Below, one piece after another: positions 1-64,000 of a stretch of DNA of 64,000 nt; the stretch's first letter is position 1; every line of letters begins with the position of its first letter. Source of the stretch: Variovorax davisae. Lineage in GTDB: Bacteria; Pseudomonadota; Gammaproteobacteria; Burkholderiales; Burkholderiaceae_C. The translations under genes and the position numbers were made by a program. Below the pieces are notes generated by a model. The model was not told where the DNA came from. It saw only the letters and a list, made by a program, of their open reading frames with translations, and searched no databases. Where the stretch lies: the NCBI RefSeq assembly GCF_030316845.1, contig NZ_JASZYS010000003.1:186001-250000 (forward strand), written 5' to 3'.

Positions 1-699
1 TCCGGCCTTGGCGGGTACCTCGCAGGGCGGCTGCGGACAAAGTGGAGCGGGATTCATACAGAAGAGGCGCGCTTCCGCGACACGGCCCACGGAATTCTTG
101 CTTGGGCCGTGGCTACTCTGGTGACCTTCGCCTTGATCGCCTCCACCGTAGGGTCGGCCCTGAGTGCCGGAGCCAAAGCCGGGATGGGTGTGGCCACGAC
201 CGTGGTAGGTGGCGCTGCGACGGCCGCCGCCGGCACTGCAGCGAACCGCACCGGTGACGACGCGAGCAGTGGCCCCATGGCGTACATGACCGATTCCTTG
301 TTCCGGAAAGATCCCGGCGCGACGGCGGCGTCGGGCGGCACGAGCCAGACCGATGCAAGCCAAGCCACGACCGACCGCGCAACCGCCGCAGAAGTGGGGC
401 GAATCTTCGCGACCGCGTTGCGGACGGGAACGCTTTCGCCTGAAGACCACCGATACGCCAGTCAAGTCGTCGCGCAGCGAACCGGCTTGAGCCAGCAGGA
501 TGCGGAAAGGCGCGTCACCGACGTCTACTCCCGTGCCAAGGCGGCGCTGGACGAAACAAAAAGCAAGGCGAATGAGATGGCCGACGCCGCGCGAAAGACT
601 ACCGCTTACGGGTCGCTGTGGATTTTCCTCTCTTTGATTCTCGGTGCTCTGTTTGCCGCGTACTGCGCCACGCTCGGCGGGCGCCAGCGAGACCTCTGA
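1..699 (+). CDS. membrane protein, 5' end outside the window
   Basis: The frame is open from the first base, so the start codon lies upstream; 232 residues are visible. The first residues read SGLGGYLAGRLRTKW, then FRDTAHGILAWAVATL, which leads into a hydrophobic helix. A low-complexity Ala/Gly/Thr stretch and a charged helical region follow, and a second membrane helix (YGSLWIFLSLILG) precedes a short RQRDL tail. The YLAGRLRTKW / FRDTAHG / WAVAT pattern is familiar from proteobacterial membrane proteins that are sometimes labelled PhnA-like; their function is not established. The first in-frame ATG, at 109, falls inside the first membrane helix and is not a credible start. Confidence 0.7.
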   Translation, partial: SGLGGYLAGRLRTKWSGIHTEEARFRDTAHGILAWAVATLVTFALIASTVGSALSAGAKAGMGVATTVVGGAATAAAGTAANRTGDDASSGPMAYMTDSLFRKDPGATAASGGTSQTDASQATTDRATAAEVGRIFATALRTGTLSPEDHRYASQVVAQRTGLSQQDAERRVTDVYSRAKAALDETKSKANEMADAARKTTAYGSLWIFLSLILGALFAAYCATLGGRQRDL

Positions 700-914
700 A
701 CGGGGACACAAGGCGGTTTCTCCGAGCCGGGCGGGCATGTTCGGGAGGCCGGCGCCCGCGATTGCACGCTGCCGCCTGCGTGTTGACGTTCAAGAGCAAT
801 GCCAAGGCGATTGCTGCGATCAATGGCTTTGGTCAGCGGCGGAATCGGCTCCATTTTGTTTTAGGAGACTTCGATGAGCGCTCCATTTTTGGCATCTTGC
901 CGACGGTGACGAAC

Positions 915-1487
915 ATGATCCGCGTGGACCACACCCACGTACTGTCGACTTTTCACCAGTACAAGAGTGCCGCGGCGCCGCGCGTAAAAAAGGGCTTGGT
1001 TCTCATGATCTGCACCGCGCTCGAGATCCATGCCGAGCTCGAGGAGGAAATCTTCTATCCGGCCATACAGGAGATCGACGAAGGTGAAGACCTCCTCGGG
1101 GACAGCCAGGCCGAGCATCAGGAGATGAAACGCCTGATCGTGCTGCTGCGCCAGATGGAACCCGAAGCCAGGGACTATGACGAGACCTTGCACGCCCTGA
1201 TGAGCAACGTGCTCCATCACGTGGCGGACGAAGAGACAGTTGTACTGCCGGCCGCGGAACGGCTCTTAGGCGAGCGTCTCGGGGAGTTGGGGGCGCAAAT
1301 GACCAAGCGACGCCTCGAACTCGTGGTGCCCCGCAGTGGAGAGATCGCTTTCAACATTGGTCGCGCCGTGTCCGGCAACAAAGCGGCGCTGTGGATGGCC
1401 GCACTCGCTGCAGCGGGTTGTCTGATCTGGGCGGGCCCGAGCCGCGAGACTTGGCGCGGACGCCGAGCGATCAAGCACATTCCATGA
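915..1487 (+). CDS. hemerythrin HHE domain protein (likely N-terminal frameshift)
   Basis: A four-helix hemerythrin/HHE protein that would bind a diiron centre, sense or store oxygen, or protect against oxidants. The domain spans roughly residues 1-125, with the expected His/Glu ligands in DHTHVLSTFHQ, EIHAELEEEIFYPA, AEHQEM and HHVADEE. A C-terminal hydrophobic segment (AALWMAALAAAGCLIWAG) suggests membrane anchoring. The good ribosome site (TAGGAG) points to an ATG at 874, which gives MSAPFLAS and stops after 11 codons. One extra T in the T5 run at 886-890 would join it as MSAPFFGILPTVTNM to the conserved TVTNMIRVDHTH start of the family. The 915 start is therefore only a fallback. Catalase follows 57 bases later. 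Confidence 0.75.
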   Translation: MIRVDHTHVLSTFHQYKSAAAPRVKKGLVLMICTALEIHAELEEEIFYPAIQEIDEGEDLLGDSQAEHQEMKRLIVLLRQMEPEARDYDETLHALMSNVLHHVADEETVVLPAAERLLGERLGELGAQMTKRRLELVVPRSGEIAFNIGRAVSGNKAALWMAALAAAGCLIWAGPSRETWRGRRAIKHIP

Positions 1488-1544
1488 CGCGCTCCACCAT
1501 CCAGACCCTTTACCTTCACCTCGATAACTCACACGGAAACAGCC

Positions 1545-3971
1545 ATGGCTAAAAGACTTCCCCCTGTCCCCGCAGCCGAAATAGATGCGGCACGCGCCGC
1601 GGCACGCAATACCGATAGCGGTCCTGCCACGCCGCCGCCCCCTGCGGCGGGCAAGGACGACCCGCCGACCCAGAAGGCCATCGACACCGGCGGGCTAGCC
1701 AAGGGCATGCCCTCGAACCCGACCAAACCTCTGGAGTACGGCGAACGCAACGCCTCAGCCACGCCTCCGGGCGCGAGCGTCAGTCCTCCTTCGCGCTTGC
1801 CCGGAGCAAGCACGCTGTCTGAACAGAACGTGACGGGCAAGACGGGTTCGGCGGCTCCGGAAGGCGTCAACGCCACCATCGACTCGCTAGATCGCGTGCG
1901 CGTCGATTCCAGCGGCCAGGTGCTGACCACCAATCAGGGCGTGGCGATAGCCGACAACCAGAACTCCCTGAAGGCCGGCGCGCGCGGCCCGGCGTTGCTC
2001 GAGGACTTCATCCTGCGCGAAAAGATCACGCACTTCGATCACGAGCGCATTCCCGAACGCATCGTGCACGCCCGCGGCTCCGGCGCGCATGGCTTCTTCG
2101 AATGCTACGAGCCGCTGACGCAATACACCAAGGCCGCGCCTTTCAAGGAAGCGGGCAAGGTGACACCGGTCTTCGTACGCTTCTCCACCGTCGCCGGCGA
2201 GCGCGGCTCGAAGGACACGGCACGCGACGTGCGCGGCTTCGCGGTGAAGTTCTACACCGACGAAGGCAATTGGGACCTGGTCGGCAACAACATGCCTGTG
2301 TTCTTCATCCAGGACGCGATGAAGTTTCCGGACTTGGTCCATGCGGTCAAGCCCGAGCCGCACCACCAGATGCCGCAAGCCGCCAGCGCGCACGACACCT
2401 TCTGGGACTTCGTCTCGCTGATGCCCGAATCCACGCACATGCTGATGTGGCTGATGTCGGACCGCGCCATCCCCCGTAGCTACCGGATGATGCAGGGGTT
2501 CGGCGTCCATACCTTCCGGCTCGTCAACGAGGCCGGCGAGTCCGTGCTGGTCAAGTTCCATTGGATTCCCAAGCTCGGGACCCACTCGCTCGTCTGGGAG
2601 GAGGCCGTGAAGATCTCGGGGGCTGATCCGGACTTCCATCGGCGCGATTTATGGGAGGCCATCGAGGCCGGCGAGTATCCAGAGTGGGAGCTTGGCCTGC
2701 AGATTTTTACGGAAGCGCAGGCCGACAAGTTCAGTTTCGATATCCTGGATGCCACCAAGATCATCCCGGAGGAAGTCGCACCCCTGCAGATCGTCGGGCG
2801 GATGGTGCTCAACCGAAACCCCGACAACTTTTTTGCCGAGACCGAACAGGTGGCGTTCTGTACGGCCCACATCGTGCCGGGCCTGGATTTCACCAACGAT
2901 CCCTTGCTGGCGGGTCGCATCCATTCCTATGTCGACACCCAGATCAGTCGGCTGGGCGGGCCCAACTTCCACGAGCTTCCGATCAACGCGCCCATCGCGC
3001 AAGTGCACAACAACCAGCGCGACGGCATGCACCGGCAAGCCATCCATCGCGGCCGGGTCGCCTACGAGCCCAACTCCCTGGCCGGCGGCTGCCCGTTCCC
3101 GGCCGGGGCGGCGCAGGGCTTCACCAGCGTGGCCCGGCGCATCGACGCCAAGGAGAGCGCCGACAAGCTGCGCATCAAGCCCGAGAAGTTCGCCGACCAC
3201 TACACGCAGGCCCGCCTCTTCTACGAAAGCCAGTCGGCGGTGGAGAAGGCGCACATCGGCAACGCCTTCCGTTTCGAGCTGTCGAAGGTCACCGTGCCGG
3301 CGATCCGGGAACGCATGGTCGCCAGTCTTCTGAACGCTGCGCCCGATCTCGCCGCGCGGCTGGCCCAGAACCTGGGAATGGAGTTGCCGGCGCCGCTCCC
3401 CAAGGCCTTGGAGAATCCTGCGCAGCCCGAGGTCGACGCCTCTCCCGCCCTGTCGCTTTTCGCGCGGCCGGGCGACGGCGGTATCCGCACTCGCAAAATC
3501 GCGGTGCTAATCGCCCAAGGCGTCGAAGGGACGTCACTCGGCAAGGTGGTCTCGGCGCTGGTTGCGGCCGGCGCGGTGCCGCGCCTTGTCGCGGCCCGGC
3601 TTGGGACCTATGTCGGGATCGGTGGCGACAAGTTCGCGGCCGACGGGACGCTTGAGAACTCCCCGGGCTTCCTGTTCGATGCAATGGTGCTGCCGGACGG
3701 CGAGGCCGCCGTCGAAGCGCTGGACGCTGACGCCCATACCCTGGAATTTCTACGGGCCCAGTATTGGCACTGCAAGCCCATCCTGGCGTTCGGCGCCTCC
3801 CACGCCTTACTGGCTGAAGCGCAGATCCCAATGACGATGTCCGACGGTTCGCCGGATACGGGCCTGATTCTCGCAGACGCAGGGAACCCTGACGAAGCAA
3901 TCACGGATTTCGTCGCGGCGCTGAGCTTGCACAGACATTTCGGGCGCGAGAACGATCCGCCTCAGGCCTAG
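1545..3971 (+). CDS. katE: monofunctional haem catalase, large-subunit HPII type
   Basis: Decomposes hydrogen peroxide to water and oxygen in the cytoplasm. At 808 residues it belongs to the large-subunit clade: an N-terminal extension of about 140 Pro/Ala/Ser-rich residues, the catalase core from about 145 to 640, and a C-terminal flavodoxin/DJ-1-like domain from about 665 ([12 protein letters not shown]). Visible active-site features are the distal His near 175 ([12 protein letters not shown]), Asn in [12 protein letters not shown] (about 248) and the proximal haem Tyr near 462 (RIHSYVDTQ). All key residues are present. It lies downstream of a hemerythrin, which fits an oxidative-stress locus. 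No sigma-54 promoter was seen upstream. Confidence 0.95.
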
Positions 3972-3993
3972 GCTACTTCCGCGGGGAGCGCAA

Positions 3994-4230
3994 ATGAAAA
4001 CGGAAACAGGCGGGTATGCCACCAGCATTCGCACCGAGCACGGACGCCTGCTTATCCGCGTTCCGAGTGAAACCCTCATCTACCTGGGGGCGTTTGGCGA
4101 ATCGGACTATCTGGCGACCTTTGCCCGGCATATCGAAGACCTTCGCGCAGTTGCACTGCGAGTCGCGGAACGTGACCAATCGAGCGTCGTGGACGTCATG
4201 CCAAGCGATTTCGAGGCGCAATTGCATTAG
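3994..4230 (+). CDS. small hypothetical protein (78 aa)
   Basis: It starts 22 bases after katE with a good ribosome site (GGGGAG, six bases before the ATG). The product is soluble, with a mixed alpha/beta pattern (GRLLIRVPSETLIYLGAF then a helical, charged C-terminus). I recognise no family. It could be co-transcribed with katE. The 3' end overlaps nothing, and the downstream glycosyltransferase lies in another frame. Confidence 0.45.
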   Translation: MKTETGGYATSIRTEHGRLLIRVPSETLIYLGAFGESDYLATFARHIEDLRAVALRVAERDQSSVVDVMPSDFEAQLH

Positions 4231-4333
4231 CTTCATTGCTTGCAGCTTTCGGATGTGTGCCTTGGTCAGGCAATGCCCGGCCAAAGGCGAACAGCGACTC
4301 AGATCCTGGTTCAATGATCTTAGAAAGAGCCCT

Positions 4334-5047
4334 ATGCTTGGTGTCGTCGTCCCTGCACACAATGAGGAGGCTTTCATCGGCGATTGCATCCGCCACCTGC
4401 GCCGATGTGCTCAAAGCGTGCGTCTTCGGGGCGAGCCCGTCGAGATTCTGGTCGTTGCCGACACTTGCACCGACAGAACCGCCGAGATCGTGGCGCGCGC
4501 CGGCGTCATGACACTGGCAATCGATGTGCGAAACGTTGGCAAGTCTCGAGCTGCGGGCGCAAGTCTCCTTCTGGAAAGAGGTGCAAGATGGCTGGCATTC
4601 ACCGATGCCGATACACTCGTTTCTCCGGAGTGGCTGGCCGAGCAGTTGGATTTGGCCGCCGATGTGGTATGCGGCACGGTCGGGATTTCAGATTGGTCGC
4701 CGCACGGCGCACATGCGCGTCTTCTCCACTGGCACTTCAGCGAGACATACTTCGACGTCGACGGCCACCGGCACATCCATGGGGCGAACCTTGGAGTGGA
4801 GGCCAACGCCTATCGACGCGCAGGCGGTTTTGAACATCTTGAATGCGGCGAAGACGTCGCCTTGGTCGAGGCTCTTGACGCCGTGGGTGCGAAGATCGCA
4901 TGGAGCGCTCGGCCGCGCGTGATCACAAGCGCTCGAAAAAAGGCGCGGGCGAGCGGCGGGTTCGCTGACGCACTGACCAATGCTGTGAAGCAGCGCTTGC
5001 GGGCGGGTGCTACAGTGCCAGGGCACTTCGTGCTCGAAAAGCTGTGA
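4334..5047 (+). CDS. family 2 glycosyltransferase
   Basis: A GT-A fold glycosyltransferase that would move a sugar from a nucleotide-sugar donor. The start is the ATG reading MLGVVVPAHNEEAFIGDCI, preceded by AAAGAG; the open frame extends further upstream but without homology. Seen: the N-terminal Rossmann-like strand with PAHNEE, the donor-binding VVADTCTDRTAEI, and the metal-binding FTDADT motif (about residue 97). A GANLGVEANAYRRAGGFEHLECGED acceptor-side region follows. At 237 residues it is a catalytic domain only, without membrane segments. The acceptor is unknown. It converges on the methyltransferase at 5103. Confidence 0.85.
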   Translation: MLGVVVPAHNEEAFIGDCIRHLRRCAQSVRLRGEPVEILVVADTCTDRTAEIVARAGVMTLAIDVRNVGKSRAAGASLLLERGARWLAFTDADTLVSPEWLAEQLDLAADVVCGTVGISDWSPHGAHARLLHWHFSETYFDVDGHRHIHGANLGVEANAYRRAGGFEHLECGEDVALVEALDAVGAKIAWSARPRVITSARKKARASGGFADALTNAVKQRLRAGATVPGHFVLEKL

Positions 5048-5102
5048 GGGTGGGCTGGGCTGTTGGCCCGCCTGAGCTCGCTTGCCGCAGGGTCCGGGTG
5101 AC

Positions 5103-6017
5103 TTACGTCCTTCCTCGTTGAGCCACGAAAGCATTTCCGTCCCACGCGTGAAATGGTTGGTCGCCATTGACAACAATTTCTAGCGACGACGCCAGGGCGA
5201 GCTTCGCGAAGTCGGCACGATCTGCCTCCAGACTGCGCCCGTAGCTCAGCTCTAGGACAACCAGGGAGCCTCCGGGTCGAAGCACCCGACGAGCCTCTTC
5301 GAAATGCCTGGCAAGCAACGACCATCCGGACTGAAACAGGTACGGAAAACTGTCGATTGCTAGCACGAGGTCGAAGCTGGCGTCTTCGAACCCCGAGAGG
5401 TTCTTCCCTTCGCTGAGTTGAATCGACACATTCGGGAGATTCCGGCAACGGGCTTGAGCCCGCTGCACCATCTCCGTCGAGATGTCGACCCCTGTGACGG
5501 TACCGAGCACGGGCGCAAGCGCCTCCTCAAAGCGCCCGATACCGCAACCGATCTCCAGCGCATCGCTTCCTGGCCGCAGGACCGCCTGCTCTCCCAACCA
5601 CAACACGATCTCGTCGGTAGCAGCAGACAGCAGCGCGGGACTGCCAAGGGAGTACAACGCGACGCTCGCTTCGCCCGATTGTTGGCATGACCAGTCGAAA
5701 AGACGGCGACAGAACGCGATTCCCTCGGCGTCCGTACGGGCCGGCAAGTCCGAATCCACACCACTTCCCACCATCGCGGCGATTCGCAGACAGCCCTCGC
5801 GGTGCCGCTTGAGCAACTTGCCGAGTTCCGCGAAATGCTGTCTCTCCCCTTCACGGGAAGACTCTTGCAATCTTGCGAGTTCGGATTCGATCTGCCATAC
5901 GCTGCGACCCATCTTCAGCCAGTACATCAAGGTCATCTGGCCCGACAATTGTCCACACTCGAACCGGGCCAGCACCCGTGCAAGTTGAGGATCGTCAGGC
6001 GGTGCGCGGTTTGTCAT
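5103..6017 (-). CDS. class I SAM-dependent methyltransferase
   Basis: About 304 residues. A helical N-terminal region (residues 1-110, ARFECGQLSGQMTLMYWLKMG) precedes a Rossmann methyltransferase domain with motif I ALEIGCGIGRFEEALAP, the acidic VTGVDISTEMVQRA, and DLVLAIDSFPYL. The last is followed by RRVLRPGGSLVVLELSYG. These match the Methyltransf_11 type; the substrate is unknown. I chose the ATG giving MTNRAPPDD; the longer frame runs back into the opposite-strand gene. It is divergent from the haem-oxygenase-like operon (182 bases between starts), so the two may share a control region and perhaps a pathway. Confidence 0.85.
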   Translation of the reverse strand: MTNRAPPDDPQLARVLARFECGQLSGQMTLMYWLKMGRSVWQIESELARLQESSREGERQHFAELGKLLKRHREGCLRIAAMVGSGVDSDLPARTDAEGIAFCRRLFDWSCQQSGEASVALYSLGSPALLSAATDEIVLWLGEQAVLRPGSDALEIGCGIGRFEEALAPVLGTVTGVDISTEMVQRAQARCRNLPNVSIQLSEGKNLSGFEDASFDLVLAIDSFPYLFQSGWSLLARHFEEARRVLRPGGSLVVLELSYGRSLEADRADFAKLALASSLEIVVNGDQPFHAWDGNAFVAQRGRT

Positions 6018-6198
6018 TGCTCGTATCGTTCGCCGGAAGGTGATCAGCTTGGCCTCCAGGGCATGCGTGTCTGTCAGACAAGCGTGAAGGCGACGGTGGG
6101 CCGGATGGACCCGTAAGGCATTTCCGACGGTACCCGACGACGAAGCCTTATACGCGGCGCGCCGTGTGAGGCGACAGTTCAGATTTGCAGGATTCACG

Positions 6199-7740
6199 AT
6201 GATTTCGTTTTTAAGAGGCGCCATTCCGCTGCCCCGATTGCTTCCTTGGGCAGGCGCGGCCAACGACGGCGCGAAGACTAGCGCGCCGGAGGACCCTGCC
6301 TCTCACGATCAAGGTTCGCCGGCGGCGCGCGCGCTGTACCAGCAACTGGCGGGCGCCGTGCGACTTGAGAACGCTGGAGCAAGGCGCGAGGCAGCTCGGC
6401 TCTTCCTGGACCATCGACTGCAGGTTGCCGCGAGTCTTCCCTGCGATCTGCCCAAGGACGCCCAGGGGCTGGAGGCGTGGATGAAAACCGGGGTCGCGCG
6501 CACCGGAAAGCTCTACCAAGACTACCTCCAGCGGCGCGTCGACGGTGGGGGACGGGAGTACTTCCATTGCCGCTCGCACGCCTTGGGCGTATTGCGAGCC
6601 ATTGCCCCGACGAAGTTGGCGGACGGGGCTTGGCTATCCGGAATGCTCTCACATGCTGGCGACCCGTGCTTCGCGGAGTTGATCCGCACCTACTTGGAAG
6701 AACTCGGCGATGGCGCGCCAGACAAGAATCATGTGCTCCTGTATCGCAGACTCCTGCAGGCCCACGGCGTCGACGATTGGCTCGCACAGTCTGATGAATG
6801 TTTTGAACAGGGTGCCATCCAACTCGCGCTGGGTGCGTGCACGCAGGACTTCCTGCCCGAAGTCATCGGCTTCAACCTCGGCTACGAACAACTGCCGCTT
6901 CACCTTTTGATCTCGGCTTACGAACTCGACGAACTGGGGATAGACCCGTACTATTTCACCCTGCACGTCACGGTCGACAACGCGGCAAGCGGTCATGCGA
7001 TGCGCGCCGTCAAAGCGGTACATGATGCGCTTTCGCGGACTGACGCATCGGCGGTGTTCTGGGAACGCGTGCGCCGGGGCTACCTGCTGGGAAACCTCGG
7101 GCTCAGTACCAACGCCGCCATCACGCGTTTTGATCTCGACGCCGAATTCCTGCGGGTGCTCGGGCAAAAGACCTTCGAAGGTCGATTCGCGCACTCCAAC
7201 TACTGTCGCATCGAGGGAAAGACAGTCAACGAGTGGCTGGGCAGCGCGCAAGGGGTGGATGGCTTCGTCCAGGCATTGCACCGAAAAGGCTGGCTGACCC
7301 GCGGGGTCGATCCACGCGCAAGCCGCTTCTGGCAGTTGCTGCACGGCGAACAGGCGCAGATGCACGGGGTGTTTGGCGCCTACGAACGCCAGGTCATCTA
7401 CGACTGGATTCGAGGGCCCGCGAGCGGGGACGGAGCGCGGGCACCGAGTTCAGTGACCCCGGATCAGGCCCCTCGGCCATGCAGGCCATACCGGCATCAA
7501 CGGGGAGCCTTGACGGCGGCCGAGGCGGGCTTGACTCAATGCGTCCAGCTCGGCGCGCCGCCCGCGGACCCTGAAGTTACCGACCTCACCGTGCGCCTCG
7601 AAGCTGCGCCCGATCCTGAGGCACGATTGGTCATCTTGCGTGACATGATGGGCCCCGATCTCCACTGGACCCGGGCGGGGCTTTGCGCCACCCGCATCTT
7701 TCGTCGTGCCGTCTTGGGCGCCGACGAGGCCCACACGTGA
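6199..7740 (+). CDS. iron-containing haem-oxygenase-like enzyme
   Basis: The central part (about residues 150-370) matches the iron-containing redox / Haem_oxygenas_2 type: GFNLGYEQLPLHLL, then YELDELGIDPYYF, TLHVTVDN and AASGHA. The spaced Glu/His/Asp/His residues are the expected iron ligands. Enzymes of this fold include non-haem diiron oxygenases of natural-product pathways; a reaction cannot be assigned here. The length (514 residues) exceeds the core fold, with an N-terminal arm and a C-terminal tail of about 100 residues. The start at 6199 has AGGA seven bases upstream. The stop overlaps the GTG of the next gene by four bases (GTGA), so it heads a coupled operon. Confidence 0.75.
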   Translation: MISFLRGAIPLPRLLPWAGAANDGAKTSAPEDPASHDQGSPAARALYQQLAGAVRLENAGARREAARLFLDHRLQVAASLPCDLPKDAQGLEAWMKTGVARTGKLYQDYLQRRVDGGGREYFHCRSHALGVLRAIAPTKLADGAWLSGMLSHAGDPCFAELIRTYLEELGDGAPDKNHVLLYRRLLQAHGVDDWLAQSDECFEQGAIQLALGACTQDFLPEVIGFNLGYEQLPLHLLISAYELDELGIDPYYFTLHVTVDNAASGHAMRAVKAVHDALSRTDASAVFWERVRRGYLLGNLGLSTNAAITRFDLDAEFLRVLGQKTFEGRFAHSNYCRIEGKTVNEWLGSAQGVDGFVQALHRKGWLTRGVDPRASRFWQLLHGEQAQMHGVFGAYERQVIYDWIRGPASGDGARAPSSVTPDQAPRPCRPYRHQRGALTAAEAGLTQCVQLGAPPADPEVTDLTVRLEAAPDPEARLVILRDMMGPDLHWTRAGLCATRIFRRAVLGADEAHT

Positions 7741-8717
7741 GCACCATGAGCCCGGGCGAGCGCGATGGAGGCAACCTCGAAGCCCTGCGGCTGCTGGCGG
7801 GTGCGCTTCAAACCGCCGGCTATCGGTTTACGACGGTGTCGCCTGAGTCCCATCGTCGCTACCTGCAACGCCGCGCGCATCGCGCCGGGGCAAACCTCCG
7901 GGACATATTCGGCTGGAGTCTGTCGTTCGCCCCAGAGGACCTCTCCAGCGATATTCGATCGCTGGCGGAGGAGGCCGGCGCCTTGACGACCTCCGGTGGG
8001 AAGCTTCGGAGTCGCGTTCGGTTCTCGACCCTTGGGGACAGCGTTTACCTGCACTCCGCCTACCCGACCCTGGAACCGGCGTCGGTGTTCTTCGGTCCGG
8101 ATACGTACCGCTTCATCTCGCTCATCCAGCGGGAGCTCGCAGCGAGGCCTGCGGTTCGAAGAGTTGTCGACATCGGCTGTGGTTCCGGGGCAGGCGGCCT
8201 TGAAGCGATTCGCGCATTGCGCGCCATGGGGCAGTTCGCCCGTCTCGAGATGACCGATGTCAACCCGCGCGCGCTGGAATATGCAACCGTCAACGCCCGA
8301 CTTGCGGGGGTCGAGGATGCGGAACTTCGCCAAGCGGACTTGTTTGCCGGGCTGTCGCCTGGAGCCGATCTAATCATCGCCAATCCTCCCTACCTCATGG
8401 ATCGCGAATTGCGCGCCTATCGGCACGGGGGCGGTTCCCTCGGCGCCGGCCTGTCTCAGCGGATCGTCTCGGAAGGCGTGCCGATGCTGGCGCCGGGCGG
8501 CAGGCTGGTGCTCTATACCGGGAGTGTCATCGTCGGTGGCGAGGACCTGTTGTTGGCGAGCTTGCGCCCCATGCTGGAACGCGACCGCCTGGAGTTCCGC
8601 TATGCCGAACTGGACCCGGATGTCTTCGCGGAGGAGCTCGACCAGCCGGGCTACGAAGGCGCCGAGCGAATCGCTGTCGTTTCTCTCGTGGTCGAGGCAC
8701 CGACGGAGGGCAGATGA
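7737..8717 (+). CDS. HemK/PrmC-like SAM methyltransferase (NPPY)
   Basis: 326 residues. Motif I reads VVDIGCGSGAGGLEAI (about residue 145), followed by the acidic MTDVNPRALEYA and the diagnostic LIIANPPYLMD tetrapeptide typical of methyltransferases acting on amide or ring nitrogens (HemK/PrmC, RsmC and DNA N-methylases). The N-terminal helical domain resembles the substrate-recognition part of such enzymes. The GTG start at 7737 is chosen because it overlaps the upstream stop and has GAGG seven bases before it; an ATG at 7746 is the alternative. The stop overlaps the next start (ATGA). The position between an iron oxygenase-like enzyme and an ATP-grasp ligase suggests a small-molecule or peptide substrate rather than release factor. 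Confidence 0.85.
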   Translation: MSTMSPGERDGGNLEALRLLAGALQTAGYRFTTVSPESHRRYLQRRAHRAGANLRDIFGWSLSFAPEDLSSDIRSLAEEAGALTTSGGKLRSRVRFSTLGDSVYLHSAYPTLEPASVFFGPDTYRFISLIQRELAARPAVRRVVDIGCGSGAGGLEAIRALRAMGQFARLEMTDVNPRALEYATVNARLAGVEDAELRQADLFAGLSPGADLIIANPPYLMDRELRAYRHGGGSLGAGLSQRIVSEGVPMLAPGGRLVLYTGSVIVGGEDLLLASLRPMLERDRLEFRYAELDPDVFAEELDQPGYEGAERIAVVSLVVEAPTEGR

Positions 8718-10015
8718 GGGTCTTGGGCGTCGGCGAAACCTGCGATCTGGGGGATATGTACTGGCGGCTGCAACGGGCCGGCCACGAGGTGCGCGTGTTC
8801 ATCGAGGACCCTGATTCCCATGACGTGTTCGGCGGCATTGTGCCGCGCACGAGCGACTGGCGCGCGGAGCTGACGTGGATCCGCGCCGCCGGGCGAGACG
8901 GACTTGTGGTTTTTGAGTCTGCTGCCAAGGGCGAGTGGCAGGACGCCCTTCGCAGCGAGGGCTATCGCGTGGTGGGTGGCAGCCAGTACGGTGACCGGCT
9001 GGAAGCTAATCGCGAGTTCGGGCAGTCGGCATTGCGGGCAGCCGGACTTCGGACGGCGCGCACTCGCGAGTTCAAGAGCTTCGACGCCGCCCTGGACTTT
9101 CTTCGGGCCCAGCCAGGGCGCTACGTTTTCAAGAGCAATGGTGCGGGTGCCCCGCGCACGCGCAACTACATCGGTCAGTTGGAGGACGGCGCGGACATGA
9201 GAGCGTTCCTGGCCTTGCAGAGGACGCAGCTTTCCCCCGGTTCATGCACCGACTTCGTCCTGATGGACCATGTCGAGGGCGTGGAAGTTGGCGTGGGCGC
9301 TTATTTCAACGGCCACCGCTTTCTGGACCCACCGCTCGTCGACTGGGAACACAAGCGCTTCTTCCCGGGCGACATCGGCGAACTCACCGGCGAGATGGGG
9401 ACCATCGTCTCCTACGAGGGCGCTGCGAACATTTTCCGTTCGACCCTGGCGTGTGTCGCCGATCAGCTGCGCGCCGCAGGGCATTGTGGTTACATCAATC
9501 TCAATCTGATCGCCAACCCGGAAGGCTTGTGGCCGCTGGAGTTCACGAGCCGGTTCGGCTACCCCGGCTTTGCGATCTGCGACGCGCTCCATGACGAGGA
9601 TTGGGCCAGCGTCCTGGTGAAGATGGTCGACGCCCATGCCACCCGCATCCAGACCCGCACTGGGTTTGCATGCGGCGTCGTCCTCACCGTGCCGCCCTTT
9701 CCCTACCGATACGGCTACGACGAATTGTCAAAGGGCCTCCCCATTACCTTCCGCAAGACGGCGAGCGCGGCGCACAAGGATGCACTTCATTTCGGTGAGA
9801 TCGCGAAGGTGGGTGGCCAACTCGTCACCAGCGGACAAGCCGGCTACGTCGGTGTTGCGACTGGCACCGGCCTGAACGTGAACGAGGCCCGGCGCGCTGC
9901 CTACGATGCGGTCCAGAGGCTCTGTATTCCCAATATGCGCTATCGGGAGGACATAGGGTTGCGGCTTGTTGGCGGCGACCTGGAGCGCTTGCGGACCTGG
10001 GGATACTTGAGCTGA
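8714..10015 (+). CDS. PurD-like ATP-grasp ligase
   Basis: 433 residues of the phosphoribosylamine-glycine ligase type ATP-grasp fold: N-terminal Rossmann part (MRVLGVGETCDLGDMYWRL), an ATP-grasp core with RYVFKSNGAG, FVLMDHVEGVEVGVGAYFNG and FINL-like GYINLNLIANPEGLWPLEFTSRFGYPG. A C-terminal domain follows. It differs strongly from housekeeping PurD at the substrate end and is not with purine genes, so a paralogue joining an acid to an amine is more likely than purine synthesis. It is the third gene of the operon, overlapping the upstream stop by four bases (ATGA). No terminator was recognised after it. Confidence 0.8.
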   Translation: MRVLGVGETCDLGDMYWRLQRAGHEVRVFIEDPDSHDVFGGIVPRTSDWRAELTWIRAAGRDGLVVFESAAKGEWQDALRSEGYRVVGGSQYGDRLEANREFGQSALRAAGLRTARTREFKSFDAALDFLRAQPGRYVFKSNGAGAPRTRNYIGQLEDGADMRAFLALQRTQLSPGSCTDFVLMDHVEGVEVGVGAYFNGHRFLDPPLVDWEHKRFFPGDIGELTGEMGTIVSYEGAANIFRSTLACVADQLRAAGHCGYINLNLIANPEGLWPLEFTSRFGYPGFAICDALHDEDWASVLVKMVDAHATRIQTRTGFACGVVLTVPPFPYRYGYDELSKGLPITFRKTASAAHKDALHFGEIAKVGGQLVTSGQAGYVGVATGTGLNVNEARRAAYDAVQRLCIPNMRYREDIGLRLVGGDLERLRTWGYLS

Positions 10016-10218
10016 GAGAGGCCCGCGCGCGTGCCCTTCTCGCGTGACAGGAACACAACGATGACTCCGGTCGCGCAATGAATGTGCCGCGGCTTCGATC
10101 CTGTTCGCTCAAAGCCCGCCATCCGGTTCCACGTCTTTTCTCTATTGATTCCGTCGAGTCTATGCGTGAGAGTGAATGGTGTCCCCACGCGCGGGCGGGG
10201 CAACAGCGTAGGAGCCAA

Positions 10219-10353
10219 ATGAACAGCAACAGGGAGGTCAAGAGCAGGAAGAAGTTCGTGCGAGGCGCGCTGCGCTGGATGCTGCTCGCAACCCTGCTTC
10301 TGCTGATCGTCGTGAGTACGTACCACTACATGCTCGGGCACAAGGGGCCTTGA
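10219..10353 (+). CDS. small single-pass membrane protein (44 aa)
   Basis: A short protein with a basic N-terminus (NREVKSRKKFVRGALR) followed by one membrane helix (WMLLATLLLLIVVSTYHY) and a short polar tail. The ATG at 10219 has an excellent ribosome site (AGGAG five bases upstream), which decides the start over the longer open frame from 10078. The positive-inside rule predicts a cytoplasmic N-terminus. Function is unknown; such peptides are common beside stress genes. Confidence 0.65.
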   Translation: MNSNREVKSRKKFVRGALRWMLLATLLLLIVVSTYHYMLGHKGP

Positions 10354-10494
10354 TGCAGCGCGGGCTTCAGGCGAACCGCCGCGGCGACGAAATCAGCCTG
10401 CGTCATCCTTGTCGCTGATAGCGAACGGCATCTTCCTACGTGGAGGCCACGCGCGAAAGAACAATCTGGCGTTTTCACAATCACTCTGGAGCCC

Positions 10495-10995
10495 ATGATG
10501 GCCACAACGAAACGTGCCGAGGCCGATGCCTGCAGCCTGCTGGATGCCGACCATCGGAACGTCAAGAAATTGTTTAAGGCGTACGAAGAGCTCACCAGCT
10601 CCCGCGCCGCCAGCGCTTCTCAGAAGAAGCGGGAACTGGCCAAGGAAATCTGCATGGAGCTGACAGTTCATGCTCAGATCGAGGAAGAGATCTTCTATCC
10701 CGCCCTTCGTGAGGCAATCAAGGATACTGACCTGTTGGACGAGGCCGAGGTCGAGCACGCCAGTGCGAAGGACCTGATCGCCCAGATCCAGGAAGCGACG
10801 GATACGGACGACAAGTTCGACGCCAAGGTGACCGTGCTGGGCGAGTACATCGACCACCACGTAAAGGAAGAGCGTAACGAAATCTTCGTCAAGGCGCGCG
10901 CAGCGCGCCGTCTCGACCTGGTGGCGATGCGCGCGCAACTTGAAGGACGCAAGGAAGAGTTGATGGCAGAGATGGCCGGTGCGACGGCCCCGTAG
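10495..10995 (+). CDS. hemerythrin HHE domain protein
   Basis: A second, unrelated-length hemerythrin (166 residues, soluble). The four-helix diiron motifs are intact: DADHRNVKKLFKAYE, LTVHAQIEEEIFYPAL, EVEHASAKDLI and YIDHHVKEERNEIF. The C-terminal helix (LRAQLEGRKEELMAEM) is charged. The ATG pair at 10495/10498 follows GGAG; the second ATG has the better spacing. A clean intrinsic terminator follows 24 bases after the stop, so this is a monocistronic or last gene. The likely role is oxygen, NO or oxidant response. Confidence 0.9.
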   Translation: MMATTKRAEADACSLLDADHRNVKKLFKAYEELTSSRAASASQKKRELAKEICMELTVHAQIEEEIFYPALREAIKDTDLLDEAEVEHASAKDLIAQIQEATDTDDKFDAKVTVLGEYIDHHVKEERNEIFVKARAARRLDLVAMRAQLEGRKEELMAEMAGATAP

Positions 10996-11019
10996 CCAGC
11001 TTTTCGACGGTGGGTCTTG

Positions 11020-11045
11020 GCGGTGGGTTTCCACCGCTTTTTTTT
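11020..11045 (+). terminator. intrinsic terminator after the hemerythrin gene
   Basis: A perfect 7-bp stem GCGGTGG / CCACCGC with loop GTTT is followed directly by eight T. This is a textbook rho-independent terminator and separates the hemerythrin gene from the GlsB-type gene. Confidence 0.92.
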
Positions 11046-11186
11046 AGAGACGATTCGAAATGATGCGAAACCATCCGTGCGAGCGAGGCCGACACTTGAC
11101 AGTGCGTTCCTGGCCTCTCGTCGCGGCGTTGTCCTATAGGGGAACTTGGGGGCACCCACCAGCCTTGTTCTTTTCAAGGAGCTTTC

Positions 11187-11456
11187 ATGAACATCATCAT
11201 TTGGCTTGTTGTTGGAGGCATCATTGGCTGGTTGGCCAGCATGATCATGAGAACGAATGCCCAACAGGGGATGATTCTCAATGTTGTCGTCGGCGTCGTG
11301 GGCTCCATGGTCGGCGGGTGGTTGATCGCACCCCTGCTGGGGTCCGGCACCGTCAACCAAAACGACTTCAGCGTCATGGGACTTGTAGCCTCTCTCATCG
11401 GGGCGGTCATCCTCCTGGCCATCGTGAACCTGGTACGTCGCGGCGCTGTTCGCTAG
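11187..11456 (+). CDS. GlsB/YeaQ/YmgE family stress membrane protein
   Basis: 89 residues with three hydrophobic helices and the glycine-rich pattern of the transglycosylase-associated / GlsB family (GGIIGWLASMIM, NVVVGVVGSMVGGW, GLVASLIGAVILLAIVNLV). The family is stress-induced and sits in the inner membrane; its biochemical role is unclear. AAGGAG lies eight bases upstream of the ATG. Confidence 0.9.
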   Translation: MNIIIWLVVGGIIGWLASMIMRTNAQQGMILNVVVGVVGSMVGGWLIAPLLGSGTVNQNDFSVMGLVASLIGAVILLAIVNLVRRGAVR

Positions 11457-11469
11457 CTATTGCCCCCAC

Positions 11470-11496
11470 CCGTCCGGGCCGCTAACGCCCGGGCGG
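11470..11496. terminator. GC-rich hairpin after the GlsB-type gene
   Basis: An inverted repeat CCGTCCGGGC / GCCCGGGCGG with one mismatch and a 7-base loop lies 14 bases after the stop. There is no T tract, so it may be a transcript-stabilising or weak terminating hairpin. Confidence 0.35.
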
Positions 11497-11606
11497 CGGC
11501 GGAGGATTCTCCTGATAGCGGGCCGGTCATGCCAGGTATCGCCAGCCGCAACCGAGCGGCTGCGGTGCCCCTTGTTCATTTGGAATGGACCTGAAAGGTC
11601 TTCCTC

Positions 11607-12618
11607 ATGCCCTCCTCCACCTCCCCCGGCCGCACAATCTTGAACCTGGCGCACAGGGTGGCGGCGCGCAGGGCGCATTCACCTGGGGCGTGGTCGATGC
11701 GCTGCTCGACCAACCCGACATCGAGATCGGCCGGGTAAGCGGCACCAGCGGCGGCGCGCTCAACGGCGCTGCGCTGGTGACCGGCTCGTGAACGGCGGCC
11801 GCCAGGCCGCGAAGGACAACCTTGAGCGCTTGTGGCGAAAGGTGGCCGAGGTTGGCGCGCCGATGACCTTCCTTCTCCTGCCCTTGCGCAAGCCAGGCCT
11901 GGGCACCTGGGATGACTCCGTGCCGTTGCTGTCGCCCTACCAGACCAATCCGGTCGCCCTCGCGCCGCTGCGGCACATCCTCGACACGGTGGTCGACCTT
12001 GAGGCGCTGCGCGCCCGCTCCGCCCATCCGCTGTTCGTCAACGCGGTGAACGTCCATTCCGGCCTGTCGCGCGTGTTCGGCCCCCAGGACATGTCGCTGG
12101 AGGCGCTTCTGGCATCGGCCTGCGCCCCGCTGATGTTCCAGGCCGTGCAGATCGAGGGTGAGGCGTACTGGGACGGGAGCTATGCAGGCAACCCGATGCT
12201 GTGGCCGTTGTACCGCGAGGCATTGGACACCGATATCTTCATGGTGGAGCTGACGCCGCTGCGCCGGCCCGAGACGCCAACCACGGCCAAGAATATTCTG
12301 AACCGTATCAACGAGATCGCGTCGATCAACGGGTTGCTCGCCGAACTCCGGGCGCTCGATACGATCAACCGCACCGTACCGGATGCCGACATCAGGTTGC
12401 ACGTGCTAAGCCTGCCGGACGCGGGGAGCAAACTCGAGAATGAGCCGTCAATCAAGCGCACGGTGGGACCGGCCTTGTTCGAATCGCCTCGGCGCAGCGG
12501 GCGGGCGGCCTGCGAGTCATGGCTGGAAACCCATCGCGGACAGCTCGGGTGCCGCGCCACCATCGACATCGAGCACCGCTACTTGGCTCCGTACGCGCAG
12601 CCGGGCGTAACGGCGTGA
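11607..12618 (+). pseudogene. patatin-like phospholipase, two frameshifts
   Basis: Homology to bacterial patatin-like phospholipases is split over three frames. The ATG at 11607 reads MPSSTSPGRTILNLA. After about 11649 the next frame gives QGGGAQGAFTWGVVDALL and the nucleophile elbow GTSGG. That frame hits a stop after LVTGS, and the rest (NGGRQAAKDNLERLW to the end) is in a third frame from about 11784. Adding one base at each point restores a continuous protein of about 337 residues. The catalytic Asp lies in YWDGSYAGNP. Both defects are single-base losses, so consensus errors are possible. If real, the lipase is dead. Confidence 0.8.
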
Positions 12619-12787
12619 AGCCGCGGCGCCAGGGAGCACTGACGCATCTCACCTGGCGGCCGTCTGGGCTGGGCCGCTCCTATCGACCCGGCACGGGCAT
12701 CGTCCGGCGGGAAGTCGGCCTCGCGTCGCCGATCACTCGAGGCCCCTGACAGCCGGCGGTCGCCGCTGTCCGATCCTCGGGAGCTCA

Positions 12788-12801
12788 GGCACGCCGGTTG
12801 C
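12788..12801 (+). promoter_or_regulatory. sigma-54 -24/-12 promoter (mannitol dehydrogenase)
   Basis: GGCACGCCGGTTGC: GG and GC are separated by exactly 10 bases, with GGCAC and TTGC boxes. The expected transcript start (about 12813) excludes the ATG at 12798 and supports the ATG at 12831. Confidence 0.8.
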
Positions 12802-12830
12802 CATTCTTCGGCAACACCCGCACTCGCCGA

Positions 12831-14393
12831 ATGAACCAATTAGCTCAGTTGCTATCGACCGACGCCCGGCCGTCCCGCCCGCCGATGGCACGGCTCACGC
12901 GCGCGACGCTCGGCATGACCGCCCCGCAGGCTCGCGTGCCCGGCTTCGGCGCAGGCCCATTGCGTCCCGGAATCCTGCATCTGGGTTGCGGCTCGTTTCA
13001 TCGTGCCCATCAGGCGTTGCTCACGCAGCGTGCCGTGGAGTGGGAACACAGCGCGGCCCGGCGGCTTCAGCGCAGCGAGCCACCCGCCTGGGGCATCGTC
13101 GCGGCGAGCCTGGTCACGAGAAAAACGATCGATGCGCTTGCCGCCCAGGACGGGCTCTATACCCTGCTCGAGCGCGGACCTGAGCGCACCCATGCCACTG
13201 TCGTCGGCAGCATCTGCGAGCTTGTCTATGCACCGGACCGCCCGGAATTTCTGAAGCGCGTATTCGCCGACCCGGCGATCCGGGTGGTGACGCTGACCAT
13301 CACGGTCGCCGGCTACTGCGCCGACGCCGCCAACCGGCTCGACGCCACCCTGGCGTCGGTGCAGCACGACCTCCATGTGCAGCCTAGCACCGCGATCGGG
13401 TTGCTGGTCCAGGGTCTGCGCAAGCGCTGGATCGACGGCGCTGCGCCGCCCGTCATCCTCTCGTGCGACAACCTTCCCGCCAATGGACGGTTGCTGCGCC
13501 AGATGTGCCTGGACTTCGCAGCCCTGCACGGCGAAGACCGCCTGGCCAGCTGGATCGCCACGCACGTGCAGTTCCCCTGCACGGTGGTCGACCGTATCGT
13601 GCCGGTGACCAGCGCCGCAGACCGGATGGACGCGAGCGCCTCACTGGGCCTGATCGATACGGTACCGGTGTGCGCGGAGCCCTTTTACCAGTGGGTCATC
13701 GAGCGCTTCGATGGTGCACGTCCGCGCTGGGACGCAGCCGGCGCGGAGTACGTGTCGAACGTCGAACCATGGGAAGCCTCCAAGTTGCGACTGCTGAATG
13801 GCGGCCACCTCGCGATCGCGAGCCTGGGGAAGATGGCGGGTTGCGCCACGGTGGCCGACGCGATGGCGGTGCCGGGCATATCCGCGTTCGCGCTGCGCTT
13901 TATGCTCGACGAACAAAAGCCAACACTTCCCGCGAGCGATCACGACATCGACGCGTACGCACGGCAACTGCTTGCGCGCTGGCGCAGCCGCGGGGTGGTT
14001 CATCAACTGGACCGGGTGGCGCGCGGCGCTTCGACCAAGCTGCCTGGACGGCTGCTCGCATCCTTGCGGGACAACCTGTGTGCCGGCCGGCCCGCGCCTT
14101 GCACCGTGCTTGCGGTCGCTGCCTGGATGTGTTGCGTTGCCGGCCGCGATGACGCAGGCCAACCGGTCTCCTTGGTGGACGCTATGTGCGCCGAGCTGAA
14201 GCGTCAGGCTGCAGACGCAGTCAACGACCCGGTCCAGCTGGTGGCTCTTATGCTCGCGCAGCCCAGGATTTTTGGCGACGACTTGCCACGCGATTCGGGA
14301 TTGCGACGCAGCCTGCAAGAGGCAGTCGCCATGCTGCAGCAGCAAGGCGTGCGGGGCGCGGTGGCCGCATGCATGGCCGGCCTGCTGCCCTGA
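12831..14393 (+). CDS. mannitol dehydrogenase / fructuronate reductase family oxidoreductase
   Basis: A polyol-specific long-chain dehydrogenase that would interconvert a sugar alcohol or hexonate and its keto form with NAD(H). About 520 residues. The N-terminal nucleotide-binding part contains HLGCGSFHRAHQALL, and the signature KLRLLNGGHLAIASLG carries the catalytic Lys plus the Asn/His pair. The C-terminal domain is all-helical (CTVLAVAAWM onwards). The start is fixed by the -24/-12 promoter just upstream, because longer alternatives begin inside it. Mannitol is a compatible solute and carbon source, so this could link the regulon to osmotic or desiccation stress (inference). Confidence 0.88.
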   Translation: MNQLAQLLSTDARPSRPPMARLTRATLGMTAPQARVPGFGAGPLRPGILHLGCGSFHRAHQALLTQRAVEWEHSAARRLQRSEPPAWGIVAASLVTRKTIDALAAQDGLYTLLERGPERTHATVVGSICELVYAPDRPEFLKRVFADPAIRVVTLTITVAGYCADAANRLDATLASVQHDLHVQPSTAIGLLVQGLRKRWIDGAAPPVILSCDNLPANGRLLRQMCLDFAALHGEDRLASWIATHVQFPCTVVDRIVPVTSAADRMDASASLGLIDTVPVCAEPFYQWVIERFDGARPRWDAAGAEYVSNVEPWEASKLRLLNGGHLAIASLGKMAGCATVADAMAVPGISAFALRFMLDEQKPTLPASDHDIDAYARQLLARWRSRGVVHQLDRVARGASTKLPGRLLASLRDNLCAGRPAPCTVLAVAAWMCCVAGRDDAGQPVSLVDAMCAELKRQAADAVNDPVQLVALMLAQPRIFGDDLPRDSGLRRSLQEAVAMLQQQGVRGAVAACMAGLLP

Positions 14394-14424
14394 CTTCCCC
14401 GAACCGCCCGTGCGGCTGTGATGA

Positions 14425-15327
14425 TCACGCGAGGGCGGTGTCCAGCAGCATCATGATCACGAAACCGAGCATGAGTCCGCCGGTGGCAAATGCCTCATGC
14501 CCCTGGCGATGCGACTCGGGAATAATCTCGTGACTGATGACGTAGAGCATCGCGCCCGCGGCCATGGCCAGCCCCCACGGCAGCAGCCCCTCCGAGAAGG
14601 TGATAAGGGCGGCACCCAACACGGCTGCCACGGGCTCCACAAGTCCCGAAAGTACGCCAAGCCCGACGGCCAGTCCGCGTCCGTAGCCGACCGTACGCAG
14701 CGCCAAGGCCACCACCATTCCCTCCGGCACGTCCTGGATCGCAATGCCGGTGGTCAGCGCTGTCGCCCCCACTGGATCGCTGCCGGCAAACGCCACGCCA
14801 ATCGCCAAGCCTTCCGGAAGGTTGTGCAGGACAATCGCCAAAACGAAAAGCCAGACGCGCTTCATGGCTCGCGCCTGCGGGCCTGCTAGCCCCTTGACGA
14901 AATGCTCGTGCGGTACCGCCCGGTCGATGGCCCATAGCGCCGCCGCACCGGACAGAATTCCGGCGGCAACGATGGCCCCTGCACTCCAACCATTGGCGCC
15001 TTGCGACCTAGCCGCCGCCAGCGCGGGAATGACCAGCGAGAACGAACTGGCGGCCAGCATGACGCCGGCACCGAAGCCGAGCATGGTGTCGTACGTGCGC
15101 TGCGAGAACTGCTGCGACAGCAGAACCGGGAGCGTTCCGAGGGCGGTCGCGAGGGCAGCCAGCAGGCCGCCGATCAACGCGCCCTTCATGCGTGGATCGG
15201 CTTCCAAGCTGGTTGGGAGAGCCTGCCAGCACACGATCCCGAGGCCGAAGACAGACACCGCCATCCCGAACCGCTTGCGAACGTTCCGGCCGCGACGTGC
15301 AGCGCCGGCTTCAATGCTCATGCTCAT
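14425..15327 (-). CDS. ZIP family metal transporter
   Basis: About 300 residues with eight hydrophobic segments. The family signatures are present: IVLHNLPEGLAIGVAF in helix IV and TTGIAIQDVPEGMVVAL in helix V, whose His and Glu residues bind zinc or other divalent metals. It moves metal into the cytoplasm (ZupT-like); specificity cannot be read. The ATG at 15327 overlaps the stop of the upstream small gene by four bases (ATGA), which fixes the start and shows coupling. Manganese supply for the Mn catalase would be an attractive but unproven role. Confidence 0.9.
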   Translation of the reverse strand: MSMSIEAGAARRGRNVRKRFGMAVSVFGLGIVCWQALPTSLEADPRMKGALIGGLLAALATALGTLPVLLSQQFSQRTYDTMLGFGAGVMLAASSFSLVIPALAAARSQGANGWSAGAIVAAGILSGAAALWAIDRAVPHEHFVKGLAGPQARAMKRVWLFVLAIVLHNLPEGLAIGVAFAGSDPVGATALTTGIAIQDVPEGMVVALALRTVGYGRGLAVGLGVLSGLVEPVAAVLGAALITFSEGLLPWGLAMAAGAMLYVISHEIIPESHRQGHEAFATGGLMLGFVIMMLLDTALA

Positions 15328-15545
15328 GATGTCAGACGAAGATTGCGTAGACCGGATGAATGGCGCGGCTCCGGCGATGCCAAGGCCAACGCAGACCGTC
15401 CTGTGGCGTCGGTGGTCGCATCGACGCCTGGAGGTGGATTCCTCATCCACAACAGGATCAGCACCACAGCGCCTGCGATTAGAAAACCGAGCAGATGGGT
15501 CATTCGACGGATCGGCTTCTTGCCGTCATTGGGATCTTTGCGCAT
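15324..15545 (-). CDS. small membrane protein upstream of the ZIP transporter
   Basis: 73 residues: a basic N-terminus (MRKDPNDGKKPIRRMTH), one membrane helix (LLGFLIAGAVVLILLW) and a polar tail. Its TGA overlaps the ATG of the transporter gene (ATGA), the best evidence that it is translated. I recognise no family. Confidence 0.5.
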   Translation of the reverse strand: MRKDPNDGKKPIRRMTHLLGFLIAGAVVLILLWMRNPPPGVDATTDATGRSALALASPEPRHSSGLRNLRLTS

Positions 15546-15632
15546 GGGTATCTCGGGTAAGTTAATGCAAAAGGGCCAGTCCGGCGTCCGGTGTCTGGCC
15601 GCGGGGCCGTCGGCTTGCAACGCATCCGTTCG

Positions 15633-16104
15633 TCAGTCCTCACCCGCCGGGCGCGGTATGCCCTTCGGGTTCCTTCCATCGGCTACGAACCAGCCATCCC
15701 GCACGAGAAGCATGCCGGTGTCCGTGGAGAAGTGGGCCACCGTCGCACCCGAGGCACCAGAGGCCGACTCATCGTGCAGTGGCGCCACACGTTCCGCGTG
15801 TCCCGAGCGAGACCTCGGTGATATCCCGACAGGGTGCTTTCGCGACGCATCAAGGTACCCGCCAGCGACATCGCACCTTGATCTGCGCGGGCCCCTTCGG
15901 CTGCGACCAGAGTCCTTTCAGTAACCCGTTCTGGTGGCCCAGCGTGGCGCCGACGCCGCCGCGCAAGAGGCGCTGTTCGGCGACCCGCAGGGAGGCCGAC
16001 CCGCCTTTGAGCTCCAGCGTCAGCAACCCTTCCTTGATCGACGTCACCGCGATCTCTCGAAGATCCGACAACGCGTCCAGCACGGGTATGACAATCGCCA
16101 CCAT
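15633..16104 (-). pseudogene. hypothetical gene broken by two frameshifts
   Basis: Protein-like sequence runs through three frames. The start MVAIVIPVLDALSDL has AGGAG upstream and continues to LLKGLWSQPKGPAQIKV, then stops. The next frame gives STLSGYHRGLARDTRNVW. The third gives STDTGMLLVRDGWFVADG with the end GIPRPAGED. Joined, these would form a protein of about 157 residues with no recognised family. The start ATG shares a base with the stop of the 60-residue gene upstream (TGATG), suggesting an operon. Confidence 0.55.
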
Positions 16105-16286
16105 CAAAGGGCCGCTCCTGCAAGCTTGGGCCCGGTAGCTGCGGTCACAGCCTGTGCATCGGCTCGATTCCTCCCGGGCGATGCCCCCGCCATCAGATGG
16201 CAGCGGATTTCGGAATCCGCGCAAGACGCCTCCCACGCGATCAGAACGTCCTTGGCTTGATCTGTCGGAAAGCGAGAGAGCTTCAT
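16104..16286 (-). CDS. small hypothetical protein (60 aa)
   Basis: A short soluble protein beginning MKLSRFPTDQAKDVLIAWEA. The ATG at 16286 has AAGGA five bases upstream, and the stop overlaps the next start (TGATG). It lies 70 bases downstream of the GH2 gene on the same strand, so it may end the same transcript. No family recognised. Confidence 0.5.
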   Translation of the reverse strand: MKLSRFPTDQAKDVLIAWEASCADSEIRCHLMAGASPGRNRADAQAVTAATGPKLAGAAL

Positions 16287-16355
16287 ATTGTCCTTGTGCT
16301 GCTTTTATGCCTCATCGTGCGCGCTGCAGGCGAGGCGCCACCGCCCGCAACCGCC

Positions 16356-18185
16356 CTAAACCACGCCCGGGATGTGGCTCCGAGAGGCTCGGGTGGCGGC
16401 ATGGATCCGTTCGAGAGGAACCTTGGGCGAGCGGTCGGCATTCAGCAGCCCGTTGGCCTCCTGAAAAGTATCGCTGAACTGTGTGTAGCAGAAGCCGCTG
16501 AAGAGTTGCGCGTGAACGACGGTCTGCAGCAGCGTCTCGTAGAGCGCCGCCAACTCCTGCGCGCTGTCTGCCACCGAGTAGCCCCAGACTTTCTTCGTAT
16601 CGTGCCCGACCGGCATCGACACCGGCAGCGCGTCTGGCGCGGCCCCGGGCTGCTGCGATTTAAAAGCAATGCCTCCGAACTCGGTCAACATGACCGGCTG
16701 CCCTTGGTGAGGGTGGTCGTCCAGGGTAAGGACCCGTCCCGCAGGCCGGCGTTGCGCGAACAGCCCCTCTGGCGCCGTCTCGCCACCGTAGCGCTCGCGC
16801 AGGTGCTCGACATTGGCGTCGTAGTCGTGAATGCCGACGATGTCGGTGGCGCTCGCCTCCCAGCCGTCGTTGCCGATCACGGGGCGCGTCGCGTCGAGCG
16901 TCTTGGTCAGGTGATAGAGCGCCTGCACGGCGTGGCGTTGTACGCCGATGCTCGTCAGGTCTGGAACGCCCCACGACTCGTTGAAGGGTACCCAGACAAT
17001 GACACAGGGGTGGCTGTAGTCGCGGTCGATCGCTTCGGTCCATTCGCGGACAGTTCGCTTGATCGCGGTTCGGGTGAAACGATAGGCCGAAGGCATTTCT
17101 TCCCAGACCATCAGGCCCAGTGTGTCTGCCCAGTACAGGTAGCGCGGATCCTCGATCTTCTGGTGCTTGCGCACACCGTTGAAGCCCATGGCCTTGGCGA
17201 GCTCCACGTCACGGCGAAGCGCATCGTCGTTCGGCGCGGCCAGCAAGGTATCGGGCCAGTAGCCCTGGTCCAGCACCATGCGCAGCAGATAAGGGCGGCC
17301 GTTGAGCATGAACCGGTCGCGCACGATATGCACCGAGCGCAGCGCGGTGTAGGACGTGAAGCTGTCGATCACCTTTCCGCTCTGCGTCAGTCGCACGACC
17401 GCATCGAGCAGCGTAGGACGCTCCGGGGTCCACAACAGTTCATTGCGAAAATCATCGATGCCTGGATCCGACAGGACGATGGACCGGTCGACCTCGCCGT
17501 CGACGACTTGGTAGCGATCACTGGCCAGCAGCCGGGATTCGTGCCGCAATTCAACCTCGATGGCGAGACCGTCTGCCACATCGCCCGCGATGCGGGCTTC
17601 GAAGTAGATCGCGTACCCTTCCACCTTGGGGGTCCAGCGGATCTTGTCCATATAGGTCCTGCCCACTCGCTCCAGCCAGACCATCTGCCAGATGCCCGTC
17701 GTGCGCGGATACCAGATGGCATGGGGAACAGCCTGCCAATCTTGTTTTCCGCGCGGCTGCGTCAGGCTGTGCGGATCGTCTTCGGCCCGCAGCGTGATTC
17801 GTTGCAGGCCCGCCGGGTCGAGCAGGTGCGTGATGTCGGCGAAGAAAGGGGTATGGCCACCCTCGTGCGTACACGCGAGATGCCCATTGACCCAGACCCG
17901 GGCGGCATAGTCGACGGCTCCGAAGCGGAGCAGCACACGCCCGTGATCGGGGGCCAGCTCGACGTCGCGCTGGTACCAGCACACGCTGTGGAAGCCGCGA
18001 TCGCCGATGCCGCTGGCGTCCGACTCCGGCGGATAGGGGACTTCGATCTCGTTCGGCCAGTCGGTGATGTCGGCCGGCGTGAGGAAGCTGCGTTCATCGT
18101 CGAAGCGAAAGCGCCACGGGCCATCGAGCGGTATCCAGGATTCGCGCACCAGCTGCGGGCGGGGGTAGGCGGGAGGGGGTGTCAT
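16356..18185 (-). CDS. glycoside hydrolase family 2 (beta-galactosidase / beta-glucuronidase type)
   Basis: 609 residues. Domains in order: a sugar-binding jelly roll (about 10-180, GPWRFRFDDE, WYQRDVEL, VWVNGHL), an immunoglobulin-like domain (about 180-280), and a TIM barrel from about 285. The barrel has the acid/base Glu in VPFNESWG and the nucleophile Glu in VMLTEFGG. It hydrolyses a terminal beta-linked sugar; no signal peptide is visible, so it is probably cytoplasmic. The ATG at 18185 overlaps the upstream DUF707 stop (ATGA), so the two are translationally coupled and share the sigma-54 promoter at 19108. The large opposite-strand frame over this gene is a shadow. Confidence 0.92.
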   Translation of the reverse strand: MTPPPAYPRPQLVRESWIPLDGPWRFRFDDERSFLTPADITDWPNEIEVPYPPESDASGIGDRGFHSVCWYQRDVELAPDHGRVLLRFGAVDYAARVWVNGHLACTHEGGHTPFFADITHLLDPAGLQRITLRAEDDPHSLTQPRGKQDWQAVPHAIWYPRTTGIWQMVWLERVGRTYMDKIRWTPKVEGYAIYFEARIAGDVADGLAIEVELRHESRLLASDRYQVVDGEVDRSIVLSDPGIDDFRNELLWTPERPTLLDAVVRLTQSGKVIDSFTSYTALRSVHIVRDRFMLNGRPYLLRMVLDQGYWPDTLLAAPNDDALRRDVELAKAMGFNGVRKHQKIEDPRYLYWADTLGLMVWEEMPSAYRFTRTAIKRTVREWTEAIDRDYSHPCVIVWVPFNESWGVPDLTSIGVQRHAVQALYHLTKTLDATRPVIGNDGWEASATDIVGIHDYDANVEHLRERYGGETAPEGLFAQRRPAGRVLTLDDHPHQGQPVMLTEFGGIAFKSQQPGAAPDALPVSMPVGHDTKKVWGYSVADSAQELAALYETLLQTVVHAQLFSGFCYTQFSDTFQEANGLLNADRSPKVPLERIHAATRASRSHIPGVV

Positions 18186-19054
18186 GGCAATGGCCGGGCT
18201 GCGCCGGACGGCGACCCTTCGATCGGATAGGACGGCCAGCCCGTGGCGGGCTGCTGGGCCTGCAGCAGCCACGGCAGAACCTGGGGGTCGCGCGCCCACA
18301 GATAGGACCATCCTTGCGCCAACCGCGCCGCCAGCGCGGCCGGCCCGAGTTCGCAACGTCGAAAGTCTGCATCGACGATCTGGAAGGTCGCATGGACCTG
18401 CGCACACTGGTACGCGGACATGATGTGGTCGGACTCGGCTCGTACACGCGCGCCGAGCGTGGCATCACGGAACATGCCCACCGGGCGCGTATGCAGCACC
18501 GCAGCGGCATCCAGGATGCCGAGGTTACGGTACGCCAGCAACTTGGGCCATAGCGAATCCAGGCCCCACCCCCATCCGGTCTCGCTCAGATCCAGCGTCG
18601 GGAGCAGCCGGGCGAGCGCGTCGGCGCTGAAGCACGGAACCATGATTTCAACGAAACCGGTCTCGCGGGCAAAGCAGCACTGGTTGCGCAGGGTGTCGAA
18701 ATGCGCGTAGTACGAACTCTCGTGCAACGCAGGCGCACACAACTGAAATGACAGTGCCGAGGCCAACTCGAAGATTTTGTCGATGGTAGCCTGGCTCGCA
18801 AAAATGTCGTCGTCGGGCAGCCAGACGTAATCGTAATCGCGCCAGCCGTGCCAGCCATTGAGCAAGGCGCGCAATCCCGTCCACTTGGGACCCGCGATCA
18901 CCTCCCCGACCGTGCAATCGAGTTCGCCTTGGGGCGCCAGTGGCTCGTACGGGCACAGATACAGGTCCCAGGAGCGTGGCTGCCCCGCCGAGAGCCATGA
19001 CGGATGAAGGGAACTGCGCCCGACGCGGGCGACGACCAGGTATCGACGGGACAT
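18182..19054 (-). CDS. DUF707 family protein (glycosyltransferase-like)
   Basis: 290 residues. It opens MSRRYLVVARVGRSSLHP, with the family motifs GPKWTGL, YDYVWLPDDDIFASQ (a DxD-like acidic cluster) and GFVEIMVPCFSADAL, then GWGWGLDSLWPKLL. DUF707 proteins resemble GT-A glycosyltransferases but lack an assigned reaction. It is first in an operon with the GH2 gene and reads from its own -24/-12 promoter, divergent from a second DUF707 gene. The two copies are clearly paralogous but diverged. Confidence 0.85.
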   Translation of the reverse strand: MSRRYLVVARVGRSSLHPSWLSAGQPRSWDLYLCPYEPLAPQGELDCTVGEVIAGPKWTGLRALLNGWHGWRDYDYVWLPDDDIFASQATIDKIFELASALSFQLCAPALHESSYYAHFDTLRNQCCFARETGFVEIMVPCFSADALARLLPTLDLSETGWGWGLDSLWPKLLAYRNLGILDAAAVLHTRPVGMFRDATLGARVRAESDHIMSAYQCAQVHATFQIVDADFRRCELGPAALAARLAQGWSYLWARDPQVLPWLLQAQQPATGWPSYPIEGSPSGAARPLP

Positions 19055-19107
19055 GGAGGACGAAGGTGTTGGAAGGCCATTGACGCGGCGGGTATGAGAT
19101 CTGTCCG

Positions 19108-19121
19108 GCAATCGGCATGCC
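19108..19121 (-). promoter_or_regulatory. sigma-54 promoter (DUF707-GH2 operon)
   Basis: On the minus strand GGCATGCCGATTGC, with GG and GC 10 bases apart and a TTGC box, 54 bases before the ATG at 19054. Confidence 0.75.
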
Positions 19122-19150
19122 GCGCGTCGACGAAGCGGCGGGTTGCGACC

Positions 19151-19164
19151 GGCACGTCGCTTGC
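19151..19164 (+). promoter_or_regulatory. sigma-54 promoter (second DUF707 gene)
   Basis: GGCACGTCGCTTGC, a near-consensus -24/-12 element 48 bases before the ATG at 19212. It stands back to back with the promoter at 19108. Confidence 0.8.
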
Positions 19165-19211
19165 CCACAGGTGCGAACCGGGGGCACCCCCTACAGAGAC
19201 CCGAGACCTTC

Positions 19212-20159
19212 ATGCGCAATTACCTAGTGTTCGTACGAGCCGGAAGAAACTCCCTTCATCCGGAAATGATTGCCGAAGACCCTGATCGAAACTGGGATTG
19301 CTGCGTCAATGGGTGGGAGGCCCCCCCAGGCAGCACGGCCCGGGATTTCGGTGCCGAGCGCTTTCAGCCTGGCGCCCTGAACAAATTCGAGGCCTTTTCC
19401 GACATGTGTCGCGGCTCGGCCGCGGGCGTCGGCTACCGCTACGTGCTGATGATCGATGACGACCTTCGGTTCAAGCCAGGGGATGTGTCGCGCTTCTTCG
19501 AGCACTGCGAGCGCAACGACCTGTTCCTGAGCCAGCCCGCGATTGCCTGGGGCAGCAACAGCAATCACCTGATCAATATCTGCAACCCCGTGTGCACGGT
19601 GAGGGGGGTCAATTTTGTCGAGGTCATGGCCCCGTGCTTCTCACGCGAGGCGTTGGACCGGCTGCTGCCGACGTTCCTGCTCACGCGGTGCACCTGGGGC
19701 ATCGACTACGCATGGTCCTCCCTGCTCGACGGGCTCGGCCGGATCAGCATCGTCGATGCAGTGGCCATGGACCACACCAAACCCATGGACCGTGCGGAAG
19801 GGCCGTTCTATCGCAAGCTGCGCAGCATGAACGTCGACCCCGACGAAGAGCTTGCCGAGGTGGTTCGCACCCATGCGTCTTGGGGGGAGATGCAATCGCT
19901 GAAGGGAGGGCATCGTTACCGGTGGCCTTTGCCGCAGGCGCTGAACCAGCACTTGGTCGCCTGGATGGAAAAGCACAAGATCCAGCAGCATCTGGCGCGG
20001 GGTGGCACGATCGCGCCGCAAAGCCCGGTGAGCCCCGGGACACCGGTCACCCCCGCGCAGGCAGCCAAGTTTGCCGACCCGACTGCGGCCTCGGTTCCGC
20101 GTGCTGCCGGCGTGACGACCCTGGCCACGCTGGCGGATGGACTGGTGCGGCGCGACTGA
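19212..20159 (+). CDS. DUF707 family protein (glycosyltransferase-like)
   Basis: 315 residues. MRNYLVFVRAGRNSLHPEM matches the start of the divergent paralogue; YRYVLMIDDDLRF holds the acidic cluster and NFVEVMAPCFSREALDRLL plus TWGIDYAWSSLL complete the pattern. The last 60 residues form a Pro/Thr/Ala-rich tail of low complexity absent from the other copy. The start is placed 48 bases after a -24/-12 promoter. Function is unproven; both copies lie beside glycan genes. Confidence 0.85.
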   Translation: MRNYLVFVRAGRNSLHPEMIAEDPDRNWDCCVNGWEAPPGSTARDFGAERFQPGALNKFEAFSDMCRGSAAGVGYRYVLMIDDDLRFKPGDVSRFFEHCERNDLFLSQPAIAWGSNSNHLINICNPVCTVRGVNFVEVMAPCFSREALDRLLPTFLLTRCTWGIDYAWSSLLDGLGRISIVDAVAMDHTKPMDRAEGPFYRKLRSMNVDPDEELAEVVRTHASWGEMQSLKGGHRYRWPLPQALNQHLVAWMEKHKIQQHLARGGTIAPQSPVSPGTPVTPAQAAKFADPTAASVPRAAGVTTLATLADGLVRRD

Positions 20160-20190
20160 AGAGGGGTTCCGGGGCGCCGCACTCTCGCCC

Positions 20191-20844
20191 TCAAGCGAGC
20201 AGTCGCGCGACGGCATGCAGGTCCGGCAGCACGGCCAGGCATCTGGCACGCATTTCCGGGGTCGGCGGGAGAAGGTCGGGCACCATGATGACCGGCATTG
20301 CTGCCGCGGAGGCGGCACGCACACCGTTGTACGAATCTTCGAGCGCCAGGCAGCGGGTAGGCGGACAGCCGAGTCGTCGCGCCGCGAGCAGATAAAGGTC
20401 GGGCCACGGCTTTCCCTGCGCGACATCGTCGCGCGTGACGACCGTGCTGAACCAATGGGCCAGGCCGGCGCTCAGGAGGTGGTGCTGCGCCTTGGAACGG
20501 CTCGATGAGGTGGCGACTGCGCGCGGCGTGCCGGCGGCGTCGAGTTGGGCAAGCAGGGCCGCTGCGCCAGGTTGCATCTGCATCGCCCCCGCGTCAATCT
20601 GCGCCTGCAGGTGCCGCGCTGCGCCCTCGAACAATGCGTCCGCAGGTACGTCCGCGCCATAGCGCTCGATCAGCAGGGCACGGCAGCCGTCCAAGGGCAC
20701 GCCGATCATCAGCGAGCAGACAGAATCCGACAAGGCAAGCCCAACTTCGGGTCCGGCAAGCCGCAGAGCTTGCCGAGCAAGAATTTCCGTATTGATAAGC
20801 AGTCCGTCCATGTCGAAGACGACGGCGCAAGGCTTGGCCGACAT
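20191..20844 (-). CDS. HAD superfamily phosphatase / phosphomutase-like
   Basis: 217 residues of the HAD subfamily I type. Motif I is VVFDMDGLLINTE (nucleophile Asp plus the general acid Asp two residues on), motif II VATSSSR, motif III Lys in DVAQGKPWPDLY and motif IV ALEDSYNGVRAA. The helical cap follows motif I, as in beta-phosphoglucomutase and sugar-phosphate phosphatases. The substrate is probably a small phosphorylated sugar. The start at 20844 is the ATG nearest motif I. A weak sigma-54 element lies 101 bases upstream. Confidence 0.88.
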   Translation of the reverse strand: MSAKPCAVVFDMDGLLINTEILARQALRLAGPEVGLALSDSVCSLMIGVPLDGCRALLIERYGADVPADALFEGAARHLQAQIDAGAMQMQPGAAALLAQLDAAGTPRAVATSSSRSKAQHHLLSAGLAHWFSTVVTRDDVAQGKPWPDLYLLAARRLGCPPTRCLALEDSYNGVRAASAAAMPVIMVPDLLPPTPEMRARCLAVLPDLHAVARLLA

Positions 20845-20944
20845 CACTGGGAGCTGGCCATGGGGCAGCGTCGTGCCATTGCGGACCGGGTTCACGAGAG
20901 AGCTTTCATGAGGTGGGTCATGTTGCAACACATGCAGCCGTCGA

Positions 20945-20958
20945 GCAATCGGCGCGCC
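20945..20958 (-). promoter_or_regulatory. possible sigma-54 promoter (HAD gene)
   Basis: On the minus strand GGCGCGCCGATTGC: spacing and TTGC fit, but the -24 box is GGCGC and the distance to the gene is long (101 bases). Confidence 0.35.
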
Positions 20959-20968
20959 CCCTGCAATG

Positions 20969-20982
20969 GGCATCTGGTTTGC
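20969..20982 (+). promoter_or_regulatory. sigma-54 promoter (PH-domain gene)
   Basis: GGCATCTGGTTTGC, correct GG-N10-GC spacing with a TTGC box, 57 bases before the ATG at 21039. Confidence 0.55.
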
Positions 20983-21038
20983 TCAGGGGCAGGCCGACGC
21001 TCTTCAATCCTAAGGCTGGGGCCATCTTGCTCGAATAC

Positions 21039-21506
21039 ATGAACGTGAAGGACAACACCCGATACCGGTCGGAGGTCGCGACCGTCTGGGTCGTGCTGGC
21101 GGCGGCCTGCGTCTTCGCCTTTTACGTCGGCTGCGCGCTCAGTTCGGAAGGGGCCGGGATGGGGTCCACCCTGCGCTCGGCCGCGCTGGCCGTGTCGGTT
21201 GCTCTGGTGGCCGGGGCGGTGCCGTGCCGCTACACGTTGACGCCCGATGCGTTGCGCTTGCAGGCCGGCTTCTACGTGCGCGAGATCCCGTACACGGACA
21301 TCTTGGCCGTCACTCTCGAACACGGCTGGACGTGGGCGCCCGCTCTGTCTGCGAACCGCATCGTGTTGCACCATGCAAGCGGCAGCGTGCGAATCTCGCC
21401 GGTGTGCCAACCTCAATTCCTCGTCGACCTGGCCCGCCGCCTGCAGGGGACGCGGGGATCGGACCTGCGGCTCGATCTCGCGGCCTCCGCCAAGACGCAA
21501 CCATAG
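21039..21506 (+). CDS. bacterial PH-domain membrane protein
   Basis: 155 residues. Two membrane helices near the N-terminus (VWVVLAAACVFAFYVGCAL and SAALAVSVALVAGAV) precede a PH-like domain of the bPH type: YTLTPDALRLQAG, REIPYTDILAV, ALSANRIVLHH and ISPVCQPQFLVDLARRL. These motifs are typical of small proteins annotated as PH domain-containing. The role in the membrane is unknown. The start at 21039 follows a -24/-12 element; the longer frame has no support. Confidence 0.75.
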   Translation: MNVKDNTRYRSEVATVWVVLAAACVFAFYVGCALSSEGAGMGSTLRSAALAVSVALVAGAVPCRYTLTPDALRLQAGFYVREIPYTDILAVTLEHGWTWAPALSANRIVLHHASGSVRISPVCQPQFLVDLARRLQGTRGSDLRLDLAASAKTQP

Positions 21507-21563
21507 CGGCGCATGTTCGTCTGCAGCGCACAAGTCGCTGCGCGCAGCGGGAACCGCCGGCGC

Positions 21564-21577
21564 GGCACGCCGCTTGC
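21564..21577 (+). promoter_or_regulatory. sigma-54 promoter (glycosyltransferase gene)
   Basis: GGCACGCCGCTTGC, an excellent -24/-12 match, 43 bases before the ATG at 21620. Confidence 0.82.
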
Positions 21578-21619
21578 CTTCAGGAAGCTCGTCCCTCGTT
21601 CAATCAACCTCGCCGCCCC

Positions 21620-22783
21620 ATGACCCACCTTGTCGTCTTCTCCCACCTACGTTGGGACTTTGTTTTTCAACGTCCACAGCACCTGCTGTCGCAGTTGGCT
21701 CATCGATTCCCGGTGCTGTTCGTCGAGGAGCCGATTCCAGGTGCGGCGCACGCGTCGCTGGAGCGAATCCATCCGTGCGCCGGCGTCGAGGTCTTGCGCC
21801 CGCACCTGACGGGCAAGGCGAAGGGCTTTCATGATTCACATATCGTCGAAATGCAGGCGCTCATCGCAGACTATTTGCACAGGTTCGGCATCGATGACTA
21901 CGGTCTGTGGTTCTACACCCCGATGGCTGTCCCGTTGGCGTCCGGTCTGACACCGCGTGTGATCGTCTACGACTGCATGGACGAGCTGGCCGCGTTCAAG
22001 GATGCGCCTCGCCAGCTGATCCAGCGCGAGAACGCATTGTTCAAGCAATGCGACCTCGTTTTCACTGGCGGGATCAGCCTGTTCGAGTCCAAGCAATCTC
22101 GACACTCCGACGTCCACTGTTTCCCGAGCAGCGTCGATGCGGCGCATTTCGCAGGGGCATCGGCGCATCGGGCAATGCCGAATGCAAGCCCTACGCTCGG
22201 CTATTTCGGGGTGATCGACGAGCGTCTCGATCTCGGATTGATCGAGACGCTGGCATGCGAACGTCCGCAATGGCGGATCCAGATGGTCGGTCCCGTGGCG
22301 AAGATCGACCCTGCCAGCCTTCCCCGCTGTCCGAACATCGAATGGAGCGGTCAGCGGCGCTATGAAGAATTGCCCACGGTGATGGAGAACTGGGATGTGT
22401 GCCTGCTCCCTTTCGCGCTGAACGAGTCAACGCGCTACATCAGTCCCACCAAGACGCTGGAGTACCTAGCGGCCGACAAGCCTGCCGTGAGCACGCCGGT
22501 GCGTGACGTGGTGCGTGGTTACAGCGGCATCGTCGCGATTGCCGCCACGCCTTGGGAGTTCATCGAAGCATGCGAGAAAGCGTTGGCGCGTACCACGCAA
22601 GAACGCTCCCAGGACCGTGTGGACCGCGCCGCGATCGTGGCGCGGACCTCGTGGCTGCGCACCGCTAAGCACATGGGCCAGTTGATCGAGGCGCGCCTGG
22701 TCGCGTCATCCGCTCCCGCCAACGACGCGTCGACGTTTGCTGCGCGGCAGAGTGGAAGGCCCGCGGCGGCCGAGGCTGTGTGA
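21620..22783 (+). CDS. glycosyltransferase (GT-B, family 4/1-like)
   Basis: 387 residues. It begins MTHLVVFSHLRWDFVFQRPQHLL, the pattern of a large group of GT-B glycosyltransferases of exopolysaccharide loci. YDCMDELAAF, TGGISLFESK and the C-terminal donor domain follow (LGYFGVIDERLDL, IQMVGPVAKI, YISPTKTLEYLAADKPAVSTPV). The last carries the E in the KTLEYLA nucleotide-sugar site. The C-terminal 30 residues are low-complexity. The start at 21620 is fixed by homology and by the promoter at 21564. It probably works with glf or the DUF707 proteins on a surface glycan (inference). Confidence 0.87.
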   Translation: MTHLVVFSHLRWDFVFQRPQHLLSQLAHRFPVLFVEEPIPGAAHASLERIHPCAGVEVLRPHLTGKAKGFHDSHIVEMQALIADYLHRFGIDDYGLWFYTPMAVPLASGLTPRVIVYDCMDELAAFKDAPRQLIQRENALFKQCDLVFTGGISLFESKQSRHSDVHCFPSSVDAAHFAGASAHRAMPNASPTLGYFGVIDERLDLGLIETLACERPQWRIQMVGPVAKIDPASLPRCPNIEWSGQRRYEELPTVMENWDVCLLPFALNESTRYISPTKTLEYLAADKPAVSTPVRDVVRGYSGIVAIAATPWEFIEACEKALARTTQERSQDRVDRAAIVARTSWLRTAKHMGQLIEARLVASSAPANDASTFAARQSGRPAAAEAV

Positions 22784-22807
22784 CCGCTGGACCGCACGGG
22801 GCGACGC

Positions 22808-22821
22808 GGCATACCCCTTGC
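22808..22821 (+). promoter_or_regulatory. sigma-54 promoter (DUF378 gene)
   Basis: GGCATACCCCTTGC, correct spacing, 42 bases before the ATG at 22863. Confidence 0.72.
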
Positions 22822-22862
22822 CCGCCCGAAGCGCTTTTTCCAACTTTCTCTCTGGATCATCT

Positions 22863-23111
22863 ATGCCTATCACCCGTGAAGACCTGACTCGTGGGATCGC
22901 GCCGCGCTTGCGCCTCTCGGCAATCGACTGGATTGCGATGGTCCTGATGATCGTTGGCGCCGTAAACTGGGGGCTGCTAGGCGCCTTGAACGTCGATCTG
23001 GTCTCGGCCCTCTTCGGCTCCATGACCATGATCAGTCGCGTTGTCTATGTGCTCGTCGGTGCGGCTGGCCTCTACGGCATTTTCACGCTCGTATGGCCGC
23101 GCAAGCAATGA
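22863..23111 (+). CDS. DUF378 membrane protein
   Basis: 82 residues with two hydrophobic helices. The family pattern is clear: IDWIAMVLMIVGAVNWGLLGAL, then VDLVSALFG and RVVYVLVGAAGLYGIF. Function is unknown. The start follows the -24/-12 promoter at 22808, and a strong hairpin ends the unit. Confidence 0.88.
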   Translation: MPITREDLTRGIAPRLRLSAIDWIAMVLMIVGAVNWGLLGALNVDLVSALFGSMTMISRVVYVLVGAAGLYGIFTLVWPRKQ

Positions 23112-23151
23112 CGCGGCAGCAGCCGCACTGCTTAACAGGGGATGCATAACG

Positions 23152-23177
23152 GCACGGGGCGCATGTGCGCCCCGTGC
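23152..23177. terminator. perfect 12-bp inverted repeat between convergent genes
   Basis: GCACGGGGCGCA and its exact complement are separated by two bases, between DUF378 and the convergent Mn catalase gene. There is no T tract on either side, but the position and stability suggest a bidirectional terminator. Confidence 0.6.
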
Positions 23178-23200
23178 GGAAGGTCAGGGGCCGGCAGCGC

Positions 23201-24115
23201 CTACTTGGCGAGTTGTTCCCTTTCCATATCTTCTTCTGCCAATGCCTGCTCTCCCATGCCCAATTCAGCGCCGGTCAAAGGATCGATCGTAGGGTTCGAC
23301 TTCGTGCGCGCCGACATGGTCGCGACGACCGCTTCTTCGTCCGGGCCCAACAGGACCGATGCCGTGCCCTCGCCGCCGTCGACCGCCGCTGCATCCTTCG
23401 CCTGCACCACATTCCAGCGCTCGCCCCCGTTCCAGGGACCTTGCGGGCTACCGTCCGGATCGGACATCTTGAAATACACACTCGTGAAACGCGGGTCCCC
23501 GGGGAGCTTTCCCGGCGGAAAGTTGGGTTCGATGGCGTACAGCGCTTTCTCGAATGACTTCTGGTGCGCAATTTCGCGGGTCATCAGGAAGCCGAGCGCT
23601 TCCTTCACTCCCGGGTCGTCGGTGAGATTGATCAGGCGCTCATAAACGATCTTGGCACGTGCCTCGGCGGCGATGTTGGACCGCAAGTCGGCGGTGGGCT
23701 CCCCGATGGTGTCGATGTAAGCGGCCGTCCAGGGCACCCCGGCCGAGTTGACCAGCGGCGGGCCACCACCGTACAGCACCTGTGTGATGTGGCTGTCATT
23801 ACCGGCCGCCGTTATTGACCGGTAGATTTCGCCCTCCTCCTCGACGCCTTCGGCCAGCCGGCCCTTGGCGCCCTTGTTGAGCATGCCGACGATGGTGCCG
23901 ATGATCTCGAGATGGCTCAGCTCTTCGGTGGCGATGTCGAACAGCATGTCCTTGCGACCTGAATCGTCCTCGCCGATGGCCTGCGTGAAGTAGCGGCACG
24001 CGGCGGCGAGTTCCCCCTGCGCACCACCGAATTGTTCTAGCATCAGGTTGGCCAGGCCGGGATTCGTCTCGCTCACCCGGACTGTGTATTGCAAGTGCTT
24101 GTTGTGTGAAAACAT
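23201..24115 (-). CDS. manganese catalase (dimanganese ferritin-like)
   Basis: 304 residues of the non-haem catalase family. Seen: the ligand Glu in LANLMLEQFGGAQGELAA, ATEELSHLEII with Glu/His, the second pair in AAEARAKIVYERL, and REIAHQKSFEKAL. It converts hydrogen peroxide to water and oxygen and would resist cyanide and iron shortage. The start MFSHNKHLQY has AAGGA upstream. It reads from a -24/-12 promoter at 24174, whereas the haem catalase at 1545 shows none, so the two enzymes are probably regulated differently. Confidence 0.94.
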   Translation of the reverse strand: MFSHNKHLQYTVRVSETNPGLANLMLEQFGGAQGELAAACRYFTQAIGEDDSGRKDMLFDIATEELSHLEIIGTIVGMLNKGAKGRLAEGVEEEGEIYRSITAAGNDSHITQVLYGGGPPLVNSAGVPWTAAYIDTIGEPTADLRSNIAAEARAKIVYERLINLTDDPGVKEALGFLMTREIAHQKSFEKALYAIEPNFPPGKLPGDPRFTSVYFKMSDPDGSPQGPWNGGERWNVVQAKDAAAVDGGEGTASVLLGPDEEAVVATMSARTKSNPTIDPLTGAELGMGEQALAEEDMEREQLAK

Positions 24116-24173
24116 TAGGATATCCTTTGCGTGAGGTTGTGGATCGGCCAACTCGGCCGCCGCATCTGAGCCG

Positions 24174-24187
24174 GCAATCCGCGTGCC
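24174..24187 (-). promoter_or_regulatory. sigma-54 promoter (Mn catalase)
   Basis: On the minus strand GGCACGCGGATTGC, a near-consensus element 59 bases before the ATG at 24115. Confidence 0.78.
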
Positions 24188-24199
24188 TCTTCTCAACGC

Positions 24200-24573
24200 C
24201 TAGCCGCTGAGTTCGTCGGGCTGAAGCGTGGTCCACGCATTGCCGGCCATGGCCTGCGCGTTTTCAATCAATTCCCTCAGGGTTCCCTCGGGAACCATTC
24301 CCCGAAGCGCCCGATCAGCACAGCGTCGACCCTCACTGGCGCGTCCTTCACGCCGAGGAAGTAGTTGCCGTAGGCGTCGCGCGGCGTGGCGGCGTCGATT
24401 TCCTCATAGCGCGTCGCAAACCAGCGCCAGATGGCCGTCTTCTGCAATTCGGGGGCGGCGGAGCGCAGCCATTGTTCGTCCGGCTCGAAACGTGGTTGCG
24501 TGGTGTCGCCGGCTTCGGGCGGCAGTTCGTACAGGATGCCGCCGGTCAGTTCGTCGGTGGCCAGTCGTGTCAT
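24200..24573 (-). pseudogene. hypothetical gene with one frameshift
   Basis: It begins MTRLATDELTGGILYELPPEAG with GAGAGG upstream and runs to GEWFPREP, where the frame closes at 24277. Shifting at about 24293 continues it as GTLRELIENAQAMAGNAW and TTLQPDELSG to a stop at 24200, a natural end just before the Mn catalase promoter. The joined product would be about 125 residues. No family recognised. It has its own -24/-12 promoter, so it belongs to the same regulon as the catalase. Confidence 0.6.
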
Positions 24574-24609
24574 TGGGGGACCTCTCTCAGTGGGGGGGTC
24601 CTTGTCGAG

Positions 24610-24623
24610 GCAATCGCCATGCC
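24610..24623 (-). promoter_or_regulatory. sigma-54 promoter (hypothetical gene)
   Basis: On the minus strand GGCATGGCGATTGC, correct spacing and TTGC box, 37 bases before the ATG at 24573. Confidence 0.7.
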
Positions 24624-24754
24624 GGCGCGCTCCGGTGCCATTCGCATCGTCCGCCTCTCCTACAGGCACGTTGCACAACGCCCGACCGCGTCGGTTCGCT
24701 CGCGCTGCACCATCGAAGTCTCAAACCCTTTGCGCCCTCATCAGGAGACCTTCC

Positions 24755-25141
24755 ATGACCAAAACGAAGCCCGCCGCAGCCGCTCCCCATCACGACTCGC
24801 CTGCGTTGCACGGGGAAGCGCCGCCGAAGGGTAAAAGTAACCGGGCCGCAGGCGAAACCCGGTGGGCCCAGGCCAGCGCCGACGGACTGCAACGCGAGGT
24901 GCCACAACAGCCCAACGAACTCGATGAATCCGCCAGCAGCCAGGAAGCATCGAACGCGTCGATGGACGTCATCGGCCAACTGGCGCATCACGATGCAGTC
25001 GCCGGCGTGGATACCGATCGCGGGCCGGTGATGGATGCCGTCTACAACGGCCCCGTCACCGAAGGCCATCGGGTCGGCGACGAGGAAAAGGTGCACGGCG
25101 AGCGCGATCCGACCAAATCCACTTCGTCGCCTACACCCTGA
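24755..25141 (+). CDS. disordered hydrophilic stress-type protein
   Basis: 128 residues, almost free of hydrophobic segments, rich in Ala, Glu, Gln, Asp and Lys (GEAPPKGKSNRAAGETRWAQ, QQPNELDESASSQEAS). It is predicted to be largely disordered, like many desiccation or general stress proteins, but I recognise no named family. AGGAG lies eight bases upstream of the ATG, which decides the start over the longer frame from 24431. No convincing -24/-12 element was found: a GGCACG-TTGC string upstream lacks the four-base spacer. Confidence 0.65.
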   Translation: MTKTKPAAAAPHHDSPALHGEAPPKGKSNRAAGETRWAQASADGLQREVPQQPNELDESASSQEASNASMDVIGQLAHHDAVAGVDTDRGPVMDAVYNGPVTEGHRVGDEEKVHGERDPTKSTSSPTP

Positions 25142-25172
25142 CGCGCTGCCCGTCGAAACGCCCCAGGCCCGC

Positions 25173-25700
25173 CTACCTCCTTGCGGAGACCCGGGCCGGG
25201 GCGGGGGTCTCGCTCCGTCGACGACGCGGATTCCTGCGCAGACGTAGATAGACGACTCCCAGTACGACGCCTAACACCAGAGCCTTGCGAACGGCCCCCG
25301 CGGGGTTGTGCTTGAGTTCAGCCCGCCCGCCCATCTCTGCGTATATGTTGGGAATATGTCCGCGGGTGAGGTCGGCGACCAGGCCTTCTCCCACGTCGAC
25401 GCGGTCGGCCAGCAAAAGCAGCAACCAGTGCCGAAGATCGCTCTCGCTGAACCCGAAGGCGAAGCGCCGGACGCTCCCGCTCAGCCCCCGGGGCGTAGGA
25501 CCGGACCCGAAAAGAGGTGGTCGGGCCGGATATTCGATCGACTGGAGCACCTCGATGTGTTGGCGCTGCGGCTCGGGCTGATCCCAATGAACGCCTTCAA
25601 GGCGGGCGGGCATGCGTTCCTTCGGATAGGCGGGCCGGCGAGCGGGGTCGAGGTCGGCGCCCCACCCCTTGATGTGCGCGTACTTGGCGGAATTTTCCAT
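25173..25700 (-). CDS. hypothetical protein with C-terminal membrane helix
   Basis: 175 residues. The N-terminus is polar (MENSAKYAHIKGWGADLD, RPAYPKERMP), and one membrane helix near the C-terminus (ALVLGVVLGVVYLRLRR) is followed by a basic, Arg/Pro-rich tail. AAGGA precedes the ATG. It starts 21 bases after the alcohol dehydrogenase stop on the same strand, so it is the second gene of that operon. Function unknown. Confidence 0.65.
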   Translation of the reverse strand: MENSAKYAHIKGWGADLDPARRPAYPKERMPARLEGVHWDQPEPQRQHIEVLQSIEYPARPPLFGSGPTPRGLSGSVRRFAFGFSESDLRHWLLLLLADRVDVGEGLVADLTRGHIPNIYAEMGGRAELKHNPAGAVRKALVLGVVLGVVYLRLRRNPRRRRSETPAPARVSARR

Positions 25701-25721
25701 CGCAGTTCCTTGTGAGGTCTA

Positions 25722-26876
25722 TCAGCTGGCGACGCCAGGGGGGATCAGAACCGCCTTGATGCAGTTGTCCAGCTTGCTCGAGAAGATGTGATAGGCGTCT
25801 GCGACCTCTTCGAGCGGCATGCGGTGAGTGATGACCCGGTGCGGCTCGATGCGTCCCTCCTGGATGTGCTCAATGAGCCGCGGCAGGTGCCGCTTCACGC
25901 TGGCTTGGTTCATTCGCAGCGTAAGCCCCTTGTTGAGCGCGTTACCGATCGGCACCATGTTGAAAGTCGGGCCGTAGGCGCCGACGATCGACACGTTCCC
26001 CCCCTTGCGCACCGAATTGATGGCCCAGTGCAGCACGGTCGCAGCGCCCGCCTGAAGCTTGATCTTGACGCCGGTCAGGCTTTGCAGCGCGCTGCCGCTG
26101 GCCTCGGCACCGACGCAGTCGATGCACACGTCAGGCCCCAGCCAGTCGGTCATCTTCTTCAAATGAACCGCCATGTCGTCGACGTATTTGAAGTCGACGA
26201 TTTCGCACTGGGCGAACTTGCGGACGAAGTCGAGCCGGTAGTCGACGCAGTCGATGACGATCACGCGCCCCGCGCCCAACAGCCACGCAGACTTGGCGGC
26301 GAAGATACCCACCGGGCCCGCACCGAACACGACGACCGTGTCTCCCTCCCGGATCCCACCCATCTCCGCGGCCTGGTAACCGGTCGGAAACGCGTCCGTG
26401 AGCATCACGGCATCCTCGAGCAGCATTTGATCGGGAATCCGGGTGGGACCGACGTCGGCCATCGGCACGCGCACGTACTGCGCCTGGCCCCCCTGGTAGC
26501 CGCCCGCGGTGTGCGAATACCCATAGATGCCGCCCACCGCGGTCGCCTGTGGATTGACGTTGTGGCAGTTTCCGTACAGTTCTCGCTGGCAGAAGTAGCA
26601 GGTGCCGCAGAAGATATTGAACGGCACCAGCACCCGGTCGCCTCGTTTGAGGTTGCGCACCGACTCGCCGACTTCGATCACGGTTCCGACGAACTCATGG
26701 CCGAAGGTGCTTCCGACGCGCGTGTCCGGTACCAGCCCGTGGTAAAGATGGAGATCGGAGCCGCAGATGCACGAGCGCAAGACCTGGACGATAGCGTCGT
26801 TGGGATGCTCGATCTGCGGTTCCGGCGTTTGGACGGCGCGTACGCGGTACGGACCTCGATAGCTCATTGCCAGCAT
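25722..26876 (-). CDS. zinc-dependent alcohol / formaldehyde dehydrogenase family
   Basis: 384 residues of the medium-chain dehydrogenase family. Catalytic zinc ligands: CICGSD and GHEFVGTV. Structural-zinc cysteines: CGTCYFCQRELYGNC. NAD(P)-binding: VVVFGAGPVGIFAAK. The insert and length match the glutathione-independent formaldehyde-dehydrogenase-like or zinc alcohol dehydrogenase subgroup that oxidises small alcohols or aldehydes. It is first in an operon with a membrane protein and has a plausible -24/-12 element 35 bases upstream. The NtrC gene lies just beyond, on the same strand. Confidence 0.92.
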   Translation of the reverse strand: MLAMSYRGPYRVRAVQTPEPQIEHPNDAIVQVLRSCICGSDLHLYHGLVPDTRVGSTFGHEFVGTVIEVGESVRNLKRGDRVLVPFNIFCGTCYFCQRELYGNCHNVNPQATAVGGIYGYSHTAGGYQGGQAQYVRVPMADVGPTRIPDQMLLEDAVMLTDAFPTGYQAAEMGGIREGDTVVVFGAGPVGIFAAKSAWLLGAGRVIVIDCVDYRLDFVRKFAQCEIVDFKYVDDMAVHLKKMTDWLGPDVCIDCVGAEASGSALQSLTGVKIKLQAGAATVLHWAINSVRKGGNVSIVGAYGPTFNMVPIGNALNKGLTLRMNQASVKRHLPRLIEHIQEGRIEPHRVITHRMPLEEVADAYHIFSSKLDNCIKAVLIPPGVAS

Positions 26877-26910
26877 GTAATTGCCTTTGAAGCTTGGGTC
26901 GGCTTTTTGG

Positions 26911-26924
26911 GCACGTGGCGTGCC
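26911..26924 (-). promoter_or_regulatory. probable sigma-54 promoter (alcohol dehydrogenase operon)
   Basis: On the minus strand GGCACGCCACGTGC: spacing and -24 box are perfect, but the -12 box is GTGC instead of TTGC. It lies 35 bases before the ATG. Confidence 0.5.
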
Positions 26925-26939
26925 TGCGTCGTCCGCCGC

Positions 26940-28337
26940 TCAGCGCTGGTAGTCTTTCAGTCTTGTATAGAGCGTCTTCGTGCTGATGCCCAGCAGCGCA
27001 GCCGTCCGCTCCTTGTGCTGGCCGCAGCGTTCGTAGTTGGCGAGGATGACCTGGCGCTCGATGTCCGCCAGCGGCGTGCCCAAAGCCACCGTGATCCGAT
27101 CCGCGCCCGCCGGCGCGGGCGTTGGATCAAGCGCCAGGAGGTCAGGGGCCGCCGGGTCGACGGCCGGCGATGCTGACGGGTTGCCGCCCGACGGCAGCCA
27201 CTCTTCGTCGATGACTTCGCCGGTGGCCATCACCCAAGCGCGCTGGATCGCATTTCGCAGCTCGCGAACGTTGCCGGGCCAACGGTAGTTGCGCAGGCCG
27301 GCCAGCGCTTGCGGAGTCATCTGCTTCACCGCGCTCTCCTGTTGGCCGAGTTCATGTAGGCAACGACAGGCAATCAGCTCGATGTCCTCGCCACGCTCGC
27401 GCAGCGGCGGCAGTCCGATCGGAAAGACATTCAGCCGGTAAAGCAGATCCTCGCGCATGCGACCCTGTTCCACCTCGTGGGCCGCCTCACGGTTGGTGGC
27501 CGCGATGATGCGAACGTCCGTCTGTTGCAACTCGGTGGATCCGACCCGCATGAAAGTGCCAGTCTCGAGCACTCGCAACAACTTGACCTGCAAGGCGAGC
27601 GGCATCTCGGTCACCTCGTCCAGGAACAAGGTACCGCCATGGGCCTTTTCGAAGAACCCTTTGTGCTGCCGCTCCGCCCCGGTGAAGGAGCCGCGCTCGT
27701 GGCCGAAGATCTCGCTTTCGATCAGGTGCGAGGACAGCGCGCCGCAGTTCACCGCCAGAAATGGTTGCTCGCGCCGGCGGCTGAGGTCATGAATCGCGCG
27801 CGCCACGAGTTCCTTTCCGGTGCCGCTCTCGCCATGTATGAACACCGTGACGGCGGTGCCCGCGACGCGTGAAATCTGCTGGTAGACGCGTTCCATTGCC
27901 TGCGAGCGCCCGGTCAGCTGCGCAAAAGTTCCGCTCTCCTGCCACGCTTGGCGGACTTCGTCGAGCTCGGCGCGCAATTGCGAGGGGGCGATCAGACGTG
28001 CCAGCACACCTTTCAGGTGGTCCGGATGGATCGGCTTGACCAGGTAGTCCGCGGCACCGAGCCGCAAAGCCTTGATAGAGGTTTCGAGGCTGGCGTGTCC
28101 AGTCATGAGGACTAACACGGTGTCGCGCAGGACCTCAGTGTCTTCGAGCAGCTCAAGCCCATGGCCGTCGGGCAGGTGCAAGTCCAGAAGCAGCAGATCG
28201 GCGCGCTGCATGGCAAGCTTCTGGCGTGCCGCTCGCAGCGAAGGCGCATACATGACAGTGTGCCCCTTCCGTGCGATGACCGCCCCGATCATCCGTGCGG
28301 AGTCTTCGTCGTCCTCGACGATCAGCGCATGGCTCAC
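26940..28337 (-). CDS. NtrC-family sigma-54-dependent response regulator
   Basis: 465 residues: a receiver domain (1-120) with phospho-acceptor Asp 52 in LLLLDLHLPDGHG and Lys 101. An AAA+ domain (about 140-375) follows with Walker A GESGTGKE (169-176), the sigma-54 contact loop GSFTGA (216-221) and Walker [10 protein letters not shown] (234-242). A Fis-type helix-turn-helix at the end reads [20 protein letters not shown]. All parts needed to drive open-complex formation with sigma-54 are intact. It lies 66 bases downstream of the mini-kinase gene and is the most likely activator of the -24/-12 promoters of this region. A frameshifted paralogue lies at 44072. Confidence 0.96.
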   Translation of the reverse strand: MSHALIVEDDEDSARMIGAVIARKGHTVMYAPSLRAARQKLAMQRADLLLLDLHLPDGHGLELLEDTEVLRDTVLVLMTGHASLETSIKALRLGAADYLVKPIHPDHLKGVLARLIAPSQLRAELDEVRQAWQESGTFAQLTGRSQAMERVYQQISRVAGTAVTVFIHGESGTGKELVARAIHDLSRRREQPFLAVNCGALSSHLIESEIFGHERGSFTGAERQHKGFFEKAHGGTLFLDEVTEMPLALQVKLLRVLETGTFMRVGSTELQQTDVRIIAATNREAAHEVEQGRMREDLLYRLNVFPIGLPPLRERGEDIELIACRCLHELGQQESAVKQMTPQALAGLRNYRWPGNVRELRNAIQRAWVMATGEVIDEEWLPSGGNPSASPAVDPAAPDLLALDPTPAPAGADRITVALGTPLADIERQVILANYERCGQHKERTAALLGISTKTLYTRLKDYQR

Positions 28338-28403
28338 AATATTTCCCCGTCGGTTGCTCCGATCTCCAGCAGTGTCATGGCGATCGAATCCGCCACTGCA
28401 AGT

Positions 28404-28766
28404 TCAATCGCCCAGGCGCTGTGAGAGCAGGCGCAACCTGTCTGTCAGAGTGGTCAGACGCGCCAGTTGCCTTCGAAGTACGTCCAAGGCTTCCTGTTCA
28501 GTGGTTGCGTCGCCGCTGTTCAACAATTCGAGAGCAATTGCCATCGCCCCCAAGGGCGTGCGAAGCTCATGGTCGAGTCGCTGCGCCTCCCGCGCCTCTT
28601 CAGACCGGCGGGCCCGCACCTCGGCCAGCCGGACGTTTGCTTGGCGGGTCCCCTCGGGCGTGCCACGCCCCAGCCACGCGAGGCCGCCCAGACCCACCAG
28701 CAGCCACCAGCCGACATTCCGGCTCCTCGGAACCGAACGAACCGGCGAACTCTGAATGTTTTTCAT
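28404..28766 (-). CDS. membrane-anchored HisKA (DHp)-only protein
   Basis: 120 residues: one membrane helix near residues 18-33 (VGWWLLVGLGGLAWLG), a charged linker, then a dimerisation/phosphotransfer domain with the H-box DHELRTPLGAMAIALELL (His 66). The protein ends there (LSQRLGD). No HATPase domain follows in any frame: only 66 bases separate it from the NtrC gene. It therefore cannot bind ATP itself. It may be a phosphotransfer or dimer partner of a kinase elsewhere, or a sink or brake for the NtrC receiver. A paralogue with the same architecture and gene order lies at 45507, which argues that the short form is functional and not a truncation. Confidence 0.8.
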   Translation of the reverse strand: MKNIQSSPVRSVPRSRNVGWWLLVGLGGLAWLGRGTPEGTRQANVRLAEVRARRSEEAREAQRLDHELRTPLGAMAIALELLNSGDATTEQEALDVLRRQLARLTTLTDRLRLLSQRLGD

Positions 28767-28941
28767 GGCAAGAGCCAGTGTTGTGAGGTGCGTGGTGGCT
28801 GCGTGTAGGCCATCGCCCCTCGCTCGCGCAGTACTCAGGCCACCGCGGGTGGATGCGTGCGTCACGGTGACTTTGCCGGGCGAACAGCATCTCGGCAAAC
28901 CCGCTCGGCTGCCCGTCCGGGGTCGCCAAGCTTCTTCACAA

Positions 28942-28955
28942 GGCACGCCGGTTGC
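28942..28955 (+). promoter_or_regulatory. sigma-54 promoter (glf)
   Basis: GGCACGCCGGTTGC, the same 14-mer as the mannitol dehydrogenase promoter at 12788, 41 bases before the ATG at 28996. Confidence 0.82.
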
Positions 28956-28995
28956 CCTGGAGAGAACTTCAACTTTATTCTTGCGAGAGCTCTCC

Positions 28996-30132
28996 ATGCA
29001 CTTCTCATCTGCCGGTAGCGGGCGCTTTGACTATCTGATCGTGGGCGGCGGCTTCGCCGGCTGCGTGCTTGCGGAGCGGCTGGCCAGCCAACTCGGACGC
29101 CGCGTGCTGATCGTGGACCGGCGCGATCACATCGGCGGCAACGCCTATGACGGCTTGAACGAAGCCGGCGTCATGGTGCATCGTTACGGACCGCACATCT
29201 TTCACACGAATTCATCGGCGGTGTTCGAGTACCTCTCGCAGTTCACCGAATGGCGCCCTTACGAACATCGCGTATTGGCCGAGGTAGACGGCCAGCGCCT
29301 TCCGATGCCGATCAATTTGACCACCCTCAACCGCCTGTTCGGACTGACGCTTGACTCCGCTGGCGCAGCGGAATTCCTCGCCGCACGAGCGGCCACCAGC
29401 GCACGCATCGAGAGTGCGCGGGACGTGGTCGTGAGCCAGGTGGGCGAGGAGCTGTACCGCAAGTTCTTCGAGGGCTATACGCGCAAGCAGTGGGGCCGGG
29501 ATGCCTCCGAGCTCGACAGGTCGGTCACGTCGCGCGTGCCGACTCGCACCGATGCCGACGACCGCTACTTCCAGGACAAGTTCCAGTTCATGCCGCTTGC
29601 AGGCTATACCCGGATGTTCGAGCGCATGATCGATCACCCCGATATCACGTTCATGCCAAGCACCGATTATGCGGACGTGAGGCACACCATCGCGCACGAC
29701 CACCTGGTCTATTCGGGGCCGGTCGATGAGTACTTCGACTTCTGCTATGGCCGTCTGCCTTATCGCTCGCTACGCTTCGAACACGCGACGCTCGAACAGG
29801 AACGTTTTCAGGAGGTGGCGGTGGTCAACTATCCGTCGCCGGAAGTTCCCTTTACCCGCATCACAGAATACAAGCAACTCACCGGGCAGCAGCACCCCTG
29901 TACCAGCATCACGCGCGAGTTCCCGACCGCCCACGGTGACCCTTACTACCCGATCCCGGCACCCGAGAACGCGGCACTGTACCGGCGCTACGAGAGCCTC
30001 GCCGAGAAGACGCCTGGCGTCACATTCACCGGACGACTGGGTACCTACCGGTACTACAACATGGATCAGGTCGTCGCACAGAGCTTGAAGCTTTTCAGCC
30101 GTCTCGCAGAGCAGGCCAGCGTTGCCGCGTGA
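28996..30132 (+). CDS. glf: UDP-galactopyranose mutase
   Basis: 378 residues. A flavoenzyme that converts UDP-galactopyranose to UDP-galactofuranose, the donor for galactofuranose-containing glycans. FAD site: YLIVGGGFAGCVLAERL. Family motifs: HIGGNAYDG, RYGPHIFHTN, KFFEGYTRKQWG, PVDEYFDFCYGRLPYRSL, and the C-terminal GRLGTYRYYNMDQVVAQSL. The start is the ATG reading MHFSSAGSGRFDYL, after the -24/-12 promoter. Control by sigma-54 and the absence of a surrounding O-antigen cluster are unusual; the glycosyltransferase at 21620 shares the promoter type. Confidence 0.95.
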   Translation: MHFSSAGSGRFDYLIVGGGFAGCVLAERLASQLGRRVLIVDRRDHIGGNAYDGLNEAGVMVHRYGPHIFHTNSSAVFEYLSQFTEWRPYEHRVLAEVDGQRLPMPINLTTLNRLFGLTLDSAGAAEFLAARAATSARIESARDVVVSQVGEELYRKFFEGYTRKQWGRDASELDRSVTSRVPTRTDADDRYFQDKFQFMPLAGYTRMFERMIDHPDITFMPSTDYADVRHTIAHDHLVYSGPVDEYFDFCYGRLPYRSLRFEHATLEQERFQEVAVVNYPSPEVPFTRITEYKQLTGQQHPCTSITREFPTAHGDPYYPIPAPENAALYRRYESLAEKTPGVTFTGRLGTYRYYNMDQVVAQSLKLFSRLAEQASVAA

Positions 30133-30297
30133 GGCAGGCTGTTGCTTCCCGCTGCCCGCAGGCAGAGGCGCCCGCCGGCAAGCACCCACCGGCAAGCACA
30201 ACGAGATGTTCCGGTAAATTTTTCCGACGTGGCGCGCAAAGCAATGCGCGGAACGAACTTTGTTGCCATTCAGCAGGGCTCTGGCACGAATTTTCTT

Positions 30298-30311
30298 GGC
30301 ACGAGGGTTGC
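30298..30311 (+). promoter_or_regulatory. sigma-54 promoter in front of rpoN
   Basis: GGCACGAGGGTTGC, correct spacing, 27 bases before the rpoN ATG at 30338. It implies auto-regulation by this sigma factor or control by a second RpoN. Confidence 0.75.
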
Positions 30312-30337
30312 GTCATGGGCTGGCCAACGGAGATTTC

Positions 30338-31780
30338 ATGAGCGCCCCGAAAATGCAAGCCCGCCTCTCGCAAACGGCCTCCTTTTCGCCGCGGCTCCAA
30401 CAGGCCGTCCGATTGCTTCAGATGTCTACGATGGACTATGCGCAAGCGCTTCTCGAGGCCGCACAGGCCAACCCGTTCCTTGAGGTCGACGACAGCGCCG
30501 TCCCCTCAGCGGATGAGGACCGGCTGGCGGACGCACCTCTCACGATTCCTGGAGATGCCGAGATCGACTGGGCGCAGCGGCTGGATCGAATGGGCGATCA
30601 AGGTCCGCCGTCTGCCCAGCGCCTGTCCCATGACGAGAGTTTCGACCATCTGCAGCATGCACCCGCCCCCGTCAGCCTGCGCCAGCATCTTCATGCGCAA
30701 CTGGGCGTGCTCCGGCTGGACGCTCGCGACGGGGCCTTTGCGCGCGCTGTGGTCGAGGCTTTGGACGACGACGGCTATCTGCGCGTCTCTCTCGAGGAGC
30801 TGGGCACCGCATTCGGTGAATCAGGCGTCGACGAGATGCGCGAGTGGCGGATGGCCCTGCGCCGCGTCCAGGCGCTCGACCCATTGGGCGTAGCGGCACG
30901 CACCGTTTCGGAGTGCTTGTCGCTCCAGTTGGAGCGCGCGAATGACCCTGCACTTCGCACCCTCGCACGGCGCATCGCGCGCGATCACCTGGACCTCCTT
31001 GCCGCCCGCAAACTCGCCAAGTTGAGCGCGCTGCTCGGGACAGAGGATGCTGCCGTGCAACGCGCCGTGGAATTCATCCTCGGCTTGGAGGCGCGCCCCG
31101 GTTCGCGGTTCAGCGAAGGGGCTGCCCGCATCGTGGTGCCGGACGTGATCGTGCGCAAGGTCAGGGGGGTCTGGAAGACGGCGCTCAACGGATCGGCGAT
31201 GCCGCGTGTGCGCGTTCACGAGTCATACGCCGAGATGTTCGAAAAGCACCGTCAACACGATGATGCGGCGCTGAAGGATTGCCTGAACCAGGCCCGTTGG
31301 ACCGTGCAGAACGCCGCCCAACGGGTCTCGACGGTTCTGGAGATCGCGATGGCGATCGTAGAGCGGCAAAAGCTCTTCCTCGAATATGGCGAGCTGGCTA
31401 TGAAGCCGCTCGGTCTGCGCGAGGTGGCTGATGAAGTGGGCGTGCATCCTTCCACTGTGTCGCGCGCCGTGCACCACAAATACCTGGCGACACCGCACGG
31501 CGTTTTCGAGTTGCACCACTTTTTTTCACGCGGGATGGTCCATTCAGGCGGTGGTGAGAGCGCTCCGATCGCACTGCAGGCTCTTATCCGCGACCTCATC
31601 GGGAGCGAGAGCGCAGATACGCGATGGAGCGACGCCGCGCTGGCGCGTGAACTCTCACAGCAGGGCTTTCGCATCGCTCGCCGAACGGTCACCAAATATC
31701 GGCAGGGCCTCGACATCGAGTCCGTGGAGCGTCGACGGGGCGCGAGCGACCTTCGACTCGCTGCAGGCTTGTCGTCCTGA
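30338..31780 (+). CDS. rpoN: RNA polymerase sigma-54 factor (RpoN paralogue)
   Basis: 480 residues. Region I is present at the N-terminus (LSQTASFSPRLQQAVRLLQM), followed by a short acidic linker, the core-binding domain (about 100-290) and a helix-turn-helix (LREVADEVGVHPSTVSRAVHHKY). The RpoN box ARRTVTKYRQ is near the C-terminus. The TVTKYRQ sequence departs slightly from the usual TVAKYRE, which could alter -24 recognition. It is not linked to the lptB/hpf/ptsN genes that flank the housekeeping rpoN, so it is probably a second copy. Start: GGAG six bases upstream. Its own promoter is of the -24/-12 type. Confidence 0.95.
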   Translation: MSAPKMQARLSQTASFSPRLQQAVRLLQMSTMDYAQALLEAAQANPFLEVDDSAVPSADEDRLADAPLTIPGDAEIDWAQRLDRMGDQGPPSAQRLSHDESFDHLQHAPAPVSLRQHLHAQLGVLRLDARDGAFARAVVEALDDDGYLRVSLEELGTAFGESGVDEMREWRMALRRVQALDPLGVAARTVSECLSLQLERANDPALRTLARRIARDHLDLLAARKLAKLSALLGTEDAAVQRAVEFILGLEARPGSRFSEGAARIVVPDVIVRKVRGVWKTALNGSAMPRVRVHESYAEMFEKHRQHDDAALKDCLNQARWTVQNAAQRVSTVLEIAMAIVERQKLFLEYGELAMKPLGLREVADEVGVHPSTVSRAVHHKYLATPHGVFELHHFFSRGMVHSGGGESAPIALQALIRDLIGSESADTRWSDAALARELSQQGFRIARRTVTKYRQGLDIESVERRRGASDLRLAAGLSS

Positions 31781-31999
31781 GGCGTTGCGACGCTGTCGCG
31801 ACACCTAGCCGCGCCCGAAACAGTTGCTCCGCGATCGCGCGAGCGAGCGGACAGTTCTGAGATTAGTAGCTTCAGAAAGCGGTACTCGACCCGCTCATTA
31901 CTCACGGTACAAGTCGACGTTCACCGACAAGAGTCGAGCTCCAAAACGACCCATATCGGTCCATGTCGAGAGCCCCATTCCAGACGAAAGGAGAATCCA

Positions 32000-32329
32000 A
32001 TGGACAATCTGAGCGACTCCCCCACCTTGCCGATCACCGAACTCTCTGACCGCGCCCATCAGCGAGCAGAACTTGAGGACGGCTACCCTCCCAAAACCTA
32101 CACCCGAGCTTCGGTGCCTGCCCGGCCAGTCGACGACGTGGGCGGGGCCCGCGCCGCGGACAGGCAGCCCGCTGGCCCACTCGAGCGGATGCCCTTCGTC
32201 GGGCAAACTGCAAAGTTCGTCGCTGCTAAACCGCTGCAGTCGATTGGAATCGCAGCGGTTTGCGGATTCCTCTTTGCAGTGGCGTTGAACGGTCTTCTGA
32301 TGCGCCCGCACCCCTCGTTCGACATTTGA
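32000..32329 (+). CDS. small protein with C-terminal membrane helix (DUF883-like)
   Basis: 109 residues. A polar N-terminal 70 residues lead to FVAAKPLQSIGIAAVCGFLFAVAL, a C-terminal membrane helix of the kind found in DUF883/YqjD-type proteins that tether to the inner membrane. The conserved AAKP-QSIGIAA pattern supports this loosely. AAAGGAG precedes the ATG. Resemblance is limited to the C-terminus. Confidence 0.65.
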   Translation: MDNLSDSPTLPITELSDRAHQRAELEDGYPPKTYTRASVPARPVDDVGGARAADRQPAGPLERMPFVGQTAKFVAAKPLQSIGIAAVCGFLFAVALNGLLMRPHPSFDI

Positions 32330-32492
32330 CACTCGCGGCCCGCCCGTAGGGCCAGCGTGCGCGCGTGGAGGGCGCCGTCCTACTGGCGGGAAGCGGTCGC
32401 ACCTGGATTCACCTGTCTCAGTTCTCATTGGCTATGAAGATCGATACAGAGATCGTTCACCCGTGGCAATCTTTCAAGACAATGCCTCTCGC

Positions 32493-32678
32493 TCATTTTT
32501 CAGGGACGAATTTACTGACGGTGACCGATACAGGATCGCTTGCAGGGAAAGACTCTTCAACTCCGGAGTCGAGAGCCTCCTCCGAAGGCACCAACACCGT
32601 AGGCGCGTCGGCCACAGGGAGGGGACTATGGGACTGGGCGGTCGGGAAAGGCCACGGAGCTGGGGATAAGTCAGGCAT
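32493..32678 (-). CDS. small stress-type protein with ESFPASDP motif
   Basis: 61 residues, proline-rich at first, ending with SEEALDSGVEESFPASDPVS. The E-SFPASDPV-motif defines a family of tiny proteins frequent in proteobacterial stress islands; its function is unknown. The ATG at 32678 has AAGGA seven bases upstream, which decides it over the longer frame. Confidence 0.7.
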   Translation of the reverse strand: MPDLSPAPWPFPTAQSHSPLPVADAPTVLVPSEEALDSGVEESFPASDPVSVTVSKFVPEK

Positions 32679-33122
32679 GGAAATCCTTTCTAGGTTTTGC
32701 CCAGTGTTGCGCCCCCTGACGTCGCCCCGATCGGCCTCCCGTCGGTGCCCTTGCTGTTGTGGAAGCGGCGCTTTTGTATATCTGGGTTTAGTACTGCTCA
32801 TTTAGTAATGTCCTTCTTGACCAAATTTACGACCACGCGTATCGACGCCTAACCACTTGACGCGTAAGCCGCTTAGAACAGCGGTTCGTAGAAGCCGCAC
32901 TGAAGGGCGCGGCCTTGGCAGAAGCAGATGATCGAAGCGGTCTGCGCAGCTGGGCGCTGCCGGAAGAGGAAGTGTGTACCGAGTGCTCTCCCAGGAGCGA
33001 GATTTAGGAGTCGTGCTCCTCGGGGCAAACGGCAAGCCCAAGTCGGTTTCCCGGTGTGAGCGCCCGGTGTTAGTTCTTCCCTTGCCGGTGGGAGGCTGTA
33101 AATTGCTGGCGCTGCATTCCGC
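32679..33122. other. intergenic region without a recognised gene
   Basis: About 440 bases between a small stress gene and a response regulator. Base composition drops in GC near 32790-32830. I found no credible ORF, RNA gene or repeat; only the -24/-12 element just after it is informative. Confidence 0.5.
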
Positions 33123-33136
33123 GGCACGCCGTTTGC
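33123..33136 (+). promoter_or_regulatory. sigma-54 promoter (response regulator gene)
   Basis: GGCACGCCGTTTGC, near-consensus, 21 bases before the ATG at 33157 and 36 before an alternative ATG at 33172. Confidence 0.78.
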
Positions 33137-33156
33137 CCTATCAGGTTTTTCGCAAA

Positions 33157-33792
33157 ATGACGCTGGCCCCAATGATCCCTCGCATCCGCATTGGCATTGC
33201 CGACGATCACGCCCTTGTTCGACTGGCCTTGCGCGACCTTCTAGCAACCCACAACGACCTGTGCGTGGCAGGTGAGCGATGGAGAGGCTGCCCTGGCGCT
33301 GGTGGCGAGAACGCCCATCGATGTACTCATCTTGGACGTGGCCATGCCTGCACGGAGCGGTCTCGACGTTCTGGCCTGGCTGCAGATCCGTGCGCCTGAA
33401 GTGGCGATCCTCGTATTCACCGGGCACCCGGCCGACCCATTTGCGGGCTTTGTCATGCGCATGGGCGCGCGGGGCTTTCTGAACAAGCTCTGCGACCCGA
33501 TAGAGGTGGTCCACGCAGTTCGAACCTTGGCGAATGGCAAACACCACTTTCCATCTGAGGTGGCTGAATTCTTGGCCAAACAACCGCCCCGGTGCGCCCC
33601 ACCGCACCGGCACTTAACAGACCGGGAGTTTCAGGTCTTCTACCGGTTGGCGATGGGAGAACGGGCTTGCACGATTGCAGCCGAGCGGTTAACAGCGTTA
33701 GCCGAAACCGCGCTCGGGCGATGGCCAAGCTCCAGCTCAAGTCGCGCAGCGAGCCTACCTATTACGCCCTTAAACATGGCCTACTGGCATAG
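33157..33792 (+). pseudogene. NarL/FixJ response regulator with two frameshifts
   Basis: Frame one carries the receiver start (IRIGIADDHALVRLALRDLL). After about 33270 the next frame gives SDGEAALALVARTPIDVLILDVAM with the phospho-acceptor Asp, then LVFTGHPADP and the HTH start LTDREFQVFYRLAMGE. After about 33690 a third frame finishes the LuxR-type helix-turn-helix (RAMAKLQLKSRS, YYALKHGLLA). Joined, it would be about 212 residues and resembles the intact regulator at 47622, with the same YYA-KHGL ending. It has its own -24/-12 promoter. Confidence 0.8.
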
Positions 33793-34008
33793 AGGGGTAC
33801 GTCAAGCGCAATGCGACGTGCGAAGGGATTTCAAACTCCGCGGCAAGTTTCGGCCGCCGCTGCGGCTCCACGTGCTCGGGCCTCCCCCCTTTACGCAGGT
33901 GGGACAAAGCGCCGCTGCTCATAGGAACATTTGCCCCAAGCCCATTCGCCATTACGGCAGCAAACGCGCACCGTTGATCTGAATTGCCTCGATCTAATTA
34001 CCAGATAT

Positions 34009-34263
34009 ATGAAGCAGTCTCTATTAGACTTCCTCGGGCTCCTTGCCAAGTCTGCATCGCCAGCGTACGTCTCGCGCAGGTCAAAGCTGCGAAAACTGCG
34101 GCGTCTGCAGCGGCAGGGGTTTGTAACAGCAACCTTTTATCCGCCCGCTCCTTGCAAGTCACAATTCGCCCGTATGGATAGCGTTACAACCTTGGGCGCC
34201 GAATGGATCAAGCTCCATCGCAAGCAGCCAACAACGACCACCCGTTCTGCTCAGACTCGATGA
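34009..34263 (+). CDS. small putative winged-helix protein
   Basis: 84 residues: MKQSLLDFLGLLAKSASPAY, then RSKLRKLRRLQRQGFVTATF and a C-terminal SVTTLGAEWIKL. The order (helix, recognition-type helix, GFV beta wing, then a T-LG-W/L end) matches two other small genes of the window at 45978 and 62720. No named family. The 3' end overlaps the receiver gene on the other strand by 13 bases. Confidence 0.45.
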   Translation: MKQSLLDFLGLLAKSASPAYVSRRSKLRKLRRLQRQGFVTATFYPPAPCKSQFARMDSVTTLGAEWIKLHRKQPTTTTRSAQTR

Positions 34264-34637
34264 TTTGGAGGCAAGGACTGGCGCACAGCAAGGCAGTACT
34301 CGATGAAATCTTCCATCTGCGAGGATTTGTCGAAGAAAGCGTCAGCACCCGCCTCGCAGGCACGCGCGGCCACCGGTTCCCGCACGTAGTTCGAAATCAT
34401 CACCACCTTCTGGGCGGGCGAGCGTGTCTCGCAATGTCGGAGCAGTGCGAACCCGTTCCCTTCCGCCAAGAACAGGTTCACAACCGCCAGATCCCAACCG
34501 TCATGATGCCCTTCCAACCACGTGATCGCTTCGAACTGTGTTCCGCATTCGAAAACGATGTCCCCACCCATCGGTCGCAATATTTGCGACAGCAAGCTGC
34601 GCAGTTTGCGATCGTCCTCGGCGAGAACCACCTTCAT
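34251..34637 (-). CDS. single-domain receiver protein lacking the phospho-acceptor Asp
   Basis: 128 residues forming one CheY-like receiver domain. The acidic pocket (VVLAEDDRKL, residues 7-9) and the conserved Lys 104 (AFFDKSS) are present, but the strand-3 position reads LAVVNLFLAEGNGF, with Asn 54 where Asp is expected. It is thus probably not phosphorylated in the normal way and may act as a fixed-state or non-phosphorylated partner. Start: GGAGG five bases upstream of the ATG. No output domain. It lies just downstream of the S9 peptidase gene on the same strand. Confidence 0.85.
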   Translation of the reverse strand: MKVVLAEDDRKLRSLLSQILRPMGGDIVFECGTQFEAITWLEGHHDGWDLAVVNLFLAEGNGFALLRHCETRSPAQKVVMISNYVREPVAARACEAGADAFFDKSSQMEDFIEYCLAVRQSLPPNHRV

Positions 34638-34682
34638 TGTGCCTCCCGTACTCTGCTTGGTGCAGGCGCGCGCCACTCCTTG

Positions 34683-36470
34683 TCACACCCCCACGAACCT
34701 GTTCAACCACGCCACGATGCAGGCCGCCGCATCCTCACGGCACGAGGGTGCGCCACTGCCGAGAAAGGCATGAGTTTCGCCCGGGTACAACACGAGTTCG
34801 GCCGGCGTATTCCCCGCACGCGAGAGACTCACGAATAGCTCCTCGGACTGACACTTGGGGCAACGCTCATCTTCCTTGCCTTGCAGAAACAGCGTCGGCG
34901 TTTCCGATTTTTCCACATAGTGCAACGGCGAAAGCTCCCGCGCCTTCTCGCGGTCGAACATCGGCTTGCTCGCCACATAGAAAGGGTCGGCATAGTAGCC
35001 TCCATCGGAAGTTCCATAGTGAGTTTCAATGTTCCCTACTGGCGCCATGACGACTGCGGCGCTGAAAGCGTTCGACTGCCCCGTGGCCAGCGCGCTCAGG
35101 ACCTGCCAGAAGACGTTTGTATCGAAATCCAGAAGCGCATAGGCGGCCGGCCCGCCGTGGGCGTCGACCAGCAAGGGCGACGGCCCGAGGCGTCCTTGCT
35201 GTCGCAATAGCCAACCCTCGATCCTCTCGATGCCGCCGTGGCCATCGGGCACTTCGAATTCCAGCAACTGCACATCGATGGCCTGCCGGTCGCCCCACCA
35301 AGCGTTAAGGTTGCTCGACTTCTTCTCGTCCCGTCCGTCTCGCGCCGCCGACCATAGCTCGCAAGGCAGCGACGGATGATCGACCGTGAACGCGATGTGT
35401 GTCGCGTTGCAATCAAAGATTCCGATTTGGCGGTCACCTTGGGAGAGCACCTCGAACGATTCCCTCCCGACATCGAGCATCACCACTTGATGACGTCCGC
35501 GGAAGGCACGTGTGAGCACCAGACGGGCATCGTCCACCCAATGCAGGGCTGCCGGATGCGCCACGTCCAGTGTGGCCTCGCAAACTGTGCGAGCTTCGCC
35601 CGTTGCGACATCTAGCAGCCACAGGCGCGGCTCGGCGTCGCCTTCCTCCTCGGCACTGGTAAAAGCGATGATGCGGCCGTCCGGCGACCAGGCCGGGTGC
35701 ATCACGATGGCAATGTCCCGCGTCACCCGCCGCGCATCCCGCCCGAGCGGGCCGCAAATCCACAGGTCGTTGCTATGAGCGAAGCGGCCGTCACGCGATC
35801 GCGAGTAGGCGATGGAGCCGTCGCGGGCGACATCAAAGGCAAGCACATCGAACGCACCTTGGGAAAGCTGTATGTGGTCGCCAGTGGTCGCATCGACGCG
35901 AAACAAATGGAACTGCCGCCGCAACAGGTAGCCGACGCCATCCTCTTTATATGGGAGGCGCCAGGCGACTTCTGGCGCGCATTTCTTGCGCGCCACTTCC
36001 AACTGCTTGCCAATGTTGCTTTGGCCCGACTGGCCCCCCGTGCCGCCGCTCAAGCTGCGGGTGTCAGGGTCATCGACCACCGCTGCCGTCACCACGAGGG
36101 CGTCGCCTGCCGGCATCCAGCGCAAGTCCGACACGCTTTGCGGCAGCCTGCTCAGTTGCTTGGCCTCGCCACCGTCGATGGCCAGGATGTGCACCTGCGG
36201 GGAGCCTCCACGATCGGACAGAAAAGCCAATTGGCGGCCGTCGGGTGACCAGCGTGGCGAGTTGTCGTCTCCGGTCCCGCGGGTTAGCTGCGACGCATCC
36301 CCTCCAGCGAGTGAGAACTGCCAGATCGAGGAAGCGTACTTGTCGTTTTCCTGATCCACCGACCTCACTGAGCAGGCCGCCACCGCGCGGTCCGGGTGAC
36401 ATTCAATGTCCGTTATTTTCCTCTGCAGATACAGATCCTCGGGACGGAAAGTTCGCTTTGTGTGGTCCAT
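34683..36470 (-). CDS. S9 family (prolyl oligopeptidase-like) peptidase, catalytic serine segment deleted
   Basis: 595 residues. The N-terminal beta-propeller is intact (WSPDGRQLAFLSDR, WSPDGRIIAFTSAEEEGD). The alpha/beta hydrolase domain begins with GWLLRQQGRLGPSPLLVDAHGGPA. After FDTNVFWQVL the sequence jumps to SALATGQSNAFSAAVVMAPV. In this family the intervening 65-70 residues hold the nucleophile motif GxSYGG. The catalytic Asp (LQGKEDERCP) and His (GETHAF) remain. The frame is preserved, so a stable but catalytically dead protein may be made. Start: ATG reading MDHTKRTFRPEDL. Confidence 0.88.
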   Translation of the reverse strand: MDHTKRTFRPEDLYLQRKITDIECHPDRAVAACSVRSVDQENDKYASSIWQFSLAGGDASQLTRGTGDDNSPRWSPDGRQLAFLSDRGGSPQVHILAIDGGEAKQLSRLPQSVSDLRWMPAGDALVVTAAVVDDPDTRSLSGGTGGQSGQSNIGKQLEVARKKCAPEVAWRLPYKEDGVGYLLRRQFHLFRVDATTGDHIQLSQGAFDVLAFDVARDGSIAYSRSRDGRFAHSNDLWICGPLGRDARRVTRDIAIVMHPAWSPDGRIIAFTSAEEEGDAEPRLWLLDVATGEARTVCEATLDVAHPAALHWVDDARLVLTRAFRGRHQVVMLDVGRESFEVLSQGDRQIGIFDCNATHIAFTVDHPSLPCELWSAARDGRDEKKSSNLNAWWGDRQAIDVQLLEFEVPDGHGGIERIEGWLLRQQGRLGPSPLLVDAHGGPAAYALLDFDTNVFWQVLSALATGQSNAFSAAVVMAPVGNIETHYGTSDGGYYADPFYVASKPMFDREKARELSPLHYVEKSETPTLFLQGKEDERCPKCQSEELFVSLSRAGNTPAELVLYPGETHAFLGSGAPSCREDAAACIVAWLNRFVGV

Positions 36471-36607
36471 GACAGGGAGCCCTCCATTCGCAATTTCGTC
36501 AGCGCTTGAATGGTGTTGCCTCCCCTGCGCGCTTGCGTAAGATTGTTCGCAATTCTCTCGTAGGAGGTGGAACGGGCTGCCGCCAAGCTGCGGCGATCGT
36601 GAGACGT

Positions 36608-36805
36608 GTGCACATTTCTGAGCCGCTGCACCCAAAAAGGACTACAGGGCAGAAAAAGTTCGATGTGACTGAGGCGCAGCTGAAAGAAGCTATTGCGGCT
36701 GTCGGGGCCCGCCCCACCGACGTGGAGCTGCATCTGAGGGGTTCTCGAAGCACAACGAATGTCGAGCGCGTCGACGAAGCCCTAAATTCTGACGCCAAGA
36801 CCTGA
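36608..36805 (+). CDS. DUF3606 domain protein
   Basis: About 65 residues. KKFDVTEAQLKEAIAAVG and DVELHLRG match the short helical DUF3606 pattern. The start is uncertain: GTG at 36608 is used here, while the open frame reaches an ATG at 36506 without homology. A second DUF3606 gene is at 46567. Confidence 0.6.
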   Translation: MHISEPLHPKRTTGQKKFDVTEAQLKEAIAAVGARPTDVELHLRGSRSTTNVERVDEALNSDAKT

Positions 36806-36985
36806 AGGCAGGTGCCTTGTTTCGCTTGGCGGCGGGCGGAGCTGGAGGCGCCGCAGGCTGCCAGGGGCTCCGACGACGCGCTTCGGCGTAAGGCCGTTCC
36901 CTACAGCACGGGCGCGTCTTGTCAGCTACCCTTTAGAGAACTCGGGCGGCGGAGCGGTGCAGCACGCGAGTCGCCTGGTCCTGTC

Positions 36986-37390
36986 ATGAAAAAATCTTTC
37001 CTCCAGCCACTGCGCAAGGTCACGGTCTACGTCGAGGAGACAAGCCGGGGGGCATTCCGTTGGGTTATGGGCGAACTGGAGGCCCCGACCCATTGGCAGC
37101 TGTTTGAAAGCGGCAGGGACAGCTTCAAGACTTATCACGCTGCGATGGCGGCCGGCTTGCTCGCACTGGAGGGGCAGGTCGCCGACCTAGAAAGAGGACC
37201 GCGCGCCGAGCCATCCAAGCTTGGCCTAGCAGATGGCGCCGCTACCCCTTCCGATGCAGGAACCGAAGCGGCTGACGACCCGTCCGATAACACCGAGCAC
37301 GCGTCGCGGTACGACGACACACCCGGCGGTGACATGGCCGCCAAGCCTGGCCGGCGGGCCATGGTGTTCGGATTTGGTCCTATCTCTTAA
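36986..37390 (+). CDS. hypothetical protein upstream of ku
   Basis: 134 residues. The first 75 (MKKSFLQPLRKVTVYVEETS, RWVMGELEAPTHWQLF, SYHAAMAAGLLAL-like) form a compact domain. A disordered acidic linker and a conserved-looking end MVFGFGPIS follow. Similar small proteins with an FGFGP end are known to me from other Burkholderiales, without function. It lies 19 bases before the ku start. Confidence 0.6.
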   Translation: MKKSFLQPLRKVTVYVEETSRGAFRWVMGELEAPTHWQLFESGRDSFKTYHAAMAAGLLALEGQVADLERGPRAEPSKLGLADGAATPSDAGTEAADDPSDNTEHASRYDDTPGGDMAAKPGRRAMVFGFGPIS

Positions 37391-37409
37391 CTTCGAAAAG
37401 GCTCCCATC

Positions 37410-38178
37410 ATGGCAACCAGGACTCTCTGGAAAGGCGCGATTTCGTTCGGCCTCGTGCACATACGTGGTTATCTCTCCCGAAGAAATAGAGGCCGTCTAT
37501 CCGCGCACCACGCAGACCATCGAGATTCAGCGCTTCCTCGACGCCAATGAAATCCCGTTCGTCTATCTAGAGCGGCCCTACTACGTCGCACCGATCAACA
37601 AGGGCGAGAAGGTGTACGGCCTGCTCCGCGAGGCCCTGTCTCAATCGGGCAAGGTGGGTTTGGCCAAGGTCGTCATCGCGACCAAACAGCATCTCGCGGT
37701 GCTCGTGCCCTCGGGCGACGTTCTGGTGCTCAACCTGTTGCGATGGGGTGACGAGGTGAAGCCCACCGACGAACTCGAGGTGCCCCGCGCCGGCGTGAGG
37801 GGCGCCAAGGTCACGCCGGCAGAGCTGAAGATGGCGCAGCAACTCATAGAGGAAATGTCGGGGCGGTGGGAGCCCGAGGCCTTCAAGGACGAGTTCAAAC
37901 ACGCGGTGATGAAGATCGTGGACCGGAAGGTGAAGGCCGGCGAAACCGAGACCGTGCTGCAGCCCGAGGAGCAGGCGCCGTCCGACAGCTCCAACGTCCT
38001 CGACCTCACCGAGTTGTTGCAACGCAGCCTCAAGGGCGGCAAGGCCGGATCGCCTGCGAAGGAACTTGCACAGGAGGTTCAAGGCCGCGGCGGCAAAACA
38101 GCGGCCAGGAAGACCACCGGGAGGCCCTCGGGCAAGACCGCAACCTCGCCGTCTAAGCGCGCGCGCAAAGCGGCATAG
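37410..38178 (+). pseudogene. ku: Ku DNA end-binding protein, internal deletion and frame loss
   Basis: Ku binds broken DNA ends and recruits ligase LigD for non-homologous end joining. The gene starts correctly (MATRTLWKGAISFGLVHI), but after codon 18 it jumps, in another frame, to YVVISPEEIEAVYPRTTQ and LDANEIPFVYLERPYYVAP, which in complete Ku proteins lies about 60 residues further on. The rest of the beta-barrel core and the basic C-terminal tail (KTAARKTTGRPSGK) is intact in that frame to the stop at 38178. The lost segment of about 180 bases is not a multiple of three, so no full Ku is made. No ligD is visible nearby. Confidence 0.85.
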
Positions 38179-38354
38179 TGGCACGGAACAGCGTCGGGCG
38201 AAGCCCATCTATCGGGGCGCCCTCATTGACGCTGCTGGTCTTCGAGCTACAGCAGAAGTGCGATGCCGAAGCGCTTGGAGGACGCGCGGCGCAGCCCGCC
38301 CGCATTAGGCGGCGGCGCCTTGGCTGCGGATGGGCCAAGACCGCCCAACTGTCC

Positions 38355-39020
38355 TCAGGGCGAAAGCCAGGCCTCAGGCCACTTGGACAGCAACGCAGCG
38401 GGGTCGTCGTAAATGCCGATCGCGTTCGAAAAGTCACCGTCTTTCCACCACCCGCCGCACCGAACGATCAGCGTGGCCACGTTGGCCCGCCGAGCTGCCT
38501 CAATGTCGTATGGTGTGTCGCCCAGCATGACGACATGCCGAGCCGGAGCGCCGGCCTTTTGGAGCGCCGCATCGACGATATCCGGGTCGGGCTTCGAGCG
38601 ACTTGCATCTTCGGAGCTGACCGCGTGCTTGATGAGATCCCCCACACCGGCCTGCTTCAGCAGGAGGTCCAGCTCTGCGCCTGCCGAGGTCGCTACGATC
38701 AGCTTCAACCCTTCTGACAGCATGCGTTCGAGCAGTGCGCGCGCGCCCGCCGTCGGCTGTAGCGTGGGAAGATAGCTGTCGACGAACAACGCCGTGCGCT
38801 CCGCCGAGATCTCCGCGTACGCTGGTTGATCTTTATCGATCCCGGTGAGTTCAGGCAACAACTTGTCGCCGCCCTTGCCGATCAGCGGGCGGACCTGTGC
38901 ATAGGTGCATTCTTGGCCGCGACGCGTGAGCACCTCGACCCAACTGCGCGCATGCGCGTCGTTGCTGTCGAGCAAGGTCCCGTCGATATCGAGCAGCACT
39001 GCTTTCAGCGTGATGCGCAT
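38355..39020 (-). CDS. HAD family hydrolase (phosphoglycolate phosphatase-like)
   Basis: 221 residues. Motif I AVLLDIDGTLLDSNDAH, motif II IVATSAGAE, motif III Lys in SRSKPDPDIV, motif IV VMLGDTPYDIEAA, with a helical cap after motif I. It dephosphorylates a small phosphorylated compound; specificity is unknown. Start: ATG reading MRITLKAVLLD with GGGGAG upstream. It is unrelated in position to the HAD gene at 20191. Confidence 0.9.
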   Translation of the reverse strand: MRITLKAVLLDIDGTLLDSNDAHARSWVEVLTRRGQECTYAQVRPLIGKGGDKLLPELTGIDKDQPAYAEISAERTALFVDSYLPTLQPTAGARALLERMLSEGLKLIVATSAGAELDLLLKQAGVGDLIKHAVSSEDASRSKPDPDIVDAALQKAGAPARHVVMLGDTPYDIEAARRANVATLIVRCGGWWKDGDFSNAIGIYDDPAALLSKWPEAWLSP

Positions 39021-39068
39021 ATGCTCCCCTTAACGCTGGAGCGCGAGCGATAGGTCAACCGGCTGGGA

Positions 39069-39304
39069 TCAGGATCGATCATCCTGCTCATCTCGGTCGT
39101 CGTCCAGAGCCGGGGCAGTGACCGGGTCCACGCTCATATCCTCTACATAGGCAAGCAGCGCCTCAGGGAATCGAACGTTTCCTCGCCGGCCTCGAGGTCA
39201 AGCCAGACAGCGGGATCGTCAGTGCTCTCAAGCATGACCCAGAGGTAGTTGTGTGCGCTCGGGCTGTCGACGAAAACGGCAAGTCGGCGGTAGGGGTCGG
39301 TCAT
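39069..39304 (-). pseudogene. small gene with one frameshift
   Basis: An ATG at 39304 with an excellent ribosome site (AAAGGAG) opens MTDPYRRLAVFVDSPSAHNY, then WVMLESTDDPAVWLDLEAGE. The frame then closes early. One base later it continues FPEALLAYVEDMSVDPV and an acidic end, DDDRDEQDDRS, to a stop at 39069. The joined product would be about 79 residues. No family recognised; real coding is likely given the ribosome site. Confidence 0.5.
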
Positions 39305-39667
39305 TCGCGCTCTCCTTTAAAGCTGTCGCGGCTTGCCCGTTTCGCGCTGCTGGCGGCTCCACCTCGGCATAAAGCACCCTACCCGGCCCGCGGTGTCCTG
39401 CCTGTCAGCCGACTCCCCGAGACGTTGGATTCTGGTAGGTCAGGACTCTCACGGCCTTTCCTTTATGACGTCGAAGTGGCAGAACGTGCCCGGCCGGAAC
39501 AGGGTCTCGTGCGACGCGCCCCGTCCAGGTGCTTGGTGACGACGTCGTTTCGCTTTGCGCCCGCGGCCAAGGCATGTCTTTCGGTGTCGATGATGCGCCG
39601 TGCCTTGGCAAGGCCGTGTCGAGAAAGCCGCGGCCCAATCCAGCTCCGGCGTCAGCCAGCCACGCCC
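39305..39667. other. no recognised gene
   Basis: About 360 bases with several overlapping arginine-rich frames of the kind produced by chance in GC-rich DNA. No ribosome site or family match seen; probably decayed sequence, as it leads into a dehydrogenase remnant. Confidence 0.4.
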
Positions 39668-39860
39668 TTCGCGACTGTCACCGGCCCGTCGTCGGGCATC
39701 AGTCTGGAGTTGGCGTGCTGCTGCGCAGACCGCGGCTTCGGCCTGCGGATCGCCGCCGACGGGAGCCGCTTGATGCGGCCGCGAGGCTCTGCGGCGCTAC
39801 CGCGGTAGAGGCCCGACCTCGCCACGCTGGGCGGTCAGCGAGGCCGGACAAGGCCGCGGC
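39668..39860 (+). pseudogene. short-chain dehydrogenase remnant
   Basis: FATVTGPSSGISLELACCCADRG fits the nucleotide-binding start of SDR enzymes (TGxSSGIG), with the last Gly replaced by Ser. LDAAARLCGATAVEA and, in another frame, DLATLGG follow as in that family. Only about 65 codons over shifting frames remain; the catalytic Tyr/Lys part is absent. Confidence 0.5.
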
Positions 39861-40177
39861 TCGGGATCCGCCGGAACCTGCCGAGGCCGCCCACAGGACG
39901 GCGATCTGGAGCGAGGGCGCAAGGTCGAGTACGAGCTGCGGTGGGTCGAGGGCCTCCAACGCTATGCCGCGTCGCTACTGTCCACCGGCGGTCCCATGCG
40001 CTGGCTGGCGACCACAACGTGGTACAGACCGATGACGACCCTGCGCCACCGAACCTGGCGGTGCGTGGCATCCAAAAGGCAATTGACCACGCGTCGGCCT
40101 GGGCAATATCGACGCTCAGACGTGTGGGGACCTGCGAAGGAGCGGCGTACCATAGGGCTAACTTGCAAAGGGATACC
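39861..40177. other. no recognised gene
   Basis: About 315 bases between the dehydrogenase remnant and the histidine kinase start. The kinase frame is open through much of it but without homology. Nothing else supported. Confidence 0.4.
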
Positions 40178-41341
40178 ATGCGGCTGGCGGATTTCATCGA
40201 TAAGAACGCTGACGAGATTGCAGACGCAGCGGAACAATTCGCCGCCACGCTTCTGCCGGCGGCGGCGCACCTGGATGCAGAAGCGCTACGCGATCACATG
40301 CCGCACGTTCTAGCGGCAATGTCTGCCGACCTTCGTTTGTTCCACAGTGCCGATGAGCGTCGCTTGCGATCTCTTGGTCGCTGTCCGGTTTCCAAAGACG
40401 CATCCGGTACGGCTTCGCAGGCCCATGCGCTGCAGCGCGCCAAAGCAGGTTTCGACATCGAGCAACTGGTGGCCGAGTACCGAGCGTTGCGCGCCGGCGT
40501 TTTGCGCCTTTGGCTGTCGTCGCAGCAGGCTCTGGACGAGGACAGTGCTGACGAGATTGTCCGCTTCAACGATGCGATCGACGAGTCGATTGCTCAGTCG
40601 GTGGCTGTTTTCTCTGCAGAGGTCGAGCGTTGGCGCAATGTGTTTCTCGGTGTCCTCGGGCATGACCTGCGGGGCCCCCTGAACGCGATCCTCCTGACCT
40701 CAGAGGTGTTGTCAAGGCTATCCACCGAAGAACCTGTGTCCCAGGCGACGACGAGGCTGATACGCAGCGGCCAGCGTATGAAAGGCCTGCTGGACGATCT
40801 CCTCGAGTTCAGTCGTGCTTCACTCGGGATGGGCATTTCAGTTCAACGTCGTTCTTCGGAGCTCGCCCAGGCATGCCGCGATGAGCTCGATGTGCTGCGT
40901 GCGGCGCTGCCAGATCAAAAGCTAAGCTTCCACGTCGAAGGGCCGTGCGATGGTGAGTTCGACGCCTCTCGTGTTCGCGAGGCCCTCGGTAACCTTGTTT
41001 ACAACGCGGCGCGCTACGCGCGCCCCCACTCTGAGATCGTTGTGAAGCTACAGGGCGACTCAGATGAGATTGTCCTCTCAGTGGCCAACTCGGGTCCAGC
41101 GCTGGTGGATGCCTCGCTCCATGAACTGTTTGAACCTTTGCGGCGGGGTGCCGAGGCTGGAGAGGACGATCAGGCCAGCCTTGGCCTGGGCCTCTTCATC
41201 GTGAAGGCGATCGCCCAGGCACACGGGGGAAAGATCGCGGCCACGTCCGAGTCGGGCATCACGATCTTCACTATGAGCTTGCCTCGCTTTGCGAGCGGAA
41301 GTCCAAGGTTCACAAGACCCGTGCCCGGCGAGCAGGACTAA
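40178..41341 (+). CDS. soluble histidine kinase with RsbRD-like N-terminus
   Basis: 387 residues, no membrane segments. The N-terminal 145 residues (MRLADFIDKNADEIADAAEQ, FDIEQLVAEYRALRAGVL) form an all-helical sensor of the RsbRD/globin-like kind. The DHp domain has the H-box LGHDLRGPLNAILL (His near 174), and the ATPase domain shows ALGNLVYNAARYA (N-box) and SLGLGLFIVKAI (G-box). AAGGG lies six bases before the ATG, which decides the start. No cognate regulator is adjacent, so it is an orphan kinase; the ligand is unknown. It could in principle feed the kinase-less NtrC systems of this window (speculation). Confidence 0.9.
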   Translation: MRLADFIDKNADEIADAAEQFAATLLPAAAHLDAEALRDHMPHVLAAMSADLRLFHSADERRLRSLGRCPVSKDASGTASQAHALQRAKAGFDIEQLVAEYRALRAGVLRLWLSSQQALDEDSADEIVRFNDAIDESIAQSVAVFSAEVERWRNVFLGVLGHDLRGPLNAILLTSEVLSRLSTEEPVSQATTRLIRSGQRMKGLLDDLLEFSRASLGMGISVQRRSSELAQACRDELDVLRAALPDQKLSFHVEGPCDGEFDASRVREALGNLVYNAARYARPHSEIVVKLQGDSDEIVLSVANSGPALVDASLHELFEPLRRGAEAGEDDQASLGLGLFIVKAIAQAHGGKIAATSESGITIFTMSLPRFASGSPRFTRPVPGEQD

Positions 41342-41841
41342 GTCATTTGCTGCCTGATGGCCGATGCGCGAGACTTTCGGATGGTCGCCTTTCGCCTGGG
41401 GGTCGCCGAACTGCACCGTATGCGGCAATCCTGGCCCGATTCGAGGTCTTGTGGCTGGCAATCAGCGATTGTCCCGACCACCCCCGAGCAGCGACGCAGT
41501 ACGGCAGATTGTCAGTGCTCTTCGGTGGGATGCGCGGTTCGGGCAACCCGGGATAGCCGCGAGTAAGACGGCTGCGCGGTCATGCTCGACGTCCTTCCAC
41601 AGACAACGACTGTGCGTCCCTTGCAAGAGGGGAAGTCAGGCATTTATTTATTAGCACAATGTTGTACCCGTGTGCGACATGTCGAGGCCTGCTCCGCTTG
41701 TGCCCGGTCTGAAGGCTGGTAAGCTCTATGCGCCGGCCGTCAGAGCCGGCTGTCCTGAGCGGCTTTCTTTTGTGCCCTAAGCCGCGGAGCTTGCTTGGCC
41801 CCATCAGTCCTGTCGATGCACCTGAAAGCCGGAGGTGCATT
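41342..41841. other. no recognised gene
   Basis: 500 bases with overlapping short frames on the plus strand, none with a ribosome site or family match. A lower-GC patch near 41640-41665 (TTTATTTATTAGCAC) may mark a promoter. Possibly decayed coding sequence. Confidence 0.4.
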
Positions 41842-42069
41842 GTGCTGCGCAACCAGTTCAAGTCTCAGTTCGCTGCGTGGCAGCAGGCCGAGCACGAAGC
41901 CCAAGAGGCAGAACGCCGCGTCTATTCAGCCCATCGAGGATTAGCTAGCCGAAAGTCCCTGGCGCCGGCAGAGATCGCAGAGGTCGAGGCGCTTCAGGTT
42001 CGCGCATCCCGCTTGCTCGCAGCCTTTTTGGAAGACATCCGCATTCGCGCAGCGTCGCTTAGGGCCTGA
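41842..42069 (+). CDS. small helical hypothetical protein
   Basis: 75 residues starting at a GTG with GGAGG upstream: VLRNQFKSQFAAWQQAEHEA, then a charged helical repeat-like sequence (EAERRVYSAHRGLASRK, EVEALQVRASRLLAAFL). Predicted to be all-helical and soluble. The gene at 42378 encodes a protein of similar helical character. No family recognised. Confidence 0.5.
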   Translation: MLRNQFKSQFAAWQQAEHEAQEAERRVYSAHRGLASRKSLAPAEIAEVEALQVRASRLLAAFLEDIRIRAASLRA

Positions 42070-42332
42070 GCGGCGTACTCGGCGCGCTAGGCTCCGGATT
42101 CGCTGCACGCTTTGACGGCAGCGAGCGAGGGGGCGGCACGGTCGCCCGCCAATCTGCCACTACTAGATCTTCGCCCGCTCTAAAAAAACAGGCCAAAAAG
42201 CCAGGCGCGAGCGTTCCATGAGGGGCTCTTGCCCGGGGCCGCGGCTGGATCGAAGGGCGGTGTCCTGCCCCCATTCGACGCCTGATCGAGTCGGATATCG
42301 TGCCGGACCCGTCGTGCAAGGTGCGTGCGCGG

Positions 42333-42358
42333 CGTTATCCTACATGTCGTAGCTAACG
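42333..42358. promoter_or_regulatory. interrupted palindrome upstream of a small gene
   Basis: CGTTA-t-cCTAC, a 5-base centre, then GTAG-c-TAACG, 20 bases before the ATG at 42378. It could be an operator or a weak hairpin. The rest of the 308-base gap from 42070 shows nothing else. Confidence 0.35.
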
Positions 42359-42377
42359 ACCCCTTGGATATTCTGGC

Positions 42378-42725
42378 ATGAAGCTCGGGGAAATACAGGC
42401 ACTTCGCGTCGCATTCGAGCGTGCTACGGATGCGCACCTGGGCGCGCAGTGCAGACTATTGGCGCGTTGTGAAGCAGCCATCGAGCAGCGGGGCGAGTGG
42501 CCGCATGCTGACGAGTACCAAAGCGTCGCCGACCTGGGGCGCACTGCCAAGGACGCGCTCTACGCCTATCTCGACAGCGTTCATGTCCCGCGTTCACCCT
42601 CTCGAACGCCCGCAGAACGAAAGCACCTCATCCAGCGGCTTTCGGCGAGTGAACGTCTGTGGCAACCGACGCCGGGCGACTGGCTGGCGGCCCAGGACGA
42701 TGAAGACGCCCTTCGCCCGGACTGA
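42378..42725 (+). CDS. small helical hypothetical protein
   Basis: 115 residues: MKLGEIQALRVAFERATDAH, a Cys-containing helix, then DLGRTAKDALYAYLDSVHV and a tail ending DWLAAQDDEDALRPD. Soluble, acidic end. No Shine-Dalgarno sequence of note and no family match; kept because of normal composition and length. Confidence 0.5.
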   Translation: MKLGEIQALRVAFERATDAHLGAQCRLLARCEAAIEQRGEWPHADEYQSVADLGRTAKDALYAYLDSVHVPRSPSRTPAERKHLIQRLSASERLWQPTPGDWLAAQDDEDALRPD

Positions 42726-42978
42726 CCCTACCTCATGTGAACCGCCCCAACCAAGCGCGTGGAATGAAGCTCTGCCCGGCGCACGAGTGATGTCCCGACA
42801 GCTGCTTGAACTCCAGATGCGAATCGAGAACCATGCGTTCGAAAGCGCTCAGCCTGCCCCGAACGGCCGTCGGCATCCGGCATTCGAGTGCAAGCGCTCG
42901 AGTTTACGTAGACGCTTTTTTGCAGTGACTCAGCTGTCGGCTTAGCGCCGCTTTCTGCAGCAGCGGCGATCCCTGACA

Positions 42979-43557
42979 TCAGGGATTGCTCTCGAAAACG
43001 GCCTTGAAAGAACTTGCTTCCGGCAAGACGTAGATGAAGCCCCTTACGCTGCCCCCACTCGGGTCGGATGTAAGCGTCGTAGAACGCGGCCGGGACGTTA
43101 ACGCACCGTAGGTGATGCGGTGGTCTTGAGCGTCGAGGCTCGCGAGCCGTTGCATCCGCCGCTCGGCCGGCTGATTCGCCCGCACCCGATGCATTGAGAC
43201 GGCCGCGTCGTAGTCGATCCGAACGATGTCTTCGTGTTGGAGGTTCGTGCCGGGCTCGCTCACGAAGCGACCCGCGGGGGTGGTCCGCTCATCGGGGAGT
43301 ATGTCCTGCATTTTGCGCTCGCCGATGCCCGCAACCGACAGATCCCCCCGTGCCAGCCCGACGAGGACCGGCGAGGATGCGCGTTCTGTCCCATTCCGAT
43401 AGACATGCACCCTGGCGGCCCGTTTGTCGACCACCACGAAAGCGGCGCCTTGGTTGTCCCCGTTCGCGCGCACCCACGACAGCAATGCGTCGAGCGACAC
43501 CTGGGCGCGCGCGGGCGCCGCGGCCACCAACGCGATGATGGCCAGCCCTGCGTACAA
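42979..43557 (-). CDS. L,D-transpeptidase (YkuD) family protein with compensating frameshifts
   Basis: A secreted peptidoglycan cross-linking type enzyme: a signal peptide (AGLAIIALVAAAPARAQ) precedes a YkuD-like domain with HVYRNGTERASSPVLVG, TPAGRFVSEPG and the HRITYG run into the active site. The catalytic Cys segment is scrambled: HRITYGALTSRPRS in the open frame becomes YGCVNVPAAFYDAYIRPEWG if one base is added after GGT near 43113 and one G removed near 43036. The frame is therefore open but the catalytic Cys is missing as written. The TTG start at 43557 may also hide a lost base, because the ATG at 43586 is one frame off. Confidence 0.75.
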   Translation of the reverse strand: MYAGLAIIALVAAAPARAQVSLDALLSWVRANGDNQGAAFVVVDKRAARVHVYRNGTERASSPVLVGLARGDLSVAGIGERKMQDILPDERTTPAGRFVSEPGTNLQHEDIVRIDYDAAVSMHRVRANQPAERRMQRLASLDAQDHRITYGALTSRPRSTTLTSDPSGGSVRGFIYVLPEASSFKAVFESNP

Positions 43558-43595
43558 GCCGGCGATGCGCCGGCTGCTCGCCTCATGATCCCGCC

Positions 43596-43919
43596 TCAGT
43601 TGCGATCGGCACGCGCCATGCGCGCATTGCGGGTCGTGCCGGTGGGCGTGTCGTTGGGCATCGCGGTGTTCGGCATGGCGTTGGCGGTCGCAGGGCTCGC
43701 CGCAGGCGCCGGAGCCGCGGTGCCGCGCTGCGCTTCCGGCAGGGCCCCGGTCGTCCCCATCGGGGTGCCGCTTTGGGTTTGCTGGCCGGCACCTGTGGCG
43801 GGATTGGGCGATGCGGTCGAAGGCGGCGTCCCCTGCGCGGCGACAAGGCCGGCCGCTGCGATTAGGCCGAAGGCGGCGGCAGTCGTGCGAAGGATGCGAA
43901 GGTGCGAAGCGTGTTCCAT
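43596..43919 (-). CDS. secreted low-complexity protein
   Basis: 107 residues. A signal peptide (LRTTAAAFGLIAAAGLVAAQG) is followed by a Pro/Ala/Thr/Gly-rich, disordered mature part and a short basic end (RNARMARADRN). GGAG lies nine bases upstream of the ATG. It ends 10 bases before the ATG at 43586 of the transpeptidase, so the two are probably co-transcribed and act in the envelope. Confidence 0.6.
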   Translation of the reverse strand: MEHASHLRILRTTAAAFGLIAAAGLVAAQGTPPSTASPNPATGAGQQTQSGTPMGTTGALPEAQRGTAAPAPAASPATANAMPNTAMPNDTPTGTTRNARMARADRN

Positions 43920-44071
43920 GGTGAAGTCTCCAGAAGGTGATGCCCGACGGGTGTCGCGCAGCCCAGAGAGTGCCGCCGCCCGCGCGCGCGGACTGTCAGC
44001 GTGGAGCGCGTGCGCGGCGGCTTTTCACCTTCACGACGAATGCGCGGATTCGGCGCCCGACCGGCTCGCTC

Positions 44072-45422
44072 TCACTGCTGGTATTCCTTCAGCCGGTTGT
44101 AGAGGGTCTTCATGCTGATGCCCAGCAGCGCGGCGGTGCGCTCCTTGTGACGCCCACAGCGCTCGTAGGTCGCGAGGATCACCCGACGCTCGATGTCAGC
44201 GAGCTGGGTTCCCATTTCGACGACGAGCCGCCCCTCCTCGCCTTCCGGCGGTGGGTGCGAGGCACCGGCCGGCTGCGGCAGCCACTCCTCTTCGACCACG
44301 TCATCGGTGGCCATGACCCAGGCACGTTGCACGGCATTGCGAAGCTGGCGGACATTGCCGGGCCAATCGTGCGCGGCCAGACGCTCCTGTGCCGCTGCAG
44401 TGAAATGCCTGGCCGTCCCGTCCTGGCGCCCAAGCTCCTCCAGAAAACTACGGGCGATCAACAGGACGTCCTCTCCGCGCTCGCGCAGCGGCGGCAGCGC
44501 GATCGGAAAGACGTTCAGGCGATAGAGCAGGTCCTCGCGCAGGCGCCCCTGGGCCGTGGCAATTGCGGCGTCGCGATTGGTCGCGGCGATGATGCGCACG
44601 TCGGTCTGCTGCACCTGGGTCGAGCCCACCCGCGTGAAGGTGCCGCTCTCCGGCACGCGCAGCAACTTGACCTGCAGCTCGGGCGGCATCTCGGTCACCT
44701 CATCGAGAAACAGCGTGCCGCCGTGCGCGCGCGCGAAGAAGCCCTGGTGCTGCCGCTCGGCCCCCGTGAAGCTGCCGCGCTCGTGGCCGAAGATCTCGCT
44801 TTCGATCAGGCCGGGCGACAGGGCCCCGCAGTTGACCGCCAGAAAGGGCTGGTCGCGCCGTCGGCTCAGGTCATGCACCGCCCGGGCCACCAGTTCCTTG
44901 CCGGTTCCGCTTTCGCCGTGGATGAAGAGCGCTCACCGCCGTGGCGGCGACGCGGGAGATCTGGCGGTAGACGCGCTGCATCCCTGGCGAGCGTCCCATG
45001 AGGCGGCCGAAGCAGCCGGTCTCGCGCCACTGGGCTTCCACGTCGTCGAGCTCGGCGCGCAGCTGCGACGGCGCAATGAGCCGTGCGAGCAGGCCGCGTA
45101 GGTGCTGCGGGTTGATGGGCTTGACGAGGTAGTCGGCCGCACCCAGGCGCAGCGCCTTAGTCGAGGTCTCCAGACTCGCCTGCCCGGTCATCAGCACCAG
45201 CACCGTGTCGCTGAGGGCGTCGGAGTCTTCCAGCAGGCTCAGGCCGTGGCCGTCTGGCAGGTGCAGGTCGAGCAGCAGCAGGTTCGGGCGACGCATGGCG
45301 ATCATCTGGTGGGCGTTAGCGATCGAATGCGCGCACATCACCGTGTGACCTTCGCCGGCCACCAGCGCAGCGATCATGCGTGCTGAATCTTCGTCGTCCT
45401 CAACTACCAGCGCGTGGCCCAC
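44072..45422 (-). pseudogene. second NtrC-family sigma-54 activator, one frameshift
   Basis: Close paralogue of the regulator at 26940, with the same domain order. Receiver: VGHALVVEDDEDSARM, LLLLDLHLPDGHG. After VAATAVS the frame breaks near 44929. Removing one base there restores [18 protein letters not shown], so the Walker A lies exactly at the break. The AAA+ ([22 protein letters not shown]) and the Fis-type end ([20 protein letters not shown]) are intact in the second frame. The GTG at 45422 with GGAG upstream matches the paralogue start better than the ATG at 45434. As written, no functional activator is made, although the receiver alone could be. Confidence 0.85.
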
Positions 45423-45506
45423 TTCACACTCCAATCCTGCTTGCCGAACGGAATGCCCGCCCCGACGGCTGGGGGCTTTCGGATGGTAACAATGTGGTGG
45501 GCGGAC

Positions 45507-45854
45507 TCAGGGCAGGTTTTTGCCGATGGCGCGCGCCAACTCGCGCGCGTCCTCGGTCAACGAGGTCATGCGGGCCACCTGCCGCTGAAGCACCTCGACG
45601 GCCTGCGCGCGCACGGCTACCTCGCCCGATGTCTGCAACAGTTCTAGCGCCATGGCTATCGCCCCCACGGGCGTGCGCAGGTCGTGCTCCAGCCGGATGG
45701 CCCGGTCGGACCATTCGCGCTGCTGCCTCTGGAGCGAGGCCTGGCGCGTTACCGTGCGCCGGCGCAACTGCAGCACGGCCTTAACGGCGACAACTGTGCC
45801 GGCGGCGACGGCAAGGCGCCGGACCCACGAGTAAGCCGATGGACGCTGGGGCAT
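45507..45854 (-). CDS. membrane-anchored HisKA (DHp)-only protein, second copy
   Basis: 115 residues, same plan as the protein at 28404: an N-terminal membrane helix (VRRLAVAAGTVVAVKAVL), basic linker, then the H-box LEHDLRTPVGAIAMALELL with His 57, ending at AIGKNLP. No ATPase domain is encoded downstream; 84 bases separate it from the NtrC start. The start at 45854 is inferred from the paralogue. The gene stays open while its partner NtrC copy is frameshifted. Confidence 0.75.
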   Translation of the reverse strand: MPQRPSAYSWVRRLAVAAGTVVAVKAVLQLRRRTVTRQASLQRQQREWSDRAIRLEHDLRTPVGAIAMALELLQTSGEVAVRAQAVEVLQRQVARMTSLTEDARELARAIGKNLP

Positions 45855-45977
45855 GGACAGGAAGGAATCGGGCCTACCGACGACGCTGGGTTGAGGCGGC
45901 TGGTTGAAGGGATGCCCATCATTTTGCAGCCGTGCGCAATACCACGTCGACCCCACGTGGCTTGGTGAGCGGTCTTC

Positions 45978-46205
45978 TCAAGGCGCCTGGGCGCTTCGCT
46001 GAAGCAGGCGCCGACCGTCCCCAGTGATGGCGAGAATGCGGACCGTGGGGATCTTGGGGCGATCGCGGTCGTCCCCCTCGCGGACCTCAAGCGCCGCGAT
46101 GAGGCCGGCCTGCACCAGCACGCGTAACTCGTCGATCTTGTCCCGGTCGGACACATTCATCGGAAGCAACTGTGTCGCAAGTTGCCGAAGAAGCAGGATG
46201 GGCAT
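45978..46205 (-). CDS. small putative winged-helix protein
   Basis: 75 residues: MPILLLRQLATQLLPMNVSD, IDELRVLVQAGLIAALEVRE and VRILAITGDGRRLLQR. The order helix - AGLI turn - wing - ITGDGRRLL recalls winged-helix repressors and the genes at 34009 and 62720. No named family, no ribosome site of note. Confidence 0.45.
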   Translation of the reverse strand: MPILLLRQLATQLLPMNVSDRDKIDELRVLVQAGLIAALEVREGDDRDRPKIPTVRILAITGDGRRLLQRSAQAP

Positions 46206-46309
46206 GTTGTCTCGGTGTTGGATGCCAATGGCCCATGGCAATCTTCGTGCCCGAGGCGTGAATTGGATCGACAACACTTGCGGTAGGTCTTGTGAGGCCT
46301 CCCCCCCGG

Positions 46310-46500
46310 GCCGCCATAGCGCTCCGACGCGCGCGCCCCGCTGGCCCCGCAGGCGGTCATCTGGAGCTGACCTCCTGCGAGCGCCAGAACAGCCGGAATG
46401 ATGCGGCGCTGCACGCGAGCTCGCCCGCCGGGGTTTTCTCATCGCGCGCCGCACCGTCACCAAGTACCGCCAGAGCCTGAAGGTCGCAGTCAAAGATGGT
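46310..46500 (+). pseudogene. rpoN C-terminal remnant
   Basis: Three short pieces in shifting frames align in order with the last 65 residues of the intact RpoN at 30338: APLAPQAVI (versus APIALQALI), NDAALHA (versus SDAALAR) and GFLIARRTVTKYRQSLK (versus GFRIARRTVTKYRQGLD). The last contains the RpoN box. The upstream two thirds of the gene are gone. It sits next to the second NtrC/mini-kinase pair, so this was once a duplicate module. Confidence 0.75.
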
Positions 46501-46566
46501 CGGCATCGAGTCGCCCAAATGAACAGGCAACAAACGTCGACGACCTGAGAATATTCAGCGCGCGCA

Positions 46567-46746
46567 TCACGCCACGACGAGGTGGCCCTTGACATCCGCA
46601 ACCGCCACCCCGACGGCCGCCACGGCAAGCCGGAGCTTCTCTTCGGTGATGTGAAGCTGGGCTGTCCAGTAGCGGATGTCGTCTTCCTCGCAGACATCGA
46701 TCTGGGTGCTATCCAAGGGGCTTCGCAAGAGCATTTCATCGGGCAT
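46567..46746 (-). CDS. DUF3606 domain protein
   Basis: 59 residues: IDVCEEDDIRYWTAQLHITEEKL-type helix pair, AVAAVG, then DVKGHL, as in DUF3606. GGAGG seven bases before the ATG at 46746 supports an independent gene, although the frame is open further upstream. Confidence 0.7.
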   Translation of the reverse strand: MPDEMLLRSPLDSTQIDVCEEDDIRYWTAQLHITEEKLRLAVAAVGVAVADVKGHLVVA

Positions 46747-47235
46747 CGTGTGCCTCCGTTGGTCGGGTGGTGCGCGATCGATTCGGTTCGGGCCAGCAGC
46801 ACGGGAAAGCTCTGAAGCGCCCAGCCGACCATAGAGCGAGGCTTCCTGCGCGGTCATGGCGCTCTCGATGGCCTCCAACTCCGCCCTCTCGATGTCGTTG
46901 GAGAGCCATTCGTGGAACTGCGACAGCGGGACACGGCTCAGCGCGACCTGGGCGGACCATCCCGCCATGCGCCGCGGCGCGCTGGCCAGCAGCATCCTCA
47001 AAAACAGTGAGCGTCCGACCCGGATCTGGCCCCCCACATCGGGCGGGAGAAGGGGCTGCACCAGCAGCAATTCTTGCCGACAAGCGGCCAATCTTGCGGC
47101 AAGTCTGACCGGATCCCATGCGGGCGCCTCGGCATCGCCCCGCGCACTGCGGATCTGGCCCACTTTATAAAGGACCTGGACCAGTGAGGCTTCTTGCAGA
47201 AGTCTCAGCACGCGGTGAGGCGCATGATCCATCAT
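46567..47235 (-). CDS. helical hypothetical ORF in frame with DUF3606
   Basis: The same frame stays open to an ATG at 47235 (MMDHAPHRVLRLLQEASLVQ). The extra 163 residues look like a real helical protein (WDPVRLAARLAACRQELLLV, QVALSRVPLSQFHEWLSNDI) and start 29 bases after the gene at 47265. Either a fused protein is made, or a stop codon has been lost between two genes. No family recognised for the first part. Confidence 0.45.
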   Translation of the reverse strand: MMDHAPHRVLRLLQEASLVQVLYKVGQIRSARGDAEAPAWDPVRLAARLAACRQELLLVQPLLPPDVGGQIRVGRSLFLRMLLASAPRRMAGWSAQVALSRVPLSQFHEWLSNDIERAELEAIESAMTAQEASLYGRLGASELSRAAGPNRIDRAPPDQRRHTMPDEMLLRSPLDSTQIDVCEEDDIRYWTAQLHITEEKLRLAVAAVGVAVADVKGHLVVA

Positions 47236-47264
47236 GGGACGTGGCACGAGGCTTAGGTGTGTGA

Positions 47265-47582
47265 TCAGATCGAGATGCGGAGGCTCTCCGCCGCAAGGGT
47301 CTCGCGGTCCTCGATCAGTTCGCGAGCCTTTTGCGCCAGGGCCTCCAGCGCGCCCACGTCGTCGTGGTGATGGCTCGCCATCACCAGGCGACAGGCGAAG
47401 CTGCCAGCCCGAACTTCCGCATGGCCGGTGACGCAACCTTCTGGCGTGTGACCGTCCAGCTGCAACTGAACTTGCCAGCCCTTGTAGCTGAACCTGATTT
47501 CGCCGTCCTCCGCGTGCGCCGCAAAGAAGGCGACGTCGGCGGCGGGCGGCTCGGAGGGGGCGGACATGTTTGGTTCGTGCAT
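47265..47582 (-). CDS. small hypothetical protein
   Basis: 105 residues (or 100 from the ATG at 47567): DVAFFAAHAEDGEIRFSYKG, VQLQLDGHTPEG, FACRLVMASHHHDDVGALEA and a charged helical end. Mixed alpha/beta, soluble. No family recognised and no good ribosome site. Confidence 0.5.
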   Translation of the reverse strand: MHEPNMSAPSEPPAADVAFFAAHAEDGEIRFSYKGWQVQLQLDGHTPEGCVTGHAEVRAGSFACRLVMASHHHDDVGALEALAQKARELIEDRETLAAESLRISI

Positions 47583-47621
47583 GTCAAAGGTGGTGGCAAG
47601 TGTCGTGCCTAGGGCAACAGA

Positions 47622-48287
47622 TTAGTCCATCAGCCCGTGCTTCATCGCGTAGTACGTCAGGTCCCCGTTCGTCTTAAGATCGAGTTTGTTGAGCAGGCGC
47701 GTGCGGTAGGTGCTCACGGTTTTCACCGAGAGCGAGAGCTGGGCGGCGATATGCATCGGTCGAACGCCGCGCGCCAGCTTGAGCATCACCTGGAGCTCCC
47801 TGTCGGTGAGCAGCGAATGCGCCGCGCTCGGGGGTCGACCGACCTGATTCGCCATTAGTTCCGACAGCGACGCCGTGAGGTAGCGCCGGCCCAAGGCGAT
47901 CGTCCGGATGGCCGCGAACAGCTCTTCCAGGGCGCAGGTCTTGTGCAAGTAGGCGTCGGCGCCGAGGCGGATCAGCTTGACCCCGTACTCATCTTCCGGA
48001 TACCCGGTGAAAACCAGAACCGCCGTCCGAGGTGCCAAGCTCCGGATTAGGCTGATCGCATCGAGGCCGGTGCGCCCCGGCATCCCGAGGTCCAGCACCA
48101 GCACGTCCAGCGCGACAGCGCGCAGCAGTTCGAGCGCCTCGGCAACGCTCGACGCCTCGCCGCGAACCCTGATGCCATCTTGCGTGGCAAGGACCGCCGA
48201 GAGCGCCCGCCGCACGATCGGGTGGTCGTCCAGGACGCCGACGTCGATCGCCGCGGTCGGGCGGGCAGTCAGTTCAGCAGGCGGCAT
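47622..48287 (-). CDS. NarL/FixJ-type response regulator
   Basis: 221 residues: receiver domain with VGVLDDHPIVRRALSAVL, phospho-acceptor Asp in VLVLDLGMPGRTG, TGYPEDEYG and Lys in AYLHKTCAL. A LuxR-type helix-turn-helix follows (LLTDRELQVMLKLARG, LSLSVKTVSTYRTRLLNKL). It activates or represses promoters after phosphorylation. The ATG at 48287 is used; 48341 is possible. It resembles the frameshifted regulator at 33157 throughout. It is divergent from the chemotaxis-like genes at 48615, with which it may form a signalling unit. Confidence 0.88.
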   Translation of the reverse strand: MPPAELTARPTAAIDVGVLDDHPIVRRALSAVLATQDGIRVRGEASSVAEALELLRAVALDVLVLDLGMPGRTGLDAISLIRSLAPRTAVLVFTGYPEDEYGVKLIRLGADAYLHKTCALEELFAAIRTIALGRRYLTASLSELMANQVGRPPSAAHSLLTDRELQVMLKLARGVRPMHIAAQLSLSVKTVSTYRTRLLNKLDLKTNGDLTYYAMKHGLMD

Positions 48288-48462
48288 AGGCCGCTTGCCG
48301 GATCCGGGCTTCACGGGATTCGGGTTCGGCCTCCTGGACACCGCTGGCGCCGTCTCCCGCCTCGAGATCGAGGGACCCCACCTCGGCCTCCACGGGGGCC
48401 ACCGGCCTTAGCGGCGGAGTTACGGGCATGTCGGATTCGGCGGGGGTCTTGCTTAGGAGCAT
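48274..48462 (-). CDS. short DUF2934-type protein, C-terminus cut
   Basis: 62 residues ending ESREARIRQAAYAAC. REARIR-AAY is the start of the DUF2934 domain, but a stop follows before the usual 15-20 further residues. AAGGA lies upstream of the ATG. It overlaps the response regulator start by 14 bases. Confidence 0.5.
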   Translation of the reverse strand: MLLSKTPAESDMPVTPPLRPVAPVEAEVGSLDLEAGDGASGVQEAEPESREARIRQAAYAAC

Positions 48463-48614
48463 TTTCAGTCCTTCGATGTGACGCCGGCATCCAGCAAGCG
48501 CCGTGCCCGCTCCGCTCGCCTCAGGGCTTAGCGTCTTTCGCCGCTAGGCGAGTTGGGACTACGCGCTAGGCACCGAAACGTCCCACAGTGCGTCTAACAA
48601 CCGGAAGGTCCCCG

Positions 48615-49610
48615 ATGAAACAACCGTATGTCGTGGCCATCGGCGCGTCCACCGGCGGCGTGTCCGCCCTGCAGGAGCTGGCGGCGAAGCTGCCGCCCAA
48701 CTTCCCCGCGATCATGCTCGTCGTGCAACATATCGGGATCCATCGCAGCGTGCTGCCGGAACTATTGCAGGGCCGAGGCCCCAATCCGGCGGTCCATGCC
48801 ACCCACGGCCTCCGCCCGGTCCCCGGGACAATCTATGTGGCGCCTCCCGACCGGCATCTTTCGCTGGACGGCGATCGGCTCAGCCTGCGGTGCGGCCCAA
48901 AGGAAAACCACACCCGGCCGGCCATCGATCCGTTGTTTCGTTCGGTGGCTCTGCACTGCCGAGAGCGGGCGATCGGCGTGCTGCTCACTGGCCAGCTCGA
49001 CGACGGCGCGGCGGGACTTTGCGCGATCAAGCAGTGCGGCGGACGCACGATCGTGCAGGACCCCCAAACCGCGCTCGAACCCGGGATGCCGATGAATGCC
49101 CTCCTGCAGGCGGAGATCGACTTCTGCCTGGCGCTGGAGGACATTCCCGCCGCCCTGGTCGCGATGGTGAGCGCTGCTCCGCCCTCGGCCCCGGACGCTG
49201 GGGAAATCCCCGAGGATGTCGAGCGCGAAGTCCGGATCAACCAGGGCACGGACACCCTAGACCCTCTGTTGCAGGTGGGCCAGCCGTCCGGGCTGACCTG
49301 TCCCGATTGCGGCGGCGCCTTGTTCGAGATCGAGGGCGGCAGGCCGCTTCGATTCCGTTGCCATACCGGCCATGCGTATTCGCCGCGGAACCTGCAGTAC
49401 GCCCAGCGCGAAGTTGTCGAGGCCGCGCTCTGGAGCGGCGCGCGCGCCCTGCAGGAGAAAGCGCTGCTGCTGCGCCGCCTGGCGACGGTCGCGCGCAGCA
49501 GCGGGCAGACGGCAGAGGCGGAAGCCGGCGAGAAGCGGGGCGCTGCCATCGAACAGCAGGCGCGCGAGCTCGCGCGGATGATCGAGTCGGACCCGGCCGG
49601 CGGCGCATAA
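48615..49610 (+). CDS. CheB-type methylesterase with zinc-ribbon tail
   Basis: 331 residues. The CheB catalytic domain has VVAIGASTGGVSALQEL (nucleophile Ser), VVQHIGIHRSVLPELL (His) and VLLTGQLDDGAAG (Asp region). There is no receiver domain, unlike classical CheB. The C-terminal part holds CPDCGG and CHTGHAYS, a likely zinc ribbon, followed by a helical segment. It would remove methyl or amide groups from glutamates of a signalling protein. The start has GGAAGG upstream. It lies 25 bases ahead of the CheB-CheR-kinase gene, probably one operon; no CheA, CheW or receptor gene is in the window. Confidence 0.9.
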   Translation: MKQPYVVAIGASTGGVSALQELAAKLPPNFPAIMLVVQHIGIHRSVLPELLQGRGPNPAVHATHGLRPVPGTIYVAPPDRHLSLDGDRLSLRCGPKENHTRPAIDPLFRSVALHCRERAIGVLLTGQLDDGAAGLCAIKQCGGRTIVQDPQTALEPGMPMNALLQAEIDFCLALEDIPAALVAMVSAAPPSAPDAGEIPEDVEREVRINQGTDTLDPLLQVGQPSGLTCPDCGGALFEIEGGRPLRFRCHTGHAYSPRNLQYAQREVVEAALWSGARALQEKALLLRRLATVARSSGQTAEAEAGEKRGAAIEQQARELARMIESDPAGGA

Positions 49611-49635
49611 TTGTGGCCTTCTTCGAGGACGCAGG

Positions 49636-52600
49636 ATGAGCGAGCAGCAGCCGGGGAAGCCGACCCGCAAGACCGATTTCGACGAGATGGACAAGGTGGT
49701 GCCCGCGGACGGCCGCGACAGTGTCCCGGTGGTCGCTCTCGGCGGCTCGGCCGGTGGAATCCGAGCCCTGGTTTCCTTCTTCGCCACCGTCCCGGTGGAC
49801 TCCGGCCTAGCCTACGTGGTCGTGCTGCACCTGTCAGCCGAGCACGAGAGCACGCTGGCGGATTTGCTGCAGCGCGGTGTCTCGATGCAGGTGGTGCAGG
49901 TCCAGACCACCCTGCGCATCGTGCCCAACCATGTTTACGTGATCCCGCCGCGTCGCTCCTTACGCGCCATCGACGGCAACCTGGAGCTTGGTGAACTCGT
50001 TTCGGACCATGGGCGGCATGTGGCCGTCGACCTTTTTTTCCGGACGCTGGCCGACACGCATGGCCCGCGCTCGGCGGCGATCGTGCTCTCAGGCGCCGAC
50101 GGCGACGGCGCTAGCGGCATTAAGCGGGTGAAGGAGCGCGGCGGTCTAACGGTCGCCCAGGATCCAGACCAGGCCGAGCATGGCGGCATGCCGAGCGCGG
50201 CGATCGCCACCGGCATGGTTGACTGGGTGCTGCCGGTCGAGGACATGGTGGGCAAGCTGCTCCAGTATTTCCGCCTCGAGCACCGGCTGCGCCTGCCGCC
50301 CGAGAACGGGCCGCCCACGGCGCTGGAGCGCCCGTCTGCCATCAACGATGAATCCGCGCTGCGCGACGTGCTGACCTTCCTGCGCACCCGCACCGGTCGG
50401 GACTTCTCCTACTACAAGCGCGCGACCATCCTCCGGCGCATCGGGCGGCGCATGCAGGTGAACGGCATCGACGACCTGCCCGGCTACCTGGGCTGCCTGC
50501 GCACCCGCCCCGGCGAGGCCGGTGCCCTGTTGCAGGACCTGCTGATCAGCGTGACCAACTTCTTCCGCGACGCGGAGTGCTTCACTGCACTCGAGTCGCA
50601 GATCCCGTCGCTCTTCTCCGGTAAAGGCCCCAACGACAGCCTGCGCATCTGGATTGCCGCCTGCGCCACGGGCGAGGAGGCTTACTCGATCGCGATGCTG
50701 CTGAGCGAACACGCCCGCATGCTGGAGTCTCCGCCATTGATTCAGGTCTTTGCCACCGACCTTGACGAAGAGGCGATCCAGGCCTCACGCGATGGCATCT
50801 ATCCGAGCGCCATCGAGGCCGACGTCTCCGAGGACCGCCTGCGCCGCTTCTTCACCAAGGAGCATCGCGGCTATCGCGTGCGGCGCGAGCTGCGGGAGAT
50901 GGTGCTGTTCGCCGTGCACGATGTCCTCAAGGACTCGCCCTTCTCGCGCCTCGATCTAATCAGCTGCCGGAACCTGTTGATCTACCTGAACCGCGAGGCG
51001 CAGGCCCGGGTGTTCGAGACCTTCCAGTTCGCGCTGCTGCCGGGCGGCAAACTGTTCCTGGGCTCTTCCGAATCAGTCGAGGACGGCAGCCCCCTGTTCG
51101 GCGTGATCGACAAGAAGCACCGTGTCTACGTCCAGCGTCCGACGGCGCGCAGCGGCCTGCCGGTGCCCAGGGGACCCGGAACCCTCGCATTGGCTTTGGA
51201 GGCCCAGCAGGCGGCCCAGGCCGGCCCCGTGACTGCGACCGGGGCGGTGGCGACCAACAACCCACAGCCCGCGAACCGATCCCGTCCGGTCGAGGCCGCG
51301 CGCCACACCTCGTGGGGCGATCTGCACCTGCGGCTGCTGGAACAGCTGGCACCGCCATCGATCCTGGTGGACGGCGAATACGACATCGCCCATCTGTCGG
51401 CGAGCGCGGGCCGGTTCCTCCAATACAGCGGCGGCGAGCCCAGCCGCAATCTGCTGCGGGCAGTCAATCCGAGCCTACGCATCGAGTTGCGCGCGGCGCT
51501 CTATCAGGCGGCCCAGAGCAGGAGCGCGGCCGAGGTGACCGACGTGCAGGTCGAACTCGGCGAGGAGCCTTTGTCAATCTCGATCCGGGTCGTGCCGTTC
51601 AACGAGGTCGGCGCCGACATGTTCCTGGTAATGTTGCAGGCACAGGCGCCCGAGGCTCTCACGGCCACGGCGGTGGAGCCCTCGCTGCGCGGCGACTCCG
51701 ACCCGGTGGCGCGCCACCTCGACCGCGAACTCGAGCGCCTAAAGTCGCACCTGCGCGACACCGTCGAGCAGTACGAAGCGTCGACCGAGGAGCTGAAGGC
51801 CAGCAATGAAGAACTGCAGGCGATGAACGAGGAACTGCGTTCCGCCACCGAGGAACTGGAGACCAGCCGCGAGGAACTGCAATCGATCAACGAGGAGCTC
51901 ACCACAGTCAACCACGAGCTCAAGAGCAAGGTGGATGAACTTGGCCACGCCAACAGCGACATGCACAACCTGATGGACGCCACCGCGATCGCCACTGTGT
52001 TCCTCGACCGCGAATTGCGGATCACGCGCTACACGCCATCGGCCGTCACTCTGTTCAACCTGATACCCACCGACGTCGGCCGGCCGCTGACCGATCTCAC
52101 GACCCAGCTGCTTTATCACGACTTGGGCGAGGATGCCCAGCGCGTGCTCGAACGCCTGGTGCCGGTGGAGCGCGAGGTCAGCCAGTCTGACGGCAAGTGG
52201 TACCTGGCGCGTCTGCTGCCCTACCGCACCATCGACGACCGCATCGCGGGGGTGGTCCTCTCGTTCGTCAACATCACCGAGCGCAAGCAAGCCGAGGAGG
52301 TGCGGCTCTGGCTGTCGGCCGTCGTGACCTCGTCCTCCGATGCGATCGTGAGCTTCTCGCTCGACCGCACCATCCTAAGCTGGAACGGCGGGGCCGAGCG
52401 CATTTTCGGCTATACGGCCGAGGAGGCGATCGGGCAACCGCTGTCCCTGCTGTCGGTCGACGGCGACGCCGACTCCGAGGAACTGATCGCGCGAATCGCC
52501 ACCTCGCAGACCGTGCAGAACTTTGAGACGGTGCGGCGCGGCAAGGACGGGGTGGAGGTCGCGGTGTCGTTGACCGTCTCGCCGATCCACGACGAATCGG

Positions 52601-54264
52601 GCCGGGTGATGGCGGGCACCGCGACCGCGCGCGATATCACCGCTGCCAACAAGGTGGCGGCAGCCTTGCGTGACAGCCGCGAGCAGTTGCGCCTGGTGAT
52701 CGAGAACGCCAACGAGTTCGCCATTTTCTCCACCGATCTGGAGCGCCGGATCTCGACCTGGAACGCGGGTGCGCAGCAGCTTCTAGGCTATACCGAGGAA
52801 GAGGTGCTGGGCCAACCGGCCGACATCATCTTCACCGACGAAGACCGCGCGACGGGCGCTCCGGTGCGCGAGGCGCAGGTCGCCCGCGATACCGGACGCG
52901 CAGGCGACGACCGCTTTCACCAGCGCAAGGACGGCACGCGGTTCTGGGCCAGCGGCGCGATGATGCTCATGCGCGATGCCACGGGACAGGCCGTGGGCTT
53001 CGTGAAGGTGCTGCGCGACCAGACCCAGGTCCGCAACGCGCAGCAGCTTGCCGAGCAGAGCCAGGCTGAGCTCGTCGAGGCCTTGCGCGGCAACCAGTCG
53101 GCATTCGAGGCGCTGGAGGCTGCGGACGCGGCCAAGGATCGATTCCTGGCCGTGCTCTCGCACGAGCTGCGCAATCCGCTGGCGTCGATCGCCTCCGCGG
53201 CATCGGTGCTTGACGCCGCCGCCCCCGACGCCGACGCCGATCGCACTCGGGCGGCCGAGGTGGTGAAGCGACAGTCGGCCGCGATGGCGATGCTGCTCGA
53301 TGATCTGCTCGACATCTCGCGCTTGCGTCTGGGGCGCCTCGCCATGCAGTTGAAGCCGACCGACATCGGGGAGGTGATCGACAGCGCCATCGAAGCCACC
53401 CGTCCAACCGTGCAAGCCGCCGACCACCAGTTGTTGGTGCAGCTGCCGTCCAATGGCCTGGAGGTCGACGCCGACGCTGGCCGACTGTCGCAGGTGGTCG
53501 GCAACCTGATCGACAATGCCGCCAAGTACACGCCACCGGGCGGGCACATCACAGTCTCAGCCGACGTGGTGGAGGACGAGGTGGTGGTCACCGTCGCCGA
53601 TGACGGGATCGGCATGGAGCCGGCGGACATCGAAGAGATGTTCGACATGTTCACCCAGGCCTCGGGGACGGCGGGCCACAGCAACGGCGGGTTGGGCATA
53701 GGTCTGGCACTCTCGCGTAGCATCGTGCAGCTGCACGGGGGGCATATCAGCGCCCGTTCGGCAGGTCCTGGCAAGGGAAGCCAGTTCCGCTTCACCTTGC
53801 CGCTGCTGCGTGCCACGACCGCGCGCGATGCGATGCATATACATGCCAACGCGACACCGCGCGTCACGCGCCCGACGGGCGATGCGACCGTGCTGGTCGC
53901 TGATGACAACGCCGACGCCGCCTGGGGCATTGCCAAATTGCTCGAGATGTCCGGCTTCAAGGTGATGGTGGCCAGCAATGGCATCGAAGCGCTCGAATTG
54001 GCCCTGCGCCACAAGCCCGAGGTTGCCCTGCTCGACATCGGGATGCCGGACATCGACGGACACGAGGTCGCACGCCGGCTGCGCGCCCTGGACAATGCGC
54101 AGATGGTACTTATCGCGGCGACCGGCTGGGGGCAGGATGCCGACGTGCGGGAGTCGCTGGCGGCGGGCTTTGATGCGCATCTGACCAAGCCGGTGGATGT
54201 GAAGCACCTTCGCGTGCTCATGGCTCAGCAACTCGCGCGCCGCCAAGAGGGCGCGGCGCCCTAG
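49636..54264 (+). CDS. CheB-CheR-PAS-histidine kinase-receiver hybrid protein
   Basis: 1542 residues in one frame. Order: CheB methylesterase (about 30-215, VVALGGSAGG), CheR helical and SAM-binding domains (about 240-490, IWIAACATGEEAYSI), a linker with a PAS-like fold, and a long coiled coil (about 695-775, repeated EELKASNEEL / EELRSATEEL). Three PAS domains follow (about 785-1140), then DHp with VLSHELRNPLASI (about 1173), an ATPase domain (NLIDNAAKY, GGLGIGLALS) and a receiver with Asp 1467 in LLDIGMPD. Such fusions are thought to couple methylation-type adaptation to a phosphorelay. GAGG precedes the ATG. There is no separate output regulator beside it. Confidence 0.95.
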   Translation: MSEQQPGKPTRKTDFDEMDKVVPADGRDSVPVVALGGSAGGIRALVSFFATVPVDSGLAYVVVLHLSAEHESTLADLLQRGVSMQVVQVQTTLRIVPNHVYVIPPRRSLRAIDGNLELGELVSDHGRHVAVDLFFRTLADTHGPRSAAIVLSGADGDGASGIKRVKERGGLTVAQDPDQAEHGGMPSAAIATGMVDWVLPVEDMVGKLLQYFRLEHRLRLPPENGPPTALERPSAINDESALRDVLTFLRTRTGRDFSYYKRATILRRIGRRMQVNGIDDLPGYLGCLRTRPGEAGALLQDLLISVTNFFRDAECFTALESQIPSLFSGKGPNDSLRIWIAACATGEEAYSIAMLLSEHARMLESPPLIQVFATDLDEEAIQASRDGIYPSAIEADVSEDRLRRFFTKEHRGYRVRRELREMVLFAVHDVLKDSPFSRLDLISCRNLLIYLNREAQARVFETFQFALLPGGKLFLGSSESVEDGSPLFGVIDKKHRVYVQRPTARSGLPVPRGPGTLALALEAQQAAQAGPVTATGAVATNNPQPANRSRPVEAARHTSWGDLHLRLLEQLAPPSILVDGEYDIAHLSASAGRFLQYSGGEPSRNLLRAVNPSLRIELRAALYQAAQSRSAAEVTDVQVELGEEPLSISIRVVPFNEVGADMFLVMLQAQAPEALTATAVEPSLRGDSDPVARHLDRELERLKSHLRDTVEQYEASTEELKASNEELQAMNEELRSATEELETSREELQSINEELTTVNHELKSKVDELGHANSDMHNLMDATAIATVFLDRELRITRYTPSAVTLFNLIPTDVGRPLTDLTTQLLYHDLGEDAQRVLERLVPVEREVSQSDGKWYLARLLPYRTIDDRIAGVVLSFVNITERKQAEEVRLWLSAVVTSSSDAIVSFSLDRTILSWNGGAERIFGYTAEEAIGQPLSLLSVDGDADSEELIARIATSQTVQNFETVRRGKDGVEVAVSLTVSPIHDESGRVMAGTATARDITAANKVAAALRDSREQLRLVIENANEFAIFSTDLERRISTWNAGAQQLLGYTEEEVLGQPADIIFTDEDRATGAPVREAQVARDTGRAGDDRFHQRKDGTRFWASGAMMLMRDATGQAVGFVKVLRDQTQVRNAQQLAEQSQAELVEALRGNQSAFEALEAADAAKDRFLAVLSHELRNPLASIASAASVLDAAAPDADADRTRAAEVVKRQSAAMAMLLDDLLDISRLRLGRLAMQLKPTDIGEVIDSAIEATRPTVQAADHQLLVQLPSNGLEVDADAGRLSQVVGNLIDNAAKYTPPGGHITVSADVVEDEVVVTVADDGIGMEPADIEEMFDMFTQASGTAGHSNGGLGIGLALSRSIVQLHGGHISARSAGPGKGSQFRFTLPLLRATTARDAMHIHANATPRVTRPTGDATVLVADDNADAAWGIAKLLEMSGFKVMVASNGIEALELALRHKPEVALLDIGMPDIDGHEVARRLRALDNAQMVLIAATGWGQDADVRESLAAGFDAHLTKPVDVKHLRVLMAQQLARRQEGAAP

Positions 54265-54361
54265 GGGTTGCCCCTTGGCCTACACCGCCTGCTGCGTGCC
54301 GGACTACGAGGGTCGCGGTCGCAATCCCTAGAGTGACGGGGTCTACCGTCGAAGGAGATCC

Positions 54362-54699
54362 ATGACCAACAGCAGCATTTTCGGCGGCGAGCACGCGCCG
54401 GCGCGCCCGCGAGGCACCGACGTCGATGCGCTCGGTCCGAGCGATTCCAGCGACAGCGGCAGCGACGTCCAAGCCGACCGCAACCGCTCGGCCCTTCCCG
54501 ATGAAGGGTCGGGGGGCGCGCTGCCGATCGCGCACGCAAGCAGCTCCGATGCAGGCGGCACCGGCGAGCGGGGGTCGGTTGATGGAGCGCGCCGCGAGCC
54601 GATGCCGACATCCTTCCCGACCGCATCGGAACGTTTCCGCAGGACGCGCTCGACACGGCGGTCTCCCTCGACGATCCGGAAGCAGTGAACTGGCCATAA
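54362..54699 (+). pseudogene. small acidic protein gene with one frameshift
   Basis: GAAGGAG precedes the ATG. MTNSSIFGGEHAPARPRGTD, then LGPSDSSDSGSDVQADRN and GTGERGS, is a pattern I know from short disordered proteins that are often mislabelled chemotaxis protein. Near 54597 the frame must shift to give ADILPDRIGTFPQDALDTAV and SLDDPEAVNWP with a stop at 54699, the expected family end. As written, the protein ends in a basic shifted tail at 54688. Confidence 0.6.
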
Positions 54700-54739
54700 G
54701 CGGGGATGACGATGCCAAAGAAGACGACGACGAAGCCTG

Positions 54740-55050
54740 AGCAGGCCGGTTTGCGCGTAAAACACCATTCGCTCCAGCGTTGCCTGATCCTGCTCGCGTT
54801 TTGCGCGGTACAGGTCGAGCATGCCGGCGAGCGCCTCGGTGGTGACATCCGGGCGTCGGATCGACAGCCGACGGTCTGCGGCCCGACGCACGACCCGCTG
54901 TTGACGCAGCACGTCCAGCGCCACCTGGACCTTGTTGCGGGGCGCATGCAACTTGACCTGCAGTGTCGCCAAGGTCCATCCGCCGGCGTCCGGCGGGTCC
55001 GATCGCAGGGCGGCATGACCTCGTTCAGTTCTTTTGCATTGGGATAGCGT
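54740..55050 (-). pseudogene. RecQ-type helicase C-terminal remnant
   Basis: PNAKELNEVMPPC and, after a frame shift, LATLQVKLHAPRNKVQVALDVL, then MLDLYRAKREQDQATLERMVF and YAQTGL fit the winged-helix/zinc region of RecQ-family ATP-dependent DNA helicases. It stops matching before the next cysteines. Motor domains are absent. Confidence 0.55.
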
Positions 55051-55253
55051 CCCGCTAGACGGCATCGGCCAGGCTGGCGGCCGATGCCATTGGGGTCGAC
55101 ATCGCGTTCGCCGATGGAAGCACACGCTCCTTCCATCCGGACTTCGTGCGGCCCGTTCGCGCCACGCAGGCCGGCCCTCCGCGCTCCACGAATGACCCGA
55201 CCCTGGGCCCGCACTTCGAAGAAGGTGGCGCAAGTTGAAGGTGGCGATGGCCA

Positions 55254-56144
55254 CTAACGTCGTGACTGTCGGTCGAGCCGGTCGATCAGCGCCGGCACCT
55301 CGCCCGCGAGCTCCCGCGCCAGGTAGCCGACCGCCCCGTATCGCCGCGCCAGCGACGCGCCGGCGCGTGCATGCACGAGCACGCCCCAGGCACAGGCCTG
55401 CAAGGCAGGCAGTCCCCGCGCCGCGAAGCCGCCGATGAGACCGGCCAGCGTGTCGCCCGACCCCGAGGTGCCGAGCCCCGGACCACCACCCGAGAAGCGC
55501 CGGGCGCGACCGTCGGGCCGCGCGACGTGCGTGCGCGCGCCCTTGAGCGCCACCACCGCGTTCCAATGCATCGCGGCTTCCTGCGCGACGGCCAGCGGTT
55601 GCTCGCAGATGACTTCCTTGGTCAGTCCGCACAGGTAGGCCATCTCGCCCGCATGGGGCGTCAGGACCACGTCGTTCGAACAGAACGGTCCCTCGCGGAC
55701 GATCGAAATCGCCAGCGCATCCAGGATCACCGTGCTGCCGAGAACATCGACAGCATCGCTCGCACGAACATCACGCTGCGCGTTTTATCCTGCATGCCCG
55801 GCCCCATGACCAGCGCTTTCACGCCCTCGGCGATTGGTGCGAGGGCGTCGCACCCGCTCACATCGAAGCCGCCGTCCGGCGTCTCCGCGAGCGCGATGAC
55901 CCGGGCCTCCGGAATCGCGAGCGCCAGGCCCGATGCCACGCGCTCGGGCGCCGCGATCGTGAGCTTGCCGGCGCCCGCACGAAGTGCTGCCGTGGCAGCG
56001 CAGCGCGGCGCCTGGGATCTCGACACTGCCGGCGACTACCAGGACATGGCCGCGCCCCTCCTTGTCGGCATCCGGGCCGAGTTCGGGCAGCGGCCATTGA
56101 TGGAGCGTGGCTTCGGTCAGTGGCGCAGCGCGGGACTCGGCCAT
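55254..56144 (-). pseudogene. nnrD: ADP/ATP-dependent NAD(P)H-hydrate dehydratase, two frameshifts
   Basis: The enzyme repairs hydrated NAD(P)H. Pieces in order: RGHVLVVAGSVEIPGAA, then in another frame ATAALRAGAGKLTIAAPERV and GVKALVMGPGMQ. A third frame gives GSTVILDALAISIV, VLTPHAGEMAYL, VVALKGARTHVARPDG and the nucleotide-binding GTSGSGDTLAGLIGG. The breaks are near 56025 and 55745, each repaired by one base. The full length of about 296 residues fits the family. It begins 18 bases after the histidine phosphatase gene. Confidence 0.75.
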
Positions 56145-56162
56145 GGGCGCAGGCTCGGCGTT

Positions 56163-56921
56163 TCAGGGCTCGGGCGCCACGGCCTGATCGGCGGCAGTGG
56201 TGACCGGCATGGCCGCCTCGCGCAGCGGCGCGACGAAATTGGCCAGTTCCAGCTGCAGGGCCTCGTCCACGTCTCTGCGACGCAGGGCGCGGTATGCGGT
56301 GATGCCGCAGTTGGGCACGTCGCCCTGACGGTCGATGTCGAGAATCTGTTTCTTGTCCATGTGCTCGAGCAGGTAGCGCATGCAATTGACGATAACCTGG
56401 TGCGCGACCACGAGCACACGGCAGCCCGCGTACTCGCGCGTCACCATCTCGAGCATGCTGCGCAGGCGCAGGATCACGTCGCACCAGCTTTCGCCACCGG
56501 GCGGGCGGAAGTAAAACTTGCCCACGTGCACGCGCTGCTCGTTGAGCTCGGGATGCTTTTGCTGGATGCCCAGCTTGGTCAGGCGATCGAGGATGCCGAA
56601 CTCCTTCTCGCGCAGACGCTAGTCGAGCCGCAGTTTCGGCGTCACCCCGGAGGCCTCGGCCAGCAGGCGCGCGGTCTCCTGTGCACGCAGATAGGGCGAG
56701 CACAGGATGACCTGCGGCTGCTTGTCCTTCGGCAAGGTCGCGAACCAGTCACCGAGGGCGGACGACTGCGCCCGTCCGAGTGCCGACAGCGGCACATCGA
56801 TGTCGCGCCAGTCGAGCTCGATCAGGACCTTTCCCCCCGACTCGGCGGCGTCGCGCGCCAAGTTTCCCGCACTTTGTCCATGGCGGACGAGCTAAAGGGC
56901 CTGGGACCAGCTGGAATGCAT
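56163..56921 (-). pseudogene. histidine phosphatase family gene with two amber codons
   Basis: One continuous frame is interrupted twice by TAG. MHSSWSQAL-stop-LVRHGQSAGNLARD has the catalytic RHG just after the first amber (56892-56894). LSALGRAQSSALG and VILCSPYLRAQETARLL follow, then LRLD-stop-RLREKEFGIL with the second amber at 56619-56621, where the family has Glu. GGESWCDVILRL and VLVVAHQVIVNCMRYLL (second catalytic His) complete the phosphoglycerate-mutase-like fold. Both are single-base substitutions in frame, not indels. Confidence 0.75.
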
Positions 56922-57256
56922 GGAATGAACATGGCACGTGCGACAGCGGCCGATCCGAAGCGCGCGGCGCGACATTACGCAGGCCGAATCCGACATCGAT
57001 GCCGGTGGGCCCCGTCCGTCTGCCTTTCAGGGGTGGCTAAGGCCGGGGGCGGGCGCTTGCATCAAATCGTTTACGTGCCAGGGGCCCTTTCGTTTTCAAA
57101 TTCGAGCTAGTTGGCTGCGGACCCACTACCGGCTTCGCTCTAAGCGCCGTGCTGGCTTGATAGGCCAGGCAGCCACTGCGTCCGCAAAGACAACAGATGA
57201 ATGAAACCAGGGGGTCAGATCTTTATGTCGCAAGGGGGTCAGTTCCGAATGCCAGG
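56922..57256. other. no recognised gene; two GGGGGTCAG copies
   Basis: Intergenic sequence with short plus-strand frames but no supported gene. GGGGGTCAG occurs twice near 57211 and 57235, just before the truncated NTF2-like fragment, and may mark a recombination scar. Confidence 0.35.
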
Positions 57257-57408
57257 GTCGTGTAACGACCAAGTCGGGCCAGTCATACAACAGCCAGTAT
57301 TGCTACGTCTGTCGCCTTGAGGGCGGGCAACTCAAGGAACTGACCGAGTACATGGATAGTGCGCTGGCCGAAGCGGTGCTCACGCCGCCCACGAGAGCGG
57401 GCACATGA
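57257..57408 (+). pseudogene. NTF2/SnoaL-like protein, 3' fragment
   Basis: TTKSGQSYNSQYCYVCRLEGG then LKELTEYMDSALAEAVL is the C-terminal half of a SnoaL-like (nuclear transport factor 2 fold) protein. The first half is missing. Its TGA overlaps the ATG of the MerR gene (ATGA), so the two were once an operon. Confidence 0.6.
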
Positions 57409-57878
57409 GCGATACGGGCCTACGCATAGGTGAGTTGGCGGCGCGCAGCAATCGCAGCGTGCACGCCATCCGCTGGTACGAGTCGCAAGGGCTGATGCCC
57501 GGCGTCGCCCGCGACGCTGGCGGCCGGCGCGTCTACCACGTCATTCACCTCGGCTGGCTGGATCTGATGCATCGGCTGCGCCGCACCGGATCGATTGCTG
57601 AAATGCGCGAGTACACCGCGCTCGTGCGCGAGGGTCGGAGCAGCTTGGGCCAGCGCAAGGAACTGCTGCAGGCTTACTGCGTGCGCGCCCAGGCCACCAT
57701 CACCCAGTGGCTGCAGGCCTTGGAACTCATCGACGGCAAGATTGCGTTCTATGACGAGTGGTTGGCCACGGGCCAGCCCCCCGCGTTGTTGCCGCACCAA
57801 AGCCGCCCCGAAGCGCTGCCGACCGCAGCGCGTGCACCCAAAAAGCTCCGCAAGCCTCGTTGCTCTCCCGAGCGCTAG
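57405..57878 (+). CDS. MerR family transcriptional regulator
   Basis: 157 residues. The winged helix-turn-helix reads LRIGELAARSNRSVHAIRWYESQGLMPG, followed by GGRRVYHVIHLGWLDLMHRLR and a coiled-coil dimerisation helix (AQATITQWLQALELIDGKIAF). There is no cysteine pattern for metal sensing, so a small-molecule or redox-insensitive sensor is likely. It presumably controlled the adjacent NTF2-like gene, now truncated. Confidence 0.88.
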   Translation: MSDTGLRIGELAARSNRSVHAIRWYESQGLMPGVARDAGGRRVYHVIHLGWLDLMHRLRRTGSIAEMREYTALVREGRSSLGQRKELLQAYCVRAQATITQWLQALELIDGKIAFYDEWLATGQPPALLPHQSRPEALPTAARAPKKLRKPRCSPER

Positions 57879-58068
57879 TGATTGCTTAGGCTCCGATTGA
57901 AAGTCCGCTTGCTTGATTTACCCACTACTGCTCACAATACGGAGCTCGTGCACACTTACGGGCCGTAAGGCAGAATGTGGACGGGTGCCGTGCCAAGTAA
58001 GCAGGAGTGGAGAGGAACTGCATGGGTGCCTCTGGCACATCAGACCGGCGTGAACCTATACTGCGTTG

Positions 58069-58270
58069 TCACATATCCAACGCCGGGAGCTCGAGGTGGG
58101 CACCAGCGATGAATTGCCCGGGGATGTTCGAACGTTGCAGGAGACGCAACCTTGTTGTGCGCGCCTGCTCCTGGTCAGCATCTCCCATCGCCGGGCCCAT
58201 GGAGTCCCCCGCCCCGGTATCGATCAGGATGTTGTTCTCGTCGTGAACGAAAGCAGCGCTGTCCATTGGC
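58069..58270 (-). pseudogene. metallo-beta-lactamase-fold hydrolase remnant
   Basis: AFVHDENNILIDTGAGDSMGP matches the first strands of MBL-fold hydrolases (LIDTGAG). The HxHxDH zinc motif is absent, because the frame ends at 58069 after an unrelated-looking tail. Confidence 0.45.
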
Positions 58271-58555
58271 CTTGCGAAGGCACGTTGTGGGCATGTCCAC
58301 GTAGCCGCGAAGAGCTGCCACGGTCGTCCCAGAGTGACCAACGCGCGCCGCGTCACAAGGTCATCGGGCGGTGACTTGGCCGTGCCCGCCACGTCCTCGC
58401 CGCCGGGTCGACATCAGGTCTCGCAGCCGCCCATGCGATAAACTTGGATCTGGCAGCCCGGATAGCGCCCGATCTATGGCTACTTCGTACCACCTGTGGC
58501 ATGGTACGTGGTGTCGAAATCACATTAGGCAACGCGCCTGCGCTCAAGCACTTCC

Positions 58556-59164
58556 ATGCCATCTGATACCCTGGTTCAACAACTCGCGTTCCTCCGCGAG
58601 ATCGACAGGCTCAAGTCCGTGACACGACAGTCACCGCTCTTGGATTGCAGTCGCAAGGAGAACAGTGCAGAGCACTCTTGGCACCTGGCCATGTATGGCT
58701 TGCTTCTGCGAGAACACGCCAGTTCAGGGGTCAATTCCGAACGAGTGATCAAGATGCTTTTGATACACGACATCGTCGAAGTCGACGTAGGTGACACGCC
58801 GCTACACGGCGGTGCCTCTCAGCCCATGCAAGCTGAACTGGAGCACAAGGCGGCCTGCAGGTTGTTTGGTCTGTTGCCCGAACCCCAAAGCTCGGAATTT
58901 CTGAAACTCTGGCATGAGTTTGAAGAAGGCGACTCCGAAGACGCACGTTTTGCCAAGGCGCTTGACCGAGTGCAGCCACTGATTGCCAATGTCCTCACTG
59001 GCGGAGGAACGTGGACTGATGGTCGCGTCGACCTCTTCCAAGTGCTGGAAAGGTATGGTCCGACGATCCGCCGCGGTTCACCAGTACTCTGGAGCGCCTG
59101 CGAGGCCATGGTTTGCGAGCATTTTGCTCGCAACCGGCCGCCTTCGCGCGCAGATTCTGCCTGA
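58556..59164 (+). CDS. HD domain phosphohydrolase (YfbR-like)
   Basis: 202 residues. The metal-binding residues of the HD superfamily appear as RKENSAEHSWHLA, then IHDIVEVDVGD. The arrangement matches YfbR-type 5'-deoxynucleotidases and related hydrolases. It would dephosphorylate nucleotides in the cytoplasm. The start reads MPSDTLVQQLAFLREIDRLK, the usual beginning of this group. No operon partners. Confidence 0.88.
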   Translation: MPSDTLVQQLAFLREIDRLKSVTRQSPLLDCSRKENSAEHSWHLAMYGLLLREHASSGVNSERVIKMLLIHDIVEVDVGDTPLHGGASQPMQAELEHKAACRLFGLLPEPQSSEFLKLWHEFEEGDSEDARFAKALDRVQPLIANVLTGGGTWTDGRVDLFQVLERYGPTIRRGSPVLWSACEAMVCEHFARNRPPSRADSA

Positions 59165-59385
59165 TTGGCGACGGCCGGTTCTGGCCGACCGCAGCGGAAC
59201 GGCCAGGCCGCCGACCCCAGGAATGTCCGTGACTCGCCGCTTCGGCGCAAGGCCCTGGATCTGGCAGACGGATGGCTAGAGGAGAGTCGAATCGAATGGC
59301 CACAAGGATTTGACGCTCCTACTGCAGGAGGCGATGGAGCGAGAGAAGGCGCGATCACCCTCGTGAAAGAACCACGATCAGATCC
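59165..59385. repeat. diverged repeat, copy 1
   Basis: About 220 bases between two genes that align with 62979-63188. Shared blocks include GGCCAGGCCGCCGACC, AGGCCTGGATCTGGC-like, CTGCAGGAGGCG and GTGAAA-AACCACG. Identity is clear but imperfect, with small gaps. No ORF is conserved between copies, so a non-coding element is likely. Confidence 0.65.
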
Positions 59386-59460
59386 GTCCAGGCATAGAGG
59401 TGAGGTGAAGGGAAGCTTCGCAACACCGATGAGTCTTAACGCTTTTGACGAAACTACAAG

Positions 59461-61095
59461 ATGTCGAACTCAGCCCGCGCGGATTCGCGCCACAATGACG
59501 GCGCCCGAATCATCGTCCTTTGCGGCGAACCATCTCCCGGCCGCTCGGCCGTGGCGGCATCCGTTGTCGAGCAGGCGCGCCGGGTCGACGGCGACGCCTA
59601 CGTCACCACCGATCATGACGACTTGCTGGACGCGGTGAACACCGCCCTGCAGTCCGCTGGAGCACTCCTTCTGGTCATCGACCCTGGAGTGCGCCAGCCT
59701 GTCGACATCGCGCGCCGCGTCACGCGCAACTGGCCCCAAGTCTGGATCCTGCTCGCCCTCACCGGCGAGCGGCTTGTGCAGACGCGCCGAATGGCGGACC
59801 GCGCCGAGCCGAACACCAGCCGTTGGATCGTGCGCCCCGCCAGCGACGACGGCGAACTCGTCGAAATCATTGCAAAGGCGCTGGCCAATGCCGGCCACCA
59901 GCACCGGTTGCGAGCGAACCTGAACCGACTGCGGCAACGAATGGCACCTTCCGATCAGGCAGCGGAAGCCGAGTACAAACGACTGATCGAATCCGATCGC
60001 TATGTCGCTACGGCAGTCGAAAGCTCCCTCGACGCTGTCATCTCGCTGGACCGTCACGGGAGGGTCGTTTCCTGGAACCACGGCGCCACGCAGCTCTTCG
60101 GGCTGACACGGGAACAGGCGAGGGAGACGGCGCTGGCAGCGCAATTCGAGGATGCCGACGCCTTTGAGGCCGCTTGCGGTCTCGCCATGCTCAATGGCAA
60201 TAGCAGCACGACCTTTCGCACCGTGCCCACGGCCGGCGCCCAATTCGTCGAAGCCACATTCGACCGGATCGCGGACAACGTCAATTTCGCCCTCGGATTG
60301 GTGGTCATCCTGCGCGACGTGACGTCACGGCAGCAGGCGGAACAGGAACTGCGAGACAGCTACGACCGCAAGGATCAGTTTTTCACCCTCCTGGGCCATG
60401 AGCTGCGCAATCCGTTGGCCCCGATCCGGACGGCCGCCGAGTTGCTGAATCGTCTCCCACTGGCCGACCCCCGCGCCAAGCTGGCTGTTGGCACTTTGAT
60501 CAAGCAGACGGCCCTGATGGGCGTCTTACTCGACGACCTGCTGGACGTGGCGCGCATTTCCCGCGGTGGCCTGCAACTCAAGCTGGAGCAATTCGACCTG
60601 CGCAGCGTGCTGGACGACGCCCTCGAACAGTCGCGCCCGCTAATCGATGACAAGCACCAGACGGTCGGTATAGAGGTGCAGGCCGAAGCGTCGTGCCAGG
60701 TTGTCGGCGACCGGCAACGACTCGTTCAGGTGTTCTCCAACATCCTGACCAACGCATCGAAATACAGCGACGACGGAGGTCGCATCGACCTCGTCACCAC
60801 CGTCGTGGGTGACAAGATTGGGGTCGCGGTCACAGACAACGGAATCGGCTTGGACCCGGATATGGTGACGCGCGTCTTCGACCTGTTTTCGCAGGCTCAA
60901 GCGGGGCACGCGCGCTCGCGCGGTGGCTTGGGCCTAGGCCTGTCGATTGTCAAATCGCTCGTCGAGCAGCACGGCGGAAGCATTTCGGCCTTCAGCGCAG
61001 GCTTGGGGCAGGGAAGCACATTCCGCGTAGAGCTCCCCTGCTGGGCTCCGGCCAACGCTGCTGCGGGCGTGTCGGATCTGGGTGGACATATCTAG
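59461..61095 (+). CDS. PAS-domain histidine kinase
   Basis: 544 residues, soluble. An N-terminal part resembles a receiver-like or Rossmann domain (RIIVLCGEPSPGRSAV, LLLVIDPGVRQP) without the phospho-site. A coiled linker, a PAS domain (about 180-300, SLDAVISLDRHGRVVSWNHG), the DHp H-box LLGHELRNPLAPIRTA (about 315) and an ATPase domain (FSNILTNASKY, TDNGIGLDPDM, GGLGLGLSIVKSL) follow. The kinase core resembles that of the hybrid at 49636. No regulator is adjacent. Confidence 0.92.
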   Translation: MSNSARADSRHNDGARIIVLCGEPSPGRSAVAASVVEQARRVDGDAYVTTDHDDLLDAVNTALQSAGALLLVIDPGVRQPVDIARRVTRNWPQVWILLALTGERLVQTRRMADRAEPNTSRWIVRPASDDGELVEIIAKALANAGHQHRLRANLNRLRQRMAPSDQAAEAEYKRLIESDRYVATAVESSLDAVISLDRHGRVVSWNHGATQLFGLTREQARETALAAQFEDADAFEAACGLAMLNGNSSTTFRTVPTAGAQFVEATFDRIADNVNFALGLVVILRDVTSRQQAEQELRDSYDRKDQFFTLLGHELRNPLAPIRTAAELLNRLPLADPRAKLAVGTLIKQTALMGVLLDDLLDVARISRGGLQLKLEQFDLRSVLDDALEQSRPLIDDKHQTVGIEVQAEASCQVVGDRQRLVQVFSNILTNASKYSDDGGRIDLVTTVVGDKIGVAVTDNGIGLDPDMVTRVFDLFSQAQAGHARSRGGLGLGLSIVKSLVEQHGGSISAFSAGLGQGSTFRVELPCWAPANAAAGVSDLGGHI

Positions 61096-61272
61096 CCCGC
61101 CGCAAGTACCGATTCCGGATCTCGGCGATTGCGCGAACGGTGGCGATGATCACGGCGCGCGGGGTCTCACGACGACCTGTGGGGTGTCGTCCTGCATTCA
61201 CTCCGCAATGTGGCTTGCAGCGGCAGGCTCAGCTCATGGCAACAATCCTGTTCCATCGAACTGGAGGGCTCA

Positions 61273-61617
61273 ATGACCGAAAATCTTTTGACCTTGGACG
61301 CAGGGGAAGACGTCGAGAAATCCCCTGCGGACTGGGGCAGCGCGGGCGGCGCGGCGCTGTGCGGTTTTGCCAACCTCGAAGACAGGGGAGGATGGCTGAC
61401 CTTCCGCGTGTCGCGGGCTGGTGGTTCGATACCGGTGCGCGCCACGCGAGAGGCGATGGAGGACCATTTTGGAGCAGGGCCGGGCGATAAGGATCTGGCC
61501 GCAGCCTACCTCCAGCATAGCGAGAGCATCAACGCAAAGGTGTTGGAACTCGCTCCAGCGGGCAACGTGTACTCGACAGCGAACCCCTTGAAGCTCAGCA
61601 CTGGAGATTTCGACTAA
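61273..61617 (+). CDS. DUF1488 family protein
   Basis: 114 residues. TFRVSRAGGSIPVRATREAMEDHFG-like sequence is the DUF1488 core (W-TF-V-R-G--I---V-REA---HFG). GGAGGG lies five bases before the ATG, which decides the start. Function unknown. Confidence 0.75.
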   Translation: MTENLLTLDAGEDVEKSPADWGSAGGAALCGFANLEDRGGWLTFRVSRAGGSIPVRATREAMEDHFGAGPGDKDLAAAYLQHSESINAKVLELAPAGNVYSTANPLKLSTGDFD

Positions 61618-61675
61618 TGGAGCCTCACCGCTCAAATCAGTCTTCGCTCGAGAAAGTTCCCGAGAGGCCAGAACC

Positions 61676-61942
61676 ATGCTAAACCCCAGCCATCCCATTT
61701 CCGATGGTCACTCGCTCGAATATCGCGGCTTCCGCTTTGAGCTACGCGCTCAGCCCGTTCGCGGCGGCTATCAGCCTATCGTCGTTCTTGTTCGAACTCC
61801 CGCGGGCGAGGAAGAAATGCGACTGCCCAACGACACAGAGGAAATTGTCTATGGGACCGAAGCCGAAGCGACGCGTCACGCCGAGCAGCAGGCAATGCGC
61901 TGGGTCCATGACCGCACCGGCGATGGGCAGGGGCAGTTCTAA
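61676..61942 (+). CDS. small hypothetical protein
   Basis: 88 residues: SLEYRGFRFELRAQPVRGGY, PIVVLVRTPAGEEEMRL, then a helical end (TEAEATRHAEQQAMRWVHDR). The beta-strand/helix pattern is compact and soluble. GAGAGG precedes the ATG. It lies 58 bases after the DUF1488 gene and may be co-transcribed. No family recognised. Confidence 0.6.
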   Translation: MLNPSHPISDGHSLEYRGFRFELRAQPVRGGYQPIVVLVRTPAGEEEMRLPNDTEEIVYGTEAEATRHAEQQAMRWVHDRTGDGQGQF

Positions 61943-62203
61943 GAGCCCACCTCAGTAAAGAAAGGCGGGGAACGCCGTGCGCAGCGAGCGCGGTCGAACC
62001 TGAATTTTTTTTCCACTGTCGGGGGGTTGCCCATTGTGGATTAGTAGAGTCGGCCGTCGACGTTGAATCCAGACGCCACTCGATGCGGATGTAGATCCCT
62101 ATGAAGACGCCGCGCTCAGTGCTCTCCCAACCGGGGATCGCTCCCACGGCCGGGCGTTGGCGCCCTCCAGCCGTTGGCCGCGCGATCCGATTTCAGCGGA
62201 TAA

Positions 62204-62515
62204 GTGGGTCGACTGAACCCTATGCGGACGCCCTGCGCCCACGTTCGAGGAAGGCGGCTATCCAAGCTCGTGCCTTCTCAGCCAGCACCATTCGGACGTT
62301 CTCGCAGTCACCGTCTTCGATCATCACGGACAGACGTGACTTCCAACACCTACTACGACTGGTACATGTCGAAGGGTTATCGCATGTTCGCGACACAGGC
62401 CGTGGTCGGAGCCTTCATGGAAACATTCAATGAATTTCCTCCGCGACAGAAGGCGGCTAGTTTCACGGTGGAACAGGCGCACGCGAAGCTGGAAGGCGCT
62501 GGCGCGTCGAAATGA
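62204..62515 (+). pseudogene. arylsulfatase C-terminal remnant
   Basis: RTDVTSNTYYDWYMSKGYRM, then FMETFNEFPPRQKAASFTVE matches the C-terminal end of large bacterial arylsulfatases (R-D-TSNTY-DW ... EFPPRQ--ASF). The formylglycine catalytic region is absent. No valid ATG starts it; upstream codons look random. Confidence 0.6.
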
Positions 62516-62719
62516 CTAGCGGCCAACGACTGCTGACGGCCGATGGTTGACCGCAGCTTGTCAGTGCGCACGCTCTTAAGTCCGTCGTTGCAAGGCAGCG
62601 GCGGCCGTCCGCTCTTGGCCGACAGCCGTCCGTCGCTTTCAGTCCAGAAGTGGTCCCACCCGCCGAAAGCGAGGCGAGTTGACGGACCGACAGGCCTCAA
62701 CTGGCGAAATCCGTTGCAG

Positions 62720-63109
62720 TCAATGCTCCACGTCACCCTTGAGGACCTGCCGCCCGACCTCTGTTATGCGTGCGTACATCGTCTGATACGCGCCGGGATC
62801 TCTTTTTGTCGGCATGTGGGTCCGATGCACGACCACCCACCCCTTACTCTCGTACTCCAAGGCAGTTTCCATATCCAAAGTTCCGACTAGCTCTACCAGC
62901 CCCGTAGAGGCAGCAATTCGTCGCAGTAGTCGCAAGATGAACTCTTCGGGGAAACTGTGGACGCCGCCAATTTTAGCGATGGCGACCGACCGGATTTGGC
63001 AGATTGTAGCCGCCGGCCAGGCCGCCGACCTCAGGATGTCCGTGAAGCGCCGCGGCTCAAGGCCTGGATCTGGCCGACGATGCTCGAGAGCCGAACCGAA
63101 GGGCGACAA
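62720..63109 (-). CDS. small putative winged-helix protein, start uncertain
   Basis: The coding-like part is IGGVHSFPEEFILRLLRRIA, TLDMETALEYESKGWVVVHR and YARITEVGRQVLKGDVEH, again the helix - turn - wing - T-GR-L order seen at 34009 and 45978. The first 45 residues to the ATG at 63109 lie in the repeat copy and are doubtful; a start nearer 62980 is likely but none is obvious. Confidence 0.4.
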   Translation of the reverse strand: MSPFGSALEHRRPDPGLEPRRFTDILRSAAWPAATICQIRSVAIAKIGGVHSFPEEFILRLLRRIAASTGLVELVGTLDMETALEYESKGWVVVHRTHMPTKRDPGAYQTMYARITEVGRQVLKGDVEH

Positions 63110-63188
63110 GGACTTGGCGCTCCAACTGCAGGAGGCGGTGGAGCCAGCATGAAGGCGCGGTCATTTTGTGAAAAAACCACGCCCAGAT
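62979..63188. repeat. diverged repeat, copy 2
   Basis: Second copy of the element at 59165-59385, same orientation, about 3.8 kb away. It overlaps the doubtful 5' part of the ORF at 62720. Confidence 0.65.
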
Positions 63189-63304
63189 TTCTGCCCCTGG
63201 ACGCCACATCCGTTTTTTTGAGAAAAATCGTGTGTTGATGGCATGACTTATCAAGAATCCAATCGGGACTTGCACCGGCAGCACATGTGTCATAACATGC
63301 TGAC

Positions 63305-63784
63305 ATGCAAGCCCATTACGCCGAGCCAGCCACGATCACCCCAGCCATGCAAGCGCTCGATGCCCGGTGGCAGGCCCAAGGCGGTCTGCGCGCCCAGCTC
63401 CCAAGCGGGCACTGGGCTGTGGCATTGCGGGCGCCCCGGCCTCGCGCTCGATATCGATCGCATGCTGTTCACCACGCAGCAAGAGGAGAGTCGACTGCGC
63501 TACCGGGGCAGCGCCTGTGGAGCCTGCCACCTGGACCGACGCGGCAGCGGAGTTGTTGGATCTGAGCGTCCTCCGCCATCTGCGCGCCGCCGACTTCAAC
63601 TGCGCCTCCTTGTTGGAATTCAGCAACATTGCGGCTGGGACGATTCCGTCATGTAGTTCATGCTGCGGCAATGGTGTCTCAGCAAGGACTTGGACGCGAT
63701 CGTGAGCGTCAACGGGGGTCCCGACGAGGTGGCGATCGCACGCCCCCGGACCGAACTGCACATTGCCCACCGCACCCTTCTGTA
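63305..63784 (+). other. decayed coding sequence, not identified
   Basis: Protein-like pieces in three plus-strand frames: MQAHYAEPATITPAMQALDA, LALDIDRMLFTTQQEESRLR, WTDAAAELLDLSVLRHLRAA and a final MLRQWCLSKDLDAIVSVNGG to a stop at 63784. They read like one gene with several frameshifts, ending just before the antitoxin. I recognise no family. Confidence 0.4.
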
Positions 63785-63804
63785 ACTTGCATCGGAGGCT
63801 CCCC

Positions 63805-64000
63805 ATGACCCCTGGCAGCGTCCACACCATTTCCAGCCGCGACTTCGCACGCGACTTGGCCAGCGCCAAGCGCGCCACGGCCGAAGGCCCCGTATTGATC
63901 ACCGATCGAGGCCGGCCTACCTACGCCCTGCTGCGCATCGAGGACTACTACCGCATCACCGGCCAGCCCGAGCGCTCGCTGCTGGACCTGATGGACAGCC
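63805..64000 (+). CDS. Phd/YefM family antitoxin, 3' end outside the window
   Basis: 65 residues visible. TISSRDFARDLASAKRATAE and GPVLITDRGRPTYALLRIED are the Phd/YefM DNA-binding fold of type II antitoxins, which also repress their own operon. GGAGG lies six bases before the ATG. The toxin gene would be expected immediately downstream, beyond the window. Confidence 0.88.
   Translation, partial: MTPGSVHTISSRDFARDLASAKRATAEGPVLITDRGRPTYALLRIEDYYRITGQPERSLLDLMDS

Follow-up and report, generated by a model that had tools for sequence, protein, structure and literature searches.

A second sigma-54 factor and a candidate regulon with its own promoter class in Variovorax davisae and its relatives

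RpoN2, a second sigma-54 factor of Variovorax davisae, probably (we put this at roughly 0.7) serves a regulon with its own promoter class, and the cluster around its gene looks like a private control circuit. RpoN2 belongs to a separate sigma-54 clade which is spread over many genera of one family. This clade appears to own a promoter class. Its gene is itself preceded by a sigma-54 promoter element, and an activator is its neighbour in this genus. The sites, the clade, the promoter classes, their conservation and their association with RpoN2 are taken from sequence comparison. Sigma-54 is usually seen as one factor which serves many unrelated genes through many activators. The approximately 40 loci surveyed here allow the sigma factor, the base at -11 and the upstream palindrome to be matched, and such matching makes the avoidance of cross-talk by sigma-54 paralogues testable via one base or a short helix.

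Sigma-54 sites in the window and their density

The window is the whole analyzed stretch of 64,000 nucleotides, and its features are collected in Table 1. The original prediction listed thirteen elements with GG-N10-GC spacing in front of genes. All 13 exist and 12 of them have a TTGC -12 box, the exception at 26911-26924 reading CGTGC. The gaps to the ATG codons are 20-58 bases, with one of 100, which agrees with the prediction to within one base. The consensus GGCAYGCCGNTTGC is matched exactly by 5/13 elements and with at most one mismatch by 9/13, so the wording that most of them fit is fair. The elements are real, and one of the genes they were said to precede, at 33157, is a broken response regulator with 80 codons which then continues in another frame. 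The set was also described as near-identical, from which the site at 30298, that of rpoN2 itself, departs as a different class (class A) with T at -26 and G at -11; in the other 12 sites the base at -26 is not T (12/12) and the base at -11 is C in 10/12 and T in two, one site being without TTGC. The statement that no comparable element occurs elsewhere in the window did not hold, as three more were found in 46.2-48.5 kb (at 46238, 47596 and 48494); 28-32 bases downstream of every one of them lies an ATG which opens a frame of 62-100 codons.

Table 1. Features of the window (positions are those of the window)
Start	End	Strand	Feature	Details
12788	12801	+	Class B sigma-54 site	Before mannitol dehydrogenase-family gene 12831-14393
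19108	19121	-	Class B site	Before DUF707 gene 18182-19054
19151	19164	+	Class B site	Before DUF707 gene 19212-20159
20945	20958	-	Sigma-54 site	T at -11; 100 bases before HAD hydrolase gene 20191-20844
20969	20982	+	Weaker sigma-54 site, GGCATCTGGTTTGC	T at -11; before bPH_4 gene 21039-21506
21564	21577	+	Class B site	Before glycosyltransferase gene 21620-22783
22808	22821	+	Sigma-54 site	Before DUF378 gene 22863-23111
24174	24187	-	Class B site	Before Mn catalase gene 23201-24115
24610	24623	-	Class B site	Before unassigned gene 24277-24573
26911	26924	-	Sigma-54-like site	GTGC -12 box; before Zn-dependent dehydrogenase gene 25722-26876
26940	28337	-	Enhancer-binding protein	Receiver, sigma-54 AAA+ domain with GSFTGA, Fis-type HTH
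28404	28766	-	HisKA-only protein	Phospho-acceptor domain; ATPase domain none found; N-terminus hydrophobic by eye
28942	28955	+	Class B site	Before UDP-galactopyranose mutase gene 28996-30132
30298	30311	+	-24/-12 element of rpoN2, class A	T at -26, G at -11
30338	31780	+	rpoN2, second sigma-54 gene, distinct RpoN2 clade	RpoN box ARRTVTKYRQ, HTH HPSTVSRAVHHKY
33123	33136	+	Class B site	Before frame-broken response regulator gene (33157 onward)
44072	45854	-	Second, decayed copy	Activator in two frames (44072-44890, 44871-45422), HisKA-only protein (45507-45854)
46238	46251	-	Further site, beyond the 13	
46414	46506	+	Remnant of second rpoN2	Contains ARRTVTKYRQ
47596	47609	-	Further site, beyond the 13	
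48494	48507	-	Further site, beyond the 13	T at -11
48615	54264	+	CheB-like gene (48615-49610) and hybrid kinase (49636-54264)	CheB/CheR/PAS/histidine kinase/receiver protein, 1542 aa

In the window, 12 copies of the pattern GGCAYGN4TTGC were counted, and shuffled sequence gave 0.61 on average (0/100 shuffles reach 12); the genome as a whole has 60, and the reversed-pattern control 14. The scan of the genome confirmed the clustering, with 9/60 sites inside 198.7-219.3 kb of contig C23 (20.6 kb), where 0.15 were expected (Poisson p 8e-14). Among 20 relatives, 19 of them from other genera and one a congener, the RpoN2 stretches contain 56 sigma-54 sites against 1 in the reversed control, a density 13-fold over the rest of their genomes, the genome sizes behind this and the per-Mb figures being rounded. 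The RpoN2 loci of 20 fresh congeners contain 80 sites against 1 in the reversed control; one of them, L169, is the same plasmid as L127 by RpoN2 identity and was kept in the congener totals for sites, gene content and position -11 and in the stretch-removed presence test. Chance or compositional clustering in GC-rich DNA would agree with the mild enrichment of the looser pattern GGN8TTGC in the window (61 vs 50.6 expected), but it is contradicted by the reversed-pattern and shuffle controls and by the mainly intergenic position of the sites in relatives (47/56, with gene borders from a simple gene finder made for this analysis), and its probability is negligible.

The RpoN2 clade and its promoter class

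The rpoN2 product has PF00309, PF04963 and PF04552 (activator-interacting, core-binding and DNA-binding domains), all above cut-off, and the RpoN box ARRTVxKYR of sigma-54 in the form ARRTVTKYRQ. It falls outside the housekeeping RpoN group, whose box is ARRTVAKYRE: in a quick tree, for which the tool warned of long branches that meet, 34 RpoN2 and 16 housekeeping sequences lie on two sides with SH-aLRT of 100 and 99, the label housekeeping being based on tree position and on genomes in which just one rpoN was matched. Fixed differences between the two groups are present in both DNA-binding motifs (RpoN box and HTH). Housekeeping RpoN has the recognition helix HESTISRVTTAKY and most members of the RpoN2 clade have HESTVSRVTNNKY; in this genus, the same in which the CCG spacer appears, P or A replaces the E of HESTVSRVTNNKY. 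By score (above 320 bits in the family count), RpoN2 is present in 57/299 genomes of the family and 31/101 of the genus. A scan of named genome contigs gave a single distant match (34% identical), which served as the outer row of the tree, and the Rhizobium plasmid RpoN among the matches listed is 32-34% identical to RpoN2. No description of this clade, promoter class or enhancer was found in the titles and abstract openings listed by searches of open-licence papers.

The promoters differ mainly at -11, where C (TTGC-C) is found in 42/47 (family) and 60/63 (genus) of the sites other than that of rpoN2 itself, against 0/20 and 1/22 of rpoN2's own sites. W at -11, judged on genome-wide counts rather than on contigs C23 and C8 alone, is found in 0/9 sites of the island vs 26/51 elsewhere in the genome (p 0.004), in 5/56 vs 309/1187 for the family stretches (p 0.003) and in 4/79 vs 84/176 for the genus stretches (p 1e-12), where L169 was left out of the 79 and the 176 come from the own genome outside the island and two congeners without RpoN2. 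T at -26 marks rpoN2's own site in the genus (19/21 vs 3/63 other sites), and in the family no difference was seen (2/9 vs 6/47, p 0.6). A promoter set which stands apart at -11, the trait of specialised RpoN paralogues of the R. sphaeroides type, is present here by association only.

Across 101 congeners the median of GGCAYGCCGNTTGCC is 0.77 per Mb in the 31 genomes with RpoN2 vs 0.17 in the 70 without it (p 4e-9, uncorrected for kinship), and TTGC-W sites show no difference (4.26 vs 4.15, p 0.63). After removal of the fetched RpoN2 stretches, with 22 of the 31 RpoN2 genomes taken in, the means are 0.61 vs 0.23 per Mb (p 4e-5, likewise uncorrected). The congeners without RpoN2 still contain 108 GGCAYGCCGNTTGCC sites.

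A -24/-12 element stands before rpoN2 at 29/33 clade loci vs 0/16 housekeeping rpoN genes, and at 19/19 congener loci in the repeat (33 of 34 and 19 of 20 loci being used, after L065, whose start was not readable, and L178 were dropped). These observations bear on the possibility that the sites are real sigma-54 promoters for which the housekeeping RpoN is the main reader, the second rpoN being a near-redundant passenger and the preference at -11 arising from the activator or from local composition. Such a reading would agree with the general GG-N10-GC form kept in all sites, with the second rpoN of Ralstonia solanacearum, for which no observed role is reported (PMC4676750, PMC4371752), and with the position of the activator L1 loop near the -12 DNA in a published complex (PMC5505868). 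We consider it improbable, as over the 101 congeners the number of TTGC-C sites with the CCG spacer, and not that of TTGC-W sites, goes with RpoN2 being present, the changes in the RpoN2 DNA-binding motifs are fixed, and the promoter of rpoN2 is present across the clade.

The palindrome TTGCNGCAA lies upstream of rpoN2 at 19/33 clade loci and 14/19 congener loci, where the next best palindromes of this shape reach 6 and 8; over all gaps of 0-15 bases the best other reaches 12/33 in the family, and GCAA-N3-TTGC ties at 14/19 in the genus. It is absent from the upstream region of rpoN2 in the window, and no significant shared or palindromic upstream element was found before the window's own promoters. 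The sequence CCGGCAA, considered as a shared activator site (6/13 regions), was set aside since it overlaps neighbouring sigma-54 sites. As a general enhancer of the regulon TTGCNGCAA was rejected, being upstream of just 3/99 other sites in relatives, so that the neighbouring activator is a putative driver of most targets.

Regulators, targets and the proposed circuit

The activator, which had been called NtrC, is an enhancer-binding protein of NtrC type (PF00158, GSFTGA as the GAFTGA-type loop, PF02954), and with the curated equivalog model of NtrC it scored 387.2 bits, below the cut-off of 558.6. Its recognition helix STKTLYTRLKDY differs from the [ML]KTLYNRL of the relatives read. The activator, the HisKA-only protein and rpoN2 occur together in 20/20 congeners, and homologues of the 1542-aa hybrid kinase lie near rpoN2 in 17/21 genus stretches, where the CheB counts may partly reflect the CheB domain of the large kinase. 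In the first set, mostly of other genera, the activator is near RpoN2 in 11/24 stretches. In the activator tree, made without L166, L168 and L169, the two copies of the window were left unseparated and L173 formed a very long branch. Rfam and tRNA scans of the window gave no matches, so no tRNA-bounded island is shown.

The theme proposed for the regulon was Mn catalase, glycan synthesis and polyol metabolism, of which Mn catalase recurs (12/21) and the polyol and glycan genes do not recur in the genus. In the 20-kb RpoN2 stretches of 21 congeners, mannitol dehydrogenase, UDP-galactopyranose mutase, both DUF707 proteins and the HAD phosphatase were found in 0/21, and the glycosyltransferase in 1/21 and in 7 stretches of other genera. 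The targets of the RpoN2 regulon vary among relatives. Stress families which occur among the candidate targets are hemerythrin, DUF2383, DUF883, BON, PRC, Mn catalase and Ku, and such families are just mildly more frequent downstream of sites than in the control: DUF2383, hemerythrin and DUF883_C reach 3/62 each and DUF2383 reaches 1/62 in the control, in which hemerythrin and DUF883_C are not among the 25 of 70 families listed. The circuit possibly has a role in stress survival. Taken as a whole, the dedicated sigma-54 regulon of the original prediction is well supported by comparison, through an enrichment which recurs in 20 and again in 20 relatives and a promoter type which tracks RpoN2; it loses the name NtrC, part of the conserved theme and exclusivity.

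In the mechanism we propose, RpoN2 would transcribe the gene cluster in which it sits from a private class of promoters (class B), in which -26 is usually not T and -11 is usually C; many of those in this genus also have the CCG spacer, GGCAYGCCGNTTGCC. With TTGC-W favoured by the housekeeping RpoN, as we suppose, the base at -11 would help to separate the two promoter sets. From these associations we infer which sigma-54 reads which promoter. The neighbouring activator may drive the opening of the promoters, and the HisKA-only protein and the CheB/CheR/PAS hybrid kinase would probably pass phosphate to it in a phosphorelay. The -24/-12 element of rpoN2 is of the other class, without C at -11, and TTGCNGCAA upstream of it in many relatives is probably the binding site of the activator; with this site and a sigma-54 promoter at rpoN2, activation of the circuit would raise RpoN2 itself. 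An extended form of this mechanism, to which we give somewhat less than even odds, is a cascade from sigma-54 to sigma-54, in which the housekeeping RpoN, with the activator at TTGCNGCAA, reads the class A promoter of rpoN2, RpoN2 reads class B, and the RpoN2 helix has changed in step. If so, one or two bases (C or another base at -11, and -26 in this genus) would switch a promoter between the sigma-54 factors.

The sites may instead belong to a loose set of stress and envelope genes with several activators, for which RpoN2 supplies polymerase without any single circuit, the role of the neighbouring activator being limited to rpoN2. The presence of TTGCNGCAA at rpoN2 but at few other sites, the lack of a shared upstream element in the window and the differing gene content of the loci argue for this, and it gains some support outside the genus from the 11/24 stretches mentioned above; the linkage of activator and rpoN2 in every congener argues against it, and we hold it to be rather unlikely.

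Comparison with known sigma-54 paralogues

The systems below are compared by description. In Rhodobacter (Cereibacter) sphaeroides, RpoN1 serves nif genes, RpoN2 flagella and RpoN3 is associated with AprX, and position -11 separates the promoters of the paralogues (PMC11999139, PMC3162934). The likeness lies in the presence of more than one sigma-54 gene, with targets and an activator particular to each, and in discrimination at -11. Unlike in that alphaproteobacterium, rpoN2 here is embedded in the cluster it presumably serves, stands behind a sigma-54 promoter and has neighbours which are neither nif nor flagellar. The RpoNp of the Bradyrhizobium sp. DOA9 megaplasmid, with 22 predicted targets and a link to stress adaptation, is similar as an accessory rpoN with a small predicted regulon and differs in being alphaproteobacterial (PMC13207237). 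Ralstonia solanacearum likewise has a second rpoN, rpoN2, which is non-interchangeable there and for which no phenotype is reported; it is likened to the RpoN2 clade by description (PMC4676750).

Aquincola tertiaricarbonis RN12 has four RpoN paralogues, with RpoN1 linked to the PEP-CTERM gene pepA, and resembles the present case in belonging to Burkholderiales and in having more than one rpoN, used according to target (PMC9850573, PMC9012009). The TGGCAC and CTGCTT motifs of pepA and the PrsK-PrsR pair are unlike the RpoN2 system (PMC9850573, PMC9012009), and the activator described here scored 346.4 with the PEP-CTERM regulator model, below its cut-off of 502.6.

Sigma-54 sites of the island and of the whole genome

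The thirteen -24/-12 elements that the original prediction placed in front of genes of the 20.6 kb island were checked base by base. The GG-N10-GC spacing is present in 13/13 and the TTGC -12 box in 12/13, the fit to GGCAYGCCGNTTGC is exact in 5/13 and within one mismatch in 9/13, and the ATG follows after 20–58 bases, with one element at 100. The further statement that no comparable element lies elsewhere in the window was wrong, as three more sites were found on the minus strand (see table). The pattern GGCAYGN4TTGC occurs 12 times in the window against 0.61 in shuffled sequences, and 60 times in the genome (7.18 Mb, 44 contigs) against 14 for the reversed control; nine of these 60 fall within the island, where 0.15 are expected. 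The proposed scan with a matrix built from the 13 sites was done on one contig and gave 11 matches of at least 16 bits in the island versus 6 in the other 576 kb, the matrix being trained on the island sites themselves (leave-one-out scores of 5.8–21.5 bits), and the reversed control gave a single match of at least 16 bits across the whole contig.

Features of the window
Feature	Position	Strand	Remarks
rpoN2 (second sigma-54 gene)	30338-31780	+	
Activator (NtrC-type enhancer-binding protein)	26940-28337	-	
Small HisKA-only protein	28404-28766	-	no ATPase domain; type adjoins activator in 20/20 congeners
Small HisKA-only protein	45507-45854		no ATPase domain
Response regulator gene	33157-33795		frame broken; good sigma-54 site in front
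Ku-family gene	37465-38178		close to island
Decayed second module	44072-46506		activator split over two frames; also a HisKA-only protein and an rpoN remnant that keeps ARRTVTKYRQ
rpoN remnant	46414-46506		31 residues
Further sigma-54 sites	46238, 47596, 48494	-	ATG 28-32 bases downstream of each
Hybrid kinase	49636-54264	+	1542 aa; CheB, CheR, PAS, histidine kinase and receiver domains joined

Promoter classes and the presence of RpoN2

The 20-kb stretches around RpoN2 in 20 relatives, including one congener, contain 56 GGCAYGN4TTGC sites against 1 in the reversed control, which is a density 13-fold above the rest of the same genomes, and 47 of the 56 are intergenic by our own gene calls. Another 20 congeners, not previously used, gave 80 sites, again with 1 in the reversed control. 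When the sites directly before rpoN2 were split from all others, the promoters of the RpoN2 loci fell into two classes. The other sites (class B) have C at -11 in 42/47 cases in the family set and 60/63 in the genus set, and T at -26 in only 6/47 and 3/63. Under a looser pattern, the sites of rpoN2 itself (class A) have C at -11 in 0/20 family and 1/22 genus cases; T at -26 is present in 19/21 genus cases but only 2/9 family cases. The CCG spacer is a feature of the genus (33/63 versus 7/47 for other genera, p 5e-5). The window conforms to the pattern of the genus: position -26 is T and position -11 is G at its rpoN2 site, and among its other 12 sites T at -26 is found in none and C at -11 in 10. 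In R. sphaeroides, promoters of RpoN1 and RpoN2 are known to be told apart by position -11 (PMC11999139, PMC3162934).

Across 101 congeners, GGCAYGCCGNTTGCC was counted 152 times in 186 Mb of the 31 genomes with RpoN2 and 108 times in 465 Mb of the 70 genomes without it, with medians of 0.77 and 0.17 per Mb (p 4e-9). The broader VGGCAYGN4TTGCC gave 3.67 versus 2.63 per Mb (p 8e-5), and sites with A or T at -11 (TTGC-W) showed no difference in these congeners (4.26 versus 4.15, p 0.63); all these counts take in the RpoN2 loci, and the statistics ignore kinship. After removal of the RpoN2 stretches from 22 genomes with RpoN2, which took out 40 of 125 sites, the values were 0.61 versus 0.23 per Mb for GGCAYGCCGNTTGCC (p 4e-5) and 3.82 versus 2.69 for the broader pattern (p 0.002), where kinship is again ignored and RpoN2 loci wider than the removed stretches still count as outside. 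The excess persists without these stretches for both patterns, and this presence test is the strongest evidence for a probable reading of class B by RpoN2 and for a regulon that would extend past the island.

The RpoN2 clade and its control

The genome has one rpoN on contig C10, rpoN2 and the short remnant. The RpoN2 protein has all three sigma-54 domains and passes the NCBIfam subfamily model NF009118 (445.3 versus 396 bits), and its group is therefore already defined at the sequence level. Relatives of RpoN2 by score were found in 57/299 family genomes (our own count at >320 bits) and 31/101 genus genomes (E 1e-95 or better); five family genomes (G053, G078, G119, G183 and G282) have two such copies. 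A quick tree of 51 sequences, which carries a long-branch warning, placed 34 RpoN2 on one side and 16 housekeeping proteins on the other. RpoN2 differs from the housekeeping protein by fixed changes in both DNA-binding motifs: the RpoN box is ARRTVTKYRQ in 34/34 RpoN2 and ARRTVAKYRE in 16/16 housekeeping proteins, and directly after the recognition helix NN replaces TA in most RpoN2. In this genus the recognition helix has diverged further: among 20 fresh congeners, the residue aligned to E378 in the solved factor has become P in 16 and A in 4, and the exact ARRTVxKYR motif is absent in 4. E378 and R383 of the solved sigma-54 can be cross-linked to promoter DNA (PMC5505868). More than one rpoN copy is present in about 5% of organisms in one survey (PMC12316311), and some Burkholderiales are already known to have several rpoN genes (PMC3162934, PMC9850573); no description of the RpoN2 clade, its promoter class or the putative enhancer TTGCNGCAA was found in the literature searched.

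A -24/-12 element precedes rpoN2 in 29/33 clade loci, against 2 for the reversed pattern, and 0/16 housekeeping genes, where the reversed pattern gives 4; among the congeners it precedes rpoN2 in 19/19 readable cases. Farther upstream, TTGCNGCAA is present in 19/33 clade loci, where the 256 palindromes of its shape average 0.5 and the next best reaches 6, or 12 when gaps of 0–15 are allowed. In the congeners it was found in 14/19 against 8 for the next best palindrome of its shape, and it is scarce before other sites (3/99). GCAA-N3-TTGC ties with it (14/19 congeners, gaps 0–15) and may be a second element or a piece of a wider one.

In the first set, 11 of 24 stretches have an activator 52–73% identical near RpoN2, and one more has a partial match that is cut off. 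The activator, HisKA-only protein and divergent rpoN2 occur together in 20/20 congeners. The earlier naming of the activator as NtrC does not hold, the curated model cut-off not being reached; AtoC, ZraR and the PEP-CTERM regulator were ruled out by curated cut-offs. The HisKA-only proteins could possibly serve a phosphotransfer step.

Gene content and the diverged module

The island encodes a mannitol-dehydrogenase-family enzyme, two DUF707 proteins, a HAD phosphatase, a PH-domain protein, a glycosyltransferase, DUF378, Mn catalase, Zn dehydrogenase and UDP-galactopyranose mutase. In the 20-kb RpoN2 stretches of 21 congeners, Mn catalase is found in 12, with a sigma-54 site in front of the gene in 5. 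The hybrid kinase and CheB are each found in 17, with such a site in 8 and 12 cases, respectively, the CheB count perhaps being partly the CheB domain of the hybrid kinase. Genes behind the sites of other genera include hemerythrin, DUF2383, DUF883, BON, PRC, AsmA and kinase genes, and several of these families are associated with stress survival. The excess of stress families downstream of the sites is small relative to the control set, and a stress or stationary-phase role of the regulon is suggested with modest confidence.

Among the copies read, only the intact activator of the window has STKTLYTRLKDY in its recognition helix, and TTGCNGCAA was not found upstream of the window's rpoN2. The usual helix, [ML]KTLYNRL, is present in 11 relatives, in 19/20 congeners (one unreadable) and in the decayed copy. 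Since the copy with the usual helix is broken and the intact one has diverged, the strain has apparently lost its genus-type module, keeping a diverged one.
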